From the NCBI GenBank assembly GCA_023935145.1, contig CM043702.1, positions 63,916,501-63,980,500 of the forward strand: a stretch of 64,000 nucleotides of DNA, read 5' to 3'. This document shows positions 1 to 64,000 of this stretch, in pieces (positions within the stretch are counted from its first letter, which is position 1; every line of letters starts with the position of its first letter). Source of the stretch: Bretschneidera sinensis (lineage: Eukaryota > Streptophyta > Magnoliopsida > Brassicales > Akaniaceae). The position numbers were made by a program, and so were the translations under genes. Under the pieces are notes generated by a model that saw only the letters and a list, made by a program, of their open reading frames with translations, did no database searches and had not been told where the DNA came from.

Positions 1-2686
1 TGTCCTCTATTCGCTGCTTAGAGCTGACAAATTAATTAGTTAGTGATGCATTTCCAACCATTTGAATATTTGATATAGCTAGCTAGTATATATGACATAG
101 GAAACAAACACTGCCGGATGTCATTCTTGACATAAGATAAATATACCCCCCAAAGAAGTTAACACATCTCGACTCGGATCAAATAAGAACTACTCAATGT
201 GTGACATTTCTTTGATTTAGTCCTAATTTGATTAGACATAAATACATTTGATCTATTTTCAGTATCAATAATACTAAAAAAAAAAACATCTTTTCAGTTT
301 AATGCTATTTATTTTCCTCATTGTAACGTTAAAATAAACAAAAAATAAAACCTCTTTACAATTAAAAACATATTCCGTCCATTTACATCTTTATATCCCA
401 AACAACTTTTTAAGTTTTGAAAAAATTAATTCCAAAGTATAATGTATTTTGATTTTGTTTAATTTCAATATTAAAAATTTTAAATTTTAAATTTGAATAT
501 TTAGAATTTAAAAAATAAAAAAGTACTTGGGGATTGTTGTTAGTCAAACAAAGACCAAAACACTGGTAACTTTTATATACTTACTTTCTCATCCTTTTGT
601 AATAAAAGTTAAAAAATGAACTAAATTTTTTTATTTTACATTCGATATTGATAACAACAAGTGTTAAACAGTTGTAACGATCAAATCGATGTGAAGCATT
701 ATAATTGAATCCACATATGAAAAATCGTTTTAATTTCTATATTTTAATAAAAAAAATTAAAAACTCAATCGTTTATTTTCCTCTCATATTTCACAATTAT
801 AAATTAAGTTTTAAAAATCATTGCAATGACAACATCAACTTGAAATGCAATGATTGAAATGATCTTTCGATTGATTTGATTTTTTGACTAATGATAAAAC
901 TTAGGTATTCAAGGTTAAATTTTTAAAACTTTGGAACTAAATTTAAACAAAGCCGAATCATGTGATATTTTGTGTATATTTCTTTCAGTTTAATACTTTT
1001 ATTTCTATTTATTTCCTTACGAAATTGAAACATCCCTAACTTTTTAAAGCTGTTATGGTATCATCCAAAAGGGCAAAAAAAAAAAAAAAAAAGTTGTAAT
1101 ATTATGTTCCTAGTCTACGTTTGGACATTTGGTTTAATGGTTATGGTTTCAAGTCTAATGGGCTTAGATATTTTGAAGTTCAGCTAGATTTTTAGGTCAA
1201 TAACCCTTTCATATATAAAAAGATTATAAAGAGAAAAGTATGTGGATTATTTTTATAGATAAGTTACATTTAGTCATATTTAGTCATATGTAATTTGGTC
1301 TACCTTACATATAAAGATTCGTAATTTCAAAATATACAAATACTCTCTTAGAATATACATTTTCGATTCAAAATATACGGATACCCCCTTCGAATATGCA
1401 TTTTTTTTTATGTAGGAATATAGATTCCCTCTGGAATATATTTATTCAATGGGATATTTGTATATTTTAAAACTACAGATCTTTATGTGTAGGTTAGACC
1501 AAATTACAGGTAGCTAAATATAATTTACCTTATCTTTATAAATCAAAATAGCTATTATTTTCTTTTTCGAAAGTTCATTAATAATTTATAAGACAATTCA
1601 CTAACAACTTAAAATGATAAAGAGATTTTAATTTAGTTCCTATATATTATTAATTAGTTCGTAGTATAATAGTTCCCATGTGCATAAAAATATTATCAGT
1701 GGATATTATTATATATATTATTAACGTGAATATTTTATTACAGTTACTAATTAATAGTGACTTTTAAAGAGTAAAAAGTTTACAACGTGGACTTAAATTA
1801 ATCTTCGTTAGTGTGAGTGTGTGAGTAACAGAAGCATAAAAATATCTCTCTTAGGCACTTCATGGATGCACACACATTCAAAATGCAGTCCAAATTCGGA
1901 AGGAGTATAAAAAATTATTTATGAAATAAAATCAAAAATTGAAAAATAATTTATAAAAAACTGAATTTATATTAGAAAAATTGTTTCTGCTTCTATTTTT
2001 CTCAACACTATACAAATTTTAGTTTCATATTGTTGTTATGCCGAAAACTGTTTCAAAAATCATTTTATAAATTATAAACCATATTATTGAAACATGACTT
2101 AGAGAAAAACAAAATTTTTTATTTTGTTTTTTAAAACAAAAAAATTAAAAATAAATCCAAACATGCCAGTCTCCTCAACGATTTATTAGTTCAAGAACTA
2201 AACTCCAAGACTTGACATAAATATATATAGAAGACTTAATTACACTGTAAGAAAACAGGGATGCGAGAAAAATGGACAATGCATTTAACTCTCTAACAAT
2301 AATTTTGAGATTGTTTTTACACATAGGAATAACAAGCTGTGTGTATATATACCATGATTGCGTCTCCCATTCTTGCAAACACAAGAAATTATTCACTTGA
2401 ATACATATAAAATGTGAGAGAAAAACGACTAATACTTATGAAGTATAGAAAAATTTCTCTACACACTTGTATATGGATCTCAATTATTGAAGCATTGATT
2501 TTTTTAATAAATAAATTTTAAAAATATTTTTAAAAAAAAAACTTGAGTGGCATAGACATAAAAATAATGATTTATGTCTCATGTTAAAAGCCTCTTTCCA
2601 AGTTTCAAATACAAGACCCCCTGCCATTTCCCACCCTCCACTTCCAAAGCTACCTTAATATTTTCCCATCTCACAGTACAAACCAC
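1..2686. other. AT-rich intergenic flank
   Basis: No protein-like reading frame, tRNA or rRNA is visible here. The stretch is very AT-rich with homopolymer A/T runs. It contains one fold-back repeat, listed separately at 1246-1546. The short open frames present have no recognisable motif and are not conserved-looking. The right limit is where homology to the Copia-like LTR at 27440-28670 begins. Confidence 0.6.
1246..1546. repeat. Fold-back (MITE-like) inverted repeat
   Basis: The left arm (about 1251-1360) reads towards TAATTTGGTCTACC and ATAAAGATTCGTA. The right arm (about 1440-1541) is its approximate reverse complement, with GGTTAGACCAAATTA and TACAGATCTTTAT. Arms of roughly 90 bp enclose a short loop. 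This is the shape of a non-autonomous DNA element or fold-back repeat. No convincing target duplication was found, so the superfamily is unknown. Confidence 0.5.
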
Positions 2687-3287
2687 ACGACCAAGTCGTT
2701 TCTTTAAGATTTAATTCACCTTTTATCGGTATAAGAAGGTTTCGGACGAATTTTTTTTAAGATATAATGAAACTTTATTATTGTTCTGTACTTTGTACTC
2801 GTGAAGAACAACCCACAATAACTTCTATGAGTTTATGGATAAATAACACTAATGTTTGGAAATTTGCAAAATTTTTAAACATAAGAATATCAGTTAAGAA
2901 AGGGAAGAAGAATAAGAAAGGAAAACTGAAATCTAAATTCTGTAAATTATGACAATTAACACTCTATTTATAGTGTTTAATTAGTTTCTTTCTATTAGAG
3001 ATACATTGTTTCAATAATAAACTGACTTAAAATAAAATAATTGAGTTTGTTCACGAGCAACTATCATTTAACGTTCAAAAAATTCAAATTTTTCGACATT
3101 CATTCGATCAGAAAAGTTTTAGAAAGTTCCAGGAAATTTAGTCTTCCATCAAGTCGACTGTATTAAGCATGCAATCGACCGTATCAACTCTCATAAGTCA
3201 AAAAAATTATTTTTCCTTTTCTTATTTCCATTGAGTTTCTAAAATATCACAAACTTAAAACTAAGTTATTATTGAAAATCATCAACA
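2687..3287 (-). repeat. 3' LTR of element X
   Basis: Homologous to 27440-28670; for example the stretch around 2793-2840 (CTCGTGAAGAACAACCCA, then GAGTTTATGGATAAATA) recurs at about 27558-27606. On the minus strand it begins TGTTGATGATTTTC at 3287, just after the purine tract. A TATA-like box on the minus strand (CTATAAATAG) lies at 2964-2973. Degenerate AGTCGACTG boxes occur at about 3150-3185. The left edge is where homology stops, not a clean CA. Confidence 0.7.
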
Positions 3288-3300
3288 ATCCCCCAACATT
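3288..3300 (-). other. Polypurine tract of element X
   Basis: On the minus strand AATGTTGGGGGAT directly precedes the TGTTGATG start of the LTR at 3287. This is the expected position and composition for the plus-strand primer of an LTR retrotransposon. Confidence 0.65.
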
Positions 3301-4333
3301 TTCAAAATAATTTAACTCGATAAAATATTTAAAGTTTGATCTTTATCATCCATTGAAGTTCATGCCTAAATGAAAATGTCTTTTAGACTTGAATTTTCGC
3401 TTAGTGAAAACACATCAAAGTTAAATAGAATATATGGTAGTATAATACGTTGAACCATAAATCTTATTTTTTTAATCGGACATGTCTCAAGTGCATGTCT
3501 CACACATGAGACTTCTCCTCATAGAATTTGCCAGAAAATTACCGACACGTTTACAGGCCTTGTGTCATGTATCTTATGTCATGAGTGCTCTAGAGTCAAG
3601 CCCTTGAACTCAACATAAGCAGCCACACTTCACACTCACTAAGTAAGCTTATCAAGTATGTTCTGTAGTTTAACATACCAAAGAAAACTTTTATAAGCCT
3701 TATTAAGAACTTAAAGTTCATCCTTCACTTTATCACTACGGTTTCCAAACACCTTTATCTTGGAATGTAATATTTACTGTAAGTGTTTGCAATTACAACT
3801 AATGATGTACTTTGTCTCATTGAACTCAATATTTATAGTTAGTAAGCAATGAGTCGAGGTTCCATCATGGGTGATTAATCGTATGGGTTTGATCTACATC
3901 CCTTATAAATCATTTGCTAGCTAGAAACTTGTTTAACATCTAATTTTAATACTTCGCTATATGCCCAGGATAATTCATTGTAGTGCATTGCATACATACC
4001 AATCGCACTTACACTTAAAATCACCCACACCATAAGTGATATTTTTCATCACTTATAACTACTTGACTTTACCTACTTGTAATTCATTATCATGCTCAGT
4101 GTTAACTTGGTGTTTATACTATTGTACAATACTTATTGTAGCATATACTCATATCACTAGTCCAAGTGACATTATCATACAAACTAGATTTTACCACAAG
4201 TATCCTCTTGAGATTCATATTATTGTAAATTTCTATCACAAGAATATATCAGATTCTAAGTCAAGTACTAATCAAAATACACTAGAGATTTTCTCAAGAC
4301 TTATTTGAGAATTCACGCTTGTCTTAAGCAATG

Positions 4334-4385
<52 letters not shown>

Positions 4386-4541
4386 TAACTCTTACATATA
4401 TAAAAACTCTAGAAAATATATAAATTTTCATTTAACAAGATACAAGATTCATAAATCAATATAAATTGAATTAAACATGAATTTCAACAAATATAAGTAA
4501 ATTGAATAATCAATACTACAAACATAAATAATAATCTTATT
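3301..4541. other. Non-coding 3' internal region of element X
   Basis: AT-rich sequence between the polypurine tract and the inserted Gypsy solo LTR. I found no pol motifs on the minus strand. A pure (AT)n run occupies 4339-4382. Short plus-strand frames here, such as 4036-4308, show no protein signature. Confidence 0.5.
4339..4382. repeat. (AT)n microsatellite
   Basis: Uninterrupted AT dinucleotide repeat of about 22 units. Simple sequence, no further function implied. Confidence 0.95.
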
Positions 4542-5243
4542 ATTAATGTAACAACCCATCCTGGGTTAGCCACCCCCAAGACGGTGTCATCACATTTTGA
4601 AAATCCCAGCATGACACATATATGCAACAATAAAAATAATACTAACATAAATTTTTACTTTAATCCTCAACCCTCAACAGGGGAGATGCATCATTCTGAT
4701 CTTGACTTAAACATAATATACAACGTAAAATCCATGAATATTTACAACTAAATTTTTATTTTATTTTCTTATTAGTCTGAGGATGTGGACACGTACGTGG
4801 CTTACAGAAAATGATTTCGTTTGACTCTCAACCCACCAGACTATTTGTCTTACCTACTATCTGAAATCATTGTACAATGAGAGATAAGCTTCACAAGCTC
4901 AGTGAATTAAATTTACTAGAAGTATTCAACTTGTTTAAATAGTCTTTCAATATTTAATCATTGATATCTCATATAACTTGATAATAGCATTCTACTATCG
5001 CTACACATATCATAAGTTTCATTCTCTATCAATCTCTTATTCTTATGTATTTGTTCACCTTAAGATAATTAATTACCTCATAATTACCTCGTTATGAGGT
5101 TCACAGCATAAAGTCTACCATTCAGATGGTTTTTATCATATCGTACTTCTGAGTTTCTTTCTCACCATAACTGTCTCTCTGTGAGACTCATTCATTTATA
5201 AATAAATTCACAATAACAAACAACACTTCAGCATTTCAGTAAT

Positions 5244-6552
5244 TGATTACGCCCAAAATATAACGCGATTGTTGTAGCACAGCTTTGGGGTGTCGATTCC
5301 ACAAGGAAACGAGTTAACTACAAAAGAATGTGTGAACCATAACACAAACGATAAAGATTTAAGTGAGAAAATATGAACTTTTGGTAATGAAGTAATTGTG
5401 TAAAATAGATTGTAAAATATAATAGGAAAACAACAAGGATCCGGGAATCATCCCTAGGTTCGTTGTCCTATTCCTAACTTAATTCAGTTATTTTTATCTC
5501 GATTGCGAGTTTCACATCCCAAACAGGCAATCGGTAAATATTCAATGAGCACATATATAAACCCTAATATGATTGTTATGAAATACTTTTTATTTTCGAT
5601 TCGTGCACATATGATCTATCCTATAGGTTTATCAAGAAACGACAATATATCTTTGTTGACAATATTGTAGTAATGGACAAACCTAAAAGCTAAATCTATC
5701 GGACTCAGTTATACCCAAACAATCTTGACATAAGAAAAGCATGACTAAATTTATATCAAGGAGAAAGATACAATCACCGGAATAGATAAAATCTTATAAT
5801 TAGCTTAAAAAGTAAATCATAACAATGTTTTGACAATAATTCCTATTACAACTGAATCAAATAAGGGAAGATAGGAACAACTACACCTAGGGATTCATCC
5901 CTTCGCTTTGCTTGGAGATTAGTTCACCATGGGGCTCATGGTTGAACACTTTGATGGGGAAGAATTGGTTGCTTCCTTGAGTTTTCCAGGCTTCCAAAAG
6001 ATTCCTTTCTCTTAAACCCTAAGTGATCTATTTATAGTACAAAGGTCCAAGGGTGTTTTTGGGTTTAATCTATTGTTTAAAACCCGAATTAAGTTTTAAC
6101 TCGAAGATATAACATTGTGTGCACGCTGCGGTGCTCCTTTATAGGCACTACGATGTTGGTTTCAACTTTGGTTGGGTAAGCTTCTGGGCACCGCGGTGCT
6201 GGCTGAGGGGCACCACAGTGCACACTGATGGTTCAAGATGTGGAGGCTTCTGGGCACCGCTGTGCTGGCTGAGGGGCACCGTGGTGCAGACTGATGACTT
6301 GATTTTTTATTCATGTTTGCTTCTTCGCAACCACTCCGACACTCCATTATGCATGGAATCTTGACACTTTAAGCAATGATCGCTTTTTCTTCTCTTTTGG
6401 ACTCAAAGTACCTAAAAATTCACTGAAATAAGTCAGTGATCCAATAATATCACTTTAGAGTTATTAACATATAAAAGTACAATAAAGACCGAGATCAATC
6501 CTAAAATGCTAACGATTAAACACTATTGAGATGCATTTTATGGCTCTCATCA
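5244..6552 (-). repeat. 3' LTR of the subfamily A Athila-like element
   Basis: Same length (1309 bp) and nearly the same sequence as 11710-13018. On the minus strand it runs TGATGAGAGCC to GGCGTAATCA. A minus-strand TATA box (CTATAAATAG) is at 6028-6037. Six 12-bp boxes related to the palindrome GCACCGCGGTGC start at 6123, 6145, 6188, 6210, 6254 and 6276, upstream of the TATA box. The copy at 6188 is a perfect palindrome. Confidence 0.9.
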
Positions 6553-8188
6553 CAACCCCTAACTAACTTATTGCTAGTCCCTAGCAATTCAAGCAAAAAC
6601 AAAGGATAAATTCTACGGTGGGAGTTAAAAACAAAGTAAAGCAATGCTAGCGTTGAACCAAGAGTAATTCACTTTTTTTTGTCTCAAAAATTGCACACAA
6701 CATACAGCACATAGAATTATTAAATATAACTCATTTCAAAAAGTAATCCAACCATCAATCTTAAAATCGTTATTGACTCTTAACATCCATCTTACCACAA
6801 TCCATTAATCCGAACACCCGGATGACTTTATGCACAACATTCATGAATAGAAGTCTTGGCCTCTAAGAACATAATAAATTGCATGACATCAATCATAAAT
6901 CAAGCTCTATAGGCTTACTTTTCAAATCACTTTCCACTATTGTAGAAAAAATCACACTACATTGGATCAATAGGTCTTTACTAAGCTTGTAACATTAGGC
7001 TAAGGTAAAAGTTAAGAAAGAACGGGAAGGATTCAACAAGTAAAAGAACTTAATCTCTTAGTTTTGAACACAACTCTTTAAGCACTGGATAACTTTACTT
7101 CAATACCCAACTCTTCCAACCATTTTCCGAGCATTTGTTTCAACAAATCACCATTTTTTTTCTTTCTTTCTTCTTTCTTTGCCATAATTCACTTTTTTTT
7201 TATTTTGGCACATAAGACCATTCACCCCATTTTTCATCATTTTCTTTTGTTTTCCACAACCCCCAACTTATCTCTTTTCATGTATTTGGGCTATGGTAGT
7301 AATATTTTTTTTCTCATACTTTCATCCTTACTTCTCTTGAGTGTTTCTCAACAAATATGTATAACTAAGTTCTTTTAAAAGGAAAGTAAGGATAAAATAT
7401 TTTAGGCTCATAAAGGTAAGTAAATGGGCTATTGAAAGAAACAAGGCTCAAATTCTTTTTCAAGAAAAAGGCTCAAATTGGTGACTAGTGATAAATATAG
7501 CAATGTTAAGTTTGGAAGGCTCAAACGGTTCAAAAATAGCCTATATCATATCCTAAGTAGTGTGCATTCTAGAAATTCGCCTCAAGTGATTATTAAATAA
7601 GTTTTAGAGCTTGTCGAGACCGTAAAAGCATTCACAAAACAATCACACATAAAACTTCTCTAAATGTTTTAGACTAATCATACATTCTTACCGCAAACTA
7701 GAGTCTCAAACCAAGTGAAGATTGATACTTAAATTAATTTCAAACCGAAGCAAGATTTAACTTCTTCTAAATGTTATATGTTATCTAAATTTAGGCTCAT
7801 ATCATTGATATGTGAATAAACTCTAAGGCTTAACACAAAGCATGCTAAAAACAAACAAAAAGAGAAAATGACACCAAGCAGTTCAATAAAAAACATGAAT
7901 ATGTTTCCTCCACCCCCAACTTAAAGTAGACATTGTCCTCAATGTGAAAGCAAAAGATAAGGAAACTCTCTTTGTAGCAAAAAGTGCACAAAAGCTGAAA
8001 ATTGTGCACCACCATTTGAACTGCTTCATATATTTGTCCCTAAAAAAGAAAAACGAAAGTAAAACTGGAAAACCGCAAAATAATAATAATAAATAAGAAA
8101 AAGAAATATGAAAAACCATAAAAATAGAAGGATATGTTGTGGGTTGCCTCCCATGAGCGCTAAGTTTTACGTCTTCAGCCAGGCGCTC
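6553..8188. other. Non-coding 3' internal region of the subfamily A element
   Basis: Lies between the gag and the 3' LTR. A purine-rich tract (minus strand AGTTAGGGGTTG, about 6553-6564) abuts the LTR and is the likely plus-strand primer. No pol domains were seen. The matching region of the sister element at 20225-21879 is equally empty, so lack of pol is ancestral to both copies and not a private deletion. Confidence 0.65.
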
Positions 8189-11100
8189 TTATTCCTTCCT
8201 AGACAAACATAGGTTGAATGCACCAACCACTGCTTCATTGCCAAATTCGGTGCTTGTATGCTTTGGAGAGGCCTTAAGGATGTCATAAGTAACATCTGTA
8301 AATTCTAGCTTGATATATGCTCTTGTGAAGCCATAGGTGAGGGTGGACTTTAATGGATTAAGGTGCTGGACCTTTTCCATGAATGAGTCAATCATGTATG
8401 CTTGGTGGGTTTCATCCACATCCTCTGATTTTTTTGTTGTTGGGATGTGTAATAACTTACCACTTAGTGTCTCAATGGTATTCACCTTCTTTATATTCTG
8501 TTGCGCTAGGTGTTGACCATGGGGTATGGATTGAGCTTGAGAAGGGAACTTACCTCGCTCAGTCACACTCAAGTAGCTCATCAACTTGGACACTTGGCTC
8601 TTTATCTCTTTATTTTCTTCAACAACCTACGTAATTAAAGATTCAAGTCTTTGATTAGTCTTACCCTGTGCCTCAATAAAAGCTTGTAAAGTGTCTTCTA
8701 AAGAACTCCTAGAAGATACAGGTGCACGATATGGTTCAAGATATGGTGTAGGGGGTTGTGCAAGCTGCTGGTTTTCAGACTTCCAGCTGAAATTGGGATG
8801 ATTTTGCCATCCCAGATTATAAGTATCAGAGAAGGGTGCCAAAGGCTTCTTGTAATGCCTAAGGCATTACATTGTTCCTTATAAATCCCTCTCATCTCAG
8901 CAAATGTGGGGCACTCTTGGGCGAGATGATCTACCCCGCCATACACAAAACATGGTTCAAAAGATTTTGCATGATTAGCTATGTGTGTTGGTGATGAGAG
9001 TCATAAAATGTATCTTAATAATACTTAATTGTTAGCATTTTAGGCTTGATCTAGGTTTTAATTGCACTTTTATACGTTAACAACTCTAAAGTATCATTCT
9101 TGGATCATTGATCTACTTCGGTGCATTTTCAGGTACTTTAAGCTCAAAAGAGGAGGAAAAGTTATCATTGCTTGAAGCACAAAGACTCGAGGCATATTAG
9201 AGTGAAAGAATACTTCCGGAAAGACAAGATGGAGGGCTTAAAAAAGCAACAGCTGCTACCCGCATTGGAAATGAGTTTCACTAAATTACGAGAATTACCC
9301 GTACAGATCAATCATCTTTGAAAATTAAACTGTATTGATACAAGAAGAACCAGGAGATAAACCATATATTCTTAGAAAGATCCAGAAGTCTATTTTCTTG
9401 AGAATTTTCTGGTTCGTCAAAAGGATATTTCTAGAGAAAGTTATGGCAGTTTTAGTAGACAAAGGTCAGGCGGTGCGAGATTTCAGCGTGATTTTGGGCT
9501 TAAATCCCACATCCCACATCGGTTGGAAAACACATTTCTATATCCCACATCCCACATCGGATGGGAAACACATTACACTCTTGGTATTTGCCTATATAAG
9601 ACCCACTCCACTTTAGCTTTGAGTATCAATCGGAGCTCATCTGAAATCATCAGAGAGTGAATCCAGAGGGCCTTTAGGAGCAATCCAGAGGGCCTTTAAG
9701 ACGAATCTGAGGTATGATTTTAGAGGCCAAGCTGAGGAATCACCGAAGCTTTCGCTACCAAGGAGGAGATGATCGTTGAGAGGCCGGAGGCAACTCAAGG
9801 AATCATGAGCCCCATGGCTGGATAGTCTCCAAGCAAGGCGAAGGGATGAATCCCTAGGTGTAGTTGTTCTTATTTTTATTTATTTGATTCGGTTGTAGTT
9901 GGATATTATTTTCATTAAACATTGTTATGTTTTATTCTTAATTTAATTAGTAGATTTATTATTACTCCGGTGATTGTATGCTTCTTTTCCATATAAGTTC
10001 AGTCATACTTTTCTTATGTGTACCTGTTTGGGTGTGATTGAGTCTGGTAGATCTCTTTTATAGATTTGTCCATTGCTGTGGTATTATCATTTAGATATAT
10101 CGTTGTCTCTTGATAATTTATAAGTTAGGTCATGTGTGCTTGAAAGTAAAGAAGATTTCATAACAATTACATTAGGATTTATAAATGCACTTTAATCGAA
10201 TATTTGCCGATTGCCAGTTTGGGATGTGAAACTTGCAATCGAGATAAAAACAACTGAATCAAGTTAGGATTAGGGCAATGAACCTAGGAAGGATTTCCGA
10301 TTCCTTGTCGTTTCTTTATTATATTATTCAATCATTCACATAATTTTCATAAAATAAACAATTCAGATTCTTTAATTCAATCTTTTATCGTTTGTGTTCA
10401 AGTTTACACCTTCTTCTGTAATTAACTTGTTTCTCTGTGGAATCGACACCCCAAAGTTGTACTACAAATACCGCATTATGTTCTGGGCATAATCAATTGG
10501 CTTTAAGCTCTTAGTATTTAACACCTCTAGTTCCCTAGTGAGCATCTTGACCTTGGCCTTAAGGTTATCCTCTTCCCTAAGATGGTAAATTCCACCACCA
10601 TTTGGGTTCCCTACAGGTCGTGCCCTATTTGTGCTTTCAGTAGCACTAGGTCCAGTCCAAGTGTGAGCTTTTTCTGCAACCTCATTGAGGTACTCTATGG
10701 CCTCATCAGGATCTTTCTCCAAGAACTCACCATTACACATCATCTCTACAAATTGGTGGTCTCTATATGTAAGTCCCTCATAAAAATAGCTCACTAAGCA
10801 CCAACTCTCATACCCATGGTGAGGGCACATACTCAACAACTCCTTAAATCTCTCCCAAGACTGATACAAAGTCTCACTGTCCTTTTGTGCAAAGGTGGAG
10901 ATTTGCCTTTTTAAAGCATTGGTCTTATGTTGGGGAAAGTATTTATTAAAGAAAATTCGAGTCATCTCAGTCCACGACCCAATAGATCATGGTCTTAGTG
11001 AGTATAGCCAACTCTTAGCTCTATCCTTCAAAGTGAAATGAAAGAACTTAAGCCTCATAATGTCATCGGTTTCATCTTGACTATGAAAAGTCGTGACTAC

Positions 11101-11440
11101 TTCCTCAAATTCTCTAATGTGCACATATGGGTTTTCATTGTCCAAGCCATGAAACGTAGGTAGTAATTGTATTATCCCTGTTTTAAAATCTAGATGACGA
11201 GCGTTGGCTTGAAACATGATGCATGATGGTGTGGCTATGCGTGTAGGGTGGAGATAATCCTGAAGTGTCCTACAACATTCTCATTAGGGTTATCGGCCAT
11301 GTTAAAAATCCTCTAAATTCTCTTGTTGGGGTGCATTATGGTTTGATCTAGGCGAGGTTTCACTAATGGACGTGGAAGGAGAGGGTAATTCTATTTCGGG
11401 TCCTCTAATGAATCTACCTAGTGAATCTCTCGATCTATGC
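8189..11440 (-). pseudogene. Athila-like gag, broken by a solo LTR
   Basis: Minus-strand gag in pieces: 11217-10987, 10965-10501, then after the solo LTR 8946-8698 and 8593-8189, with frame changes between. The capsid-type retrotransposon gag core is clear (FPQHKTNALKRQIS, then YQSWERFKELL and CPHHGYESW), followed by a CCHC-like stretch near 8946-8890 and a glutamine-rich tail. The start is probably near 11437, where a minus-strand ATG corresponds to the sister gag at 18521. Gag would form the particle that packages the element RNA. Stop codons, frameshifts and the 1.5-kb insertion make this copy non-functional. Confidence 0.82.
8992..10495 (+). mobile_element. Solo LTR of the Athila-like family, subfamily B
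   Basis: Begins TGATGAGAGTCAT (8992) and ends GGCATAATCA (10495). Flanks are GTTGG (8987-8991) and ATTGG (10496-10500), a 5-bp duplication with one change. The interrupted target is the gag of the surrounding element: the sister gag at about 19400-19440 reads straight through the site. It matches the LTRs 16821-18305 and 21880-23340. No internal sequence remains, as expected after LTR-LTR recombination. A plus-strand TATA (CCTATATAAGACCC) is at about 9590-9603. Confidence 0.88.
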
Positions 11441-11687
11441 ATACACCAAATAAGTCAGAGGGAAATAAATAAATGGAAGAAAATAAAAGAAAATCAGAAA
11501 ATCAAATCAAAGAGAAAAGAACAATAATAAATAAAAATACTATAAAAAAAAAGAAGAAAAAAATTGCAGCAAGCTAAAAGAGGGAACGAAGTTACCGCCT
11601 TTACAAACTGCTGAAAGAAAAACTATCTACAAATCTTCTACTGTCTTGTCTTAGAGTCGACAATCTTCTTTGTACTTAAGTGTGTTT

Positions 11688-11704
11688 CCCCGGCAACGGC
11701 ACCA
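11688..11704 (-). other. Primer binding site, tRNA-Asp type
   Basis: On the minus strand TGGTGCCGTTGCCGGGG follows the 5' LTR within a few bases. It differs by one base from the complement of the plant tRNA-Asp 3' end, the primer typical of Athila/Tat Gypsy elements. The intact form is seen at 18311-18327. Confidence 0.85.
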
Positions 11705-11709
11705 AAATT

Positions 11710-13018
11710 CGATTACACCCAAAACATAACGCGGATGTTGTAGCACAGCTTTGGGGTGTTGATTCCACAGGGAAACAAGTTAACTACAAAAGAAGGTGTG
11801 TACCATAACACAAACGATAAAGATTTAAGTGAGAAAATATGAACTTTTGGTAATGAAGTAATTGTGTAAAATAGATTGTAAAATATAATAGGAAAACAAC
11901 AAGGATCCAGGAATCCTCCCTAGGTTCGTTGCCCTATTCCTAACTTGATTCAGTTGTTTTTATCTCGATTGCGAGTTTTACATCCCAAACAGGCAATCAG
12001 TAAATATTCAATGAGCACATATATAAACCCTAATATGATTGTTATGAAATACTTTTTATTTTCGATTTGTGCACACATGATCTATCCTATAGGTTCATCA
12101 AGAAATGACAATATATCTTTGTTGACAATATTGCGGTAATGGCAAACCTAAAAGCTAAATCTACTGGACTCAATCATACCCAAACAATCTTGACATAAGA
12201 AAAACATGACTAAATTTATATCAAGGAGAAAGATATAATCACCGGAATAGATAAAATCTTATAATTAGCTTAAAAAGTAAATCATAACAATGTTTTGACA
12301 ATAAATTCCTATTACAACTTAATCAAATAAGGGAAGATAGGAACAACTACACCTAGGGATTCATCCCTTCGCCTTTCTTGGAGATTAGTTCACCATGGGG
12401 CTCATGGTTAAACACTTTGATGGGGAATAATTGGTTGCTTCCTTGAGTTTTCCAAGCTTCCAAAAGATTCCTTTCTCTTAAAGCCTAAGTGATCTATTTA
12501 TAGTACAAAGGTCCAAGTGTGTTTTTGGGTTTAATCTATTGTCTAAAACCCTAATTAAGTTTTAACTCGGAGATATAACATCGTGTGCGTGCTGCGGTGC
12601 TCCTTTATGGGCGCTGCGGTGTTGGCTTTAGCTTTGGTTGGGTGTGATTTTGGGCACCGTGGTGCTAGCTGAGGGGCACCGTGGTGCACACTGATGGTTC
12701 AAGATGTGGAGGCTTCTGGGCACCACGGTGCTGGTTGAGGGGCACCACGATGCACACTGATGACTTGATTTTTTCTTCATGTTTGCTTCTCCGCAACCAC
12801 TCCGACACTCCGTTATGCATGGAATCTTGGCGCTTTAAGCAACGATCGCTTTTTATTCTCTTTTGGACTCAAAGTACCTAAAAATGCACTAAAATAAGTC
12901 AGTGATCCAATAATATCACTTTAGAGTTATTAACATATAAAAGTCCAATAAAGACCGAGATCAATCCTAAAATGCTAACAATTAAACACTGTTGAGATGC
13001 ATTTTATGGCTCTCATCA
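11710..13018 (-). repeat. 5' LTR of the subfamily A Athila-like element
   Basis: 1309 bp, matching 5244-6552. Its inner end has lost the terminal T (CGATTACACCC instead of TGATTACGCCC). A minus-strand TATA box lies at 12494-12503. GCACC-GGTGC boxes start at 12589, 12611, 12654, 12676, 12720 and 12742, again in 22-bp doublets. Confidence 0.9.
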
Positions 13019-14139
13019 GTAATGCAATCAATATTTAAAACAGATGCAATGCATGATTTATTATTAGGGAACGTCTTCCCACATGTCGACATGTTTTTAT
13101 CTTAGGCTGGTCCCCTCCCGGTTCTTTATTTCCAGCATATACCATCTGTCACGGTATTTATTTTCAACATATACCGACTGTCACGGTTTTCATTTATTTT
13201 CAGCATATACCAACTGTCACGGTTTTCCTTGATTTCCAGCATGTACCAGCTGTCATGGTTTTTCAATTAGACCGACCCCCTTCCGGTTCTTTTATTTCAT
13301 GCATATGCATATGAAAAATGATATGAAATATGTATATGAACAGTAACATAAAAAAAAACATAAATTCAAATATTTAAATTAGCTATCTTGATTATTCTCA
13401 ATTTATTATTGAAAGAAATTTCACTAAATTTCTTTCCTTATAAATCACATCAAATCATCCATCATAGCTTGTCAAGATCCACTAAATTTCATCTCCTCAT
13501 AATTCGTATCAAAACATCAACCATAACTCATCAAGAATTTCAAAAATCGCTTTTATTATTAAATCAACTTATTATTCCAAAAATATTATTTCTCACATAA
13601 TAATTTTCTACATGTCCAAAATTCTTATCATACTTATCAATCAATTTTTCATCTAGCACCAAAGCATAAGCTAATAATTTATTTTAATATTATCACTAGA
13701 TATTTCATTTTTATCTAGATTAATTAAGGTAAATCTAACTCACCATGTAACACTTAGAGTTACCCGCGGATCATCTCCTTGCCTTTCCTGCTCCTCTCAA
13801 CAATTTCCCCCGGTTACTAATCGTCAACCTTTCTTTCAATCCCCAAGTGTTTAAAGAAATAAAGTAATTGAAGGAAAACCAAACATAATTTATTTTATTA
13901 CTTTTAAACATAATTTATTTTATCATAGCATACAATCTCTCTTTCATCAAAATTTCCAACACAATTTCTAAATGTTTTACAACACCATCTCGGGGGTGGC
14001 CAACCCGGGATGAGTCGTTACAATTAATTTGTGTTTAAACATTCATTCATTCACTTAAATATAATCTCATACATTTAAGTACTAACAAACACTCATCCCT
14101 TAAATCTTATGCATTCTTATCAGTCTTAAGTCACAAACT

Positions 14140-14956
14140 CTTGTTGTGCTTTGCTCTTTTTCTTCACCATTCGATAATCTTTCTTGAAGTGTCCTAGTTT
14201 CTCGCAATAGAAACAAGCACAATATGTCTTCTTGTTATTCTTATCAAAATTGGTTGAAGGATTCTTTCTCTTGTAAGAATCTTGAGAGATTTCTTTCGAA
14301 GTCTCTTCTTCCTCTACCGAATTAATATTGGAGAGAGCTTCTTCTTTTCCTTCTTTTCATAAATCCTCCTCAATTCGTAGATTATTGCCTAATTACTCAA
14401 GATTCAGGTCTTCCTTTTGGTGCTTCAGACGTATTCTAAATTTTTTCCAAAGTGGAGGCAGTTTTTCTATAATGGTTGTGACTGTTGTGGTCTTATCCAT
14501 TTTTAGTTTATATTAAGAGAATTGATCTAGTCTATTTTTATCTCAGTAAATTGATCTATAATAGAATGAGTGTCAACCATTTTGTAAGCGTTAAATTTTG
14601 TAATAATAAATCGCAGTATCTTCCTTCATGTACCTTGTTTGCAGCAAATCCCACAACTTATTTGCAATCTTTACATTGTGGTAAGCATCAAACAAAGTAT
14701 TGAACATCGCATTCAAAACATGACCCTTGCATATATCGTCATCTTGATCCCATTTCTGTTTATCACAAGTTTGAGCAGTCATCTCATTTTCTACAGGTTC
14801 CGACCTTGGTGTAGTGATAACATAATAAACATGCAGTGATGTCAAGAGGAAGAACAATTTCTTTTGCCAGCGATAAAAATCTCCTCCATCGAAATGCTCC
14901 AGCTTGTTAAAGTCTACCACCATATCTTTTAGGGAAGTCAAAGAGGCAGTCATTTG
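14140..14956 (-). pseudogene. Copia-type gag of element X
   Basis: On the minus strand the N-terminal part reads MTASLTSLKDM from 14956. It continues with HFDGGDFYRWQKKLFFLL and CKGHVLNAMFNTLFDAYHN, the pattern of Copia gag proteins of the TNT1-94-like type. A zinc knuckle follows at about 14165-14215 (CFYCEKLGHFKKDY), in which the last cysteine is replaced by tyrosine. The middle (about 14330-14590) is out of frame. No protease or pol follows. The 5' leader was cut by the insertion of Copia-1 at 14997. Confidence 0.75.
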
Positions 14957-14996
14957 ATAAACAAAGTGAGAATTAAACCATAAGCTTGTTGGAGAA

Positions 14997-15903
14997 TGTT
15001 GGAAATCACCTTGACAAGATGCCCAGGTGGTGATCTTCCAAACACCCAAGTCTAGAATGACTTGTAAAGATTAGGAATCGAAAACAGAAACAGAAACAGA
15101 AATGAAAGAAAGAAAGAAAGAAGACAAGCAATTTGTTATCGAGGTTTGGCAATAGCCTACGTCCCCGTGAGTTCACCTGAACTCTCTGCACTAATCAATG
15201 GTTCTTTTACAATCACAGCAACCCCTCTCCAAGAAGCTCAAGTTCTTGAAGGAACAAAGAAGAAGAAGAAACAGAAAGTGATGAGAACTAACCCTAGAAT
15301 TTTCCCAAGAAAATTCCCTTTACAAGCCCTTCAATCCCCTTTCTATTCTACTCACTCTTCTAAACAACCAGCCTTACAAATGAATCTTTTTTTTTGTGTC
15401 TTTGCACTCTTTACAATTCTCTCACTTTTGATCACAAGTTATGTCACATTTTTATTGAGAATGAAGCTAGGTGACCCTTTATATAGTGCACCAAATTCTT
15501 GTCCAATCTTGAGTGTCATTCTCCACCCTTAGATCTAGATGAACAATCAACCATAGCCTTTGATCATTCCTTAGTCAAGCTGTGCATTTTGGATATGTTT
15601 CAGGAACCATGGAAGAGGTTTACACATGTGTGCATCAATGTGCCTGGCGCCGCGGCCCAGTGCATAGCACACATTCACCATCTTCTGGGCGCCACGGCCT
15701 TGGGTAGGGGGCACAGTGGCCTGGCCTCCTCCTCTAACACTCCACCTTCTGGGCGCCGCGGCCTGATCTGATACACACCCAATTTTGCTGCTTTGTGCTG
15801 AGGCATACTCCAAGTGTGTTGAGGCTTGAATGACTTGATGCTTGACCTCTTCCAACCTTGTTTAAACCTTGACCATGTTTAAACCCTTAGACAAATACCA
15901 ACA
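14997..15903 (-). repeat. 3' LTR of Copia-1
   Basis: 907 bp, against 945 bp for its partner at 26437-27381. The minus-strand TATA (CTATATAAAGG) is at 15476-15486. GC-rich boxes related to GGCGCCACGGCC start at 15646, 15688, 15710 and 15752. Compared with the other LTR, one box of two doublets has been lost here, which accounts for much of the length difference. A 5-bp AAAGA/GAAAG repeat lies at about 15100-15125. Confidence 0.88.
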
Positions 15904-15984
15904 ATCTCTATCTTTGTCTAAGCGTTTAAACCCAAACCCATTGTGCAGAGAACTTCAGGATCCAAACTTATCTTGAGTCATCAA

Positions 15985-16815
15985 TCAATCGACTCCAATC
16001 CTAAGAAGTTCAAGGCAATGATTGAACCTTCTTAGAGGTAGAACCTTGGTACCTAAATCTGTAGGACTTTCTTCCATGGCCATCTTGTCAACATGAATGC
16101 ATTCTTTTGTACCATTTTTCGAAATGTAATGATACCAAACATCCATATGCTTTGTCCTCTCATGGAACACCGAATTCCTCTACAAGTGCCACGCACTTTG
16201 GATATCCGAAGACACCACCACCTGCTCTTTTAGGACCATTCACTCATCCAAAAACCCTTTGCACCACATAGCCTCCTTTATGGCTTCTGAATCCACTATA
16301 TATTCTGCCTCGGTTGTTAAGAGTGCTACCACTGGCTACCATTGAGCCTTCTAATACCTCAGTAACCACTTCATCCCAAGCCAAACCTCTTTTCCAGGAT
16401 TACTCACACATCTGCTGAGAACACCCATTGCTTGAGAAATTTCGAGTCTAGTGCTCACCATCATGGACATGACTGGTCCAACCGTACTAGAGTAAGGGAC
16501 CTTTACCATTTTCTTCTTCTCCTCATCCATTCCAGGACATCGTTCGCTGGAGAACTTGAAATGACCAGCAAGGGGAACCTTCACTGGTTTACCTTCTTCC
16601 ATAGAAGACCGAGAAACCTTCAACTCATTTCTCTCCCTTTCCCAAATTCTTCTCATACCAAGGATCTTTTGTGTAAGGCTGAGATCCTTCCTCGCGAACT
16701 CCTCACTGATTTGAGATGTAAACCTTTTCATCCTCTCCCTGCTATTCCGAACCAACAGCATATCATTGGCATAGATGAGGATAATCAACACTTCATCCAC
16801 CTTATATCCAGGTGA
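15985..16815 (-). pseudogene. Copia-1 RT (C-terminal part) and RNase H remnant
   Basis: Downstream part of the pol split by the nested element. On the minus strand the frame resumes after the insertion and soon reaches the RT catalytic region, where the usual YVDD appears as YAND (LIYANDMLLV). The thumb/connection region follows (GPVMSMMVSTRLEISQAMGVLSRCVSNPGKEVW). RNase H ends at about 16170-15985 with RTKHMDVWYHYI. Compared with other Copia RTs, the stretch between the FTETFSP-like motif and the active site is missing, so an internal deletion removed part of the fingers and palm. Stops separate the pieces. Confidence 0.8.
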
Positions 16816-16820
16816 GAAGG

Positions 16821-18305
16821 TGATGAGAGTCATAAAATGCATCTTAACAGTACTTAATTGTTAGCATTTTAGGGTTAATCTAGGTTTTAATTGCACATTT
16901 ATACGTTAACAACTCTAAAGTATCATTCTTGGATCATTGAATTACTTCGGTGCATTTTCAGGTACTTTAAGCTCAAAAGAGAAGGAAAAGTTATCATTGC
17001 TTGAAGCACAAAGACTTGAGGCATACTGGAGTGAAGGAATACTTCCGGAAGGACAAGATGGAGGGCTTAAAAGAGCAACAGCTGCTGCCCGCATTGGAAA
17101 GGAGTTTCACTAAATTGTGAGAATTGCCCATACTGATCAATCATTTTTGAAAATTAAACTGTATTGATACAAAAAGAACCAGGAGATGAGCCATATATGC
17201 TTAGAAAGATCTGGAAGTCTATTTTCTGGAGAATTTTATGGTTTGTCAAAAGGATTTTTCTAGAGAAAGTTATGGCAGTTTTAGTAGACAAAGGTCAGGT
17301 TGTGCGGGCTGTGCGGGATTTCAACGTGATTTTGGGCTTAAATCTCACATCCCACATCGGTTGGAAAACGCATTTCTATATCCCACATCCCATATCGGAT
17401 GGGAAACACATTGCACTCTTGGTATTTGCCTATATAAGACCCACTCCACTTTAGCTTTGAGAATCAATCGGAGCTCATCTGAAATCATCAGAGAGTGAAT
17501 CCAGAGGGCCTTTAGGATGAATCCGAAGTATAATTTTGGAGGGCAAGCTGAGGAATCGTCGAAACTTTCGCTACCAAGGAGGAGATGATCATTGAGAGGT
17601 CGAAGGCAACTCAAGGAAGCATGAGCTCTATGGCCGGCTAATCTCCAAGCAAGGCGAAGGGATGAATCCCTAGGTGTAGTTGTTCTTATTTTCCTTTATT
17701 TGATTCAGTTGTAGTTTGGTATTATTTTCATTAAATATTTTTATGTTTATTCTTTAATTTAATTAGTAGATTTATTATTACTCCGGTGATTGCATGCTTC
17801 TTTTCCATATAAGTTCAGTCATGCTTTTCTTATGTGTACTTGTTTGGGTGTGGTTGAGTCCGGTAGATCTCTTTTATAGATTTGTCCATTGCTGTGGTAT
17901 TGTCGTTTAGATATATCGTCGTCTCTTGATAATTTATAAGTTAGGTCATGTGTGCTTAAAAGTAAAAGAAGATTTCATAACAATCAAATTAGGATTTATA
18001 AATGCGCTTTAATTGAATATTTTCCGATTGCCTGTTTGGGATGTGAAACTTGCAATCGAGATAAAACCAACTGAATCAAGTTACGATTAGAGCAACGAAC
18101 CTAGGGAGGATTTCTAGAACCTTGTCGTTTCTTATTTATATTATTCAATCTATTTACACAATTTGCTCACAATTTAGATTCTCTCATTTAATCTTTTATC
18201 GTTTGAGTTAAAGTTTACACCTTCTTTGTAATTAACTTGTTTCCCTATGGAATCGACACCCCAAAGCTGTACTACAATAACCGTGTTATACTTTGGGCGT
18301 AATCA
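16821..18305 (+). repeat. 5' LTR of the subfamily B element
   Basis: TGATGAGAGTCAT to GGGCGTAATCA. It contains two TCCCACATCGG repeats about 38 bp apart (around 17350-17400) and a TATA (CCTATATAAGACCC) at about 17429-17442. It lacks the GCACCGCGGTGC doublets of subfamily A, although both ends and the downstream part of the LTR are homologous. Confidence 0.92.
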
Positions 18306-18310
18306 AATTT

Positions 18311-18327
18311 TGGCGCCGTTGCCGGGG
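18311..18327 (+). other. Primer binding site, tRNA-Asp type
   Basis: TGGCGCCGTTGCCGGGG begins five bases after the LTR end and is complementary to the plant tRNA-Asp 3' end. This places the element in the Athila/Tat branch of Gypsy. Confidence 0.92.
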
Positions 18328-18520
18328 AAACGCACTTAAGTACAAGGAAGATTGTCAACTTTTGATATGACGGTAGAAGAACTGTAAATAGTTTTTCTTT
18401 TCAGCAATTTGTAAAGGCGGTAATTTCGTTCCCTCTTTTATATTGCTGCATTAATTTTATTTTACTTTATCTTATTCTTTCTTTTTATAGTAATTTTTTT
18501 TCATTATTTTGTTACCTTGA

Positions 18521-20224
18521 ATGCAAAGACATAGAGATGCTTGTAGGCCTGTGCTAGAGTCAGAATTCAATTCATTTCTAAATCCTTTATTTGACAGTCC
18601 ATATAGTCCCGAAGAAATGAGTGAACATGAATATCAACCCCCTAGGACCCTTCAGGATTACCTCAACCCTACACACACAGCCACACCATCATGCATCATA
18701 TTTCCAGCCAATACTCGCCCATTAGAGTTTAAAACATGGATGATACATTTACTCCCTACATTTCATGGCTTGGATAATGAAAACTCATATGTTCACATTA
18801 GAGAGTTTGAGGAAGTAGTCGCGACTTTTCATTGTCAAGACGAAACCGTTGACATTGTGAGGCTTAAGTTCTTTCCTTTCGCTTTGATGGATAGAGCTAA
18901 GAGTTGGCTATACTCACTTAGACCACAATCTATTGGGTCATGGACTGAGATGACTCGGATTTTTTTTAATAAGTACTTTCCCCAACATAAAACCAATGCT
19001 TTAAAAAGGCAAATCTCCACCTTTGCACAAAAGGACAGTGAGACTTTGTATCAGTCTTGGGAGAGATTTAAAGAGTTATTGAGTGTGTGCCCTCACCATG
19101 GGTATGAGAGTTAGCGCTTAGTGAGCTATTTTTATGAGGGACTTACATATGGACATTGTCAATTTGTAGAGATGATGTGTAATGGTGAGTTTTTAGACAA
19201 AGATCCTGATGAGGCCATAGAGTACCTCAATGAGCTTGCTGAAAAACCTCACACTTCGACTGGACCTAGTACTACTGAAAGCACGAATAGGTCACGACCT
19301 ATAGGGAACCCAAATGGTGGTGGAATTTACCATCTTAGGGAAGAGGATAACCTTACGGCCAAGGCCGAGATGCTCACCAGGGAACTAGAGGCATTAAAAA
19401 CTAAATGCTCAAAGCCAACACACATGGCTAACCATGCCAAATCTTTGAAACCATGTTTTGTGTGTGGCGGGGTAGGTCATCCCACTCAAGAGTGCCCCAC
19501 ATTTGTTGATATGAGAGGGATGTATGAGGAACAATGTAATGCCTTAGGCATGTACACGAAGCCTTTTACACCCTTCTCTAATACTTATAATCCGGGATGG
19601 CGCGATAACCCCACTTTCAGTTGGAAATCTGAAAATCAGCAGCTTGCACAACCCCCTAGCTCATATTCTGCACCATATCATGCACCTTCATCTTTTAGGA
19701 GTCCTTTAAAAGACACTTTGCATGCTTTTATTGAAGCACAGGGTAAGACTAATCAAAGACTTGAATCTTTGATTACGCAAGTTGTTGAAGAACATAAGGA
19801 GATAAAGAGCCAAGTGTCCAAGTTGATGAGCTACTTGAGTGTGACTGAGTGAGGTAAGTTCCCTTCTCAAGCTCAGTCCACACCCCATGGTCAGCACCTA
19901 TCACAAAATAATTTGAAGGAGGTTAATGCCATTGAGACACTGAGGGGTAAGTCATTACGCATCCCAACAACAGAAAAATCAAAGGATATGGATGAAAGCC
20001 ATCAAGCACAAGCATACATGATTGACTCATTCATGGAAAAGGTTCAGCACCTTAATCCATTTGAGTCCACCCTCATCCATGGCTTCACTAAAGCATACAT
20101 CGAGCCAGAATTTGCGAATGTTACTAATGACATCCTTGAGGCCCCCCAAAAGCATAGAAGCACCAAATTTGGCAATGAAACAGTGGCGGATGCATTCAAC
20201 CTATGTTTTTCAAGGAGGGAATAA
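18521..20224 (+). pseudogene. Athila-like gag with two nonsense codons
   Basis: Starts MQRHRDACRPVLESEFNSFL at 18521. The gag core spans about residues 65-200 (FPQHKTNALKRQIS, YQSWERFKELL, CPHHGYES). A CCHC-type knuckle (CFVCGGVGHPTQECP) is at about 19454-19498. A coiled-coil-like stretch with TNQRLESLITQVVEEHKEI lies near 19750-19805. Two stops interrupt one continuous frame. One is TAG at 19112-19114, where the sister copy at 10800 has tryptophan. The other is TGA at 19850-19852, where the sister has arginine. Both are single C-to-T type changes. Beyond the stops the homology continues to 20224. Confidence 0.85.
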
Positions 20225-21879
20225 GAATGTCTAGCTAAAGACGTAAAACTTAGCACTTATGGGAGGTAACCCACAACGTATCCTTTTATTTTTATTATTT
20301 TTTTTATATTTCCTTTTTTATTGTTTATTATTATTATCTTGTTGTTTTCCAGTTTTACTTTCGTATTTCGTTTTCAGGGACAAAAATACGAAGCAGTTCA
20401 AATGGTGGAGCACAATTTTCAGCTTCTGTGCACCTTTGGCTATAAGGTGAGTTTCCTTTACTCTTTCTTTTACATTGATATCAATGCAATTTTTAAGTTG
20501 GGGGTGGAGGAAATGCATCTCTTTGTTTCCATATTCTTTATTTCCATACATTTTTTTTCTTTTTCCATTAAACTGCTTGGTGTCATTTTCCCTCTCTTTT
20601 TGTTTTAAGCATGCTTTGTGGTTGCCTTGGAGTTAATTCACATGTCAATGATATAAACTTAATTGAGATAGTAGATAGTATTTAGAAGGAGTTAAATTTA
20701 GTTTCGGTTCGAAATTAATTTAAATATCAATCTTCATTTGGTTTGAGACTCTAGTTTGTGGTAAGATTGTATGATTAGTTTATAACATCTAGAGAAATTT
20801 TATGTGATTATTTTGTGAATATTTTTGCGGTCTCAACAAGCTCTAGAACTTACTTGATAATCACTTGAGGCGAATTCCTAGAATGCACACTACTTAGGAT
20901 ATGATATAGGCCATTTTTGAACCGTTTGACCCTTTCAAACCTACCATTGCTATATTTATCACTAGTCACCTATTTGAGCCTTTTTCTTGAAAAGAAAAAT
21001 TGAGCCTTGTTTCTTTCGATAAACCATTTACTTACCTTTATGAGCCTAAAAATATTTTTATCCTTACCTTTCTTTTAAAAGAACTTAGTTATACACATGT
21101 TGTGAGAAGCACTTAAAAGTAGTAAGGGTGGAAATATGAAAAAATATCACTACCGCAACCCAAGTACATTAAAGGAGATAAGTTAGGGGTTGTGGAAAAA
21201 AATGAAAAAGAAGGTGAATGGTTATGTGCAAAAAATAATAAATAAATAAAAGAATTATGGGAAAGAAAGAAAAGAAACAAATGGTGATTTGTTGAAAGAA
21301 ATGCTTGAAAAATGGTTGAAAGAGTTGGGTGTTGAAGTAAGGTTATCCAGTGCTTAAAGAGTTGTGTTCAAAACTAAAAGATTAAGTTCTTCTACTTGTT
21401 GAATCCTTCCCGTTCTTTCTTAACCTTTACCTTATCCTAACGTTACAAGCTTATTAAAAACTTTTTGATCCAATGCAGTGTGATTTTTCTACAATAGTGG
21501 AGAGTGATTTGAAAAGTGAGCCTATGGAGCTTGTTTTTGTGATTGATGTCACGCAATTTATTATATTTTTAGAGGCCAAGACTTGTATTCATCAATGTTA
21601 TGCATAAAATCATCCGGGTGTTTGGATTAATGGTTTGTGGTAAGATGGATGTTAAGAGTCAATAATGATTTTAAGATTGATGTTTCGATTACTTTTGGAC
21701 TTAGATGAAATTTAATGATTCTATGTGTCGTATGTTATGTGAAATTTTTGAGACAAAAAGTGAATTACTCTTGGTTCAACGCTAGCATTGCTTTACTTTG
21801 TTTTTAACTCCTACCATAGAATTCATCTCTTATTTTCGCTTAAATTGCTAGAGACTAGCAATAAGCTAGTTGGGGGTTG
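20225..21879. other. Non-coding 3' internal region of the subfamily B element
   Basis: Between gag and the 3' LTR. T-rich then mixed sequence, homologous (inverted) to 6553-8188. No protease, RT or integrase motif is visible in any frame. It ends in the polypurine tract at about 21869-21879. Confidence 0.7.
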
Positions 21880-23340
21880 TGATGAGAGTCATAAAATACA
21901 TCTTAACAGTAATTAATTGTTAGCATTTTAGGGTTGATCTAGGTTTTAATTTCACTTTTATATGTTAACAACTCTAAAGTATCATTCTTGGATCATTGAT
22001 CTACTTCGGTGCATTTTCAGGTCCTTTAAGCTCAAAAGAGGAGGAAAAGTTATCATTGCTTGAAGCACAAAGACTCGAGGCATATTGGAGTGAAGGAATA
22101 CTTCCGAAAGGACAAGATGAAGGGCTTAAAAGAGCAACAACTGCTGCCCGCATTGGAAAGGAGTTTCACTAAATTGCGAGAATTGCCCGTACATATCAAT
22201 CATATTTGAAAATTAATCTTTATTAATACAAGAAGAACCAGGAGATGAGCCATATATGCTTAGAAAGATCCGGAAGTCTATTTTCTGGGGAATTTACGGT
22301 TCGTCAAAAGGATTTTTCTAGAGAAAGTTATGGCAGTTTTAGTAGACAAAGGTCAGGCTGTGCGGGATTTCAGCGTGATTTTAGGCTTAAATCCCACATC
22401 CCACATCGGTTGGAAAACACATTTCTATATCCCACATCCTATATCGGATGGGAAACACATTGCACTCTTGGTATTTGCCTATATAATACCCACTCCACTT
22501 TAGCTTTGAGGATCAATCGGAGCTCATCTGAAATCATCAGAGAGTGAATCCAGAGGGCCTTTAAGAGCAATCTAGAGGGCCTTTAGGACGAATTTGAAGT
22601 ATAATTTTGGAGAGCAAGCTGGGGAATCGCCGAAGCTTCCGCAACCAAGGAGGAGATGATCGTTGAGAGGCCGGAGGCAACTCAAGGAAGCATAAGCTCC
22701 ATGACCGGCTAGTCTCCAAGCAAGGCGAAGGGATGAATCCCTAGGTGTAGTTATTCTTATTTTTCTTTATTTGATTCAGTTGTAGTGGAATTATTTTCAT
22801 TAGACATTGTTATGTTTTATTCTTAATTTAATTAGTAGATTTATTATTACTCCGGTGATTGCATGCTTCTTTTCCATATAAGTTCAGTCATGCTTTTCTT
22901 ATTTGTACCTGTTTGGGTGTGACTGAGTCCGGTAGATCTCTTTTATAGATTTGTCCATTGCTGTGGTATTGTCGTTTAGATATACCGTCGTCTTTTGATA
23001 ATTCATAAGTTAGGTTATGTGTGCTTGAAAGTAACGAATAATTTGTATCAATTACATTAGGGTTTATACATGCGTTTTAATTGAACATTTGTCGATTGCC
23101 TGTTTGGGATGTGAAACTTGCAATCGAGATAAAAATGACTAAATCAAGTCTTGTTATTTCTTATTAAATCTATTTACACAATTTCCTTCACACTATTTTC
23201 ACATAATTCAAATTCTTTTAATCAATCTTTTATCGTCTGTGTTAAAATTCACACCTTCTTTTGTAATTAACTTGTTTCCCTGTGGAATCGACACCCCAAA
23301 GTTGTACTACAATAACTGCATTATGTTTTGGGCGTAATCA
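21880..23340 (+). repeat. 3' LTR of the subfamily B element
   Basis: 1461 bp from TGATGAGAGTCAT to GGGCGTAATCA; homologous to 16821-18305 with small indels. TATA-like CCTATATAATACCC at about 22478-22491. Confidence 0.92.
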
Positions 23341-26107
23341 GAAGGTTTCTGTGAAATCCATGCCTTTCGTTTGCGTGAACCCCTTCGCCACTAGCCTAGC
23401 CTTATTCCAGACTTCATCTTCTGGAGGGTACCCTTCTTTGATCTTGTAAGTCCACTTACAATCCACAACTCTCTGTTTTCCCGGAATGTGCGCCAATTCC
23501 CAGAAGTTGTTCTTCCTCAAAGAATCCATTTCTTCATCCATAGCTAGCTTCCATCTTGGCGAATCCTTACATCCCATGGCATCAATGTAAGTCTCTTGTT
23601 CACTCATCTCTCCTTCTGTCCAAGGAGCTGTTGCATCCGCAGCATCCGCAAACCCATATCTTGAAGGTGGTCCGACTAGTCTTCTTTCTCGGTCTCTTAT
23701 AAGCTGATAGTCCTTCTGACTTACTGCATCATCTTCTTTTAGTTCAGCCTCCTCATGAGTATCCTAAGCTGGGCATTCATCAATGGGCTCTACCTGATCT
23801 GAACCCTCTTGCCTTCCTTGCTATACCTTAATTGAATTCTCCTTGATGCGATGCTCCACAAATACCGAACGGGTTTGCTCACTAGCCCCTGCAGGGTTAG
23901 TTTTCTCCAAGTAGGGAAATAACAATTCATTAAAAATAACATCCCTACTTATAATGAGTTTCATTCCTTTAGGTTCTAAGGACCACAACCTATATCCCTT
24001 AACCCCATCACCATACCCTAGAAATACACATTTTCTAGACCTTGGGTTAAGTTTATCATCCTTTTGATGTGCAAATACAGCACACCCAAAAGTCCTATGG
24101 TTGCTCAACTCAGGGGGTTTCCCACTCCACATCTCCATGAGAGTCTTGAGCTCTAAAGCTCTAGAGGGTGATCTATTTACCAAGTATGCAGCAATAGCCA
24201 TAGCTTCTCCCCAAAAAATGTTTTGGTAAACCGGATCCTATTAACATGCATCTAACTTTTTTCATAAGGGTTCTATTCATCCTCTCAGCAACTTTATTTT
24301 GCTGATGTGTTTTTACAACCGTTTTATGTCTTAGAATGCCATTTAATTCACAGAATTTATCAAAATCCTTATTACAAAATTCTGAGCCATTATCGTTTCG
24401 TAAAGCCTTAACTACCCTATCCGTTTGAGTCTCCAGCAACTTTTTCCACACAACAAATTTATTCAAGGCATTTGATTTATTCTTAAGCATATAAACCTAA
24501 ACTTTTCTTGAATAATCATCAATTAAAGACAAAAAGTAAAAGTTACCTCCCTGTGTTGCTGTTCTTGTTGGTCCCCAAAGGTCCGAATGAATGTAGTCAA
24601 GAATGCCCTTAGACTTGTACACTCCGGTGTTGAAGCTGACCCGATGTTGCTTCCCAAGAACGCAACACTCGCAGAAATCCAATTTCTCTACTTTGTCTTC
24701 TCCAAGTAGACCATCCTTGCTAAGAACTTACAGGCCCTTTTTGTTCATATGTCCCAAGCGAGGGTGCCAAAGGGCTGCCCTATCCATCTCAGCCATCAAG
24801 CTTGTTGCTTGATCCTTGATTTCTATCTCTCTGATCATCTCATAGAGACCATCTTTTATTGCTACTTTGATCACTACCAAAGATCCCTTGGTCACCTTGA
24901 TATTTCCTCCCTCTGCTTTATATGTGTACCCCATGGAATCCAACTGCCCCAATGAAATCAAATTTCTCTTCACATCCGGAAGATACCTCACATTCCTTAG
25001 CAGCCTTGTGACTCCATCAAACATCCTCAACTGGATGTCTCTTATCCCCCTCACTTGGCAAGAAATATCATTCCCCAAGAAAACCCTTTCATCATTGGTT
25101 TCCTTGAAATTCTTGAACCAATCTCGGTGAGGGCACATGTAATGAGTGCACTCGGCATCTAAGATCCATTTCCTGTTGCCTTCTTGCCCCATGCTCACAC
25201 TTGAGCACACAACAAAAACATCATCATCTTGTTGTTCTGTCTTGGCAACCGAAGCCTTTCCATTCTTAGTATGGCTTCTTCCCTCATCCCTCATCTTCTC
25301 CTTGCAATCTTTCTTGAAGTGACCCTCCTTGTGGCAGTAGTAACATTTCTTCCCTCCAAATTTCAGTTTGGAGTGTGCTTTCCCATGGCTTTCTCCTCTA
25401 CCTCTGTCCTGGTAGTAGCCATGTATGTTGCTGTGCACTCTCCCATAGCTCTCTCCTCTACCTCTGTCCCGGTAGTAGCCATGTATGTTGTTGTTCACTC
25501 TCCCATGGCTCTCTCCTCTACCTCTGACCCGGTAGTAGCCATGTATGTTGTTGTGCACTCTCTCATGGCTCTCTCCTCTACCTCTGTCCCGGTAGTAGCC
25601 ACGTATGTTGTTGTGCGCTCTCCCATGGCTCTCTCCTCTACCTCTGATCTGGTAATAGCCATGGATGTTACTGCCATACCGAGTTGTTGGCCTTCTTCTA
25701 ATGAACAACCCTTTTCCACTTGATACACTCCTCATCTTGGCATCAAGATCATCTTGCAAGTCTTTATTAGGATCAAATTTAAAAGCAAAGATTCATTTAC
25801 GAAGATACCTCTTATTAGAGAGAGTCTTGGCAAGAAACAACTCATCTAGTTTCTTCCATATGACAGCTAGATCTTTTGAGTCTCTGCACTCCCTTATGAC
25901 ACTATCCGACATGTGCAAGAAGATGGTGCTGTATGCCATCTTCTTCATCTCATTCTACTGGTCATCTGTGGTACTTGCTGGAAAAGCATCATCTTCTCCA
26001 ATCGCCAAGTCCACTTTCTATTGCATAAGAACAGCTTTGATCTTTCGCTTCCACAAGGAAAAATCTCCCTTTCCATCAAACTTCTCAACCATGAAGTTTG
26101 AAGCCAT
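23338..26107 (-). pseudogene. Copia-1 gag, protease, integrase and N-terminal RT
   Basis: Minus strand, in order. A gag start (MASNFMVEKFDGKGDFSLWK) lies near 26107, with stops inside the gag. Five 20-residue RGRGES repeats are at 25381-25680. A zinc knuckle (CYYCHKEGHFKKDC) is at about 25304-25345. The protease reads LDAECTHYMC near 25170-25140, where the usual active-site DSG/DTG context is changed. The integrase zinc region (HPRLGHMNKKGL, then CECCVLGKQHRVSF) and core (DYIHSDLWGP, LIDDYSRK, then the 24490-24173 piece) follow. After the integrase tail, RT begins at 23607 and is cut at the nested element at 23341. Frameshifts and stops near 24490, 24200 and 23820 disable it. Confidence 0.85.
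25381..25680 (-). repeat. Five 60-bp tandem repeats in Copia-1 gag
   Basis: Five adjacent 60-bp units, each encoding on the minus strand a 20-residue unit of the form HNNIHGYYRDRGRGESHGRV. The repeats sit directly N-terminal to the zinc knuckle. The arginine/glycine-rich composition resembles RNA-binding RGG-type tails; that function is inference. Confidence 0.93.
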
Positions 26108-26169
26108 CTTGCGAAGATGATCCCAGATTTGTGCAGCACCCACAATTGTTCTCCAACTTCTTCTAAATC

Positions 26170-26345
26170 TCAAGAACACGATCGAAGATTGATCTCAATA
26201 TTGTTCTTGAATCAACCTCAAGAACACGATCAGATCTTGATCTCTACTCCGTTCTTGTATCACCCTCAAGAACACGATCTCTGCTTTGTCGTTGAATCAC
26301 CTCAAGAACATGATCAGATATAGATCTTTACTCCGTTCTTGAATC
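26170..26345. repeat. 48-bp tandem repeats in the Copia-1 leader
   Basis: The box CAAGAACACGATC recurs with AAGAAC at 26172, 26220, 26268 and 26304 (spacing 48, 48, 36). Each is followed by GTTCTTGA or a variant, so every unit has short inverted arms (CAAGAAC / GTTCTTG). It lies between the primer site and the gag start of Copia-1, in the position of an untranslated leader or packaging region. Confidence 0.8.
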
Positions 26346-26423
26346 ACCCAAGAAGTTTATTTTTTAATTCTTGGAATCTTGCTATGATACCTTCTGTTCT
26401 TGCTCCGATACCCAACTGTGCAA

Positions 26424-26435
26424 GCTTTAATACCA
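26424..26435 (-). other. Degenerate primer binding site, initiator tRNA-Met type
   Basis: On the minus strand TGGTATTAAAGC follows the LTR end by one base. It differs at two positions from TGGTATCAGAGC, the usual primer site of plant Copia elements. Confidence 0.75.
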
Positions 26436-26436
26436 C

Positions 26437-27381
26437 TGTTGGAAATCACCTTGACAAGATGCCCAGGTGGTGATCTTCTAAACACCCAAGTCTAGAATGA
26501 CTTGTAAAGATTAGGAATCGGAAACAGAAACAGAAATGAAAGAAAGAAAAAAAGAAGATAAGCGATTTGTTATCGAGGTTCAGCAATAGCCTACATCCCC
26601 ATGAGTTCACCTAAACTCTCTGCACTAATCAATGGTTCTTTTACAATCACAACAACCCCTCTCCAAGAAACTCAAGTTCTTAAGGAAACAAAGAAGAAGA
26701 AGAAACAGAAAGTGATGAGAACTAACCTTGGAATTTTCCCAAGAAAATTCCCTTTACAAGCCCTTCAATCCCCTTTCTATTCTACTCACTCTTCTAAACA
26801 ACCAGCCTTACAAATGAGTCTCCCTTGTTTTGGATCTTTGCACTCCTTAAAATTCTCTCACTTTTGATCACAAATTATGTCACATTGTTATTGAGAATGA
26901 AGCTAGGTGACCCTTTATATAGTGCACCAACTTCTTGTCCAATCTTGAGTGTCATTCTACACCCTTAGATCTAGATGAACAATCAACCATAGCCTTTGAT
27001 CATTCCTTAGTCAAGCTGTGCATTTTAGACATGTCTCACGAACCATGGAAGAGGTTTACATATGTGTGCATCAATGTGCCTGGCGCCACGGCCTAGAACA
27101 GGGGGCGCCATGGCCCAGGGCATAGCACACATTCACCATCTTCTGGCGCCACGACCTTAGGTAGGGGGTGCTGCGGCCTGGCCTCCTCCTCCAGCACTCC
27201 ACTTTCTGGGCGCCACGACCTGGGGTAGTCTGGGCCGCGGCCTGACCTGATGCACATCCAATTTTGTTGCTTTGTGCTGAGGCATACTCCAAGTGTGCTG
27301 AGGCTTCAATGACTTGATGCTTGACCTCTTCCAATCTTGTTTAAACCTTGACCATATTTAAACCTTAGACAAATACCAACA
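26437..27381 (-). repeat. 5' LTR of Copia-1
   Basis: 945 bp, TGTTGGTATTTG to TTTCCAACA on the minus strand. The minus-strand TATA box lies at about 26912-26922. GC boxes start at 27082, 27104, 27145, 27167, 27209 and 27231: three doublets with an exact internal spacing of 22 bp. Confidence 0.9.
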
Positions 27382-27439
27382 GAAAAATTTCTAAGGACTG
27401 TTTACCAAAATAAATAAGAGAGAATAAGAAAAATGGCTT

Positions 27440-28670
27440 CAAGACACGACTAGGTAGCTTTTCTTAAGGTTTAATTCGCCTTTCACTAGTGCAAGAAGGT
27501 TTTTGGCGAATTTCCTCTAAGATACAATAAAACTCTGTTGTTATCCTGCACTTTGCACTCGTGAAGAACAACCCATGGCAGCTTCTATGAGTTTATGGAT
27601 AAATAGCACTTATGTTTAAAAATTTGCTAGATTTCTAAACATAAGAAAATCAATTTTTCAGAGAAGGAGAAAAAGAATAAGAAAGGAAATCTAAAATCTG
27701 AATTCTGTAAACTATGATAGTTAAACACCCTATTTATAGTGTTTAATTAGTGTCTTTCCATTAGAGACACCTTAGTTCAGTAATAAACCGACTTAAACTG
27801 AAATAACTAAGTGTCTTTTCTCAAAAGACACTCTTATTCACGAGCAATTGTCATTTAATGTTCAAAAAATTCAAATTTTCGAACATCCAGTCGATTGAGT
27901 CTTTCATTCAGTCGACTAGAAAAATTCCAGATAGTTCCAAAAAAATTTAGTCTTCCATCCAGTCGACTGAATGGTTCATACAGTCGATTGTAAACACTAT
28001 TCAGTAGACTGTATTACGCATGCAGTTGACTATATTAAGCATACAATGAAGCTCTGTTGTTATTCTACACTTTGTACTCGTGAAGAACAACGCACGACAG
28101 CTTCTATAAGTTTATGGATGAATAGCACTTATGTTTAAAAATTTGCTAGATTTCTAAACATAAAAAAATAAATAATAAAATAATAATTTTTTTAGAGGAC
28201 GAGAAAAAGAATAAGAAAGGAAAAAATATGAATTCTGTAAATTATGACAGTTAAACACCCTATTTATAGTGTTTAATTAGTGTCTTTCCATTAGAGACAC
28301 CTTAGTTCGGTAATAAACTGATTTAAACTGAAATAACTAAGTGTCTTTTCTCAAAAGATACTCATTTTCACGAGCAATTGTTATTTAATGTTCAGAAAAT
28401 TCAAATTTTTCGAACATCCAGTCGATTGGATCTTTCATTCAGTTGACTAGAAAAATTCCAGATAGTTTCAGAAAATTTATCTTCCATCAAGTCGACTGAA
28501 TGGTTCATATAATCGATTGTAAACACTATTCAGTAGGCTGTATTAAGCATGCAGTTGACTATATTAAGCATGCAATCAACTGTGTCACTTTCATAAGCCA
28601 AAATTTTTTTTTCCTTTTCCATTAATTTTTTAAAATATTCCAAACTTAATATTATTGAAAATCATCAACA
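27440..28670 (-). repeat. 5' LTR of element X with internal tandem duplication
   Basis: Homologous to 2687-3287 but about twice as long. A block beginning near 27526 recurs from about 28045 (compare CTCTGTTGTTATCCTGCAC with CTCTGTTGTTATTCTACAC), giving two copies of about 520 bp. Each copy has a minus-strand TATA-like box (27731-27740 and 28261-28270) and an upstream set of degenerate CAGTCGACTG boxes. In copy 1 these start at 27887, 27908, 27959, 27980, 28001 and 28022. It ends (minus-strand start) at TGTTGATG, 28670. Confidence 0.8.
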
Positions 28671-29135
28671 GTTATTAGCTCATTACCCTTCAAAACATAC
28701 AGATCAGATCACAAACAAGTGCAAACCGTTCAATAAGCCTAATAAATTAGTGTCAATATCATATTTTAAAGATTTTGTTTTTGCAGAGAGAGAGATATAT
28801 ATATAAATGGAGAATGAGGATGTTCCATAAGCTCCTTCAATACCAGCAACACCAAGGACTCCTGGTGCTCCCCTCTTTGGTGTGTTTAAGGGAGAGAGAG
28901 GTGCTGGTGGTTCGAATGATAGAAAATCCCTTCTCAACAGCTGCAAGTGGTTCAGTGTTGAAGAATGGGCCATAGAAGAAGGGAGACTGCCCCCTGTGTC
29001 TTGCTCTTTGTCACCCCCTCCTGTCTCCCTTGCAAGAAACGTATCAAATATTCAATAAAATATAGAGACAGATGAGGATCTTTCTAACACCCAAAACCAA
29101 AATTTCAATCATGTGCTATTTTGGGTATCAAATAA

Positions 29136-29393
29136 GGGTGTATTTGGTGGACAAAATGATGATTTTTATCCTATGAGTGTGTTTGGTGGATAGGATGATA
29201 AGGAGAATAGAATTTCTCATCCGATGATAATTCGATAGAATCATCATGCTTTCAATGGTACGTAAGATGAGACATCTTACCATTCTATTTATTTTTTTTA
29301 TCCTATCTTCCCTTTTATTTTGTCCATCGAACGCTCTCATAAAATAAAAATCATCTTATCTTCCTTTTATATATTTTGTTCACCGAACACACC
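29136..29393. mobile_element. Tourist-like MITE with a second MITE nested inside
   Basis: Ends GGGTGTATTTGGTGGACAAA and, inverted, TTGTTCACCGAACACACC. It is flanked by TAA on the left and TTA on the right, as is common for PIF/Harbinger MITEs (TWA sites). Inside it, 29175-29338 has its own inverted ends (GAGTGTGTTTGG and CGAACGCTCTC), suggesting a relative inserted in it. It lies in intron 1 of the aquaporin locus. Confidence 0.65.
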
Positions 29394-29397
29394 TTAA

Positions 29398-29734
29398 GGC
29401 TACGTTTGGTACGATAAATTGGAATGTAATGTAATAAACAATGTAATGAACTACATTATAATGTTATTATTATTATGGTTGGGCAAAACTAATGTAATGA
29501 AAATAATAATGCAATAGTTACTACATTAAAAAAATACAATAGTGATTACGTAAGACAAGTGGTATATTCCCCATTCCATTACATGTAATCTAAACTCAAT
29601 TCAAAATACATTTGACAACATAACTTTTGTCATGTGATCTACACCTCCATTTACTAGGATAAAAATAATAGCAATAAAATGTGGTTCATTACATTATTGA
29701 TTAAATTATATTCCAATCTTTCCTACAAACATAA
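29398..29734. mobile_element. MITE with about 55-bp inverted ends
   Basis: The left end GGCTACGTTTGGTACGATAA continues into GGAATGTAATGTAAT. The right end is the approximate inverted copy, ending TACAAACATAAC. It sits only four bases from the previous MITE, in intron 1 of the aquaporin locus. The ends resemble Tourist (PIF/Harbinger) MITEs; the target duplication is unclear. Confidence 0.6.
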
Positions 29735-31474
29735 CATAAAAGTCTATGTCATAAGCTATTTGATTATTCATGGGTAATGAGGCAAAGACCTTTTCGTTGA
29801 TGCAAAAACAGGTGGGAGCAGAATTTGTAGGCACTCTAATACTAATATTTGCTGAAACAGCCACAGCTATTGTGAACCAAAAGACAGAAGGCCCTGAAAC
29901 CCTCTTGGCCTGGCTGCCTCCACCGGACTCACTGTTATGATCGTAATACTGTCAACCGGCCACATCTCCGGTGCCCATCTAAACCCATCAGTCACCATTG
30001 CCTTTGCTGCCTTGAAACACTTCCCATGGAAACATGTACGGTAAACTCTTGAAAACCCATATTTCTGATTTTCTGATACATATGCATGAATGTGTGTACT
30101 AGATTAAAAAGATAATAAGATGAAGAGAAGGATAAAATAAAATGATTACGTTCAATCTTACATTTAATACAATAGATGATTATAATTAAAAGTGGTTTTA
30201 TTTGAATAATTTTTAAAAAAAAAATTTGTTTCATCTTCTATCTTCGATTTAATCCTATTCTTTTTTTAATCTGATGTACCAACCGAGCACTTAAACTTAA
30301 AGTTTGGTTTATGGTTTATAAAACGATTTTTGAAACAATAACAGTAAAACTAAAACTATTTAGTGTTTACTTAACATGAAAAACAAATTTTCTGCACAAA
30401 TTCAATTTCTAAAAAACTATTTTAATTTTTAACTTTTTTTAAAAATCGTTTTTAAAAATATTTAGCTTTAACTTTTATTTAAAAAAAAAAAAACATGAAT
30501 CTCATAAACTCTTAAAAAGCTGTATTAATTTACTTAGGATTGTGATTGTGTATTTTTTTGGCTGGTACCAATTTATATTGGAGCACAAGTGATGGCATCA
30601 TTATGCGCTGCATTTGCACTGAAGGGGATTTTTAACCCTATTGCTGGAGGAGTGACAGTTCCATCAGGAGGATATGCTCAAGCTTTTGCTTTGGAGTTTA
30701 TTATCACTTCCAATCTCACGTTTGGTGTCACTGCTGTGGCCACAGACGAGCTGTAAGTAAGTTTTAGCTAATTAAAAATTAAACCTTTTCTTTTCTTTTC
30801 CTTTTATTAAGGTTCCGTTTGTTTTGCATGAAAATCATAGACGTAAAACATTTGTAGTGTGAAATGTCATTTTCAATATATTTGATAGAATGTAAATCAA
30901 TTTCGTCGTAAAATCAGATTTTACACTACTAAATGATAAGATATAAAAAACAAATTATTCTTCTTTTTGCCATAAGTTGATTTAAATTAGGAAACGAAAA
31001 TCAAAACATTTTTTCATACACATCATTTCTCTCTTACCATATAAATTAATTTATAGAAATAATACTACATTTAAACACGATAATAAACTTACTTTATCGG
31101 TCTCTATATAATGCAGCGGATACATTATTTATTATATATAATTTGTTAGTTTTTTAATATTTATACATATATTTATTTTTAGATACATAATATGATCGAT
31201 TATTAATTGATATTTAATTTATTTAATATGTAGAGAAAAATAATAATTTATTTGATATAATTATTATTTAATTTTTTTATGATTACTAATGAACTTTTCT
31301 GATTTCATCATAACTCCCTCAATATTGATTTCATGAAATTTAGACTCTGGAGAAATTAATAGATTATAGTATTAAATTTTCAAGACAAACCTTCACAGAA
31401 CTTTGCAAGAGACAGGGATCTCTTACTTTTAAATTTTTCTATTTATATGCAAAGCCCAAAAGATGAGAGTCGAT

Positions 31475-32307
31475 TACTAGCGGCAATGAGTCGTGTTGGC
31501 CCATGGGCCGACATGGCTTGAAAACTGCACGGCTCACATTACCACGGGGCATGCCGTGCTTGATACAATCCATGTGGATAGGATAGTGCTAAGCTTAACT
31601 TTTGAGACGCACGGAACAACACGAAACTCAGCACGACACAGTATAAGGTACGGCCTGGCACGGCCCATAACATCTAATTTTCCTTCCTTTCCACATAATA
31701 CTACTTCTAACATCTAATATAGACAAAGAATTGGTTAGATACAAAACACTATACAAGCAACATATTAAAAAAATATTAATATAGTGGATTGAGTGACGAA
31801 TGGAAAAATCAAGAATGAAGAAAAATATTTACCTTCCAACCTACAAGAGTATAAACTATAAAAGGCTAAAAAACAATAATAATGTTTTATCTTTCTAATT
31901 TAACTTATTTGTTTATTTTATATGTGTAGTTTTTGTAAGTCATTTATTTGAAAGATTTTTAAAATTTATAATTTTTAAATTATTTGTTTATGTTGTTATT
32001 TTTGTTCAATTTCTAAGTTATTTATAATATTTAACTTTATTTTTTATACAATTATAAACATTCAATTCAATATTTATAAGGTTTTTTTTTACTATTTAAA
32101 AAAAAAGACTATCAATATATACTCATGATGCCCATAGATCGGCACGACACAATACAGCCCAATAGATATATGGGTTTTGGACCGTATCGAGCCTACAATC
32201 TTAAAAAATTGATACGACACGAAAGAGAGAGAGAAACACAACACAAAAACACTGTGGATTGCCTTGTGTGTGTTATAGACCGATACGGCACGACCCATTG
32301 CACCTTA
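31475..32307. mobile_element. Non-autonomous hAT-like element in aquaporin intron 3
   Basis: Flanked by perfect 8-bp duplications GAGTCGAT (31467-31474 and 32308-32315), the size made by hAT transposases. The terminal inverted repeats are imperfect but clear in GCAATGAGTCGTG (left) and CACGACCCATTGC (right). Both subterminal regions are GC-rich with GGCACGACACA-type motifs, against an AT-rich core. No transposase frame is present in the 833 bp. Confidence 0.75.
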
Positions 32308-35300
32308 GAGTCGATGAAGAAAACTTGCATCCCTGCAAGTTCCATTTTTCAAAAAAAAATATTATTACTATTTAACAAATAAAAATTAATATATTAGTAG
32401 ATCTTATATTCAAGTTGCTCACATCTCTAGAATCAAGGCCAAGTTAGAGCAAATCCACATAAATAATTAGAAAAGTTTCTTTATAATGCTTGCTTGTCTC
32501 ACCAATCTTTCAATCTCTTCCCCCTTATTCTTGCTCCGGTGTTCTTTTACGAAAAATTAACGATGATTGTAAAATTACATAATAAGAAGCAACTCTTTGC
32601 CTCTCCATCGACCTTTTTCCTCTTTTTAATCCCCTTAAAGGTTTATAAAATGATTTTTATTTCCTATAAATATAAATTTGATCAAACATTCTTTAAAAGC
32701 AATTTATAAAATAGTTTTTGTTTTTAAAAATTGAATTTGTAAAAAAAAAAAAAAACTGCTTTCAATGTTGCTTTATTAAATACCAAACAGTTTATACATT
32801 GTAAAAAAAAGTTTTTAACTTTTCTGTTGTTTTACCATAAACCATCTTATAAACAATAAATAAAATTCTACTACGAGGCAAAAAAGTACCTTAATTACCT
32901 CTCTATATATGAAAAAAGGTAGCTCTAAATCCACGGGAGATAAATCTGCTTTCAAAACATTCGATGACGAATTTTTTTTCGTAAAGATAATTTTTTTTCG
33001 TAAAGGTAATTTACCGTAAAGACAGACTTATTTACCATGCATTTAAGACCACACAAAAGAAATTATTCCATTTGAATAAAGCATTTCCTCCTCTAATGAT
33101 GCTAAAAAAAATGCATGAAAATATATGTTAGAAACACAGAGATATTATACAAAAATGGGGAAGAATAATTGTGCAATATAGTCAAGGGATATGAAAAGCA
33201 TCTTCTAATGTGAAATAGTTTCTTCTGACAATGTGCAGGTAGGAGAGTTGGCGGGAGTAGCGGTGGGAGCGACTGTCATGCTCAATATACTCATGCTCAA
33301 AAAGCAAATTAAATCAAATCTAATAACGAATGATTGATCACTTATATGAAAAGTAGGATGGGAATCGAGAGGTTATGAACCTCTTATCCATCACTTGCGT
33401 AAAAATTAGAGAAGAAAGCCCAGTGACCAGACGATCAGGAGAAAAGAAACTTCCAACAATGGAGCTATAAAAAAAATAAAGTCAGATTCCCCAGGATAAC
33501 GTTGTGGTGATCATTTTTCATTACAAATGAAAAAGATCAGTGTCTAATCATTTTCTTTCTTCTCTTTTTTCTTTCCTTTCACTTTTCCTTCTTTCCATCT
33601 CTCCAAACAATCAGTGTAAAACTATGATCAATAGGAGAGATATGTGAAAGGAAAGAAAGTGAGAAAAAAGATACAAGAGATGATAGAAAAGTCAGAAAAA
33701 GGAAAAGAGAAATGATAATAAAGTGAGAACAAACTATAGGAATAATATTTCATCATGTGCTTGTGCTTGGTAAAGATGATGGAAAATGAAAAGAAAAGAA
33801 GATAAAAAGATAACTAGCTTATTTTATTTTCTACATTCAAATCCTTCTAATTTAGGTAGATTGTGATAAATGTACATATGAGAAGAAAACCTGAATCTTA
33901 TAACTTCTGTTTTTCTCCTCTTCTTTTTCTAACCAAATGATACAAAAATGCTTTTCAGTCACTTATCTTTCCTCTCACTCTTCTTTATTCTTTATTTCCT
34001 GTTTTATCATTCACAGCCTAAATTTCTTAGGATATACTTCATACATATGAAAGCTTAGAAATATGTTACACCTTCTTTCTCATTTCTCTCACCCACCTAA
34101 TCATCATCTTAACACCTTGGGGGGGGAGGGCGGCGCGCCGTGGTGGGGTTGGAGAAAAAAACAAAAACACCTAAGAAGGCAATGTTTAGCTTAAACCATA
34201 CAAGATTACTCAAATGATATCTCAAACACGATAAATTCAATCTAATTCTTGTGTTACAAAAAATTAAATATTCAAACATACCATAGACCTCAAGGAATAC
34301 AGTTTGGATGATGTTGAACCTCTTGTTTTCATGCTCTATGGTACAGACCATCAACAGGAACTTCAATGAACCCAGTAAGAACATTAGGGCCAGCAATAGC
34401 AGCAAACAACTTCAAAGCTATATGGGTCTATCTTACTGCTCCAATCCTAGGGGCGCTCTGGGGGGCAGGAACTTATACTGCCGTCAAGTTACCAGAGGAA
34501 GATGGTGGCATTCATGAAAAGCCTTCAACAGCGAGGGAGCTTCAGAAGGTGAAAATCAACCATCATAAGACCTACAATAGTAATCCACACATCCATAAGA
34601 ACATAAATGCATATGGGAGGAAGACTGCTCCACATTGAGCTCTGGAGCACAAATAAATAAATATATTTAAATCAACTGTGTAGTAATCACATGTATAAAG
34701 AAGTTGGGAGATTTTTTGGGGGGAAAAAAGCATACAGTATGAGATTTGAGAGTGAACTTCATTAAGAAGATATCAGCCATAAACAGTCTTCTAAACCAGC
34801 AAATTATAGCATGGAAAAACAGAAAGGGAAAAGAGAAAAGAGTTTCAGGGCTTCCTAGCAGTGTTCTTCCATTTGTACTGTTTGCGTTATCTGACCTTGC
34901 ATGTCATATATCCTTCCATCCCTTCATATCTCGAGCTCAATGTGCTAATGATATAATTTCAAGATTGTAGCGACAATACCATGTGCCAGTTGACCTGTAT
35001 ACTAGCTCCACATACATTCATAGCTAACTCCCTAACATAGTTCACTGTTAATTTGCATGATCAACAAGGACATGCCTTTCCCTCATTAGCCATAATGATC
35101 ACATCTTTCATGTTGGAGACCAAAAATATAGTGTCCTTATTTATTATAAAGCATTTATGCTTGAGATTTCTTTGTCAACAGAACTGATATTCATGTTCAA
35201 CATAAATATATTTGTAGCATTGGAACTTTAGAAAGAAGCAAATAGTTAACCATAAACAGCATGCAAATATTTAAGCAGTAAAAAGGGGTTGAAAAAGGCA

Positions 35301-35953
35301 AAAAGCCTGAGAACAGTTCCTTACAAATACAGTTATGAATATCTAACATTTGCTGCAACGAAAAAACAGCATGTTCATTGATGTCGTTGTTGAGTACATC
35401 AAGCAAGGATAAAAAGGGAGAAACAGAAAAGTACCCGCAATGAATAACAAGGTGCCAAAATTTGGAATGGCAATGCGGACTATAGTTCGACTAAAGAAAC
35501 ATCTTTCATAACTTACAAATATCAGCTGGCTCAGTGACAAGTACCGTTACTGGAATTGGGCATGTATTTCCTCATGTTCTGATCACCAGCAAATGCCTAC
35601 CAAAACAATTACATCCTACTTGTCCATTCTTGCTTTCTTTAGCTTTCTGCATTGCTAACATGGATAGAACAAAACAATTACATCAGTAAGCAGCCCATCC
35701 GTTACACTTCACAACCATTAAGGCCACTATATGTGTAGATCATGTGAGTAACGATCACAGCCTACCAACATGGTAGCCAATGAAAAAGAAGGGAAATTAG
35801 GCCCTAAAAATTGGAAAAAGAAAATGAAAAACTCCAAGAACCAAGGGAAGAGCAAGCAACGGAATTCCAGGTATAACATGTAATCATAACTTGAATACTA
35901 AAGAGGAGTTACTGGGCATTTGGTTGACAAGAGTGCAGTCTCTAGAAAGTAAG

Positions 35954-36033
35954 AGAGAACTGGCAGATCTACTCCCCAAAAGATGTACTCAAGAAAGAAC
36001 TGGCAGATCTACTCCCCAAAAGATGTACTCTGA
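35954..36033. repeat. Tandem duplication, about 40-bp unit
   Basis: The segment GAACTGGCAGATCTACTCCC plus AAAAGATGTACTC occurs at about 35957-35990 and again at about 35998-36030. Confidence 0.9.
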
Positions 36034-36311
36034 ATGTTTATCAACTGCTTTACAGAGAATATAAATGAAAATGGAGAAAAATGGAAAGAAAGTAAGAAGT
36101 TTGGAGGTGATCATAGGTGACAAGTTCGGAAATGTATCCTCCTCCCTAAAACAAAAGCATGACTTATTCTCAACCTCAATCAAGAAAGTAATTTCAGAAG
36201 GTAAATCCTAGAAGACACTGTCCCAATACTACCAGATAACCTTTAAAAATCCAACTCCACACCTCCATAAACAAAAGCAGCATGAAATGGAATGCAGAAT
36301 CAGTTCGAGTT

Positions 36312-36402
36312 AACTGCGAGAATATATCGACCACATAATGTTAACTAGCAGTGAATATATTGACTGCATAATGTTAACTAGCAGTGAATATATCGACCAC
36401 AC
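36312..36402. repeat. Short tandem repeat, about 40-bp unit
   Basis: GAATATATCGACCACATAAT, then GTTAACTAGCAGT, is repeated with small changes about 2.3 times. Confidence 0.88.
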
Positions 36403-37413
36403 TGCTGGAAACACAAACAAGTGAAGAGTATGTTAAAGATGCACATGCACACTAGACCTCAATTAAGCACAACCATCCTGTGACTTGTAACGCAAGCATA
36501 CTTGTTGCCTTGAACTTGGAACATGAACCTAAAAGCACTAATTCTCTTGCTACTTCATCCTTCCTACTGCAGCTCCACAATGTTTTCGGTGAGCATTGAG
36601 ACCAGCTCCCCTCCTTGAATTCATTACTTAAATTAGCTCATCATAAGTGACATTGTGAAACCATAAAAATGTAGGCGATCCTTTTAACCTTTCTAATCAT
36701 CAACCAATTATAACTCCTTGAATGAATTAACAAAATCGTAAAACGCATGGCCTGCAGAGTTAAGGGTCTAAATATTATTTTGTAATTATTCTGTGATTTC
36801 CATTGATTTATTGCATACATTCATATGATGTATACTTCAATGAAGTCCAACACCCAACTTCCCAAATTTAGGCACCTCTTGGTCCTGGTGCCTCAAATGC
36901 ACAACTTACCCTAGCAGCTCTAAGCTGGCTGTAAGAAGTTAAATACCAATTCACTTCAAATTCCATCAGCCATGCTTTAAGAGATTTAGCCTTTAATGAG
37001 TCTAGCTTGACTTCTGAGATTGCTGGGTTCAGATATTTGGGACCTTAAGAGTCTAGTTTCTAATCAGCTAACCCATTGATTCTTACAAGTTTCAGTTGAT
37101 TTTTATTCTGCAGAGCAGAAATACTTCAAGGCCTTTGTCAGATTGAACACCAAAGTGGCATTCTCGGGTTCCATCAATTCCAATGGCATAGAGCATTGGG
37201 GCAATTGTTTTGTGGAAATATATTCATCCCATTTTTGGCACCATCACTGAAATAAGTACAGACAACATTGCATATTCAAAGCTAATTTTTGTAGCAATTA
37301 GCATATCACATTTTATGAACCCCTTATACAGTAACAATCATACTTTCCTATGCAAAACAATTATCAAACTGATAGCTCCAGTTAAAAATCCAGAAAAATC
37401 AGGTGAATTCTAA

Positions 37414-37439
37414 GGTGCCTTGTTTAAAAACAAGGCACC
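37414..37439. other. Perfect 12-bp hairpin
   Basis: GGTGCCTTGTTT, two bases, then AAACAAGGCACC: a perfect inverted repeat with a 2-base loop. It lies in AT-rich intergenic DNA and could be an element end or a chance stem. No gene ends here, so it is not called a terminator. Confidence 0.6.
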
Positions 37440-37921
37440 GTGACTTCGTAATATATTTCATAGTAAAAGTCATATATAACTATACCTTTAAGAGTAAAAT
37501 CAATGCATTCTATAGTAAAAATAAATTACTCTAAAATGTACTATTTTACTCTCAAAAGTATTAGTTTACCCAAGTTATCTATAGTTTTACTCTGAAATGT
37601 ATTACCAACTGAAGTTTTCACCAATAAATCAGTACAAAAGAAAATAAATTTATATCCTTTCCCCATCAATACAAGAATATTACCTAATGCTTCCCATTAA
37701 TATATTATGATTCTAAGCTCAATTGCCTGGCTAGAGAGACATAATTGACATAGATGACTTGTTTGTGGTCATATTATAGTAAAACTCAAAAGACAATCAA
37801 CTCAACCAAAGCCACTGGCGTCTGAACTCACACTGATAATAATAAGATTCAATGGAATCGACTAAACAAATAAATTGTCTAAAAGCATGTCAACATATAG
37901 CTTTAAAACAAATAAACTTAA

Positions 37922-38350
37922 TAGGTGCTATATTTGTAATGATTGTGCCGAGTCCGTATTTCATCTCTTGGTGGAGTGTTTTTTAGCGAGAAGTTTGTGA
38001 GAGATGGCTTATAAAATTGTGGGAGTTTTTTGGGTGGTTGATGGCTCCGTGATAGATAAAATTTGGGCTTGGAGTAGCTTGAGGGCTTCTAAAGTGGTCA
38101 AGAAGGCTTTGCCTTTGATTTCTCACTCTATTTGTTGGATAAGATGGAGAGAAAGGAATCGAAGATCTTTTGATAGAGTGGAGAAAACGTTTGGAATTAT
38201 AAGAGATAGTTGGTTATACCCTCAACTTTTGGTATATAGGAAATTTCTTTGTAAATAATAATGATTTGTTAGACTCGGTGGACCTTTTTTCATTTTAATT
38301 AGCTTTGGTTTGAGTTGCACCGGTTTTTTTTAATAAATTTTATTTATAAA
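37922..38350 (+). mobile_element. 5'-truncated LINE (L1 type), 3' end only
   Basis: Flanked by a 17-bp duplication AAAACAAATAAACTTAA (37905-37921 and 38351-38367), whose leading As merge with the tail. Translation shows the C-terminal zinc-binding region of plant LINE ORF2 (CNDCAESVFHLLVECFLA, then SICWIRWRERNRRSFD). It ends in an A-rich tail. The 429-bp size and one stop make it a dead-on-arrival copy. Confidence 0.88.
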
Positions 38351-38367
38351 AAAACAAATAAACTTAA

Positions 38368-39010
38368 CTTATGAATTATAATATACATGCAGCAAAGAAA
38401 AGAGAATTAAAACATGTCAATAAAGTTTAAATTTTCATTATAATAAAAGAAACATACATATACACTGATCAAGAGAAAAGATGGCAATAAAAGAACAACC
38501 CAAAGTCGCTATTGCCCGTTCGGATAATGATAATATCTAAGAAAGAAAAGAAAATATCACTTATACTTCTTCAATAAATAACAAAATTTTATCAAAAGCA
38601 CTTCTGAAAAAGAAATTTGAAAAAAAAAAATAACAAAAGCAAAATCCTAACCTCAACAAAGCCGAATAGTAGTGTAATCCTCAGCAGGTTGATCATTTCA
38701 TTGTTTCTCGAGTCGCAATTGATGCGAAAACCAAAATAAAAAATCTTCTTTTCACTCCGTTTCCCAGCACGAACAAAGCAAAAACGAATCACATCAATCA
38801 TCTAAAGCCAAATCCGTGTACTAATCTCAGCCCATGTTAGCATTCTCTCTTCTCCAAGTTGCCATGAAACTCGCAAAATCGAAAATTTTCGTCCCATTTC
38901 CTTCCTTTTCTCACAAAGTCTTCTCCTTTCTATCCCTCAAACCAACATCACAACTCGCTTATACTGCCAACAAAACACAAAGAAATTAACCATTTAACCT
39001 CAAAGCCCAC
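38368..39010. other. Downstream flank of the DUF2279 gene
   Basis: AT-rich sequence 3' to the minus-strand gene at 39011; it should hold that gene's 3' untranslated region. No other gene-like frame was recognised. Confidence 0.5.
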
Positions 39011-39367
39011 TCAAACGGTCGAAACCCGTCGGGGCTGCTCTGAATTGGAATCGGATCGGGTAGAATATTTCCACAGGGAGAGAGACAAAGCAGCGATCAA
39101 GACGCCGATAACGTCGGCGACGGCGTCCTTGGTGGAGGCTCCGGCCGAAGGGAAGAGGCCGAGATGGTCGGCAACCTCCTTGGCAGCGCCGGCAGCGAGA
39201 GAGAGGGTGGACCCGATCCAGATGGAGTTGCGGCGGAGAAACGGGCGGCGGGTCAAAGAAGTAAGTGTGGAGAAGAGGATAGATAGAGAGAAGCAGAAGA
39301 GGACGTGGTAGAGTTTATCTGCCGCTAGCCAAGGGTCTTTGTCGTCGTCGTCGTTCTTCTTGTCCAT
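39011..39367 (-). CDS. DUF2279/YfiM-like small membrane-associated protein
   Basis: Single-exon frame of 118 residues, intact from ATG (39367) to stop. Residues 12-22 read PWLAADKLYHV, then a hydrophobic segment (residues 23-39, LFCFSLSILFSTLTSLT). A second region follows with AAGAAKEVADHLG (residues 59-71) and STKDAVADVIGVLIAALSLS (residues 78-97). The DK..H, G..KE..D and D..AD..G pattern is that of the DUF2279 family, known in bacteria as YfiM and present as uncharacterised proteins in plants. The function is unknown. The start follows an acidic MDKKNDDDDKD run and suits a cytosolic or plastid membrane protein. The exon is clearly more GC-rich than its surroundings, as expected for a real gene. 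Confidence 0.85.
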   Translation of the reverse strand: MDKKNDDDDKDPWLAADKLYHVLFCFSLSILFSTLTSLTRRPFLRRNSIWIGSTLSLAAGAAKEVADHLGLFPSAGASTKDAVADVIGVLIAALSLSLWKYSTRSDSNSEQPRRVSTV

Positions 39368-40416
39368 TTTTGTGTTGGAGACGGTCGTATCATTTCAGGT
39401 TTGAGTGGTTTTGGGTTCGTGTGATCGTGTCATTTTTAAAGTTTGCATCTGATACGTGCTGTACTCACTTGCGAAATTCAATTAGCCACGGTTTTTTTTT
39501 TCTATTGATAGAAAATTAGCTACGGTTTTTTTGACATAGAATGGTTTATGGTTCACATAATTATTTTTAACAGATTTAGATAAAATAATAATAACTTAAA
39601 AAATAATTATTACCGTTTAGTAAAAATTAATGCAGTAATTATTTTTTATAACCTGTTCTTTAAAATAAAAGTAGCAGAATATGTTTCCCCTGTCAAATCT
39701 CTTTTTTTTTTTTTAGTTGGATTTGATATTTGATTTCCTTTACACTAAGCAATGATTTTATCAATCAAATTCGATAACATTAATATAAATTATTTTTTTA
39801 AAAGTGTTTCACCCAATTTTAATTTTTAATTTGTAAAAAATAAAATCCATTTTGAATTTCCAAGATATAGATATAAAAATGATTTCAGTTTTGATAAATA
39901 TAATTATAATATCATGTCGTTTAATATTTAATAAAACAATCGTGAAAAATAATTCTTATAACACAAAATCAATGTTTTGAAACAGAAATAATGTCACAAT
40001 TTTTGTGTCATTCTATAATTATCCTTCTTTCATGCTCTTTAACGAACAGATAAATAAGACATGCAAACATCATTTACATAAGCTCTTATTTTACATCGAG
40101 ACAAATAGGTGTAATCAAATCCAAACCAACAGTGTTTGATTAACATATCGGGAAATGATTTGTAGATTGTCCAGGTAAAACTCAATTTTCTTTGTTAAAA
40201 ATCTATTACTCCATATAAAAATGAATATTCTACCTGTTCCGAAAAACTCCAACAATCGAGGTAAAAAATTACTTCAACGTCAATCAGACTGGTAAGCAAA
40301 ACCAAATTAATTGTAACTCAAATTTTGGAAACATGCCACAGCGGCTCATTCAAAACAAAAGGTAAACTAAAATTAAAATATGCTCGGATACATATAGGTC
40401 TTGCCCTATCAAAATT
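39368..40416. other. Intergenic spacer between the DUF2279 and RPL7 genes
   Basis: Upstream region of the 39367 gene and downstream region of RPL7, both on the minus strand. AT-rich; no repeat or coding motif recognised. Confidence 0.5.
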
Positions 40417-43400
40417 CTAATTCATTTTACTGATTAAATCATTGATTAAATCCTCACGATTGCCAGTATCTCCCCCATCCTTGAATAACCGTTTCTTCCC
40501 TTGCAATATTCCTCTTTCTGGCTTGCTAAGTTGAAAGGGCCCCAAAAATCTAATAACCTCCTTAAAATGTGAACCAACATTAGCAATTTCATGTACTATA
40601 TCTTCTATGCATATGATTCCATAATTGCCCAATGCCTGTCACGCAAAGGAAAACAAGGAATTTACATTCGTTAGAAAGCTACGGATATTGAAGATGACTG
40701 AAGAAACAAGCCAAAGAATCTGTAAGATACACATAATACCTGCTCAATAATGTTATTATCAGTAAGAGGAATTCTTTGCTTGTCAATCTTTGCATGCCCC
40801 TTCTTGTATATCAGCTCCCTCACACTCTTAAGATTAGGGTATCTTCAAGAAACAAGATAAAAACCATGAAATTTAATTTTCAATAACAAGATCAGAAAAT
40901 AAGTGTATCATTATCAAAAAGCTTGTGTAAAGCTCAAGCACACTTCGATCTGATTTCAATGAACAAAATCGTCCTACAACCGTCTAGTACACCGGTTTTT
41001 TTGGCTTATTTGCAATCATAATATAGGTGAACATCTTATATTTATCCAGTGGAGACCCTCTACTCCGACGTAACATAATAACTGAAAGAGCCCCAAAGCT
41101 GAACATCTTAAGAGGCTGGAGAGAGAGAGTGCGACTATAAGTGCCCCAAAGTTAACTCTCTTATCCCAAGGTATGCTTGAACTCCAAATATTGAAGATGT
41201 ATACATACTAAACAAATGTGTAATACTAGAATTCAAACAAGGATTCCTAGAGGAGCTAAAATTGGAGATGCCACTGATACAAAAGATCCTACACATATCA
41301 GCAACTATAAAATGCCCCAAAGTTAACCATCTCTTATCCCAATGTATACTTAAAACTTCCTAAACATTGAAACAGACTAAACAGTATGTAATGGAGGCAT
41401 TCATTCAACAGCACTGGGCAACTGTCAAAGTTCACACCTTAAAACTTTTTGAGGAATCCTATGCTTCCGATGGCTTTGTGAGTCTCAATGCTAGGTTTGT
41501 TGTGCTTATTCTGAAAAAAGTTGGTGCTACAAATATCTGACTTTCGCCTCATAAGTCTTTGTTGGAAGTGTCTACAAGCTACTTTCCAAGGTGAATCTCT
41601 TAGATTAAATAAAGTGATTGGACAAGTGGTGGGACTTCACCAAAATGCTTTTGTTGAAGGACGACACAATCAGATGCCACTTTGATTGCTAATGAAGTTC
41701 TGGATGAGCATTTTAAAAGGGGAGGTGGAAGGGTTATTTACAAACTTGATATGAAAAAGTCTTATTACCATGTGTTGTGACTTTGTGCCTTCTTTATTGA
41801 AGAACGTGGGTTTTAGTGAGGACTGGTGTAGATAGATCAAGAAGTGCATCACTTCCATTTCCTTTTCTATTATTATTAATGGTTGTCCATCTGGTTTCAG
41901 CTTCTAGAGGTTTCATCAAGGGGGTCCATTATCTCCTTTTTTTGTTCACTTTGGTTATGGAAGCTTTTAGCAAGATGGTTACTTTGGCGACCAAAGCAAA
42001 TCTCGTCTGGTTTTCAAAGCAGGAAGAAATGGTTAAGTAGTTGATGTCTCACATCTTCTCTTTGCGACAATATAATCATTATTTGTAGGGCGGATGTACA
42101 TCAAATTCTCTACTTTCGATGTGTCTTGCTTGGGTTTGAGGCGGTGTCCAGGCTTAAGATTAATCTTAGCAACGGTGACTTGATTCCAATGGGTGACAAT
42201 ATCAACGGGCAATTCCTTCATAATGTGTTGGGTTGCAATACGGCATCTCTCCTATTACTTATTTGGGGCTTCTTCTGGGTGCTAAGTTTAAGGAGAAAAG
42301 TAGATGGAATCTTATTATCGAACGGCTTGAAAAAGAATTGGTTGTGTAGAAGAACTACTTATCAAAGGGGGGGAAGGTTAACTATGGTTAAAAGCACTCT
42401 TGCTAGTCCTGCCATTTATTTCATGTCGCTCTTCCCTATTCCGAGTTCAGATACTAGGAGATTGGAAAGCATTCAATGTAACTTCCATTGGGGGCATATG
42501 GGGTGTAGTCAAGCATCAATTGGAGCATGAGTTACGGCTTAAATCCCTCACTTTTTTTGATAAAGCTTTGCTTTGGAATTGGTTATGGAGATTTATGAGG
42601 GAAAAGGATCAATGTGGCGAGAAGTTTATTTGTGCAAAGTGTGGGATTGACCTAAACGGGTAGGTTCCAAAGAGTTTGGGGGGCTTATGGGGTGAGGGTT
42701 TGGAAATGGATTCCAGAATTATGGGATTTATTCATCTCTTATGTGGCTTTTGAGGCGGGTGATGGTTAAACCATTCAATTATGGCACAATGTTTGGTGTG
42801 TAGATGTTGCCTTAAACAAGCAATTCTTAGAGGTCTTTGAGATTGTGCAGGATAAAGATACTTTGATTAATTTGTCTATTTCCTCCCATAATGGTGCGAT
42901 CACTTGGGATATTCCTTTTATTTGAAATGTGCACGATTGGATACTAGATAGTGTGTTGCTTCTTGGAAATCATTTACCAAGTAACGTTTGATGTGCATCA
43001 TGAGCATAGGCCTGTATTGATTTTTTCTTCTTTTTTTTTGGGGGGGAGGGGGATTATTTTGATCATAGTTATCAAATCGAGATTCGAACCATGAATCGAA
43101 ATCTCAATTTTGTGAATCGAGAATTGGATTGTAAGATTTCGAACAAATTCTTAAAATCAATTTAAATTACATTTATACATGTAAAACAAACAATTATACA
43201 TTAAAAGTGAAATATTTTAACATATATCGAATGATCTGTAACCAATTCGAATAAAACTTGTCTCTAAGCAAGCGATGTTAGTTCAAATCTCACCATGATC
43301 TACTCTGATTAACATATTATAATCATATAATAGTAATTTGTTAACAACTAACAAACAACTAAGATAGCACAATGTAATAAATTAATAAATAATGTAATAA

Positions 43401-46371
43401 AATATAATAATAGTATTACTATACTTAATACTATTATGGATTGAAATCAAAGATATGAATGCTATATGGACTTGTTTGTTACATCACAGTCTTAAAATCT
43501 TAAATTTCTAAAATAACTTGCGAGCATAAAAAACTAATGAACTATGTTTATTTTAGCTTTAAACATCTTGTCTTAAACCTTTTTTCTATAATTTTTTTTT
43601 CAAAAAATGTAGGTTTTACCGAATAGAGTGACTCGTACGAATCGAATCGAAACGAATCGTACTAATCGTATATTCGACACCGATTCAATATTAACTTAGA
43701 TTCAGCATATCAATTCAAATAGTTTGGATTCTAAATTGAATCAAATCGTACGAATCGAATTATGAATCGTAATATTTTGATAACTATGATTATGATGTAA
43801 ATCATTCTACAAAGGCCCTCTTTAGTGAGTTTCCTATGGAAGGTAGATTGAACTTACCTTGCAAAACAATTTGGTGATGGAGCACTCCTAAGAATGAGCG
43901 TTGTTTTGCATGAGGGGCTTCTTGGGGACAAATTTTGATCATTGATAATTTGCAAAAGAGAGGGAAAGTGATAGCCAATTGGTTCTATCTTCGCAAAGGT
44001 GGAGAACGTTAACTACCTTATGTTGGGATGTTCTTTTCAAAGCAATTGTGGGAGATGGCGTATTGTGTCGTGGGAATAACTTAGGTTATGGACAAAATCA
44101 CTTATCAAAAAAGGTTATCGACAGAATCATTCAGGGTGAGATTTGAGATTTTTTCTATAAGTAGGGTGAGATTTGGGCTTGGGGCGGAATTAGAGCTTCT
44201 TAGGTGATAGAAAGGCTTTTACTTTGATTCATCTTTTATAATTTGGTCATTTGGAAGGAGAGAAATAGTAGGGCTTTTTAGGGTGTAGAGAGCTCAATAG
44301 ATACAACTAAACATAGATGGTTAAATACCCTTTGTTTTTATGGTTTAAGGAAAAATTTGTACATGAGAAAGAGTTCCTTGATTTCATAGATATACTATCT
44401 GATAGATGGTTCTTTGGTAAATGGGCTTCACCCCCGAGGTGCTCTCTTTATATATATTTACTTATCACAAAAAAATATGTAATTATGGAATCCAAACAAG
44501 AGTTAAACCTAGAGTAGCTACAAATTTGAGATACTGTTGTATCTTGTACAAAAGTTCCTATACATGAGCAACTACAACTGCCAAAGCTAACCATCTCTTA
44601 TCCTAATGTATGCTTAAACTCCCTAAATATTGAAATATATCATAACAAACTAAAAAAAATGTTCAACGGTGGAATCCAAACAAAGATTAGGCCTAGAGGA
44701 GCTACAATTGGAGATACCATTGTTTTTGGCACAAAAGTTCCTATACATATGAGTGCAGTTTGAAATATGAAGCCACTAGAATGTAGGCTATGTTACTCCA
44801 ACTCTTCATTTTACTTGAAGTGCCCATGTTGGACATGCATCCTAACACTCGTATGAAAATATGGGTATCGTTCTCGGACACTAATCAATTTTAAACTTTG
44901 AAAATAGACAAATATCGGTGTCAGACACGTATCCACATCTAACACCTAACCCAAGTCCAAGTAACATAGGATGTAGGCATATTAGACCGTTCTCACCAAA
45001 ATATTCAACTACATTACCAGAACTTTTAAGCAATCACTTAAAATTACAGATCATACACTCCAGCTAGAGTGTAAATTAAGATTTGTAGTTTGTCACCCAT
45101 GATAATGTCCAGCATTATATATTAACCACACAAAAAATTAAAAAAGAATTGGAAAAAATGAGGATTTTTTTCTCATACCCGTATGTCACATAAGGCTCCA
45201 CCCTTTGCAGCATTTCCACTATACCATCCGTATCCTTTGCAAAGACACCACTGAATATTTTCCTTAACTGGAGGCTGTATAGGACCTTCCTTGTTTTCAG
45301 ATGCATGTCACTTTTTCTGGAAATAACAGAAGGATGAGAACTGGAAAAACCTTAACAAAAAAGATACTGAAGAAGATAACCCCAGAACATAACATACCCT
45401 TGAATGCGTACAATGAAAAGCAACTTCGATGTTGGTCTCACTAATGCCGATTTGGGCCTCTTTGCCCTCTGCTTCATGCGGATGAGATCCAATTCCTATG
45501 CCAAAAACACAAGATAAGAATCATTAGGAACGTTTTATTACAGAGCAAAAATGGAAGTACAACTGATGAATCTTCCCACAAATAAAAATGTCAAAGATCT
45601 TCATGAAGATGCCAGTTGGTTGGGCACAACCATCAGATCTATTATCACATTATTCTAATGGCCGTATATCTCTCATGATCCCAGAGGACTCCAAACCAAA
45701 GTCCATAAAAGAATGATTATGGTCTGTGTCAAAAAAAGAGAAAGATCTGAGGTAATTAAGGAAACAGAAAACGAAAATTTAAAGTTGCACACTGCACTCA
45801 TAATGTCGTGTGTAAAGAAGTACAAAAGGCAACCCTTCAACAATTTATTCTTGCATTAATTACAATGAGCTAAACGAATATAATGCCAGAAGATACATCC
45901 ATGCTTAGTTCCTTTAGCCTATAGATTCTGATTATCCAATATCTCCTAACATGTGGGCCATTGCTTATATTCTAACATTATTACTTGCACCACATTAAGA
46001 TTTTCTACATATGCAGGAAAATAAGTTATCTAAATTTAATACATAAAAGAATGGTTCTTATTAAGAAAAGCATTGCAAACTTTTGAAGAGTATTGAATCC
46101 TTAAAAACTATACAGTGAACTTATATTGAAACCCCTCGGGGAGCATCAAACTTGATAGTTGATTGCATTTGAGTAGAACATATACCTTGGCCCTAAACTC
46201 TTGCACGAACTCTTCAGGTCGTTTGATATCCGCCACCTTCTGTTTCTTCTTCCCATGGTTCCCCGATTCCAATTGATGTTTTCTTGTGAGAGCCAACTCA
46301 TCCTTCTTTTTTCTTTTCTTAAATATCACCTCCGGTATATACGCCAACGGCTTTGGCTCCTCTTCTGCCAT
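40417..46371 (-). CDS. RPL7: 60S ribosomal protein L7-1 (uL30) with a TE-loaded intron 3
   Basis: Five coding exons on the minus strand: 46371-46186, 45495-45398, 45316-45179, 40842-40740, 40635-40417. All introns are GT..AG and the joined frame is open for 247 residues, the usual length for plant L7. The N-terminal extension is lysine-rich ([18 protein letters not shown]). The uL30 core includes [27 protein letters not shown] and [15 protein letters not shown]. The C-terminus ends [19 protein letters not shown]. The protein is part of the large ribosomal subunit. The match is closer to the Arabidopsis RPL7-1 type ([13 protein letters not shown]) than to the major L7 paralogues. Intron 3 (45178-40843, 4.3 kb) holds a LINE, a hAT-like MITE and a tandem repeat; no damage to the coding exons was seen. 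Confidence 0.95.
41393..44475 (+). mobile_element. 5'-truncated LINE (L1 type), antisense to RPL7
   Basis: Flanked by the duplication TATGTAAT (41385-41392, 44476-44483) and ending in an A tail. Reverse transcriptase traces run on the plus strand. Near 41685 is [15 protein letters not shown] and then YKLDMKK. At about 42140-42520 comes [11 protein letters not shown] and then [20 protein letters not shown]. Zinc-region traces follow near 43870-44300. Without the nested MITE it is about 2.35 kb, so the 5' half of the element is missing. Many stops make it inactive. Confidence 0.88.
43064..43788. mobile_element. hAT-like MITE nested in the LINE
   Basis: Ends CATAGTTATCAAA and TTTGATAACTATG are exact inverted copies (13 bp). 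The flanks ATTTTGAT (43056-43063) and ATTATGAT (43789-43796) form an 8-bp duplication with one change. The 725-bp body is AT-rich with many GAATCG motifs and no transposase. LINE homology resumes on both sides. Confidence 0.8.
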
Positions 46372-47040
46372 TATTATCTACTCTCCTTTTAGACTAGACC
46401 AATAAATCTCTGTTATGAAAGAAAACTAGAAAAAACAAGAACAAAATGAAAAGTTTGGAGTCAATGAATTTGAAATTTGTATTAATTTCCCCACTTTTCC
46501 TGAGGTTACTGGGAAGCTAAATAAGCTAATTGAAAAATCTATTTATGTCCCCATCATTTGAAGGAATTCTTATCATCGCCCTCCCCGTACAAGCAGGGGC
46601 GAAGGTGCATTACGGGTGGGTCTGGGGTAAAGTCCGGGCTCAACTTTTCTTAAAAAAATTCCAGTTGCCCAGCCCTCTCTTTACATTCTTAGTTTAAGAA
46701 TGGGTGGAAGAAGGAAGAAAGAAAAATAAAAAAGAACTAACCAAAAACAGGTTGTAAAAGAAAAGAATCCAAGCGACAACTTGGATTATCCAAGATCCCC
46801 AATCACATAACGGCAGTAAATAAGCAAAAGAGGTAGGAAGAAGATATACCTGTGTATAGCAAGAACAATTGACCTAAATCCCACAAACCAAGCACAAATT
46901 ACAGAATATCAAAATTTCTAAAGTGGACTCTAAAAGCCCTAATCTCTAGATTCTATTTTTCCCTGAAAATCCCTCGCTTCGCCACTGAGAGGGGCAGATG
47001 AGAGATGCCGAGAGAGAATTCTTCGTGGCTGTAAAATGAC
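46372..47040 (-). promoter_or_regulatory. RPL7 5' untranslated region with a probable leader intron
   Basis: Minus strand. A leader exon appears to run from about 47035 to 46850, ending TATACACAG before a GTATATC donor (46849). A plausible acceptor (ATAACAG) precedes a short second leader exon beginning near 46412 and leading to the ATG at 46371. A 5' leader intron is common in plant ribosomal protein genes. Splice positions are inferred from consensus only. Confidence 0.5.
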
Positions 47041-47062
47041 TATGGCTCTTTTGGGAGAAAAA

Positions 47063-47090
47063 GAATGGTTTAAATAGCTAGGGTTAGAAA
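47063..47090 (-). promoter_or_regulatory. RPL7 core promoter: telo-box and TATA-like box
   Basis: On the minus strand AACCCTA (47079-47085), the telo-box typical of plant ribosomal protein promoters, is followed after two bases by TATTTAAA (47069-47076). A start of transcription around 47035-47045 would fit. Confidence 0.6.
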
Positions 47091-48502
47091 TGGGTAGGGA
47101 GTTGATCAAATGGGTCTGGGTTTAGCCGAGGCTTTGGCAAAAAAAAAAAAATAAAATAAAAAAGGGTTGAAATCGAAGAAATAAGAGATTTTGGGTTCAA
47201 GAAAAATGTAGTGTTTAATGAGTCAAGTACCCATCCAAAATCAAATTTTCAAAGGGCATTTATAGGCTCAAAAGAACATCCAATTTAAGTTTCTACGTTT
47301 ATTTGACAGTTTGGCTTAATGTAAAATCATATTATGTTTTTCCTTGGTTAATTTGTACAGGTCTCATCAAATTTAGTAAATTTTGATCTTTTGACAATAA
47401 GTTTTAAGCTAAAGAAAACTATAAGCATAATATTTTGGTCTATTTGATTTTTATTATTATATTAAAAAAAATGACAAGTTGATCTATTTATTTGTTTATG
47501 CAGAGATGACTTCAACTAATATTTATCAATGTTCAAGTTGGCTAAAAAATATGTTATATTTTATTGTTTTAAATAAAAAAATTAATGGTTAAATATGTGT
47601 TAAATTGCTCAATCGATCAACATGTGCAAATATAGTTTGATAGTTGTATTTGAGAACATATCTCCTAACGAATTTAGGTAGAAGTCAAAAAGATATTTTT
47701 CATCCTTTCATCCATACATAAAGGGTTGTTATTTAGTGTTCAAGAACATTTTTTCAAGTGAATTTGAGTATGAGTCGAAAAGATAAATTTCATCTATTCA
47801 TTCACTTGGAAAAGGTTGTTCCTTTGTGTTCAAAAACAATTTTCCTAGTAGATTTGAGTAGGAATAAAAAATATAATTTTCATCTATCCATTCACTTGGA
47901 AAAATGTTGTTCATTTATTTGGTCTAGTTGAGTCGAATTTTACCACCTCTATTTTCGTACTACATTTGTACAACTTTTAATAATTATTTAAAAAATATTT
48001 TTTTAACTATTATTTGTTCTAATTTGTATGAAATATGTGTCCTATTGAAGGTATATATAAAACTATTATGTAGTAAAAAATTATATATTTTGTAGACTTA
48101 TAATAATTACTAAGCAATTAAAAAAAATTATGATCAAGTGCCTATAGAATCGATCATATATTTCAGTCTTACCTCAAAAAAAATTCCGCCTTTACCCTTG
48201 AATATAAGTAATAAATCATTAGTTTAAAGTATATTTAGCAGTTGAGAAAACGCAGGAAAAAATTAGAGTACTGAATCTTAAATACAAATTTACACACATA
48301 TTATTGCATATATATTACTTAAATCTTTACTTTTTCATCTAATTCTTAGTTCTTTATCACATGGTAAAGAAAGAGAAATGGGTTTACCTGAGCTGGAGAT
48401 GTCACCGAAAAAGAGCTGGAGTGGTGGCAGTGATGCGGCACGTACGTTTACTAGTGTGGAGGGTTTAGCCCCAGTTTGTTCTTAGCAAAGATAAACCCCA
48501 AG
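47091..48502. other. Spacer upstream of RPL7
   Basis: AT-rich intergenic DNA without a recognisable gene. It contains a 90-bp tandem repeat at 47650-47925. A GC-richer patch at 48385-48465 (GAGCTGGAGATGTCACC) looks exon-like but has no usable frame. Confidence 0.5.
47650..47925. repeat. Three tandem copies of a 90-bp unit
   Basis: The anchor AATTTAGGTA / AATTTGAGTA / GATTTGAGTA falls at 47671, 47761 and 47851, exactly 90 bp apart. Each unit also contains TTCATC followed by a TTCACTTGGAAAA-like stretch. The copies are diverged. Confidence 0.85.
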
Positions 48503-48622
48503 CCCTTTTTATTCATTTCAAGATTTGCTTTTCTTTTAACCATGTCGTTGTGTGTTCGATCCTCAGACACAGTGTTCACTTTATTTTTCTTTACATTTAC
48601 TTATAAAAAAATTACAAAAACA
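48503..48622 (+). mobile_element. Short SINE-like retroposon
   Basis: 120 bp between two perfect 16-bp duplications AAAGATAAACCCCAAG (48487-48502, 48623-48638). It contains a B-box-like GTTCGATCC typical of tRNA-derived SINEs and ends in a T-rich then A-rich tail (ACTTATAAAAAAATTAC). No clear A box is present, so the 5' part may be truncated. Confidence 0.7.
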
Positions 48623-48638
48623 AAAGATAAACCCCAAG

Positions 48639-49994
48639 GTTTGGGTGGCAACTAGCAACCGGACAAACTAGTTAAACCCGCACAATTTCCTTTGCTGACT
48701 CACTCTTTTTGTCCTCGAGGTTGTCCCATTGTCTATTTTGATCTCTATCATTTCAAAATTTACAAAATTTTCTGGAGTTTCAAAATCAATTCAATTAACA
48801 CTCTATTTAGTTCTTTCTGTGTGCTATGAGTTAAAGCATATAATTCAATTCATTTTCAAATGAATTTAAACTATAATTTATTTTCAAATGAATTCACACT
48901 TTATTTTTATATGAACTAAAACTAAAATTTATTTTCAAATAAATTTTCATGTTTGATATAGTCTTAAACTCTATAATTAAAATGATTTGTGTGTTCGAAT
49001 CAACAAGAATTGAATTCATTTCATAAATTTTACTTAGATATCCTTAGCATTATTATATGGTTTTAAAACACTTTTTATCCCATTACTTTTTTTACTTACT
49101 TATTTTTTTGTTACAATGTATTTAATCCTCCAAACCTATGGAATATTACAAGAACTACAATGTTTTTCAAATGACTAGAAAGATCAAGTCCCTGAGCAAT
49201 TTTTCTCGATAATTAATCGTTGTAGGATCTGACCCCATCACACTACAAACCAAAAAAAAGAAAATAATGTTGATTTTGTTGTGCATAAACTAGAAAACGA
49301 ATTAGAAAATATATAGCTAAAAGATCAAAAAACTACTATAAGTATTAGGAGAATCAAGAACACCAATATTAACTTCAGCATGTTAAGAAATAACAGGCTT
49401 CAAAAGTGGAGCATTATTTGCATTGTCAATGTGGACAAATACTATAGAATAACACTAATAAAAATGCAGAAAAACTTAACAAATACCATAGAAATACTAC
49501 TGCAAAAATACTAAAAATTAACGCTAATAAAACTATACAAAAATAATGCACAAATAATACTGCTAAAAAAACAACCAAAAAAGCTATAGAAAAGTGCCAA
49601 AATACTACATAATTAAAATCTATATCCCACTGGAAAAAAAAAACTCCATAAAAACTACAATTTAACTACTTAACATACTTTTTCTAGTAATTCTATTAGA
49701 GGGATAGAGTGAAGTAGAGATGATATTGTTCGCGAGATAGGAGAGCCTAAGGATGATCGAGGGAGTGACTTTCCGTTTTCCTTGAGTGAAGCACGAGATG
49801 ATTGAGGGAATAAAGTGAAGCTTGAAGCCGGAGAGAGAGAGAGAGAGAGAGAGAGATCATGTTAAATATAGATATGGAGAAGCGTAAGACATTATGGAAG
49901 CACGGAAGACTACCGTAGAGACAGAGAAATAACCTAGAAATAGAGTAATAGAGAAGGGTAATTTTGCCCTTTTAAGTTTGTAAAGACTTATATG
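48639..49994. other. AT-rich spacer
   Basis: No gene recognised. It contains a (GA)n microsatellite at 49830-49856 and many TTCAAATGAATT-like stretches resembling parts of the fold-back element to the right. Confidence 0.45.
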
Positions 49995-50420
49995 TAGACT
50001 TCATTTGTGAATTCTATCAATTTTGATAGAATTTGTACAAAATTTACTCAGTTCTCCTAAAATTCATTTGTAAATGAATTCTATACTTTCGTTGTCAAAC
50101 CAAATGAACTCCACATCTTATTAGCAAACCAAATACAGTAATGTACGAAATTCAATTAAATTTCATAAAAACTATGGAATTCATTTAAACCAAACAGACT
50201 GTAAATAAATTTCATCATTTTAATGGAATTCAATTACATTCTATATCTTACTGTGTTTGGTTTGCTAATAAAGTGTGGAGTTCAATCATTTACAAATGAA
50301 CAAGCCACATGTTTAGTTTGCTAATATAAGTGTTCATTTACAAATTAATGGATTCTTATGGAATTGAGTAAGTTTTGGACAAATTCTATCAAAATTGATA
50401 GAATAGCAAATGAACTCTAA
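49995..50420. mobile_element. Fold-back MITE with long inverted arms
   Basis: The left arm runs from TTCATTTGTGAATTCTATC. The right arm ends with the inverted version (ATTGATAGAATAGCAAATGAA). Arms of about 150 bp also share CCAAATGAACTCCACA and, inverted, TGTGGAGTTC. The ends resemble hAT or PIF MITEs that carry 'GTTCATTTGG' motifs. The target duplication is not clear. Confidence 0.65.
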
Positions 50421-51245
50421 ACTTGAGCTTGTATTGTATGAAATTACAAAGATAAAGTTACCCTCCTCTATTTCTTAAATAATCATCATATATACTTTTT
50501 CAGAACCAAAACACAAAATACTCTCAAGAGCTAATGAAAAAGAAAAAAAAATATACGGATAAGTATGGTCTTTAACTTATCCAACCTAGTTTTGTGAAGC
50601 TACAAGTTTATCCTTTGCTTTATTTCGTTGTATCTCAATGTGGACTATGCACTAATTGTATCTCACAGCTTTGACTATCTAGGTCTATGTCATTCTTTTT
50701 TTTCTTTCATTGTATTGCTTAATTTACATTTAAATTGTATTTTTTTAATCTTTGGACTCTTTAAGTTTTATTCTCTCAGAGAGCCTTGTGTGCTTTGTTT
50801 GTTCACATCGAAAAACTTGATGTTGGCTACTCTAATATGAAGTTATCTCTGTTTGAATTAGAATAAAATCTAAAAGAAACAAAATTTGTGAAATAATAAT
50901 TTGAATATTATATAGTCCTTGTAATACTCCATAAGTTTAGAGGATTAAGTGTTTGTAAAAAAACAAAAAAAGACAATGAGATGGAAAATATTATAAACCA
51001 TTTAATAATGTTAAGGGCATTTAAGTAAAATTTAAAAAATTAATTGAATTCTAAAGTTGATTTCAAACATATATTTCATTTTAATTCTACTATTTATGTA
51101 AAACATTTCAAAAATGAAAATTTGTTGTGTAGTGTTATTGGCACTCCAAAGATTTTTATTGATACTACTTTTGTTTGTTTAGCTTATAATAATGTCCTTA
51201 ATTGAAATTAGATGCTTTTGAGAATGCAATTTAATTAATGACATA
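50421..51245. other. AT-rich spacer left of the second nest
   Basis: No coding or repeat signature recognised. The short frame at 50628-50840 is hydrophobic but has no family motif. Confidence 0.45.
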
Positions 51246-52308
51246 TGTTGACCCCTAACTTGATTTTAATGATAACAAAACCGATTTGAGTAGATCTAAT
51301 CAAATTACCTAAGTGTTTTAGCATTTAAAGGTTTTTATACAGAAGCTTGCACCTGAAGAGAAGACGTTAGAGATCAAGATTAGAAGCTCTAGGTAGTTTA
51401 AATCTTTGTAAATCTTCTCTTAAAGTCTTTAGCTTTATTTATGGCTTAATTGTTTTCAAATTATTTTAGATAAAAACTTTTGAACTTAATTACTAAATCT
51501 ATAAAGTTTTTGAAAATTTGAAATGACTTTTTCAAAGGGATTTAGTCAACAGAAAGGATTATTCAGTCGACTGAATGGAGGACAGAAAAACTTGCCCTTC
51601 TGATTTAGTTGACTGAATAAAACACTTAGTCGACTGAATGAACCAGTCGATTGAATGAAACATTCAATCGACTGTATAAAACATTTAATTGATTATATGA
51701 AGGTTATACTTTCTTTCCTTTTGACCCAGTCGACTTCTCAGTTCTATTAGTCGACTCAATGAAGGACAAATAATTCAACTCTCTAACCTAATTGACTGAA
51801 TGAACTTTTAAGCTGACTGTATGGTCTTTGCTTAAAATAGAGAAGAGATCTTCAATCAACTGAATAGTCTTCCAATCGATTGAACACCGAGTCTAACGAC
51901 TATATTTCAAATTTTAAAGCGTTGTTCAGAGCATTAAATGCTCCAAACCACTCCTAATCAGCCTTACTTTGTGAGTAACGATTATAAAGGTTTAAGACTA
52001 TATAAATCCATAATAAATGAGTTGAACTAAAATTCTTTGATCATTAAATTTATTCTTCATCTCATTAATAAGTCTTTAAAGCTTTCAAAATCCTTTATGA
52101 GCTATTTCTAAAGCTTTAACCCTTTTAAGAGAGATTATCTTCATCTGGTAATGCATTAATTGCTATCTCTCTTGTATTGCTCTACAATCAATTCCAATTA
52201 TTGTAAATAGAAAGAGTTGGTATAACTCTTAGAAGTGTTTAGATATTAAATATCTTCTTATACACTGCCTTTTGGAAGAGATCGTTGTAAGGTTTGGGCA
52301 ACACTCGT
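51246..52308 (+). repeat. Sirevirus-like LTR, cut by the Gypsy pair
   Basis: Begins TGTTGACCCCTAACTTGATT followed by TTAATGATAACAAAACC, the typical start of Sirevirus-type Copia LTRs. A TATA box (CTATATAAAT) lies at 51998-52007. Thirteen degenerate AGTCGACTG boxes start between 51542 and 51872, mostly in 21-bp doublets. The 3' end is missing because the Gypsy LTR starts at 52309; the rest should lie beyond the window. Confidence 0.7.
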
Positions 52309-54000
52309 TGTAACCCCAGGTTGGCCACCCCAGAGACGATATTGTCATATTTTGAAAATCTCAGCACAACACATATATGCAACAATAAAAAAACAACTTA
52401 ATGATTTACATACATAAATCCTCAACCCTCAACAGGGGAGTTACATCATTCAAATCTCAATTGAACAGTATATACAACATATTATGCATGAATGTTTACA
52501 AAATTTTTTTTTTCATGTTTCTTTCTCATTAGTCTGAGGATGTGGACCACGTGGCTTACAGAAAATGATCTAGTCTGAATCTTCGCTCACAATTCTATCC
52601 GTCTTGCCCATTACCTGAAATCATTGAACAATGAGGAGTGAGCTTCACAAGCTCAGTGAATTAAATTTACTAGAAGTATTCAATTTATATAAGTAGTCTT
52701 CCAATATTCATTCATCTATATCTTATATATTTTGATGATAACATTCTATTATCATTACTCATATCAAATCTCCATCCTTTATAAATATATTCTTTTCATA
52801 GATTTAATTATCATCTTGAGATTTTCAATTCTATCTCATAATTACCTCATTATTAGGTTCACAACATAAAATCTATCACTCAGATAATTCTCATCATTTC
52901 ATATCTCTATACTTCTTCTCAGCTTAATTGTCTCTCTGTGTGAATCATTCATCTATCAATAAATTTACAATCATGAATAGCACTTTAGCATCTCAAGTAA
53001 TAACAATCAATATTTAAAACAGATGCAATGCATGAATTATTATTAAGGAACATCTTCCCACATGTCGACATATTTTTATCTTAGACCGACTGCCTTTCTA
53101 GTTCTTTTATTTTATTTAGACCGGCTGCCTTCGCGGTTCTTTTATTTCCAGATACTGGCTGCCACGGTTTTCATTTATTTCCAGCGTATACCAGCTGTCA
53201 CGGTTTTTCATATATTTCCAGCATAGACTGTCACGGTTTTCATTTAGACCGGCTGCCCTCTTGGTTCTTTTATTTCATGTATATGCATATGCATAATGAT
53301 ATGAAATATGCATATGCACAATAATATATATATATATATATAAAAAAAACACATGTTTTCATACATTCAAATTAGTTATCATGCTTCTTCTCAAATCATT
53401 ATTTGATCAATCTCACTAATTACTTCTCCTCATATATCATATCAACTCATCATCCATAGTTCGTCAAAATTTTTACTTATTCCTGTCATACCTGTCAACC
53501 AACTTTCATCTATCACTAAATCATAAGTTAATAATATATTTTAATACTATCATTATATATTTCATATTTATCTTGATTACTTAAAGAAAATCAACTCACC
53601 ACGTAGCACTTAGAGCTACCCGTGGATCACCTCCTTGCCTTTCCTGCTCCCCTTAGTAATTTTCCCCTGTTGTTGATCGTTAACACCTGACATAATATTT
53701 ATATTAAAATTTCTAATTTATTCCTTAATTCCTTCATAATTCACACCCTTTGAAAATTCTCACATTGAATTTCGGGAATTTCATGTATGCTAAATTTAAA
53801 AAATAAACTTCACATTATTACCTTCTGTTTTTCTTAGAGCTTCTCATGACTCTCTATAAAATTCTCCCGTAAACCCCTTCAAAATTTTACTCTTTCAATT
53901 TTTCTTTCGGTCCCCAAGTGTTTAATGAAATAGAGTAGTTTGAATTGAGGAAAGGAGAAAACCAAACAAGATTTGGTAAGTAATGAATAAATAAAAGAAA

Positions 54001-54043
<43 letters not shown>

Positions 54044-54130
54044 TTTCACGCATATATTATTTTATTTTAATTCCATATCATATTTATCAAATTACTTTTT
54101 TACTCATACTTTATGAACACAGGTATTACA
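52309..54130 (-). repeat. 3' LTR of the minus-strand Gypsy fragment
   Basis: 1822 bp, plus-strand ends TGTAACCCC and GGTATTACA. Internal short repeats CTGTCACGG or CTGCCACGG at 53159, 53195 and 53228 are 33-36 bp apart. The same repeat is seen in 13146-13250 and 56990-57040. An (AT)n run lies at 54004-54039. Confidence 0.85.
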
Positions 54131-54439
54131 ATTCTACCCACCTTATAAAAAAATTTTCCCTAAAGTTTCCTTACCTAACTCAAGAAAAATTGTGAATAAT
54201 ATTTCTTTATAGTTGCCTTATGCTCTTACATAATCTCTTTAACATATTTGTTCCGTCACAGTACTTGAATTAATAGAATTACTTTATTACACAAGACTTG
54301 TTCTTTTCTGTCTAAATTTCTCATTAGTACTTATATAAAAGTCAAACCTTCCTTAATTTCTACAGCTTGGCTCGAAATATTATAAGATTCATCATGTAAA
54401 CACTTTCTCAGAAGTGAAACATGAAACACATTGTGTAAC

Positions 54440-56340
54440 TACTTCAATGTTGGAGGCAATTCCAGGCTATACGCGACTAGCCCAACTTTCTGAACAACCT
54501 CATAGGGTCCCACATACCTCGATCTCAACTTTCCTTTCTTGTTTAAATCTCAATACACCTTTTCGTGGAGATATTTTTAAATACACCCAACCACCTATTT
54601 AAAACTTGAGAGGTCTTCTCCTATTATCAACATAGCTATTCGGTCTACTCTGTACTACTTTACGGTTCTCTCTAACCAGTTCGATCCTCTCAGTTGTTAA
54701 CTCAATAATTTATGGATCAAATATATTTCTCTCTCCCATTTCTTCCCAACATATAGGAGTTCTACACCTCTTACCATACAATTTCTCAATCGGTACCATT
54801 CCATTACTAAATTAATGTTGATTATTATAAGTAGATTCCATCAATGCCAAGTAAGCATTCCAACTTACTGAGAAACTCATCACATTTGCCCTTAACATAT
54901 CTTCTAGTACTCAAATAATCTTTTTTGTCTGCTCAACTATTTGAGGATGAAAAGTTGTAATAAACTGCAACTGTGTACACATTGCTTTCTACTCAATGCA
55001 TCAGCTACCACCTTTGCATTTTTTAGATGATAGTGAATTGTACAATCATAGTCACTAATCAACTCCATCCACCATCTTTGCCTCACATTCAACTATCTCT
55101 AGGTAGGTAAGTATGTCAAACTCTTATGGTCAATGAATATCTCACAAGTGGCTCCATATAGATGATGTCTCCAATCTTTAAATTAAACACCATGACAACC
55201 AACTCTAAGTCATGGGTAGCGTAATTTCTCTTATGATTCCTCAAATACCTAGAAGTATAGGCCACAATTTTCTCATGTTACATCAACACACATCCCAGCC
55301 ATTCATGCGATGCATCACTATCCACCACAAATCCTTCATCACCATAAGGAAGCACCAATACTGGAGCTGTAGTCAATTTCTCCTTTAGTAATTGGAAATT
55401 TTTCTCACACTTCCCACACCATACAAATCTCACATCTTTTCTAGCTAATCTAGTCAGTACTACAATAATAGAAAATTTGTGAAAGAATATTCTATAATAA
55501 CCAGCTAACCCCAAAAAGATTCTAATCTCAAACACATTAGTTGGTCTCTCCCAACTTAACATTGCCTCTACCTTTTGTGGATCAACTATTATGCCATTTC
55601 CAAATATTACATGCCATAAGAAAGTTATCTCATTCAGCCAAAATTCACATTTAGAAAATTATAGCATACAATCTCTCTTTCATCAAAATCTCCAACATAA
55701 TTTCTAAATGTTTTATATGCTTTTCCTTAGTCTTAGAATACACCAAGATGTTATCAACGAGCACAACTACAAGATTATCAATAAATGGTTTAAACATTTT
55801 ATTCATCAAGTTCATGAATGTTGCTGGAGCGTTAGTCAATCCAAATGACATCACAAGAAACTTATGACCATAACATGTCCTAAAAGCAGTCTTAGGCACG
55901 TCTCCCTTCTCTATCCTCAATTGATGATAACCTGATCTCAAGTCTATTTTTGAAAATACCCTTGCTCCATACAACTTCTCAAATAAATCATCTAGCCTAG
56001 GTAAAGGATATTTGTTCTTAATAGTTATTTTATTCAACTATCTGTAGTCTATACACAATCTCATCATTCCACCTTTCTTCTTCACAAACAACATAGGGTT
56101 CCCCAAGGCGACACACCAAATCGAATAAATTGTTTATCCAACAATTCTTGAACTTTCAACTCTCTTAACTCAGTGGGTGTTACTCTGTAGGGTGCTATCG
56201 ATATATGTGATGAACTTGGTATCACATCAATAGATAATTTAATCTCCTTACTAGGAGGCAACCTAAACAACTCATCAAGAAATACATCAAAAAATATGTC
56301 ACTACTAAGATTTCTTCTAACTTCATAGTTTTCTTTTTTA
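54440..56340 (-). pseudogene. Gypsy pol remnant: RT, RNase H, integrase tail
   Basis: Minus strand. The linker before RT (PSSSHISIAPYRVTPTELREL) is at 56354-56082. RT ([51 protein letters not shown]) is at 56037-55651. The catalytic YVDD-like site reads LVDNIL. The RT end and RNase H start ([20 protein letters not shown]) are at 55562-55278. Integrase C-terminal traces (KRCRTPICWEEMGERN, DNRRRPL) lie at 54800-54580. Most of the integrase zinc and catalytic core is deleted. The RT motif style and the tRNA-Met primer of the sister copy point to the Tekay/Del branch of chromoviruses. Multiple stops. Confidence 0.85.
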
Positions 56341-57845
56341 GAAGGTAATAACATGAAATTTATTTTTGAAATTTAGGATACATGGAATTTCTCGGAATTC
56401 AAAGTGGAAATTTTCAAAGGTGTGAATTATGGAAGAATTGAAGAATAAATTAGAAATTTAATATAAATATTATGTCAGTTGTTGACAATCAACAACCGAA
56501 GAAAATTACTGAAAGGAGCAGGAAAGGCAAGAAGGTGATCCACGGGTAGCTCTAAGTGCTATGTGGTGAGTTGGATTTACTTTGAGTAATCTAGATAAAA
56601 ATGAAATATCTAGTGATATATTAAAATAAATTATTAGCTTATGCTTTGGTGATAGATGGAAATTTGATTGATAGGAATATTGGACATGTAGAAAATTATT
56701 ATGTGAGAAGTAATATTATTAGAATAATGAGTCGATTTAATGATGAATGTGATAAATGAAATTCTTGACGAGTTATGGCTGATAAATTGATGTGATATAT
56801 GAGGAGAAGAAATTAATGAAATTGATCAAATCGAAATTTGAGGAAAGGCAGGATAGCTAAATTAAATATTTGAATTCATGTTTGTTTTTATATTATTGTT
56901 TATATGCATATTTCATATTATTGTTCATATGCATATGCATGAAATAAAAGAACCTAGAGGGGGCCGGTCTAATTGAAAAATCGTGTCAGCCGGTACATGC
57001 TGGAAATAAATGAAAACCGTGACAGTCGGTATATGCTGGAAATAAAAGAACCGGGAAGGGGCCGGTCTAAGATAAAAACATTTCGACATGTGGGAAGACG
57101 TTCCCTAATAATAATTCATGCATTGCATCTGTTTTAAATATTGATTGTATTACTGAAATGCTGAAATGTTTTTTTGTTATTGTACATTTATTTATAGATG
57201 AATGAGTCTCACAGAGAGATAATTATGGTGAGAAAGAAACATAGAAGTATAATATGGTAAGAACCATCTAAATGATAGACTTTATGCTGTGAACCTCATT
57301 ACGAGGTAATTATGAGATAATTGATAGTTTTAAGGTGAACAAATATATAAAAAGAAGAGATTGATAGAAAATGGGACTTATGATATGTGTAGTGATAGTA
57401 GAATGCTATTGTCAAGTTTTATGAGATATAAATGATTAAATATTAAAAGACTATTTATAAAAATTGAATACTTCTAGTAAATTTAATTCACTGAGCTTGT
57501 GAAGCTCATCCCTCATTATACAATGATTTCAGGTAGCAGACAGGACAAATAGTTTGGTGAGTTGAGGTTCAGACGAAATTATTATCTGTAAGCCATATAC
57601 GTGTCCACATCCTCAGACTAATGAGAAAATAAAATAAAATTTTATTTATAAATATTCATGCATTTTACGTTGTATATAATGTTTAAGTTAAGATCAGAGT
57701 GATGTATCTCCCCTATTGAGGGTTGAGGAATGATGTGAAAATTTTAGTTGGCATTATTTTCTTGTTACATATATGTGTCGTGTTAGGATTTTCAAAATGT
57801 GACAACACCGTCTTGGGAGTGGCCAACCCAAGATGGGTCATTACA
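56341..57845 (+). repeat. Truncated 5' LTR of the plus-strand Gypsy fragment
   Basis: Inverted relative to 52309-54130 and 4547-14022. It ends GGGTCATTACA at 57845. It contains CCGTGACAG-type repeats at about 56985-57040 and a stretch of long similarity around 57100-57140 (AATTCATGCATTGCATCTG). Confidence 0.85.
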
Positions 57846-57849
57846 ATTT

Positions 57850-57861
57850 TGGTATCAGAGC
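57850..57861 (+). other. Primer binding site, initiator tRNA-Met
   Basis: TGGTATCAGAGC begins five bases after the LTR end. It is an exact match to the complement of the plant initiator tRNA-Met 3' end. Confidence 0.9.
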
Positions 57862-57869
57862 ATTATGTT

Positions 57870-60036
57870 TTATGATTCTGTAGACTGTATAAAAAGTAAG
57901 GAAGTGGAATATTAAAACAAATTATATTCTAATGAATAGTCTGAAGATGATACATGGACGTGCTAGAGCTAGAGTTAGAGTTGTTGATTTGAGAGGGTGT
58001 GATAGGCCTTCAATATTTTGACAAGTCGAGGTTGAGTCTGAATCTGTGGTTCCTAGAAGGGAACGTGTTGACAGTATAATTGATATTAGCAAAGTTATGA
58101 TAGAATATGAAGTTGAAATAGATGAGCTAAAATAAACTCTTACACATGCTCTTGAGAAACTGAATGTAACATATTATAGAGTTGATAGCCTATAGCATAG
58201 GCTAGATGAACAGGTTAGAGCAGTGCCTGAGGTTGTTGTAAACCTAATAATGGTTGATGTTTAAAAAAAAGAGAAAAGTGAGTTTATGCATGAGGTGTAG
58301 GGAGATTGTTAAGTTGAATGCTTTGTTGTTTAAAGGATTTATGAATCCTTTTAAGCATGAGTTATGGGTCAAACATTTAGAGAGAATTTTTTTTTATTTT
58401 ATATTTGACCAAGGACTGACAGGCAGAGGGTCACCTTTTCTATGTTCAAGTTAGAGAGAGATGCCCTAGATTGGTGGGAGGATATTCTTCCCAGGGTAAG
58501 TACATATATTGATAGACCCTTAACTTGGAATAAATTTAAGGAGATTTTCCTTGATAAATACTTTCCTTATACCTTTAGAGCCCAACAAGATAGAGATTTT
58601 ATATGAGGCAAATGTATTGACTATGACTCAGTATGATAGGAGATTTATGGCTTTGTCGAGGTTTGTACCGAAAATAGTAGACCTATAGGAGAAGAAGTGT
58701 AAAAGGTTCATAGATGAACTATGTTTTAAGGTTTGATCAAAACTATCCTACATGAGGCATATGAATTATGTCAAGTTGGTTGATATATCATTTCAAGTTG
58801 GGAAAGATGTGAAAGAGTTTAAGGGAAAGAGAAATAGTGGTTAAAGAGGCTTAGATATAAAGGTTCTAAGAGTAGTAGTAGTAGTATGAGTGTACAGGGT
58901 GAGAGACCACCCTAGATAGGGTGTTTCTTGTTACAAGGAACTGTAGTACAGAGTCGAAGGAAAATAAGATCTGTTGCTCCTGTAGCTCAAAACACTATCG
59001 GTAAGAACCTTAGATTTGGGGAACATGTTATAGGAACTGAGAGTCATGGAAAAGGAAGTAAGTATGCCACCACGGGGAGTGGTAATCTGATGTATAACCA
59101 AGAAATATAAATTTGTTATAAATGTAATCAGATAAGATATTTATTCTAGAATTGCCATAATTTGAAGTGCTTTGTATGTGGAAAAGGTGGACATATCAAT
59201 GTTGGTTGATATTAGTGTAACCCATTCTTCTGCATCCAGTATTCATATGAAGTCTATTAAAGTATGTATTAGTACTTTGATGTATAATGTTATTGTTAAA
59301 GTTCCCACTAGAGATAGAGTGATAATCCTAAATGTTTACAAGAGTTGTGTGATTCATATCAGTGATAGAGAATCTAAAGCTGATTTATTATCTTTGAATA
59401 TGGTTGATTGTTTTAGAAAGATGGTAGTGTTCAAGATATGGACATGAGGAGTTTAACTTTCAAGGAGAACATAAGATACTCTCGAACTCTCTTATTTTGC
59501 TCTGACTACTAGTAGATGGTTGAAAAAGTGTTGTAAGAAGTAATAAAGCATACATAATGGATTCTAAAAAGGAAAATAGGAAGTTAAAAGAAATCTTAGT
59601 AGTGACAGATTTTCTCTGATGTATTTCTTGATGAATTGTCTAGGTTTCCTCCCAGTAGAGAGATTACATTCTTTATTGATGTGATACCAGGTTCATCACA
59701 TATATTTAATAGCACCCTACAAAGTGACACCCACTGAGTTAAGAGAGTTGAAAGTTCAAGAATTTTTAGATAAACAATTTATCGGACCTAATGTATTTAA
59801 GGAGCCCCTGTGTTGTTCGTGAAGGAGGAAGATAAAACGATGAGATTGTGTATAGACTACAAATAGTTGAATAAGAAAAAATATCTTTTACCAAGGATAA
59901 ATAAATCGTTTGAACAGTTGCAAGGAGTGAGAGTGTTTTCTAAGATAAACCTGAGATCAGGTTATCATCAATTGAGGATAGAGAAGGAAGACATACTTAA
60001 GACTGCTTTTAGGACATATTATGGTCATAGGTTTCT
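57870..60036 (+). pseudogene. Gypsy gag, protease and partial RT, decayed
   Basis: Gag traces lie at 58300-58860 (ALSRFVPKIVDL preceded by MTQYDRRFM), then a CCHC knuckle at about 59163-59205 (CFVCGKGGHINVG). A protease-like stretch near 59200 has the start DISVTHSSAS, where DTGATHS is usual. RT begins at 59867 ([35 protein letters not shown]) and stops at the insertion at 60037. Numerous stops and shifts. Confidence 0.8.
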
Positions 60037-60995
60037 TGTTGTAGCTCGAGGATTCAACCCAAGAGGGGGGGTGAATTGGGTTTTTAAAAACTTTTGCGGA
60101 ATTTATACAAGTTTATAAAAACTGATAAGCAACAAATAATTAATACAAGTAGAAAGCTGTAAATAAAGAGTTTAAGGAAAGAGGATGCAAACACAGTTAT
60201 AGTGGTTCGGCAATATTGGATTCGTTCCGACCCTACGTCCACTCTCTTCAAGGAACTCCTTGAAGTAATCCACTAAGAAAACTTAGTCGCACAACTTAGC
60301 CGGGTGTTGCACAAACCGTACACAAGCAATTTACAGGAATTGCTTAAACCGAAAAATCCCCTTCCTTTCGGAAGTTTCCCCTTCCTCTCGGAAGTAATCC
60401 CTTTACAAAGATGGTGTAAAGTAACAGGTAGAGAGACAACAAATGAAAGCTTATTACAACAAAAATGTCTCTCTTTCAAAGTAAAGCTTGAAGAAATGGC
60501 TCAATAAGATTATCTCAAAGCTTTTTGTGTTTCAAGAGTATAAAAACTTGATTATATGAGATCAACTCTTTTTGAATATTTGCTTCTTGTCTTTGAATGC
60601 TTTGCTGAATGGGTTTATATAGCAATCAATTAATATGGCCGTTTTGGACTTTAATTTGAAAAAGATTTACTTTAAAACGTTCAGATTTGGAGTCCAACGG
60701 TCATATTTTTGAACTACCAGTCGACTGGGTCGAGATACCAGTCGACTGGGTTCACTTGAAAAATATACGTTTTCAGACCTTCTGGGTATCCAGTCGACTG
60801 GTATATATCATCCAGTCGACTGGGGACTTTCTGTCCATTTTACCAGTCGACTGGGTTGATTCATCCAGTCGACTGGGAAATTACTGGTCAAAGTACCAGT
60901 CGACTGGGTTTGATCCTTAATACAACTTAGTTTAAACATGTTAGTTAAATAACAGTTGTGTTTTGCCATCATTAAAATACGGGCGAGGGTCAACA
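60037..60995 (-). repeat. 3' LTR of the Sirevirus-type element
   Basis: 959 bp with perfect short inverted ends TGTTG / CAACA. The minus-strand TATA box (CTATATAAA) is at 60614-60622. Seven exact copies of CCAGTCGACTGG start at 60717, 60738, 60790, 60812, 60843, 60865 and 60896. The insertion splits the Gypsy RT after 60036. Confidence 0.9.
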
Positions 60996-61011
60996 ATCTC
61001 CCCCTTTTTGA
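60996..61011 (-). other. Polypurine tract of the Sirevirus-type element
   Basis: On the minus strand AAAAAGGGGGAGAT lies directly before the LTR start TGTTGACCC, preceded by the conserved GTCATCATC. Confidence 0.9.
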
Positions 61012-61666
61012 TGATGACAAAACTAATAATGTAAAAACAGTTTTAAAAACTAAGTGTTAAGATTTTACAAAAATTTGGACAGAGTCTCCTCTGTTTTTCG
61101 AGTAAAACCACCCTGTAAACAAGCAAACACAGTTTATATTTCTTTCAACCAATCTAAAATTAAACTCAACCAATCAATAAACATTTTTACACGGATATGG
61201 AGCAATGCTCCCCCTAAATCTATGCATTGGTTGCGTTTTACTTAGATTTTTTCGTTTTTCTCATTTTTCTCCCCCGTTTTGACAACAGCAACCAAAGGGG
61301 GCATTACATAAAAAATAAGCTACTTAGCCAATACAGTCAAATAGGTTATAAGAATACAAATATGTACGCGAAGATGTGGCTTCTTTTGAATTTCAGAAGC
61401 CTTCCCGGGAAGAACCGGAAGTTTTTCAAGCATATAAGTATTTTATATCAGATTTAGTGGCTAAACAGATATTTAAAACAGTTCTAACATATCACAAATA
61501 GCGTAAATAAATTCAATAAATATGGTTAATAGTATTACATCATCATAGAGAAAAAGTCAATACAAGTAGGGCCTCATAGAGCCATAGCTAAGAAAAACAA
61601 ACATGAGATGTCCGTGCTATGTGACAAAAACTGGAAAAGTACTAAGAACTGATAAAAGAAAGAGAC
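61012..61666. other. Spacer between the extra ORF and the polypurine tract
   Basis: Non-coding part of the Sirevirus element. CCCC-rich patches near 61210 and 61270 (CTCCCCCTAA, CTCCCCCG) resemble extra purine tracts on the minus strand, as noted in Sireviruses. No frame recognised. Confidence 0.6.
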
Positions 61667-62923
61667 TCATGGTGCGGGAGAGTCCGAGCTGTCACGAAGA
61701 AGTTCCCTAATCTCAGCTAGGGAACCCTCGGTGTGCTCTCGATGTAACTCGAAGTCATCCCGTAGGTGATCTATGGAGGAGCTCAGCCTCTGATAATCGG
61801 ACTGCATGGACTGAAAACCGGACTCCATCGTCATCTGAAGACTCGTGATAGCTCGTAGGATGTCACCATATCCAGTCTGACCAGTACTCGAGTCACCAAT
61901 GGGAGGTGCTCGGGTATCTGTCTCCATCTCAGCAGCCGTATCAGCATCCTCATCACTGTCACTCGCATCCTCTCGAATCCTTAGGCGCTTTCCGGCCTTA
62001 GGATAGAGAAACCCTTCACGAACAGTACATCCCATCTTCTTCAGAGATGAGATGTTGATGATATCCGTCAATCCGATATCCTGAGCCTCGGAGGCAGGCA
62101 AAGGTACCCGGAAGTGCTGGAGGATGAGTGTAATGAGCATCCCATAAGGAAGACACCCGGAGTCGTTTGCTTCGCCATTTATCATGTTGGCGAGCAGCAG
62201 AGGATATATATTGAAGTGGTGCCCAGATTTTAGGCACCAAATCAATACCGTATCTATTTTAGATAGATACCCTCGACTCCCGAGTCTCGGGTGGATGGTC
62301 CAACTGACAATCAATTGAAACATTTTTGAGTCGAGGGGCAAGTCACTACATGTGTGAAATGTAGTGGGTCTGTACACATAGTTAGGGTCGCCCCTGACTA
62401 TCCGACAGGCCTCCTCAACTTCAAAGTTGTCTGGCCATCCATCCAGACTCCATTGAACCCCCCTTATAGGGATTCTCAGAATGCTCATTAAGAGGTCAGT
62501 GTTGACCTCAAACTCCACACCGCTAACTCTGGTTCTGAATCTCAGAGCCAGAGGACTGGGTTTCACCAAGTTCGCATAGAACTGGTGAATCAGTCGCGGG
62601 TAATATTTTTCATGAATTATGACCAGTGGGGTCAGATTTATTGCCTCAAAGGCTGGTAGAATATCGAAATTACCATGACGAATGGAGTCGAAATCAACGA
62701 CTCTACCCGTCATGATTTTCTTGTGACGGATTATAGAGTTATACCTCTTATGAGCAGCAGGGCTGAAAAACAGAGCCTGCTCCAACTCTGTTCTGGGCTC
62801 CTTGCTGGATGACCCTGCTACTTCCTTCCCTTTTGATTCCGAAGCCGAAGGTTTTGAAGACCTAGGCTTTTTGGGCGCATTAGGTCCACTTGTTGTGAGT
62901 TTTATACGGATTTTGTCACTCAT
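61667..62923 (-). CDS. Extra ORF of the Sirevirus element (env position), putative plant transposon protein
   Basis: Intact 418-residue frame. Residues 1-50 are basic and serine-rich (MSDKIRIKLTTSGPNAPKKP). Residues about 75-230 resemble the 'putative plant transposon protein' domain (PF20167-like), with FDILPAFEAINL, HQFYANLVKPSPLALRFRTR and VSGVEFEVNTDLLMSILRIP. Residues 310-345 are acidic (DASDSDEDADTAAEMETDT). Residues 355-410 look coiled-coil (LQMTMESGFQSMQSDYQRLS). It sits where Sireviruses carry an env-like gene, but I see no signal peptide or membrane segment, so an envelope role is not supported. A TATA box and palindrome array lie just upstream. The domain name is from memory of family patterns. 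Confidence 0.8.
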   Translation of the reverse strand: MSDKIRIKLTTSGPNAPKKPRSSKPSASESKGKEVAGSSSKEPRTELEQALFFSPAAHKRYNSIIRHKKIMTGRVVDFDSIRHGNFDILPAFEAINLTPLVIIHEKYYPRLIHQFYANLVKPSPLALRFRTRVSGVEFEVNTDLLMSILRIPIRGVQWSLDGWPDNFEVEEACRIVRGDPNYVYRPTTFHTCSDLPLDSKMFQLIVSWTIHPRLGSRGYLSKIDTVLIWCLKSGHHFNIYPLLLANMINGEANDSGCLPYGMLITLILQHFRVPLPASEAQDIGLTDIINISSLKKMGCTVREGFLYPKAGKRLRIREDASDSDEDADTAAEMETDTRAPPIGDSSTGQTGYGDILRAITSLQMTMESGFQSMQSDYQRLSSSIDHLRDDFELHREHTEGSLAEIRELLRDSSDSPAP

Positions 62924-63120
62924 TTTCGAGAAATTTGAAGTTTTTGGAAAAAGGAAATTTGGTAAAAATGAGAGATTTTAACCGTAGAAAGTTAAAAATC
63001 TCTTTAGGAATGAGTAGATCGGTGTATTTGGATGGTTTTTAGATCAAAAAGATGAATTTTTCTAGAGAGAGAAAGCTTGGGCTCTTTGAAAATGGCGTAA
63101 GAAGGGCGAAAATGAACAGT

Positions 63121-63130
63121 CCCTTTTATA
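63121..63130 (-). promoter_or_regulatory. TATA box of a possible internal promoter for the extra ORF
   Basis: TATAAAAGGG on the minus strand, about 200 bp upstream of the ORF ATG at 62923, followed by a pyrimidine-rich leader without an earlier long frame. The palindrome array at 63142-63415 begins 11 bp upstream of it. Confidence 0.55.
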
Positions 63131-63141
63131 GAATCGCGATA

Positions 63142-63415
63142 TCAGTCGACTGGGTAAACGTACCAGTCGACTGGATAAACTGACAGTGAGATACCAGTCT
63201 ACTGGGCTATCGTTACCAGTCGACTGGAGGTTCAAAAAAAATGAAAAAATTTGGCTCCAAGCAGGATTTGATCTTATAGACGACTGGAGAAGACTTAACA
63301 GTCGTCTGGAAGTTTTGACAGAGAGTTACCAGTCGACTGGATCAAAATTACCAGTCGACTGGAAAAACAGGCAGAGACTTACCAGTCGACTGGGTTATAT
63401 GTACCAGTCGACTGG
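63142..63415. repeat. CCAGTCGACTGG palindrome array upstream of the extra ORF
   Basis: Ten boxes start at 63142, 63163, 63194, 63216, 63276, 63298, 63329, 63351, 63382 and 63404. Six are exact (63163, 63216, 63329, 63351, 63382, 63404); the others differ at one to three positions. The spacing alternates between about 22 and 31 bp. Confidence 0.92.
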
Positions 63416-63556
63416 ACTCTTAGCAAAATTTCCAGTCTGTTATTTTAAGCACGAATTTGTTTTATCTTTGACATTTTTGAGTGAGGGAAATAATTAAACA
63501 ACGATTAATACTCTTTCACTCAATGTCAAACATGCAAATGATGAAATGAGATGCAA

Positions 63557-64000
63557 TCAAACATTCAATTTATCAAAATCAAGCAATCCCATCAACTTTC
63601 TTATTTTGCAAAAACTAGCTTCACTTAAGGGTTTTGTAAGAATATCAGCTATTTGATCTTCTGAAGGTATAAATTCTAATCTTATATCACCTTTTTGAGC
63701 ATGGTCTCTTAAGAAATGATGTCTAATCTCTATATGCTTGGTTCTAGAGTGCTGAATAGGATTTTTGGTTAGGTTGATGGCACTAGTATTATCAAAAAAT
63801 ATAGGAATATTTTTGAGACTCATGCCATAGTCTTCTAGTTGTTGTTTCATCCATAGTACTTGGGCACAACAACTGCCAGCTGCTACATATTCCGCCTCAG
63901 CGGTTGATAGTGCAACTGAATTCTGTTTCTTGGAGAACCAAGAAGTTAACATAGCACCTAAGAATTGGCATGTTCCACTTGTGCTTTTTCTATCTAACCT
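63557..64000 (-). CDS. Sirevirus pol, RNase H end (partial, runs off the window)
   Basis: Open minus-strand frame from the window edge to a TGA at 63557-63559. It starts RLDRKSTSGTCQFLG and then LTSWFSKKQNSVALSTAEAE. It continues with YVAAGSCCAQVLWMKQQLED and ends ADILTKPL, then FCKIRKLMGLLDFDKLNV. This is the Copia RNase H domain, which removes template RNA during reverse transcription. The GSCCAQ..WM..QL.DYG wording is typical of Sireviruses. No stops in the visible part. Confidence 0.92.
   Translation of the reverse strand, partial: RLDRKSTSGTCQFLGAMLTSWFSKKQNSVALSTAEAEYVAAGSCCAQVLWMKQQLEDYGMSLKNIPIFFDNTSAINLTKNPIQHSRTKHIEIRHHFLRDHAQKGDIRLEFIPSEDQIADILTKPLSEASFCKIRKLMGLLDFDKLNV

Follow-up and report, generated by a model that had tools for sequence, protein, structure and literature searches.

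Several LTR retrotransposon families of Bretschneidera sinensis carry paired boxes at regular distances upstream of their TATA box, and in three of these families the boxes and TATA appear, judging from their spacing, to lie on one face of the helix. We identified these arrays in a window of 64,000 nucleotides of contig CM043702.1, the whole stretch of DNA that was analysed. The explanation that we narrowly favour is that the boxes would be phased activator sites in register with TATA, forming a module that is used twice in a Sirevirus and that passes between families. The arrays and associated features are as follows, with steps between successive boxes in bp.

60717-60907, minus strand: U3 array of the Sirevirus LTR 60040-60993, seven CCAGTCGACTGG boxes, sense-strand steps 31, 22, 31, 22, 52, 21
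60614-60621, minus strand: TATA box of that LTR, TATATAAA, nearest box centre 105 bp away (10 turns)
63557-64000, minus strand: 3′ end of Copia pol (RNaseH part), stop codon 63559-63557
63142-63415, minus strand: second array, between pol and the env-like ORF, ten boxes (some degenerate), steps 22, 31, 22, 31, 22, 60, 22, 31, 21
63123-63130, minus strand: TATAAAAG (TATAAAA), candidate internal promoter, 21 bp (two turns) from the last box centre
61667-62923, minus strand: env-like ORF, 418 aa, PF20167
51543-51882, plus strand: array of LTR 51246-52310, 11 recognised boxes of CAGTCGACTG type, steps 21, 42, 21, 17, 21, 62, 21, 41, 64, 20
51999-52006, plus strand: TATA box of LTR 51246, nearest box centre 125 bp away
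27888-28032, minus strand: array of Copia LTR 27385-28040 (“Copia-like X”), CAGTCGACTG type, steps 21, 21, 21, 51, 21
27731-27738, minus strand: TATA box of LTR 27385, nearest box centre 158 bp away
28419-28582, minus strand: array of the tandem LTR copy 28036-28620, steps 21, 21, 21, 21, 49, 21; TATA 28261-28268, 159 bp
6123-6287, minus strand: array of Athila-like LTR 5241-6552, GCACCGCGGTGC type in 66-bp units, steps 22, 44, 22, 43, 22; TATA 6029-6036, 96 bp
12589-12753, minus strand: array of Athila-like LTR 11706-13018, identical steps; TATA 12495-12502, 96 bp
27082-27242, minus strand: array of Copia LTR 26437-27381 (“Copia-1”), directional CCGCGG-centred boxes, steps 22, 42, 22, 41, 22; TATA 26914-26921, 170 bp
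15646-15763, minus strand: array of the partner LTR 14997-15903, steps 42, 22, 42; TATA 15478-15485, 170 bp

The original prediction had reported recurrent box intervals in five LTR families, and these were recovered on re-measurement in the window; the Sirevirus list is the same but reversed on the sense strand, and the steps of 62 and 64 in LTR 51246 are its 21 + 41 and 21 + 43, with one weak box each under our cut-off. The arrays that it placed within 6123-60907 are there, but the further array at 63142-63415 lies outside that range and had been missed. Its placement of the boxes 85-170 bp upstream of TATA fits the nearest box centres of the eight LTR arrays, which lie at 96-170 bp, but the arrays extend to about 360 bp. 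Sequence comparison separates the LTR boxes of the window into only two unrelated types: the CAGTCGACTG palindrome (group 1, with CAG-CTG around TCGA), found in the Sirevirus LTR 60040-60993, the Sirevirus-like LTR 51246-52310 and Copia LTR 27385-28620, and the CCGCGG-centred box (group 2), found in the Athila-like LTRs and Copia LTR 14997/26437. Box and array similarity within groups rules out five independent box types, and a palindromic 12-mer in every family is likewise excluded, as the 12-mer of LTR 26437/14997 is directional and non-palindromic around its CCGCGG core. Doublets of 21-22 bp are present in both groups, and longer steps of 41-52 bp occur in both alike.

The group 1 spacing recurs across the genome beyond chance. 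The 1.21-Gb genome contains 55,578 exact CCAGTCGACTGG boxes, compared with 11 matches to a reversed control. Two exact boxes follow each other at a start-to-start distance of 21-22 bp in 14,757 cases and at 23-30 bp in 247; of 50 distinct places listed for the latter range, 42 have a distance of 30 bp, a 31-bp step minus one base. For the first 100 exact boxes of contig C1, the 78 intervals of up to 150 bp gave a coherence R of 0.88-0.90 at 10.4-10.5 bp with a phase of about zero. Multiples of 10.5 bp hold for group 1, apart from out-of-register steps of 17 bp in LTR 51246 and 60 bp in the internal array, but not for group 2: steps of 22 and 43-44 bp in the Athila-like arrays indicate a period of about 10.9-11 bp, nearer 11 than the 10.5 claimed for that family, and those of LTR 26437 (22, 41-42) about 10.7 bp.

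Within group 1, the distance from the nearest box centre to the TATA centre is typically 105, 126, 158 or 148, and 21 bp, or about 10, 12, 15 or 14, and 2 turns of 10.5 bp. These five distance classes, whose values were picked after inspection of the data, have a coherence of 0.97 (p = 0.0005 at a fixed period, 0.003 with the period scanned). The distance is 104-105 bp in 31 close Sirevirus LTR arrays (the window copy being counted twice), 104-107 bp in 15 of 16 diverse Sirevirus-type arrays, and 21 bp in all 13 internal arrays entered as well as at the internal-type locus L106; in family 51246 the regular nearest box lies 125-127 bp from TATA in 14 of 15 copies, and the Copia 27385 arrays (n = 11) divide into seven at 157-159 bp and four at 148-149 bp. 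The 123 distinct distances peak at 10.5 bp with an R of 0.50; no other period tried between 9 and 12.75 bp gives more than 0.26. These counts draw on 25 further Sirevirus-type loci (L073-L079, L108-L125; L074, L075, L112 and L115 were omitted for want of a TATA in range of the fetched stretch, and L108 was counted in both the LTR and internal classes), 12 internal-type loci (L097, L098 and L101 were omitted because the motif was absent, and L100, L103 and L104 because the stretch held fewer than three boxes) and 15 Copia 27385 rows (L069, L071 and L072, with no TATAAA in range, were omitted). The old Copia copy 2700-3310 was out of range, its nearest recognised box being off register at about 187 bp from TATA. 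Group 2 arrays do not share this TATA register, and their phasing drifts. Two-turn doublets bound by dimeric proteins on one face had been envisaged for all five families; regular doublets upstream of TATA are present in all five, the protein part is consistent with the data, and the one-face case for the CAGTCGACTG group is stronger than earlier claimed because TATA lies in the same register. If true, this register would make the Sirevirus palindromes the basis of a promoter rule open to testing.

The element at 60040-64000 (minus strand) carries the PPT octamer AGGGGGAG immediately before the 3′ LTR, with an AT/TG attachment site and a flanking inverted repeat, all read directly at the junction; PPT octamers end at 61005 and 61215. 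As in Sireviruses, RM palindromes lie upstream of TATA in the LTR and upstream of env, and our Sirevirus assignment is made from the 3′ junction and these arrays, the 5′ LTR lying beyond the window edge. The CGG-CCG core of the Sirevirus RM is absent from this element, where the core is CAGTCGACTG; this is not disqualifying, because Tnd-1 also stands without CGG-CCG in the consulted table of the 2010 study (PMC2829016). The U3 array has ten boxes in 28 of 30 close LTR copies fetched, compared with seven in the window copy. Below the second array, the start codon of the env-like ORF lies 207 bp below the start of the internal TATA; a protein search with this ORF returned no match at E 0.001. 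The internal TATA motif has 697 exact copies in the genome, compared with 0 for the control, and we regard 63123-63130 as a candidate env promoter at which transcription may begin. Expression of the Sirevirus env-like gene is a long-standing question; an internal env promoter was proposed by Bousios et al. 2010 (PMC2829016), with no conclusive identification in the portion consulted, and a precisely placed, recurrent TATA two turns below a phased array offers a concrete site.

Arrays related to that of the Sirevirus-like LTR 51246 are not restricted to Sireviruses. At the 3′ LTR junction of three relatives of LTR 51246, L146 has the exact PPT octamer followed by AT, and L148 and L149 a slightly different octamer; the window copy has no adjoining PPT (a solo LTR or truncated), and the PBS TATCAGAGC was not seen at the single 5′ LTR end fetched (L147). 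In relatives of Copia LTR 27385-28620, examined at one per junction, Sirevirus junction features are absent: L151 has GTGGGGGA followed by TTG, and L152 has no PBS TATCAGAGC after the LTR end (L153-L155 gave no clear junction). The two arrays are nonetheless kin across this lineage boundary, being alike outside their boxes: in the five of 15 copies covered, box-preserving shuffles reached the observed mean in 1, 12, 0, 0 and 0 of 200 trials and the maximum in 30, 40, 11, 1 and 6 of 200. This likeness beyond the boxes points to common origin or capture and not to convergence, and the convergence once suggested for five families is not supported in that form.

We propose that the boxes would be bound by a sequence-specific activator, belonging either to the host or to the element; where the box is the palindromic CAGTCGACTG, this protein would most probably be a dimer. 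Neighbouring sites would be held two, three, four or five helical turns apart, so that bound proteins would align on one face, and in the CAGTCGACTG group array and TATA would stand in register at 2, 10, 12, 14 or 15 turns, so that activators would face the TATA-bound complex. The Sirevirus at 60040-64000 would put this module to use at two sites: in the LTR, to drive the genomic transcript, and behind pol, as an internal promoter of the env-like gene. Arrays may move to other families as modules; such sharing would show one route by which elements regain or change promoters. A bolder version, possible but distinctly doubtful, is a promoter grammar in which plant LTR elements conserve paired boxes and TATA on one face, keeping geometry and not box sequence; a Sirevirus would use it twice, including at a real internal env-like promoter, and the module would move between lineages, possibly even between Copia and Gypsy, because it would fit a single abundant activator, dimeric and supplied by the plant or by the elements.

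A historical origin of the spacing is rather unlikely but deserves the most weight among the alternatives. Here a doublet unit would have been duplicated in tandem and spread by bursts, and regular spacing would record history and not constraint. The arrays show repeat units of 53, 64 and 66 bp and gain and lose whole units, box-TATA spacing inside a family is not clearly tighter than in control stretches, and a test on step lengths only, with each length entered a single time, gives p = 0.059. The last two points also count against phasing by selection, as does the loss of boxes through recombination between them, which would remove whole steps without selection. Duplication does not, however, predict the near-whole-turn values of several step lengths and of five TATA distances, or the difference of about one turn in the longer step between the related arrays of LTR 51246 (41-44 bp) and Copia 27385 (51 bp).

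It is improbable that the palindromes act chiefly as RNA hairpins feeding small RNAs and silencing, as described for maize Sireviruses, where the consulted parts of PMC5311732 and PMC10760457 describe palindromes as small-RNA hotspots. Predicted folding is strong in the Sirevirus (z = -9.2), 51246 (z = -7.2) and Athila-like (z = -3.5) arrays, but the directional LTR 26437 array reaches only z = -0.66 despite the same doublet geometry, and RNA folding does not predict the TATA register; folding may be a side effect and not an alternative. Independent convergence of five families on one spacing is very improbable: both groups have 21-22-bp doublets and 41-52-bp steps though the two cross-group comparisons tested score below shuffles, but members within each group have a common box, Copia 27385 and 51246 also have spacer sequence in common, and group 2 departs from the 10.5-bp register. 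Convergence would be left only between the two groups, so that no more than two origins could be independent.

Arrays of palindromes in Sireviruses have been described before, as the original prediction noted: Bousios et al. 2010 (PMC2829016), in the part consulted, described high-copy palindromic RM boxes in the upper LTR half upstream of a conserved TATA, with more upstream of the env-like gene, the same two locations as here. The signature there is CGG-CCG, whereas here it is CAG-CTG around TCGA; the consulted text makes no mention of the regular spacing or register described here, and it states that RM boxes are absent from classic Copia, whereas we find a related array in a Copia family whose junctions are not of the Sirevirus kind. 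Palindrome clusters in the LTR regulatory region, as here, have also been described in maize Sireviruses (Bousios et al. 2016, as cited in the consulted parts of PMC5311732 and PMC10760457), where the citing text links them to small RNAs and to the epigenetic response. In the Tnt1 superfamily, the U3 regulatory module evolves independently of the remaining element, and the module change described in the part of that source consulted (PMC1838419) stays inside one Copia superfamily; here, by contrast, one array is common to a Sirevirus-like LTR and to a Copia family with non-Sirevirus junctions, and one box type to an Athila-like and a Copia LTR. Our search of the open-licence PMC literature found no prior report of the TATA register or the internal TATA, and the exact box motif matched 29 papers, of which the 15 listed concern unrelated topics by title.

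The relationship within group 2 is looser. The Athila-like and Copia 26437 arrays have a common box with an asymmetric CCCAGAAG extension, with a mean score of 23.0 compared with 17.5 in shuffles (0 of 40 reaching it), and the palindromic box core also gives them a score of 21.4 on the reverse strand. Plain shuffles reached the mean in 0 of 150 trials for each of six places, but in the six of 15 Athila-like places covered, 400 box-preserving shuffles each reached it 22, 139, 9, 94, 73 and 43 times and the maximum 35, 118, 31, 253, 26 and 41 times, so that similarity outside the boxes is weak. This weakens the case for array capture here, and the sequences are compatible with either capture or convergence. 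The 5′ LTR of an Athila-like element is followed by a PBS-like TGGTGCCGTTGCCGGGGA, which may correspond to the tRNA-Asp-type PBS of Athila, and an ORF of the neighbouring related element (18521-19114) encodes a PF03732 gag, with no pol seen. Between LTRs 14997-15903 and 26437-27381, an ORF at 24728-25759 has the Copia domains PF22936 and a zinc knuckle; this Copia lineage is presumably Tork-like. Two other related LTRs of Athila-like type, 8987-10496 and 21876-23340, lack the array in the U3 stretches read; a 22-bp repeat of theirs sits below TATA.

Self-comparison of the window revealed nested LTR retrotransposons in this stretch of a 1.21-Gb genome; LTR ends were set by eye and from this comparison, and could be a few bases out. 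The intervals listed in the original prediction for 12-bp boxes upstream of the TATA box were recovered when we re-measured them in the window, once orientation and weak boxes were allowed for. The boxes had been assigned to five separate families, but they fall into two groups, and the two cross-group comparisons made scored below shuffles. Group 1 shares the palindrome CAGTCGACTG and comprises the Sirevirus LTR 60040-60993, the Sirevirus-like LTR 51246-52310 and the Copia LTR 27385-28620. In group 2, made up of Athila-like LTRs 5241-6552 and 11706-13018 and the Copia LTR 26437/14997, the box is centred on CCGCGG; that of the Copia LTR is directional across 29 further genomic copies and both LTRs in the window. 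A 15-mer characteristic of group 2, CGCGGYGCCCAGAAG, is found at 832 genomic sites (control, 0); among 20 such places fetched, the best match was to the Athila-like LTRs in 15, 13 of which entered the sequence comparison, and to the Copia LTR in 5. Copia LTR 27385-28620 itself consists of two same-family copies in tandem, 89% alike, with the element of LTR 26437-27381 inserted beside them. This tandem family is the Copia-like X of the original prediction, and an old copy of it lies at about 2700-3310; Copia-1 there corresponds to LTR 26437-27381, whose partner is 14997-15903.

The exact Sirevirus box, CCAGTCGACTGG, has 55,578 genomic occurrences versus 11 for the reversed control. Taking the 100 exact boxes that come first on contig C1, a sample not picked for regularity, we obtained 78 intervals no longer than 150 bp, which fall at 21-22, 31, 42-43, 50-53, 63, 72, 75, 115-116, 124 and 136 bp, with a coherence of 0.88-0.90 at 10.4-10.5 bp and a phase near zero. 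For these ten classes p = 0.0006, although they are not independent, the larger ones being partly sums. Genome-wide pair counts, which cover spacings of 21-30 bp, gave 14,757 exact-box pairs at 21-22 bp and 247 at 23-30 bp; for the wider class 50 distinct places were listed, 42 of them with a spacing of 30.

Box-TATA distances were taken centre to centre, between the TATA 8-mer and the box closest to it. In the Sirevirus LTR the distance was 105 bp in 30 of 31 close arrays and 104 bp in the other, the window copy being counted twice, and 104-107 bp in 15 of 16 diverse arrays (124 bp in the last). The diverse set includes L119, L120, L121, L124 and L125, loci fetched for the out-of-step pair that they carry, so that sample bias runs against the register result. 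Copies of family 51246 gave 126 bp in 11 cases and 125, 127 and 117 bp in one each; one copy listed at 114 bp has a weak extra box below a regular box at 126 bp. The window copy, measured separately, stands at 125 bp. The 11 Copia 27385 arrays divided between 157-159 bp (7/11) and 148-149 bp (4/11).

A further array, beyond the stretch covered by the original prediction, lies inside the Sirevirus element:

63559-63557, minus strand: pol stop codon
63415-63142, minus strand: internal array of ten boxes, between pol and the env-like ORF
63130-63123, minus strand: TATAAAAG, internal TATA, next after the array
62923-61667, minus strand: env-like ORF of 418 residues with a PF20167 domain

Internal arrays showed a box-TATA distance of 21 bp in 13 of 13 entered, and an independent scan found 14 loci at 21 bp, two of them overlapping. 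Among the 12 candidate internal-array loci retrieved, 9 have TATAAA 11 bp past the last box; the remaining three (L097, L098, L101) lack it there though their steps are 22, 31, 22, 31 and 22, and may be decayed copies or come from elements that lack the env-like gene. Five further loci (L113, L117, L118, L122, L123) carry the internal TATA, and TATCGCGATTCTATAAAA has 697 genomic copies (control, 0). Judged from sequence, the TATA at 63130-63123 is a candidate for the internal promoter of the env-like gene, which Bousios et al. 2010 put forward but were unable to pin down conclusively.

The box-TATA classes correspond to roughly 10 turns (Sirevirus LTR), 2 (internal), 12 (51246), and 15 and 14 (Copia 27385). 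Coherence of the five group-1 classes was 0.97 (p = 0.0005 at a fixed period, 0.003 with the period scanned) for class values picked after inspection, and 0.83 (p = 0.004) when the two group-2 families were added. Pooling 123 distinct distances, which are not independent, gave a peak at 10.5 bp (R = 0.50; other tested periods at most 0.26). Several results count against the register: step lengths alone, one entry each, gave p = 0.059; within families the spacing showed no clear tightening relative to control stretches; and the 17-bp and 60-bp steps are off register.

These patterns are best read as a promoter whose boxes, on one helical face, would be occupied by a dimeric activator; in group 1 that face would be aligned with the TATA. 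The main rival, inherited tandem duplication, accounts for the repeated steps but leaves the TATA register unexplained. It is also plausible that RNA hairpins arise as by-products of palindromic arrays, given folding z-scores of -9.2 (Sirevirus), -7.2 (51246) and -3.5 (Athila-like), although the directional array of LTR 26437 reached only -0.66. Bousios et al. 2010 (PMC2829016) were unable to identify a shared binding factor for the repeated motifs. Sirevirus LTRs are already known to carry palindromic arrays, as is the region upstream of env; the open-licence literature searched yielded neither the TATA register, nor an internal TATA before the env-like gene, nor a related array in any Copia family lacking Sirevirus junctions.

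With one to three loci examined per junction, relatives of Copia 27385 lacked the Sirevirus PPT octamer, attachment site and PBS, and the Sirevirus 3' junction was present in a 51246 relative. The arrays of Copia 27385 and 51246 are alignable over ~60-110 bp, spacers included; for five of 15 copies, the mean score observed was reached by 1, 12, 0, 0 and 0 of 200 box-keeping shuffles. Their longer step is 51 bp versus 41-44 bp, about one turn apart. The Athila-like and Copia 26437 arrays share a long, asymmetric box with 18-20 identical bases, but similarity outside the boxes mostly fails to reach significance. Three related Athila-like LTRs, 8987-10496, 16819-18306 and 21876-23340, match LTR 5241-6552 at ~80% at both ends and not across the array-bearing U3 block, indicating that U3 is swapped or rebuilt en bloc. 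An LTR 8.7 kb from LTR 60040-60993 and in the same orientation (L032, G000:C6:63985290-63986160) probably belongs to the same element as its 5' LTR; its listed identity is 100% across query bases 84-954, yet it has 10 boxes versus 7 in the window LTR, indicating that array length changed very recently. Elsewhere in the window, a tandem repeat at 25378-25669 (60-bp unit, ~4.8 copies) lies within a zinc-knuckle-bearing Copia gag-pol ORF (24728-25759, minus strand).
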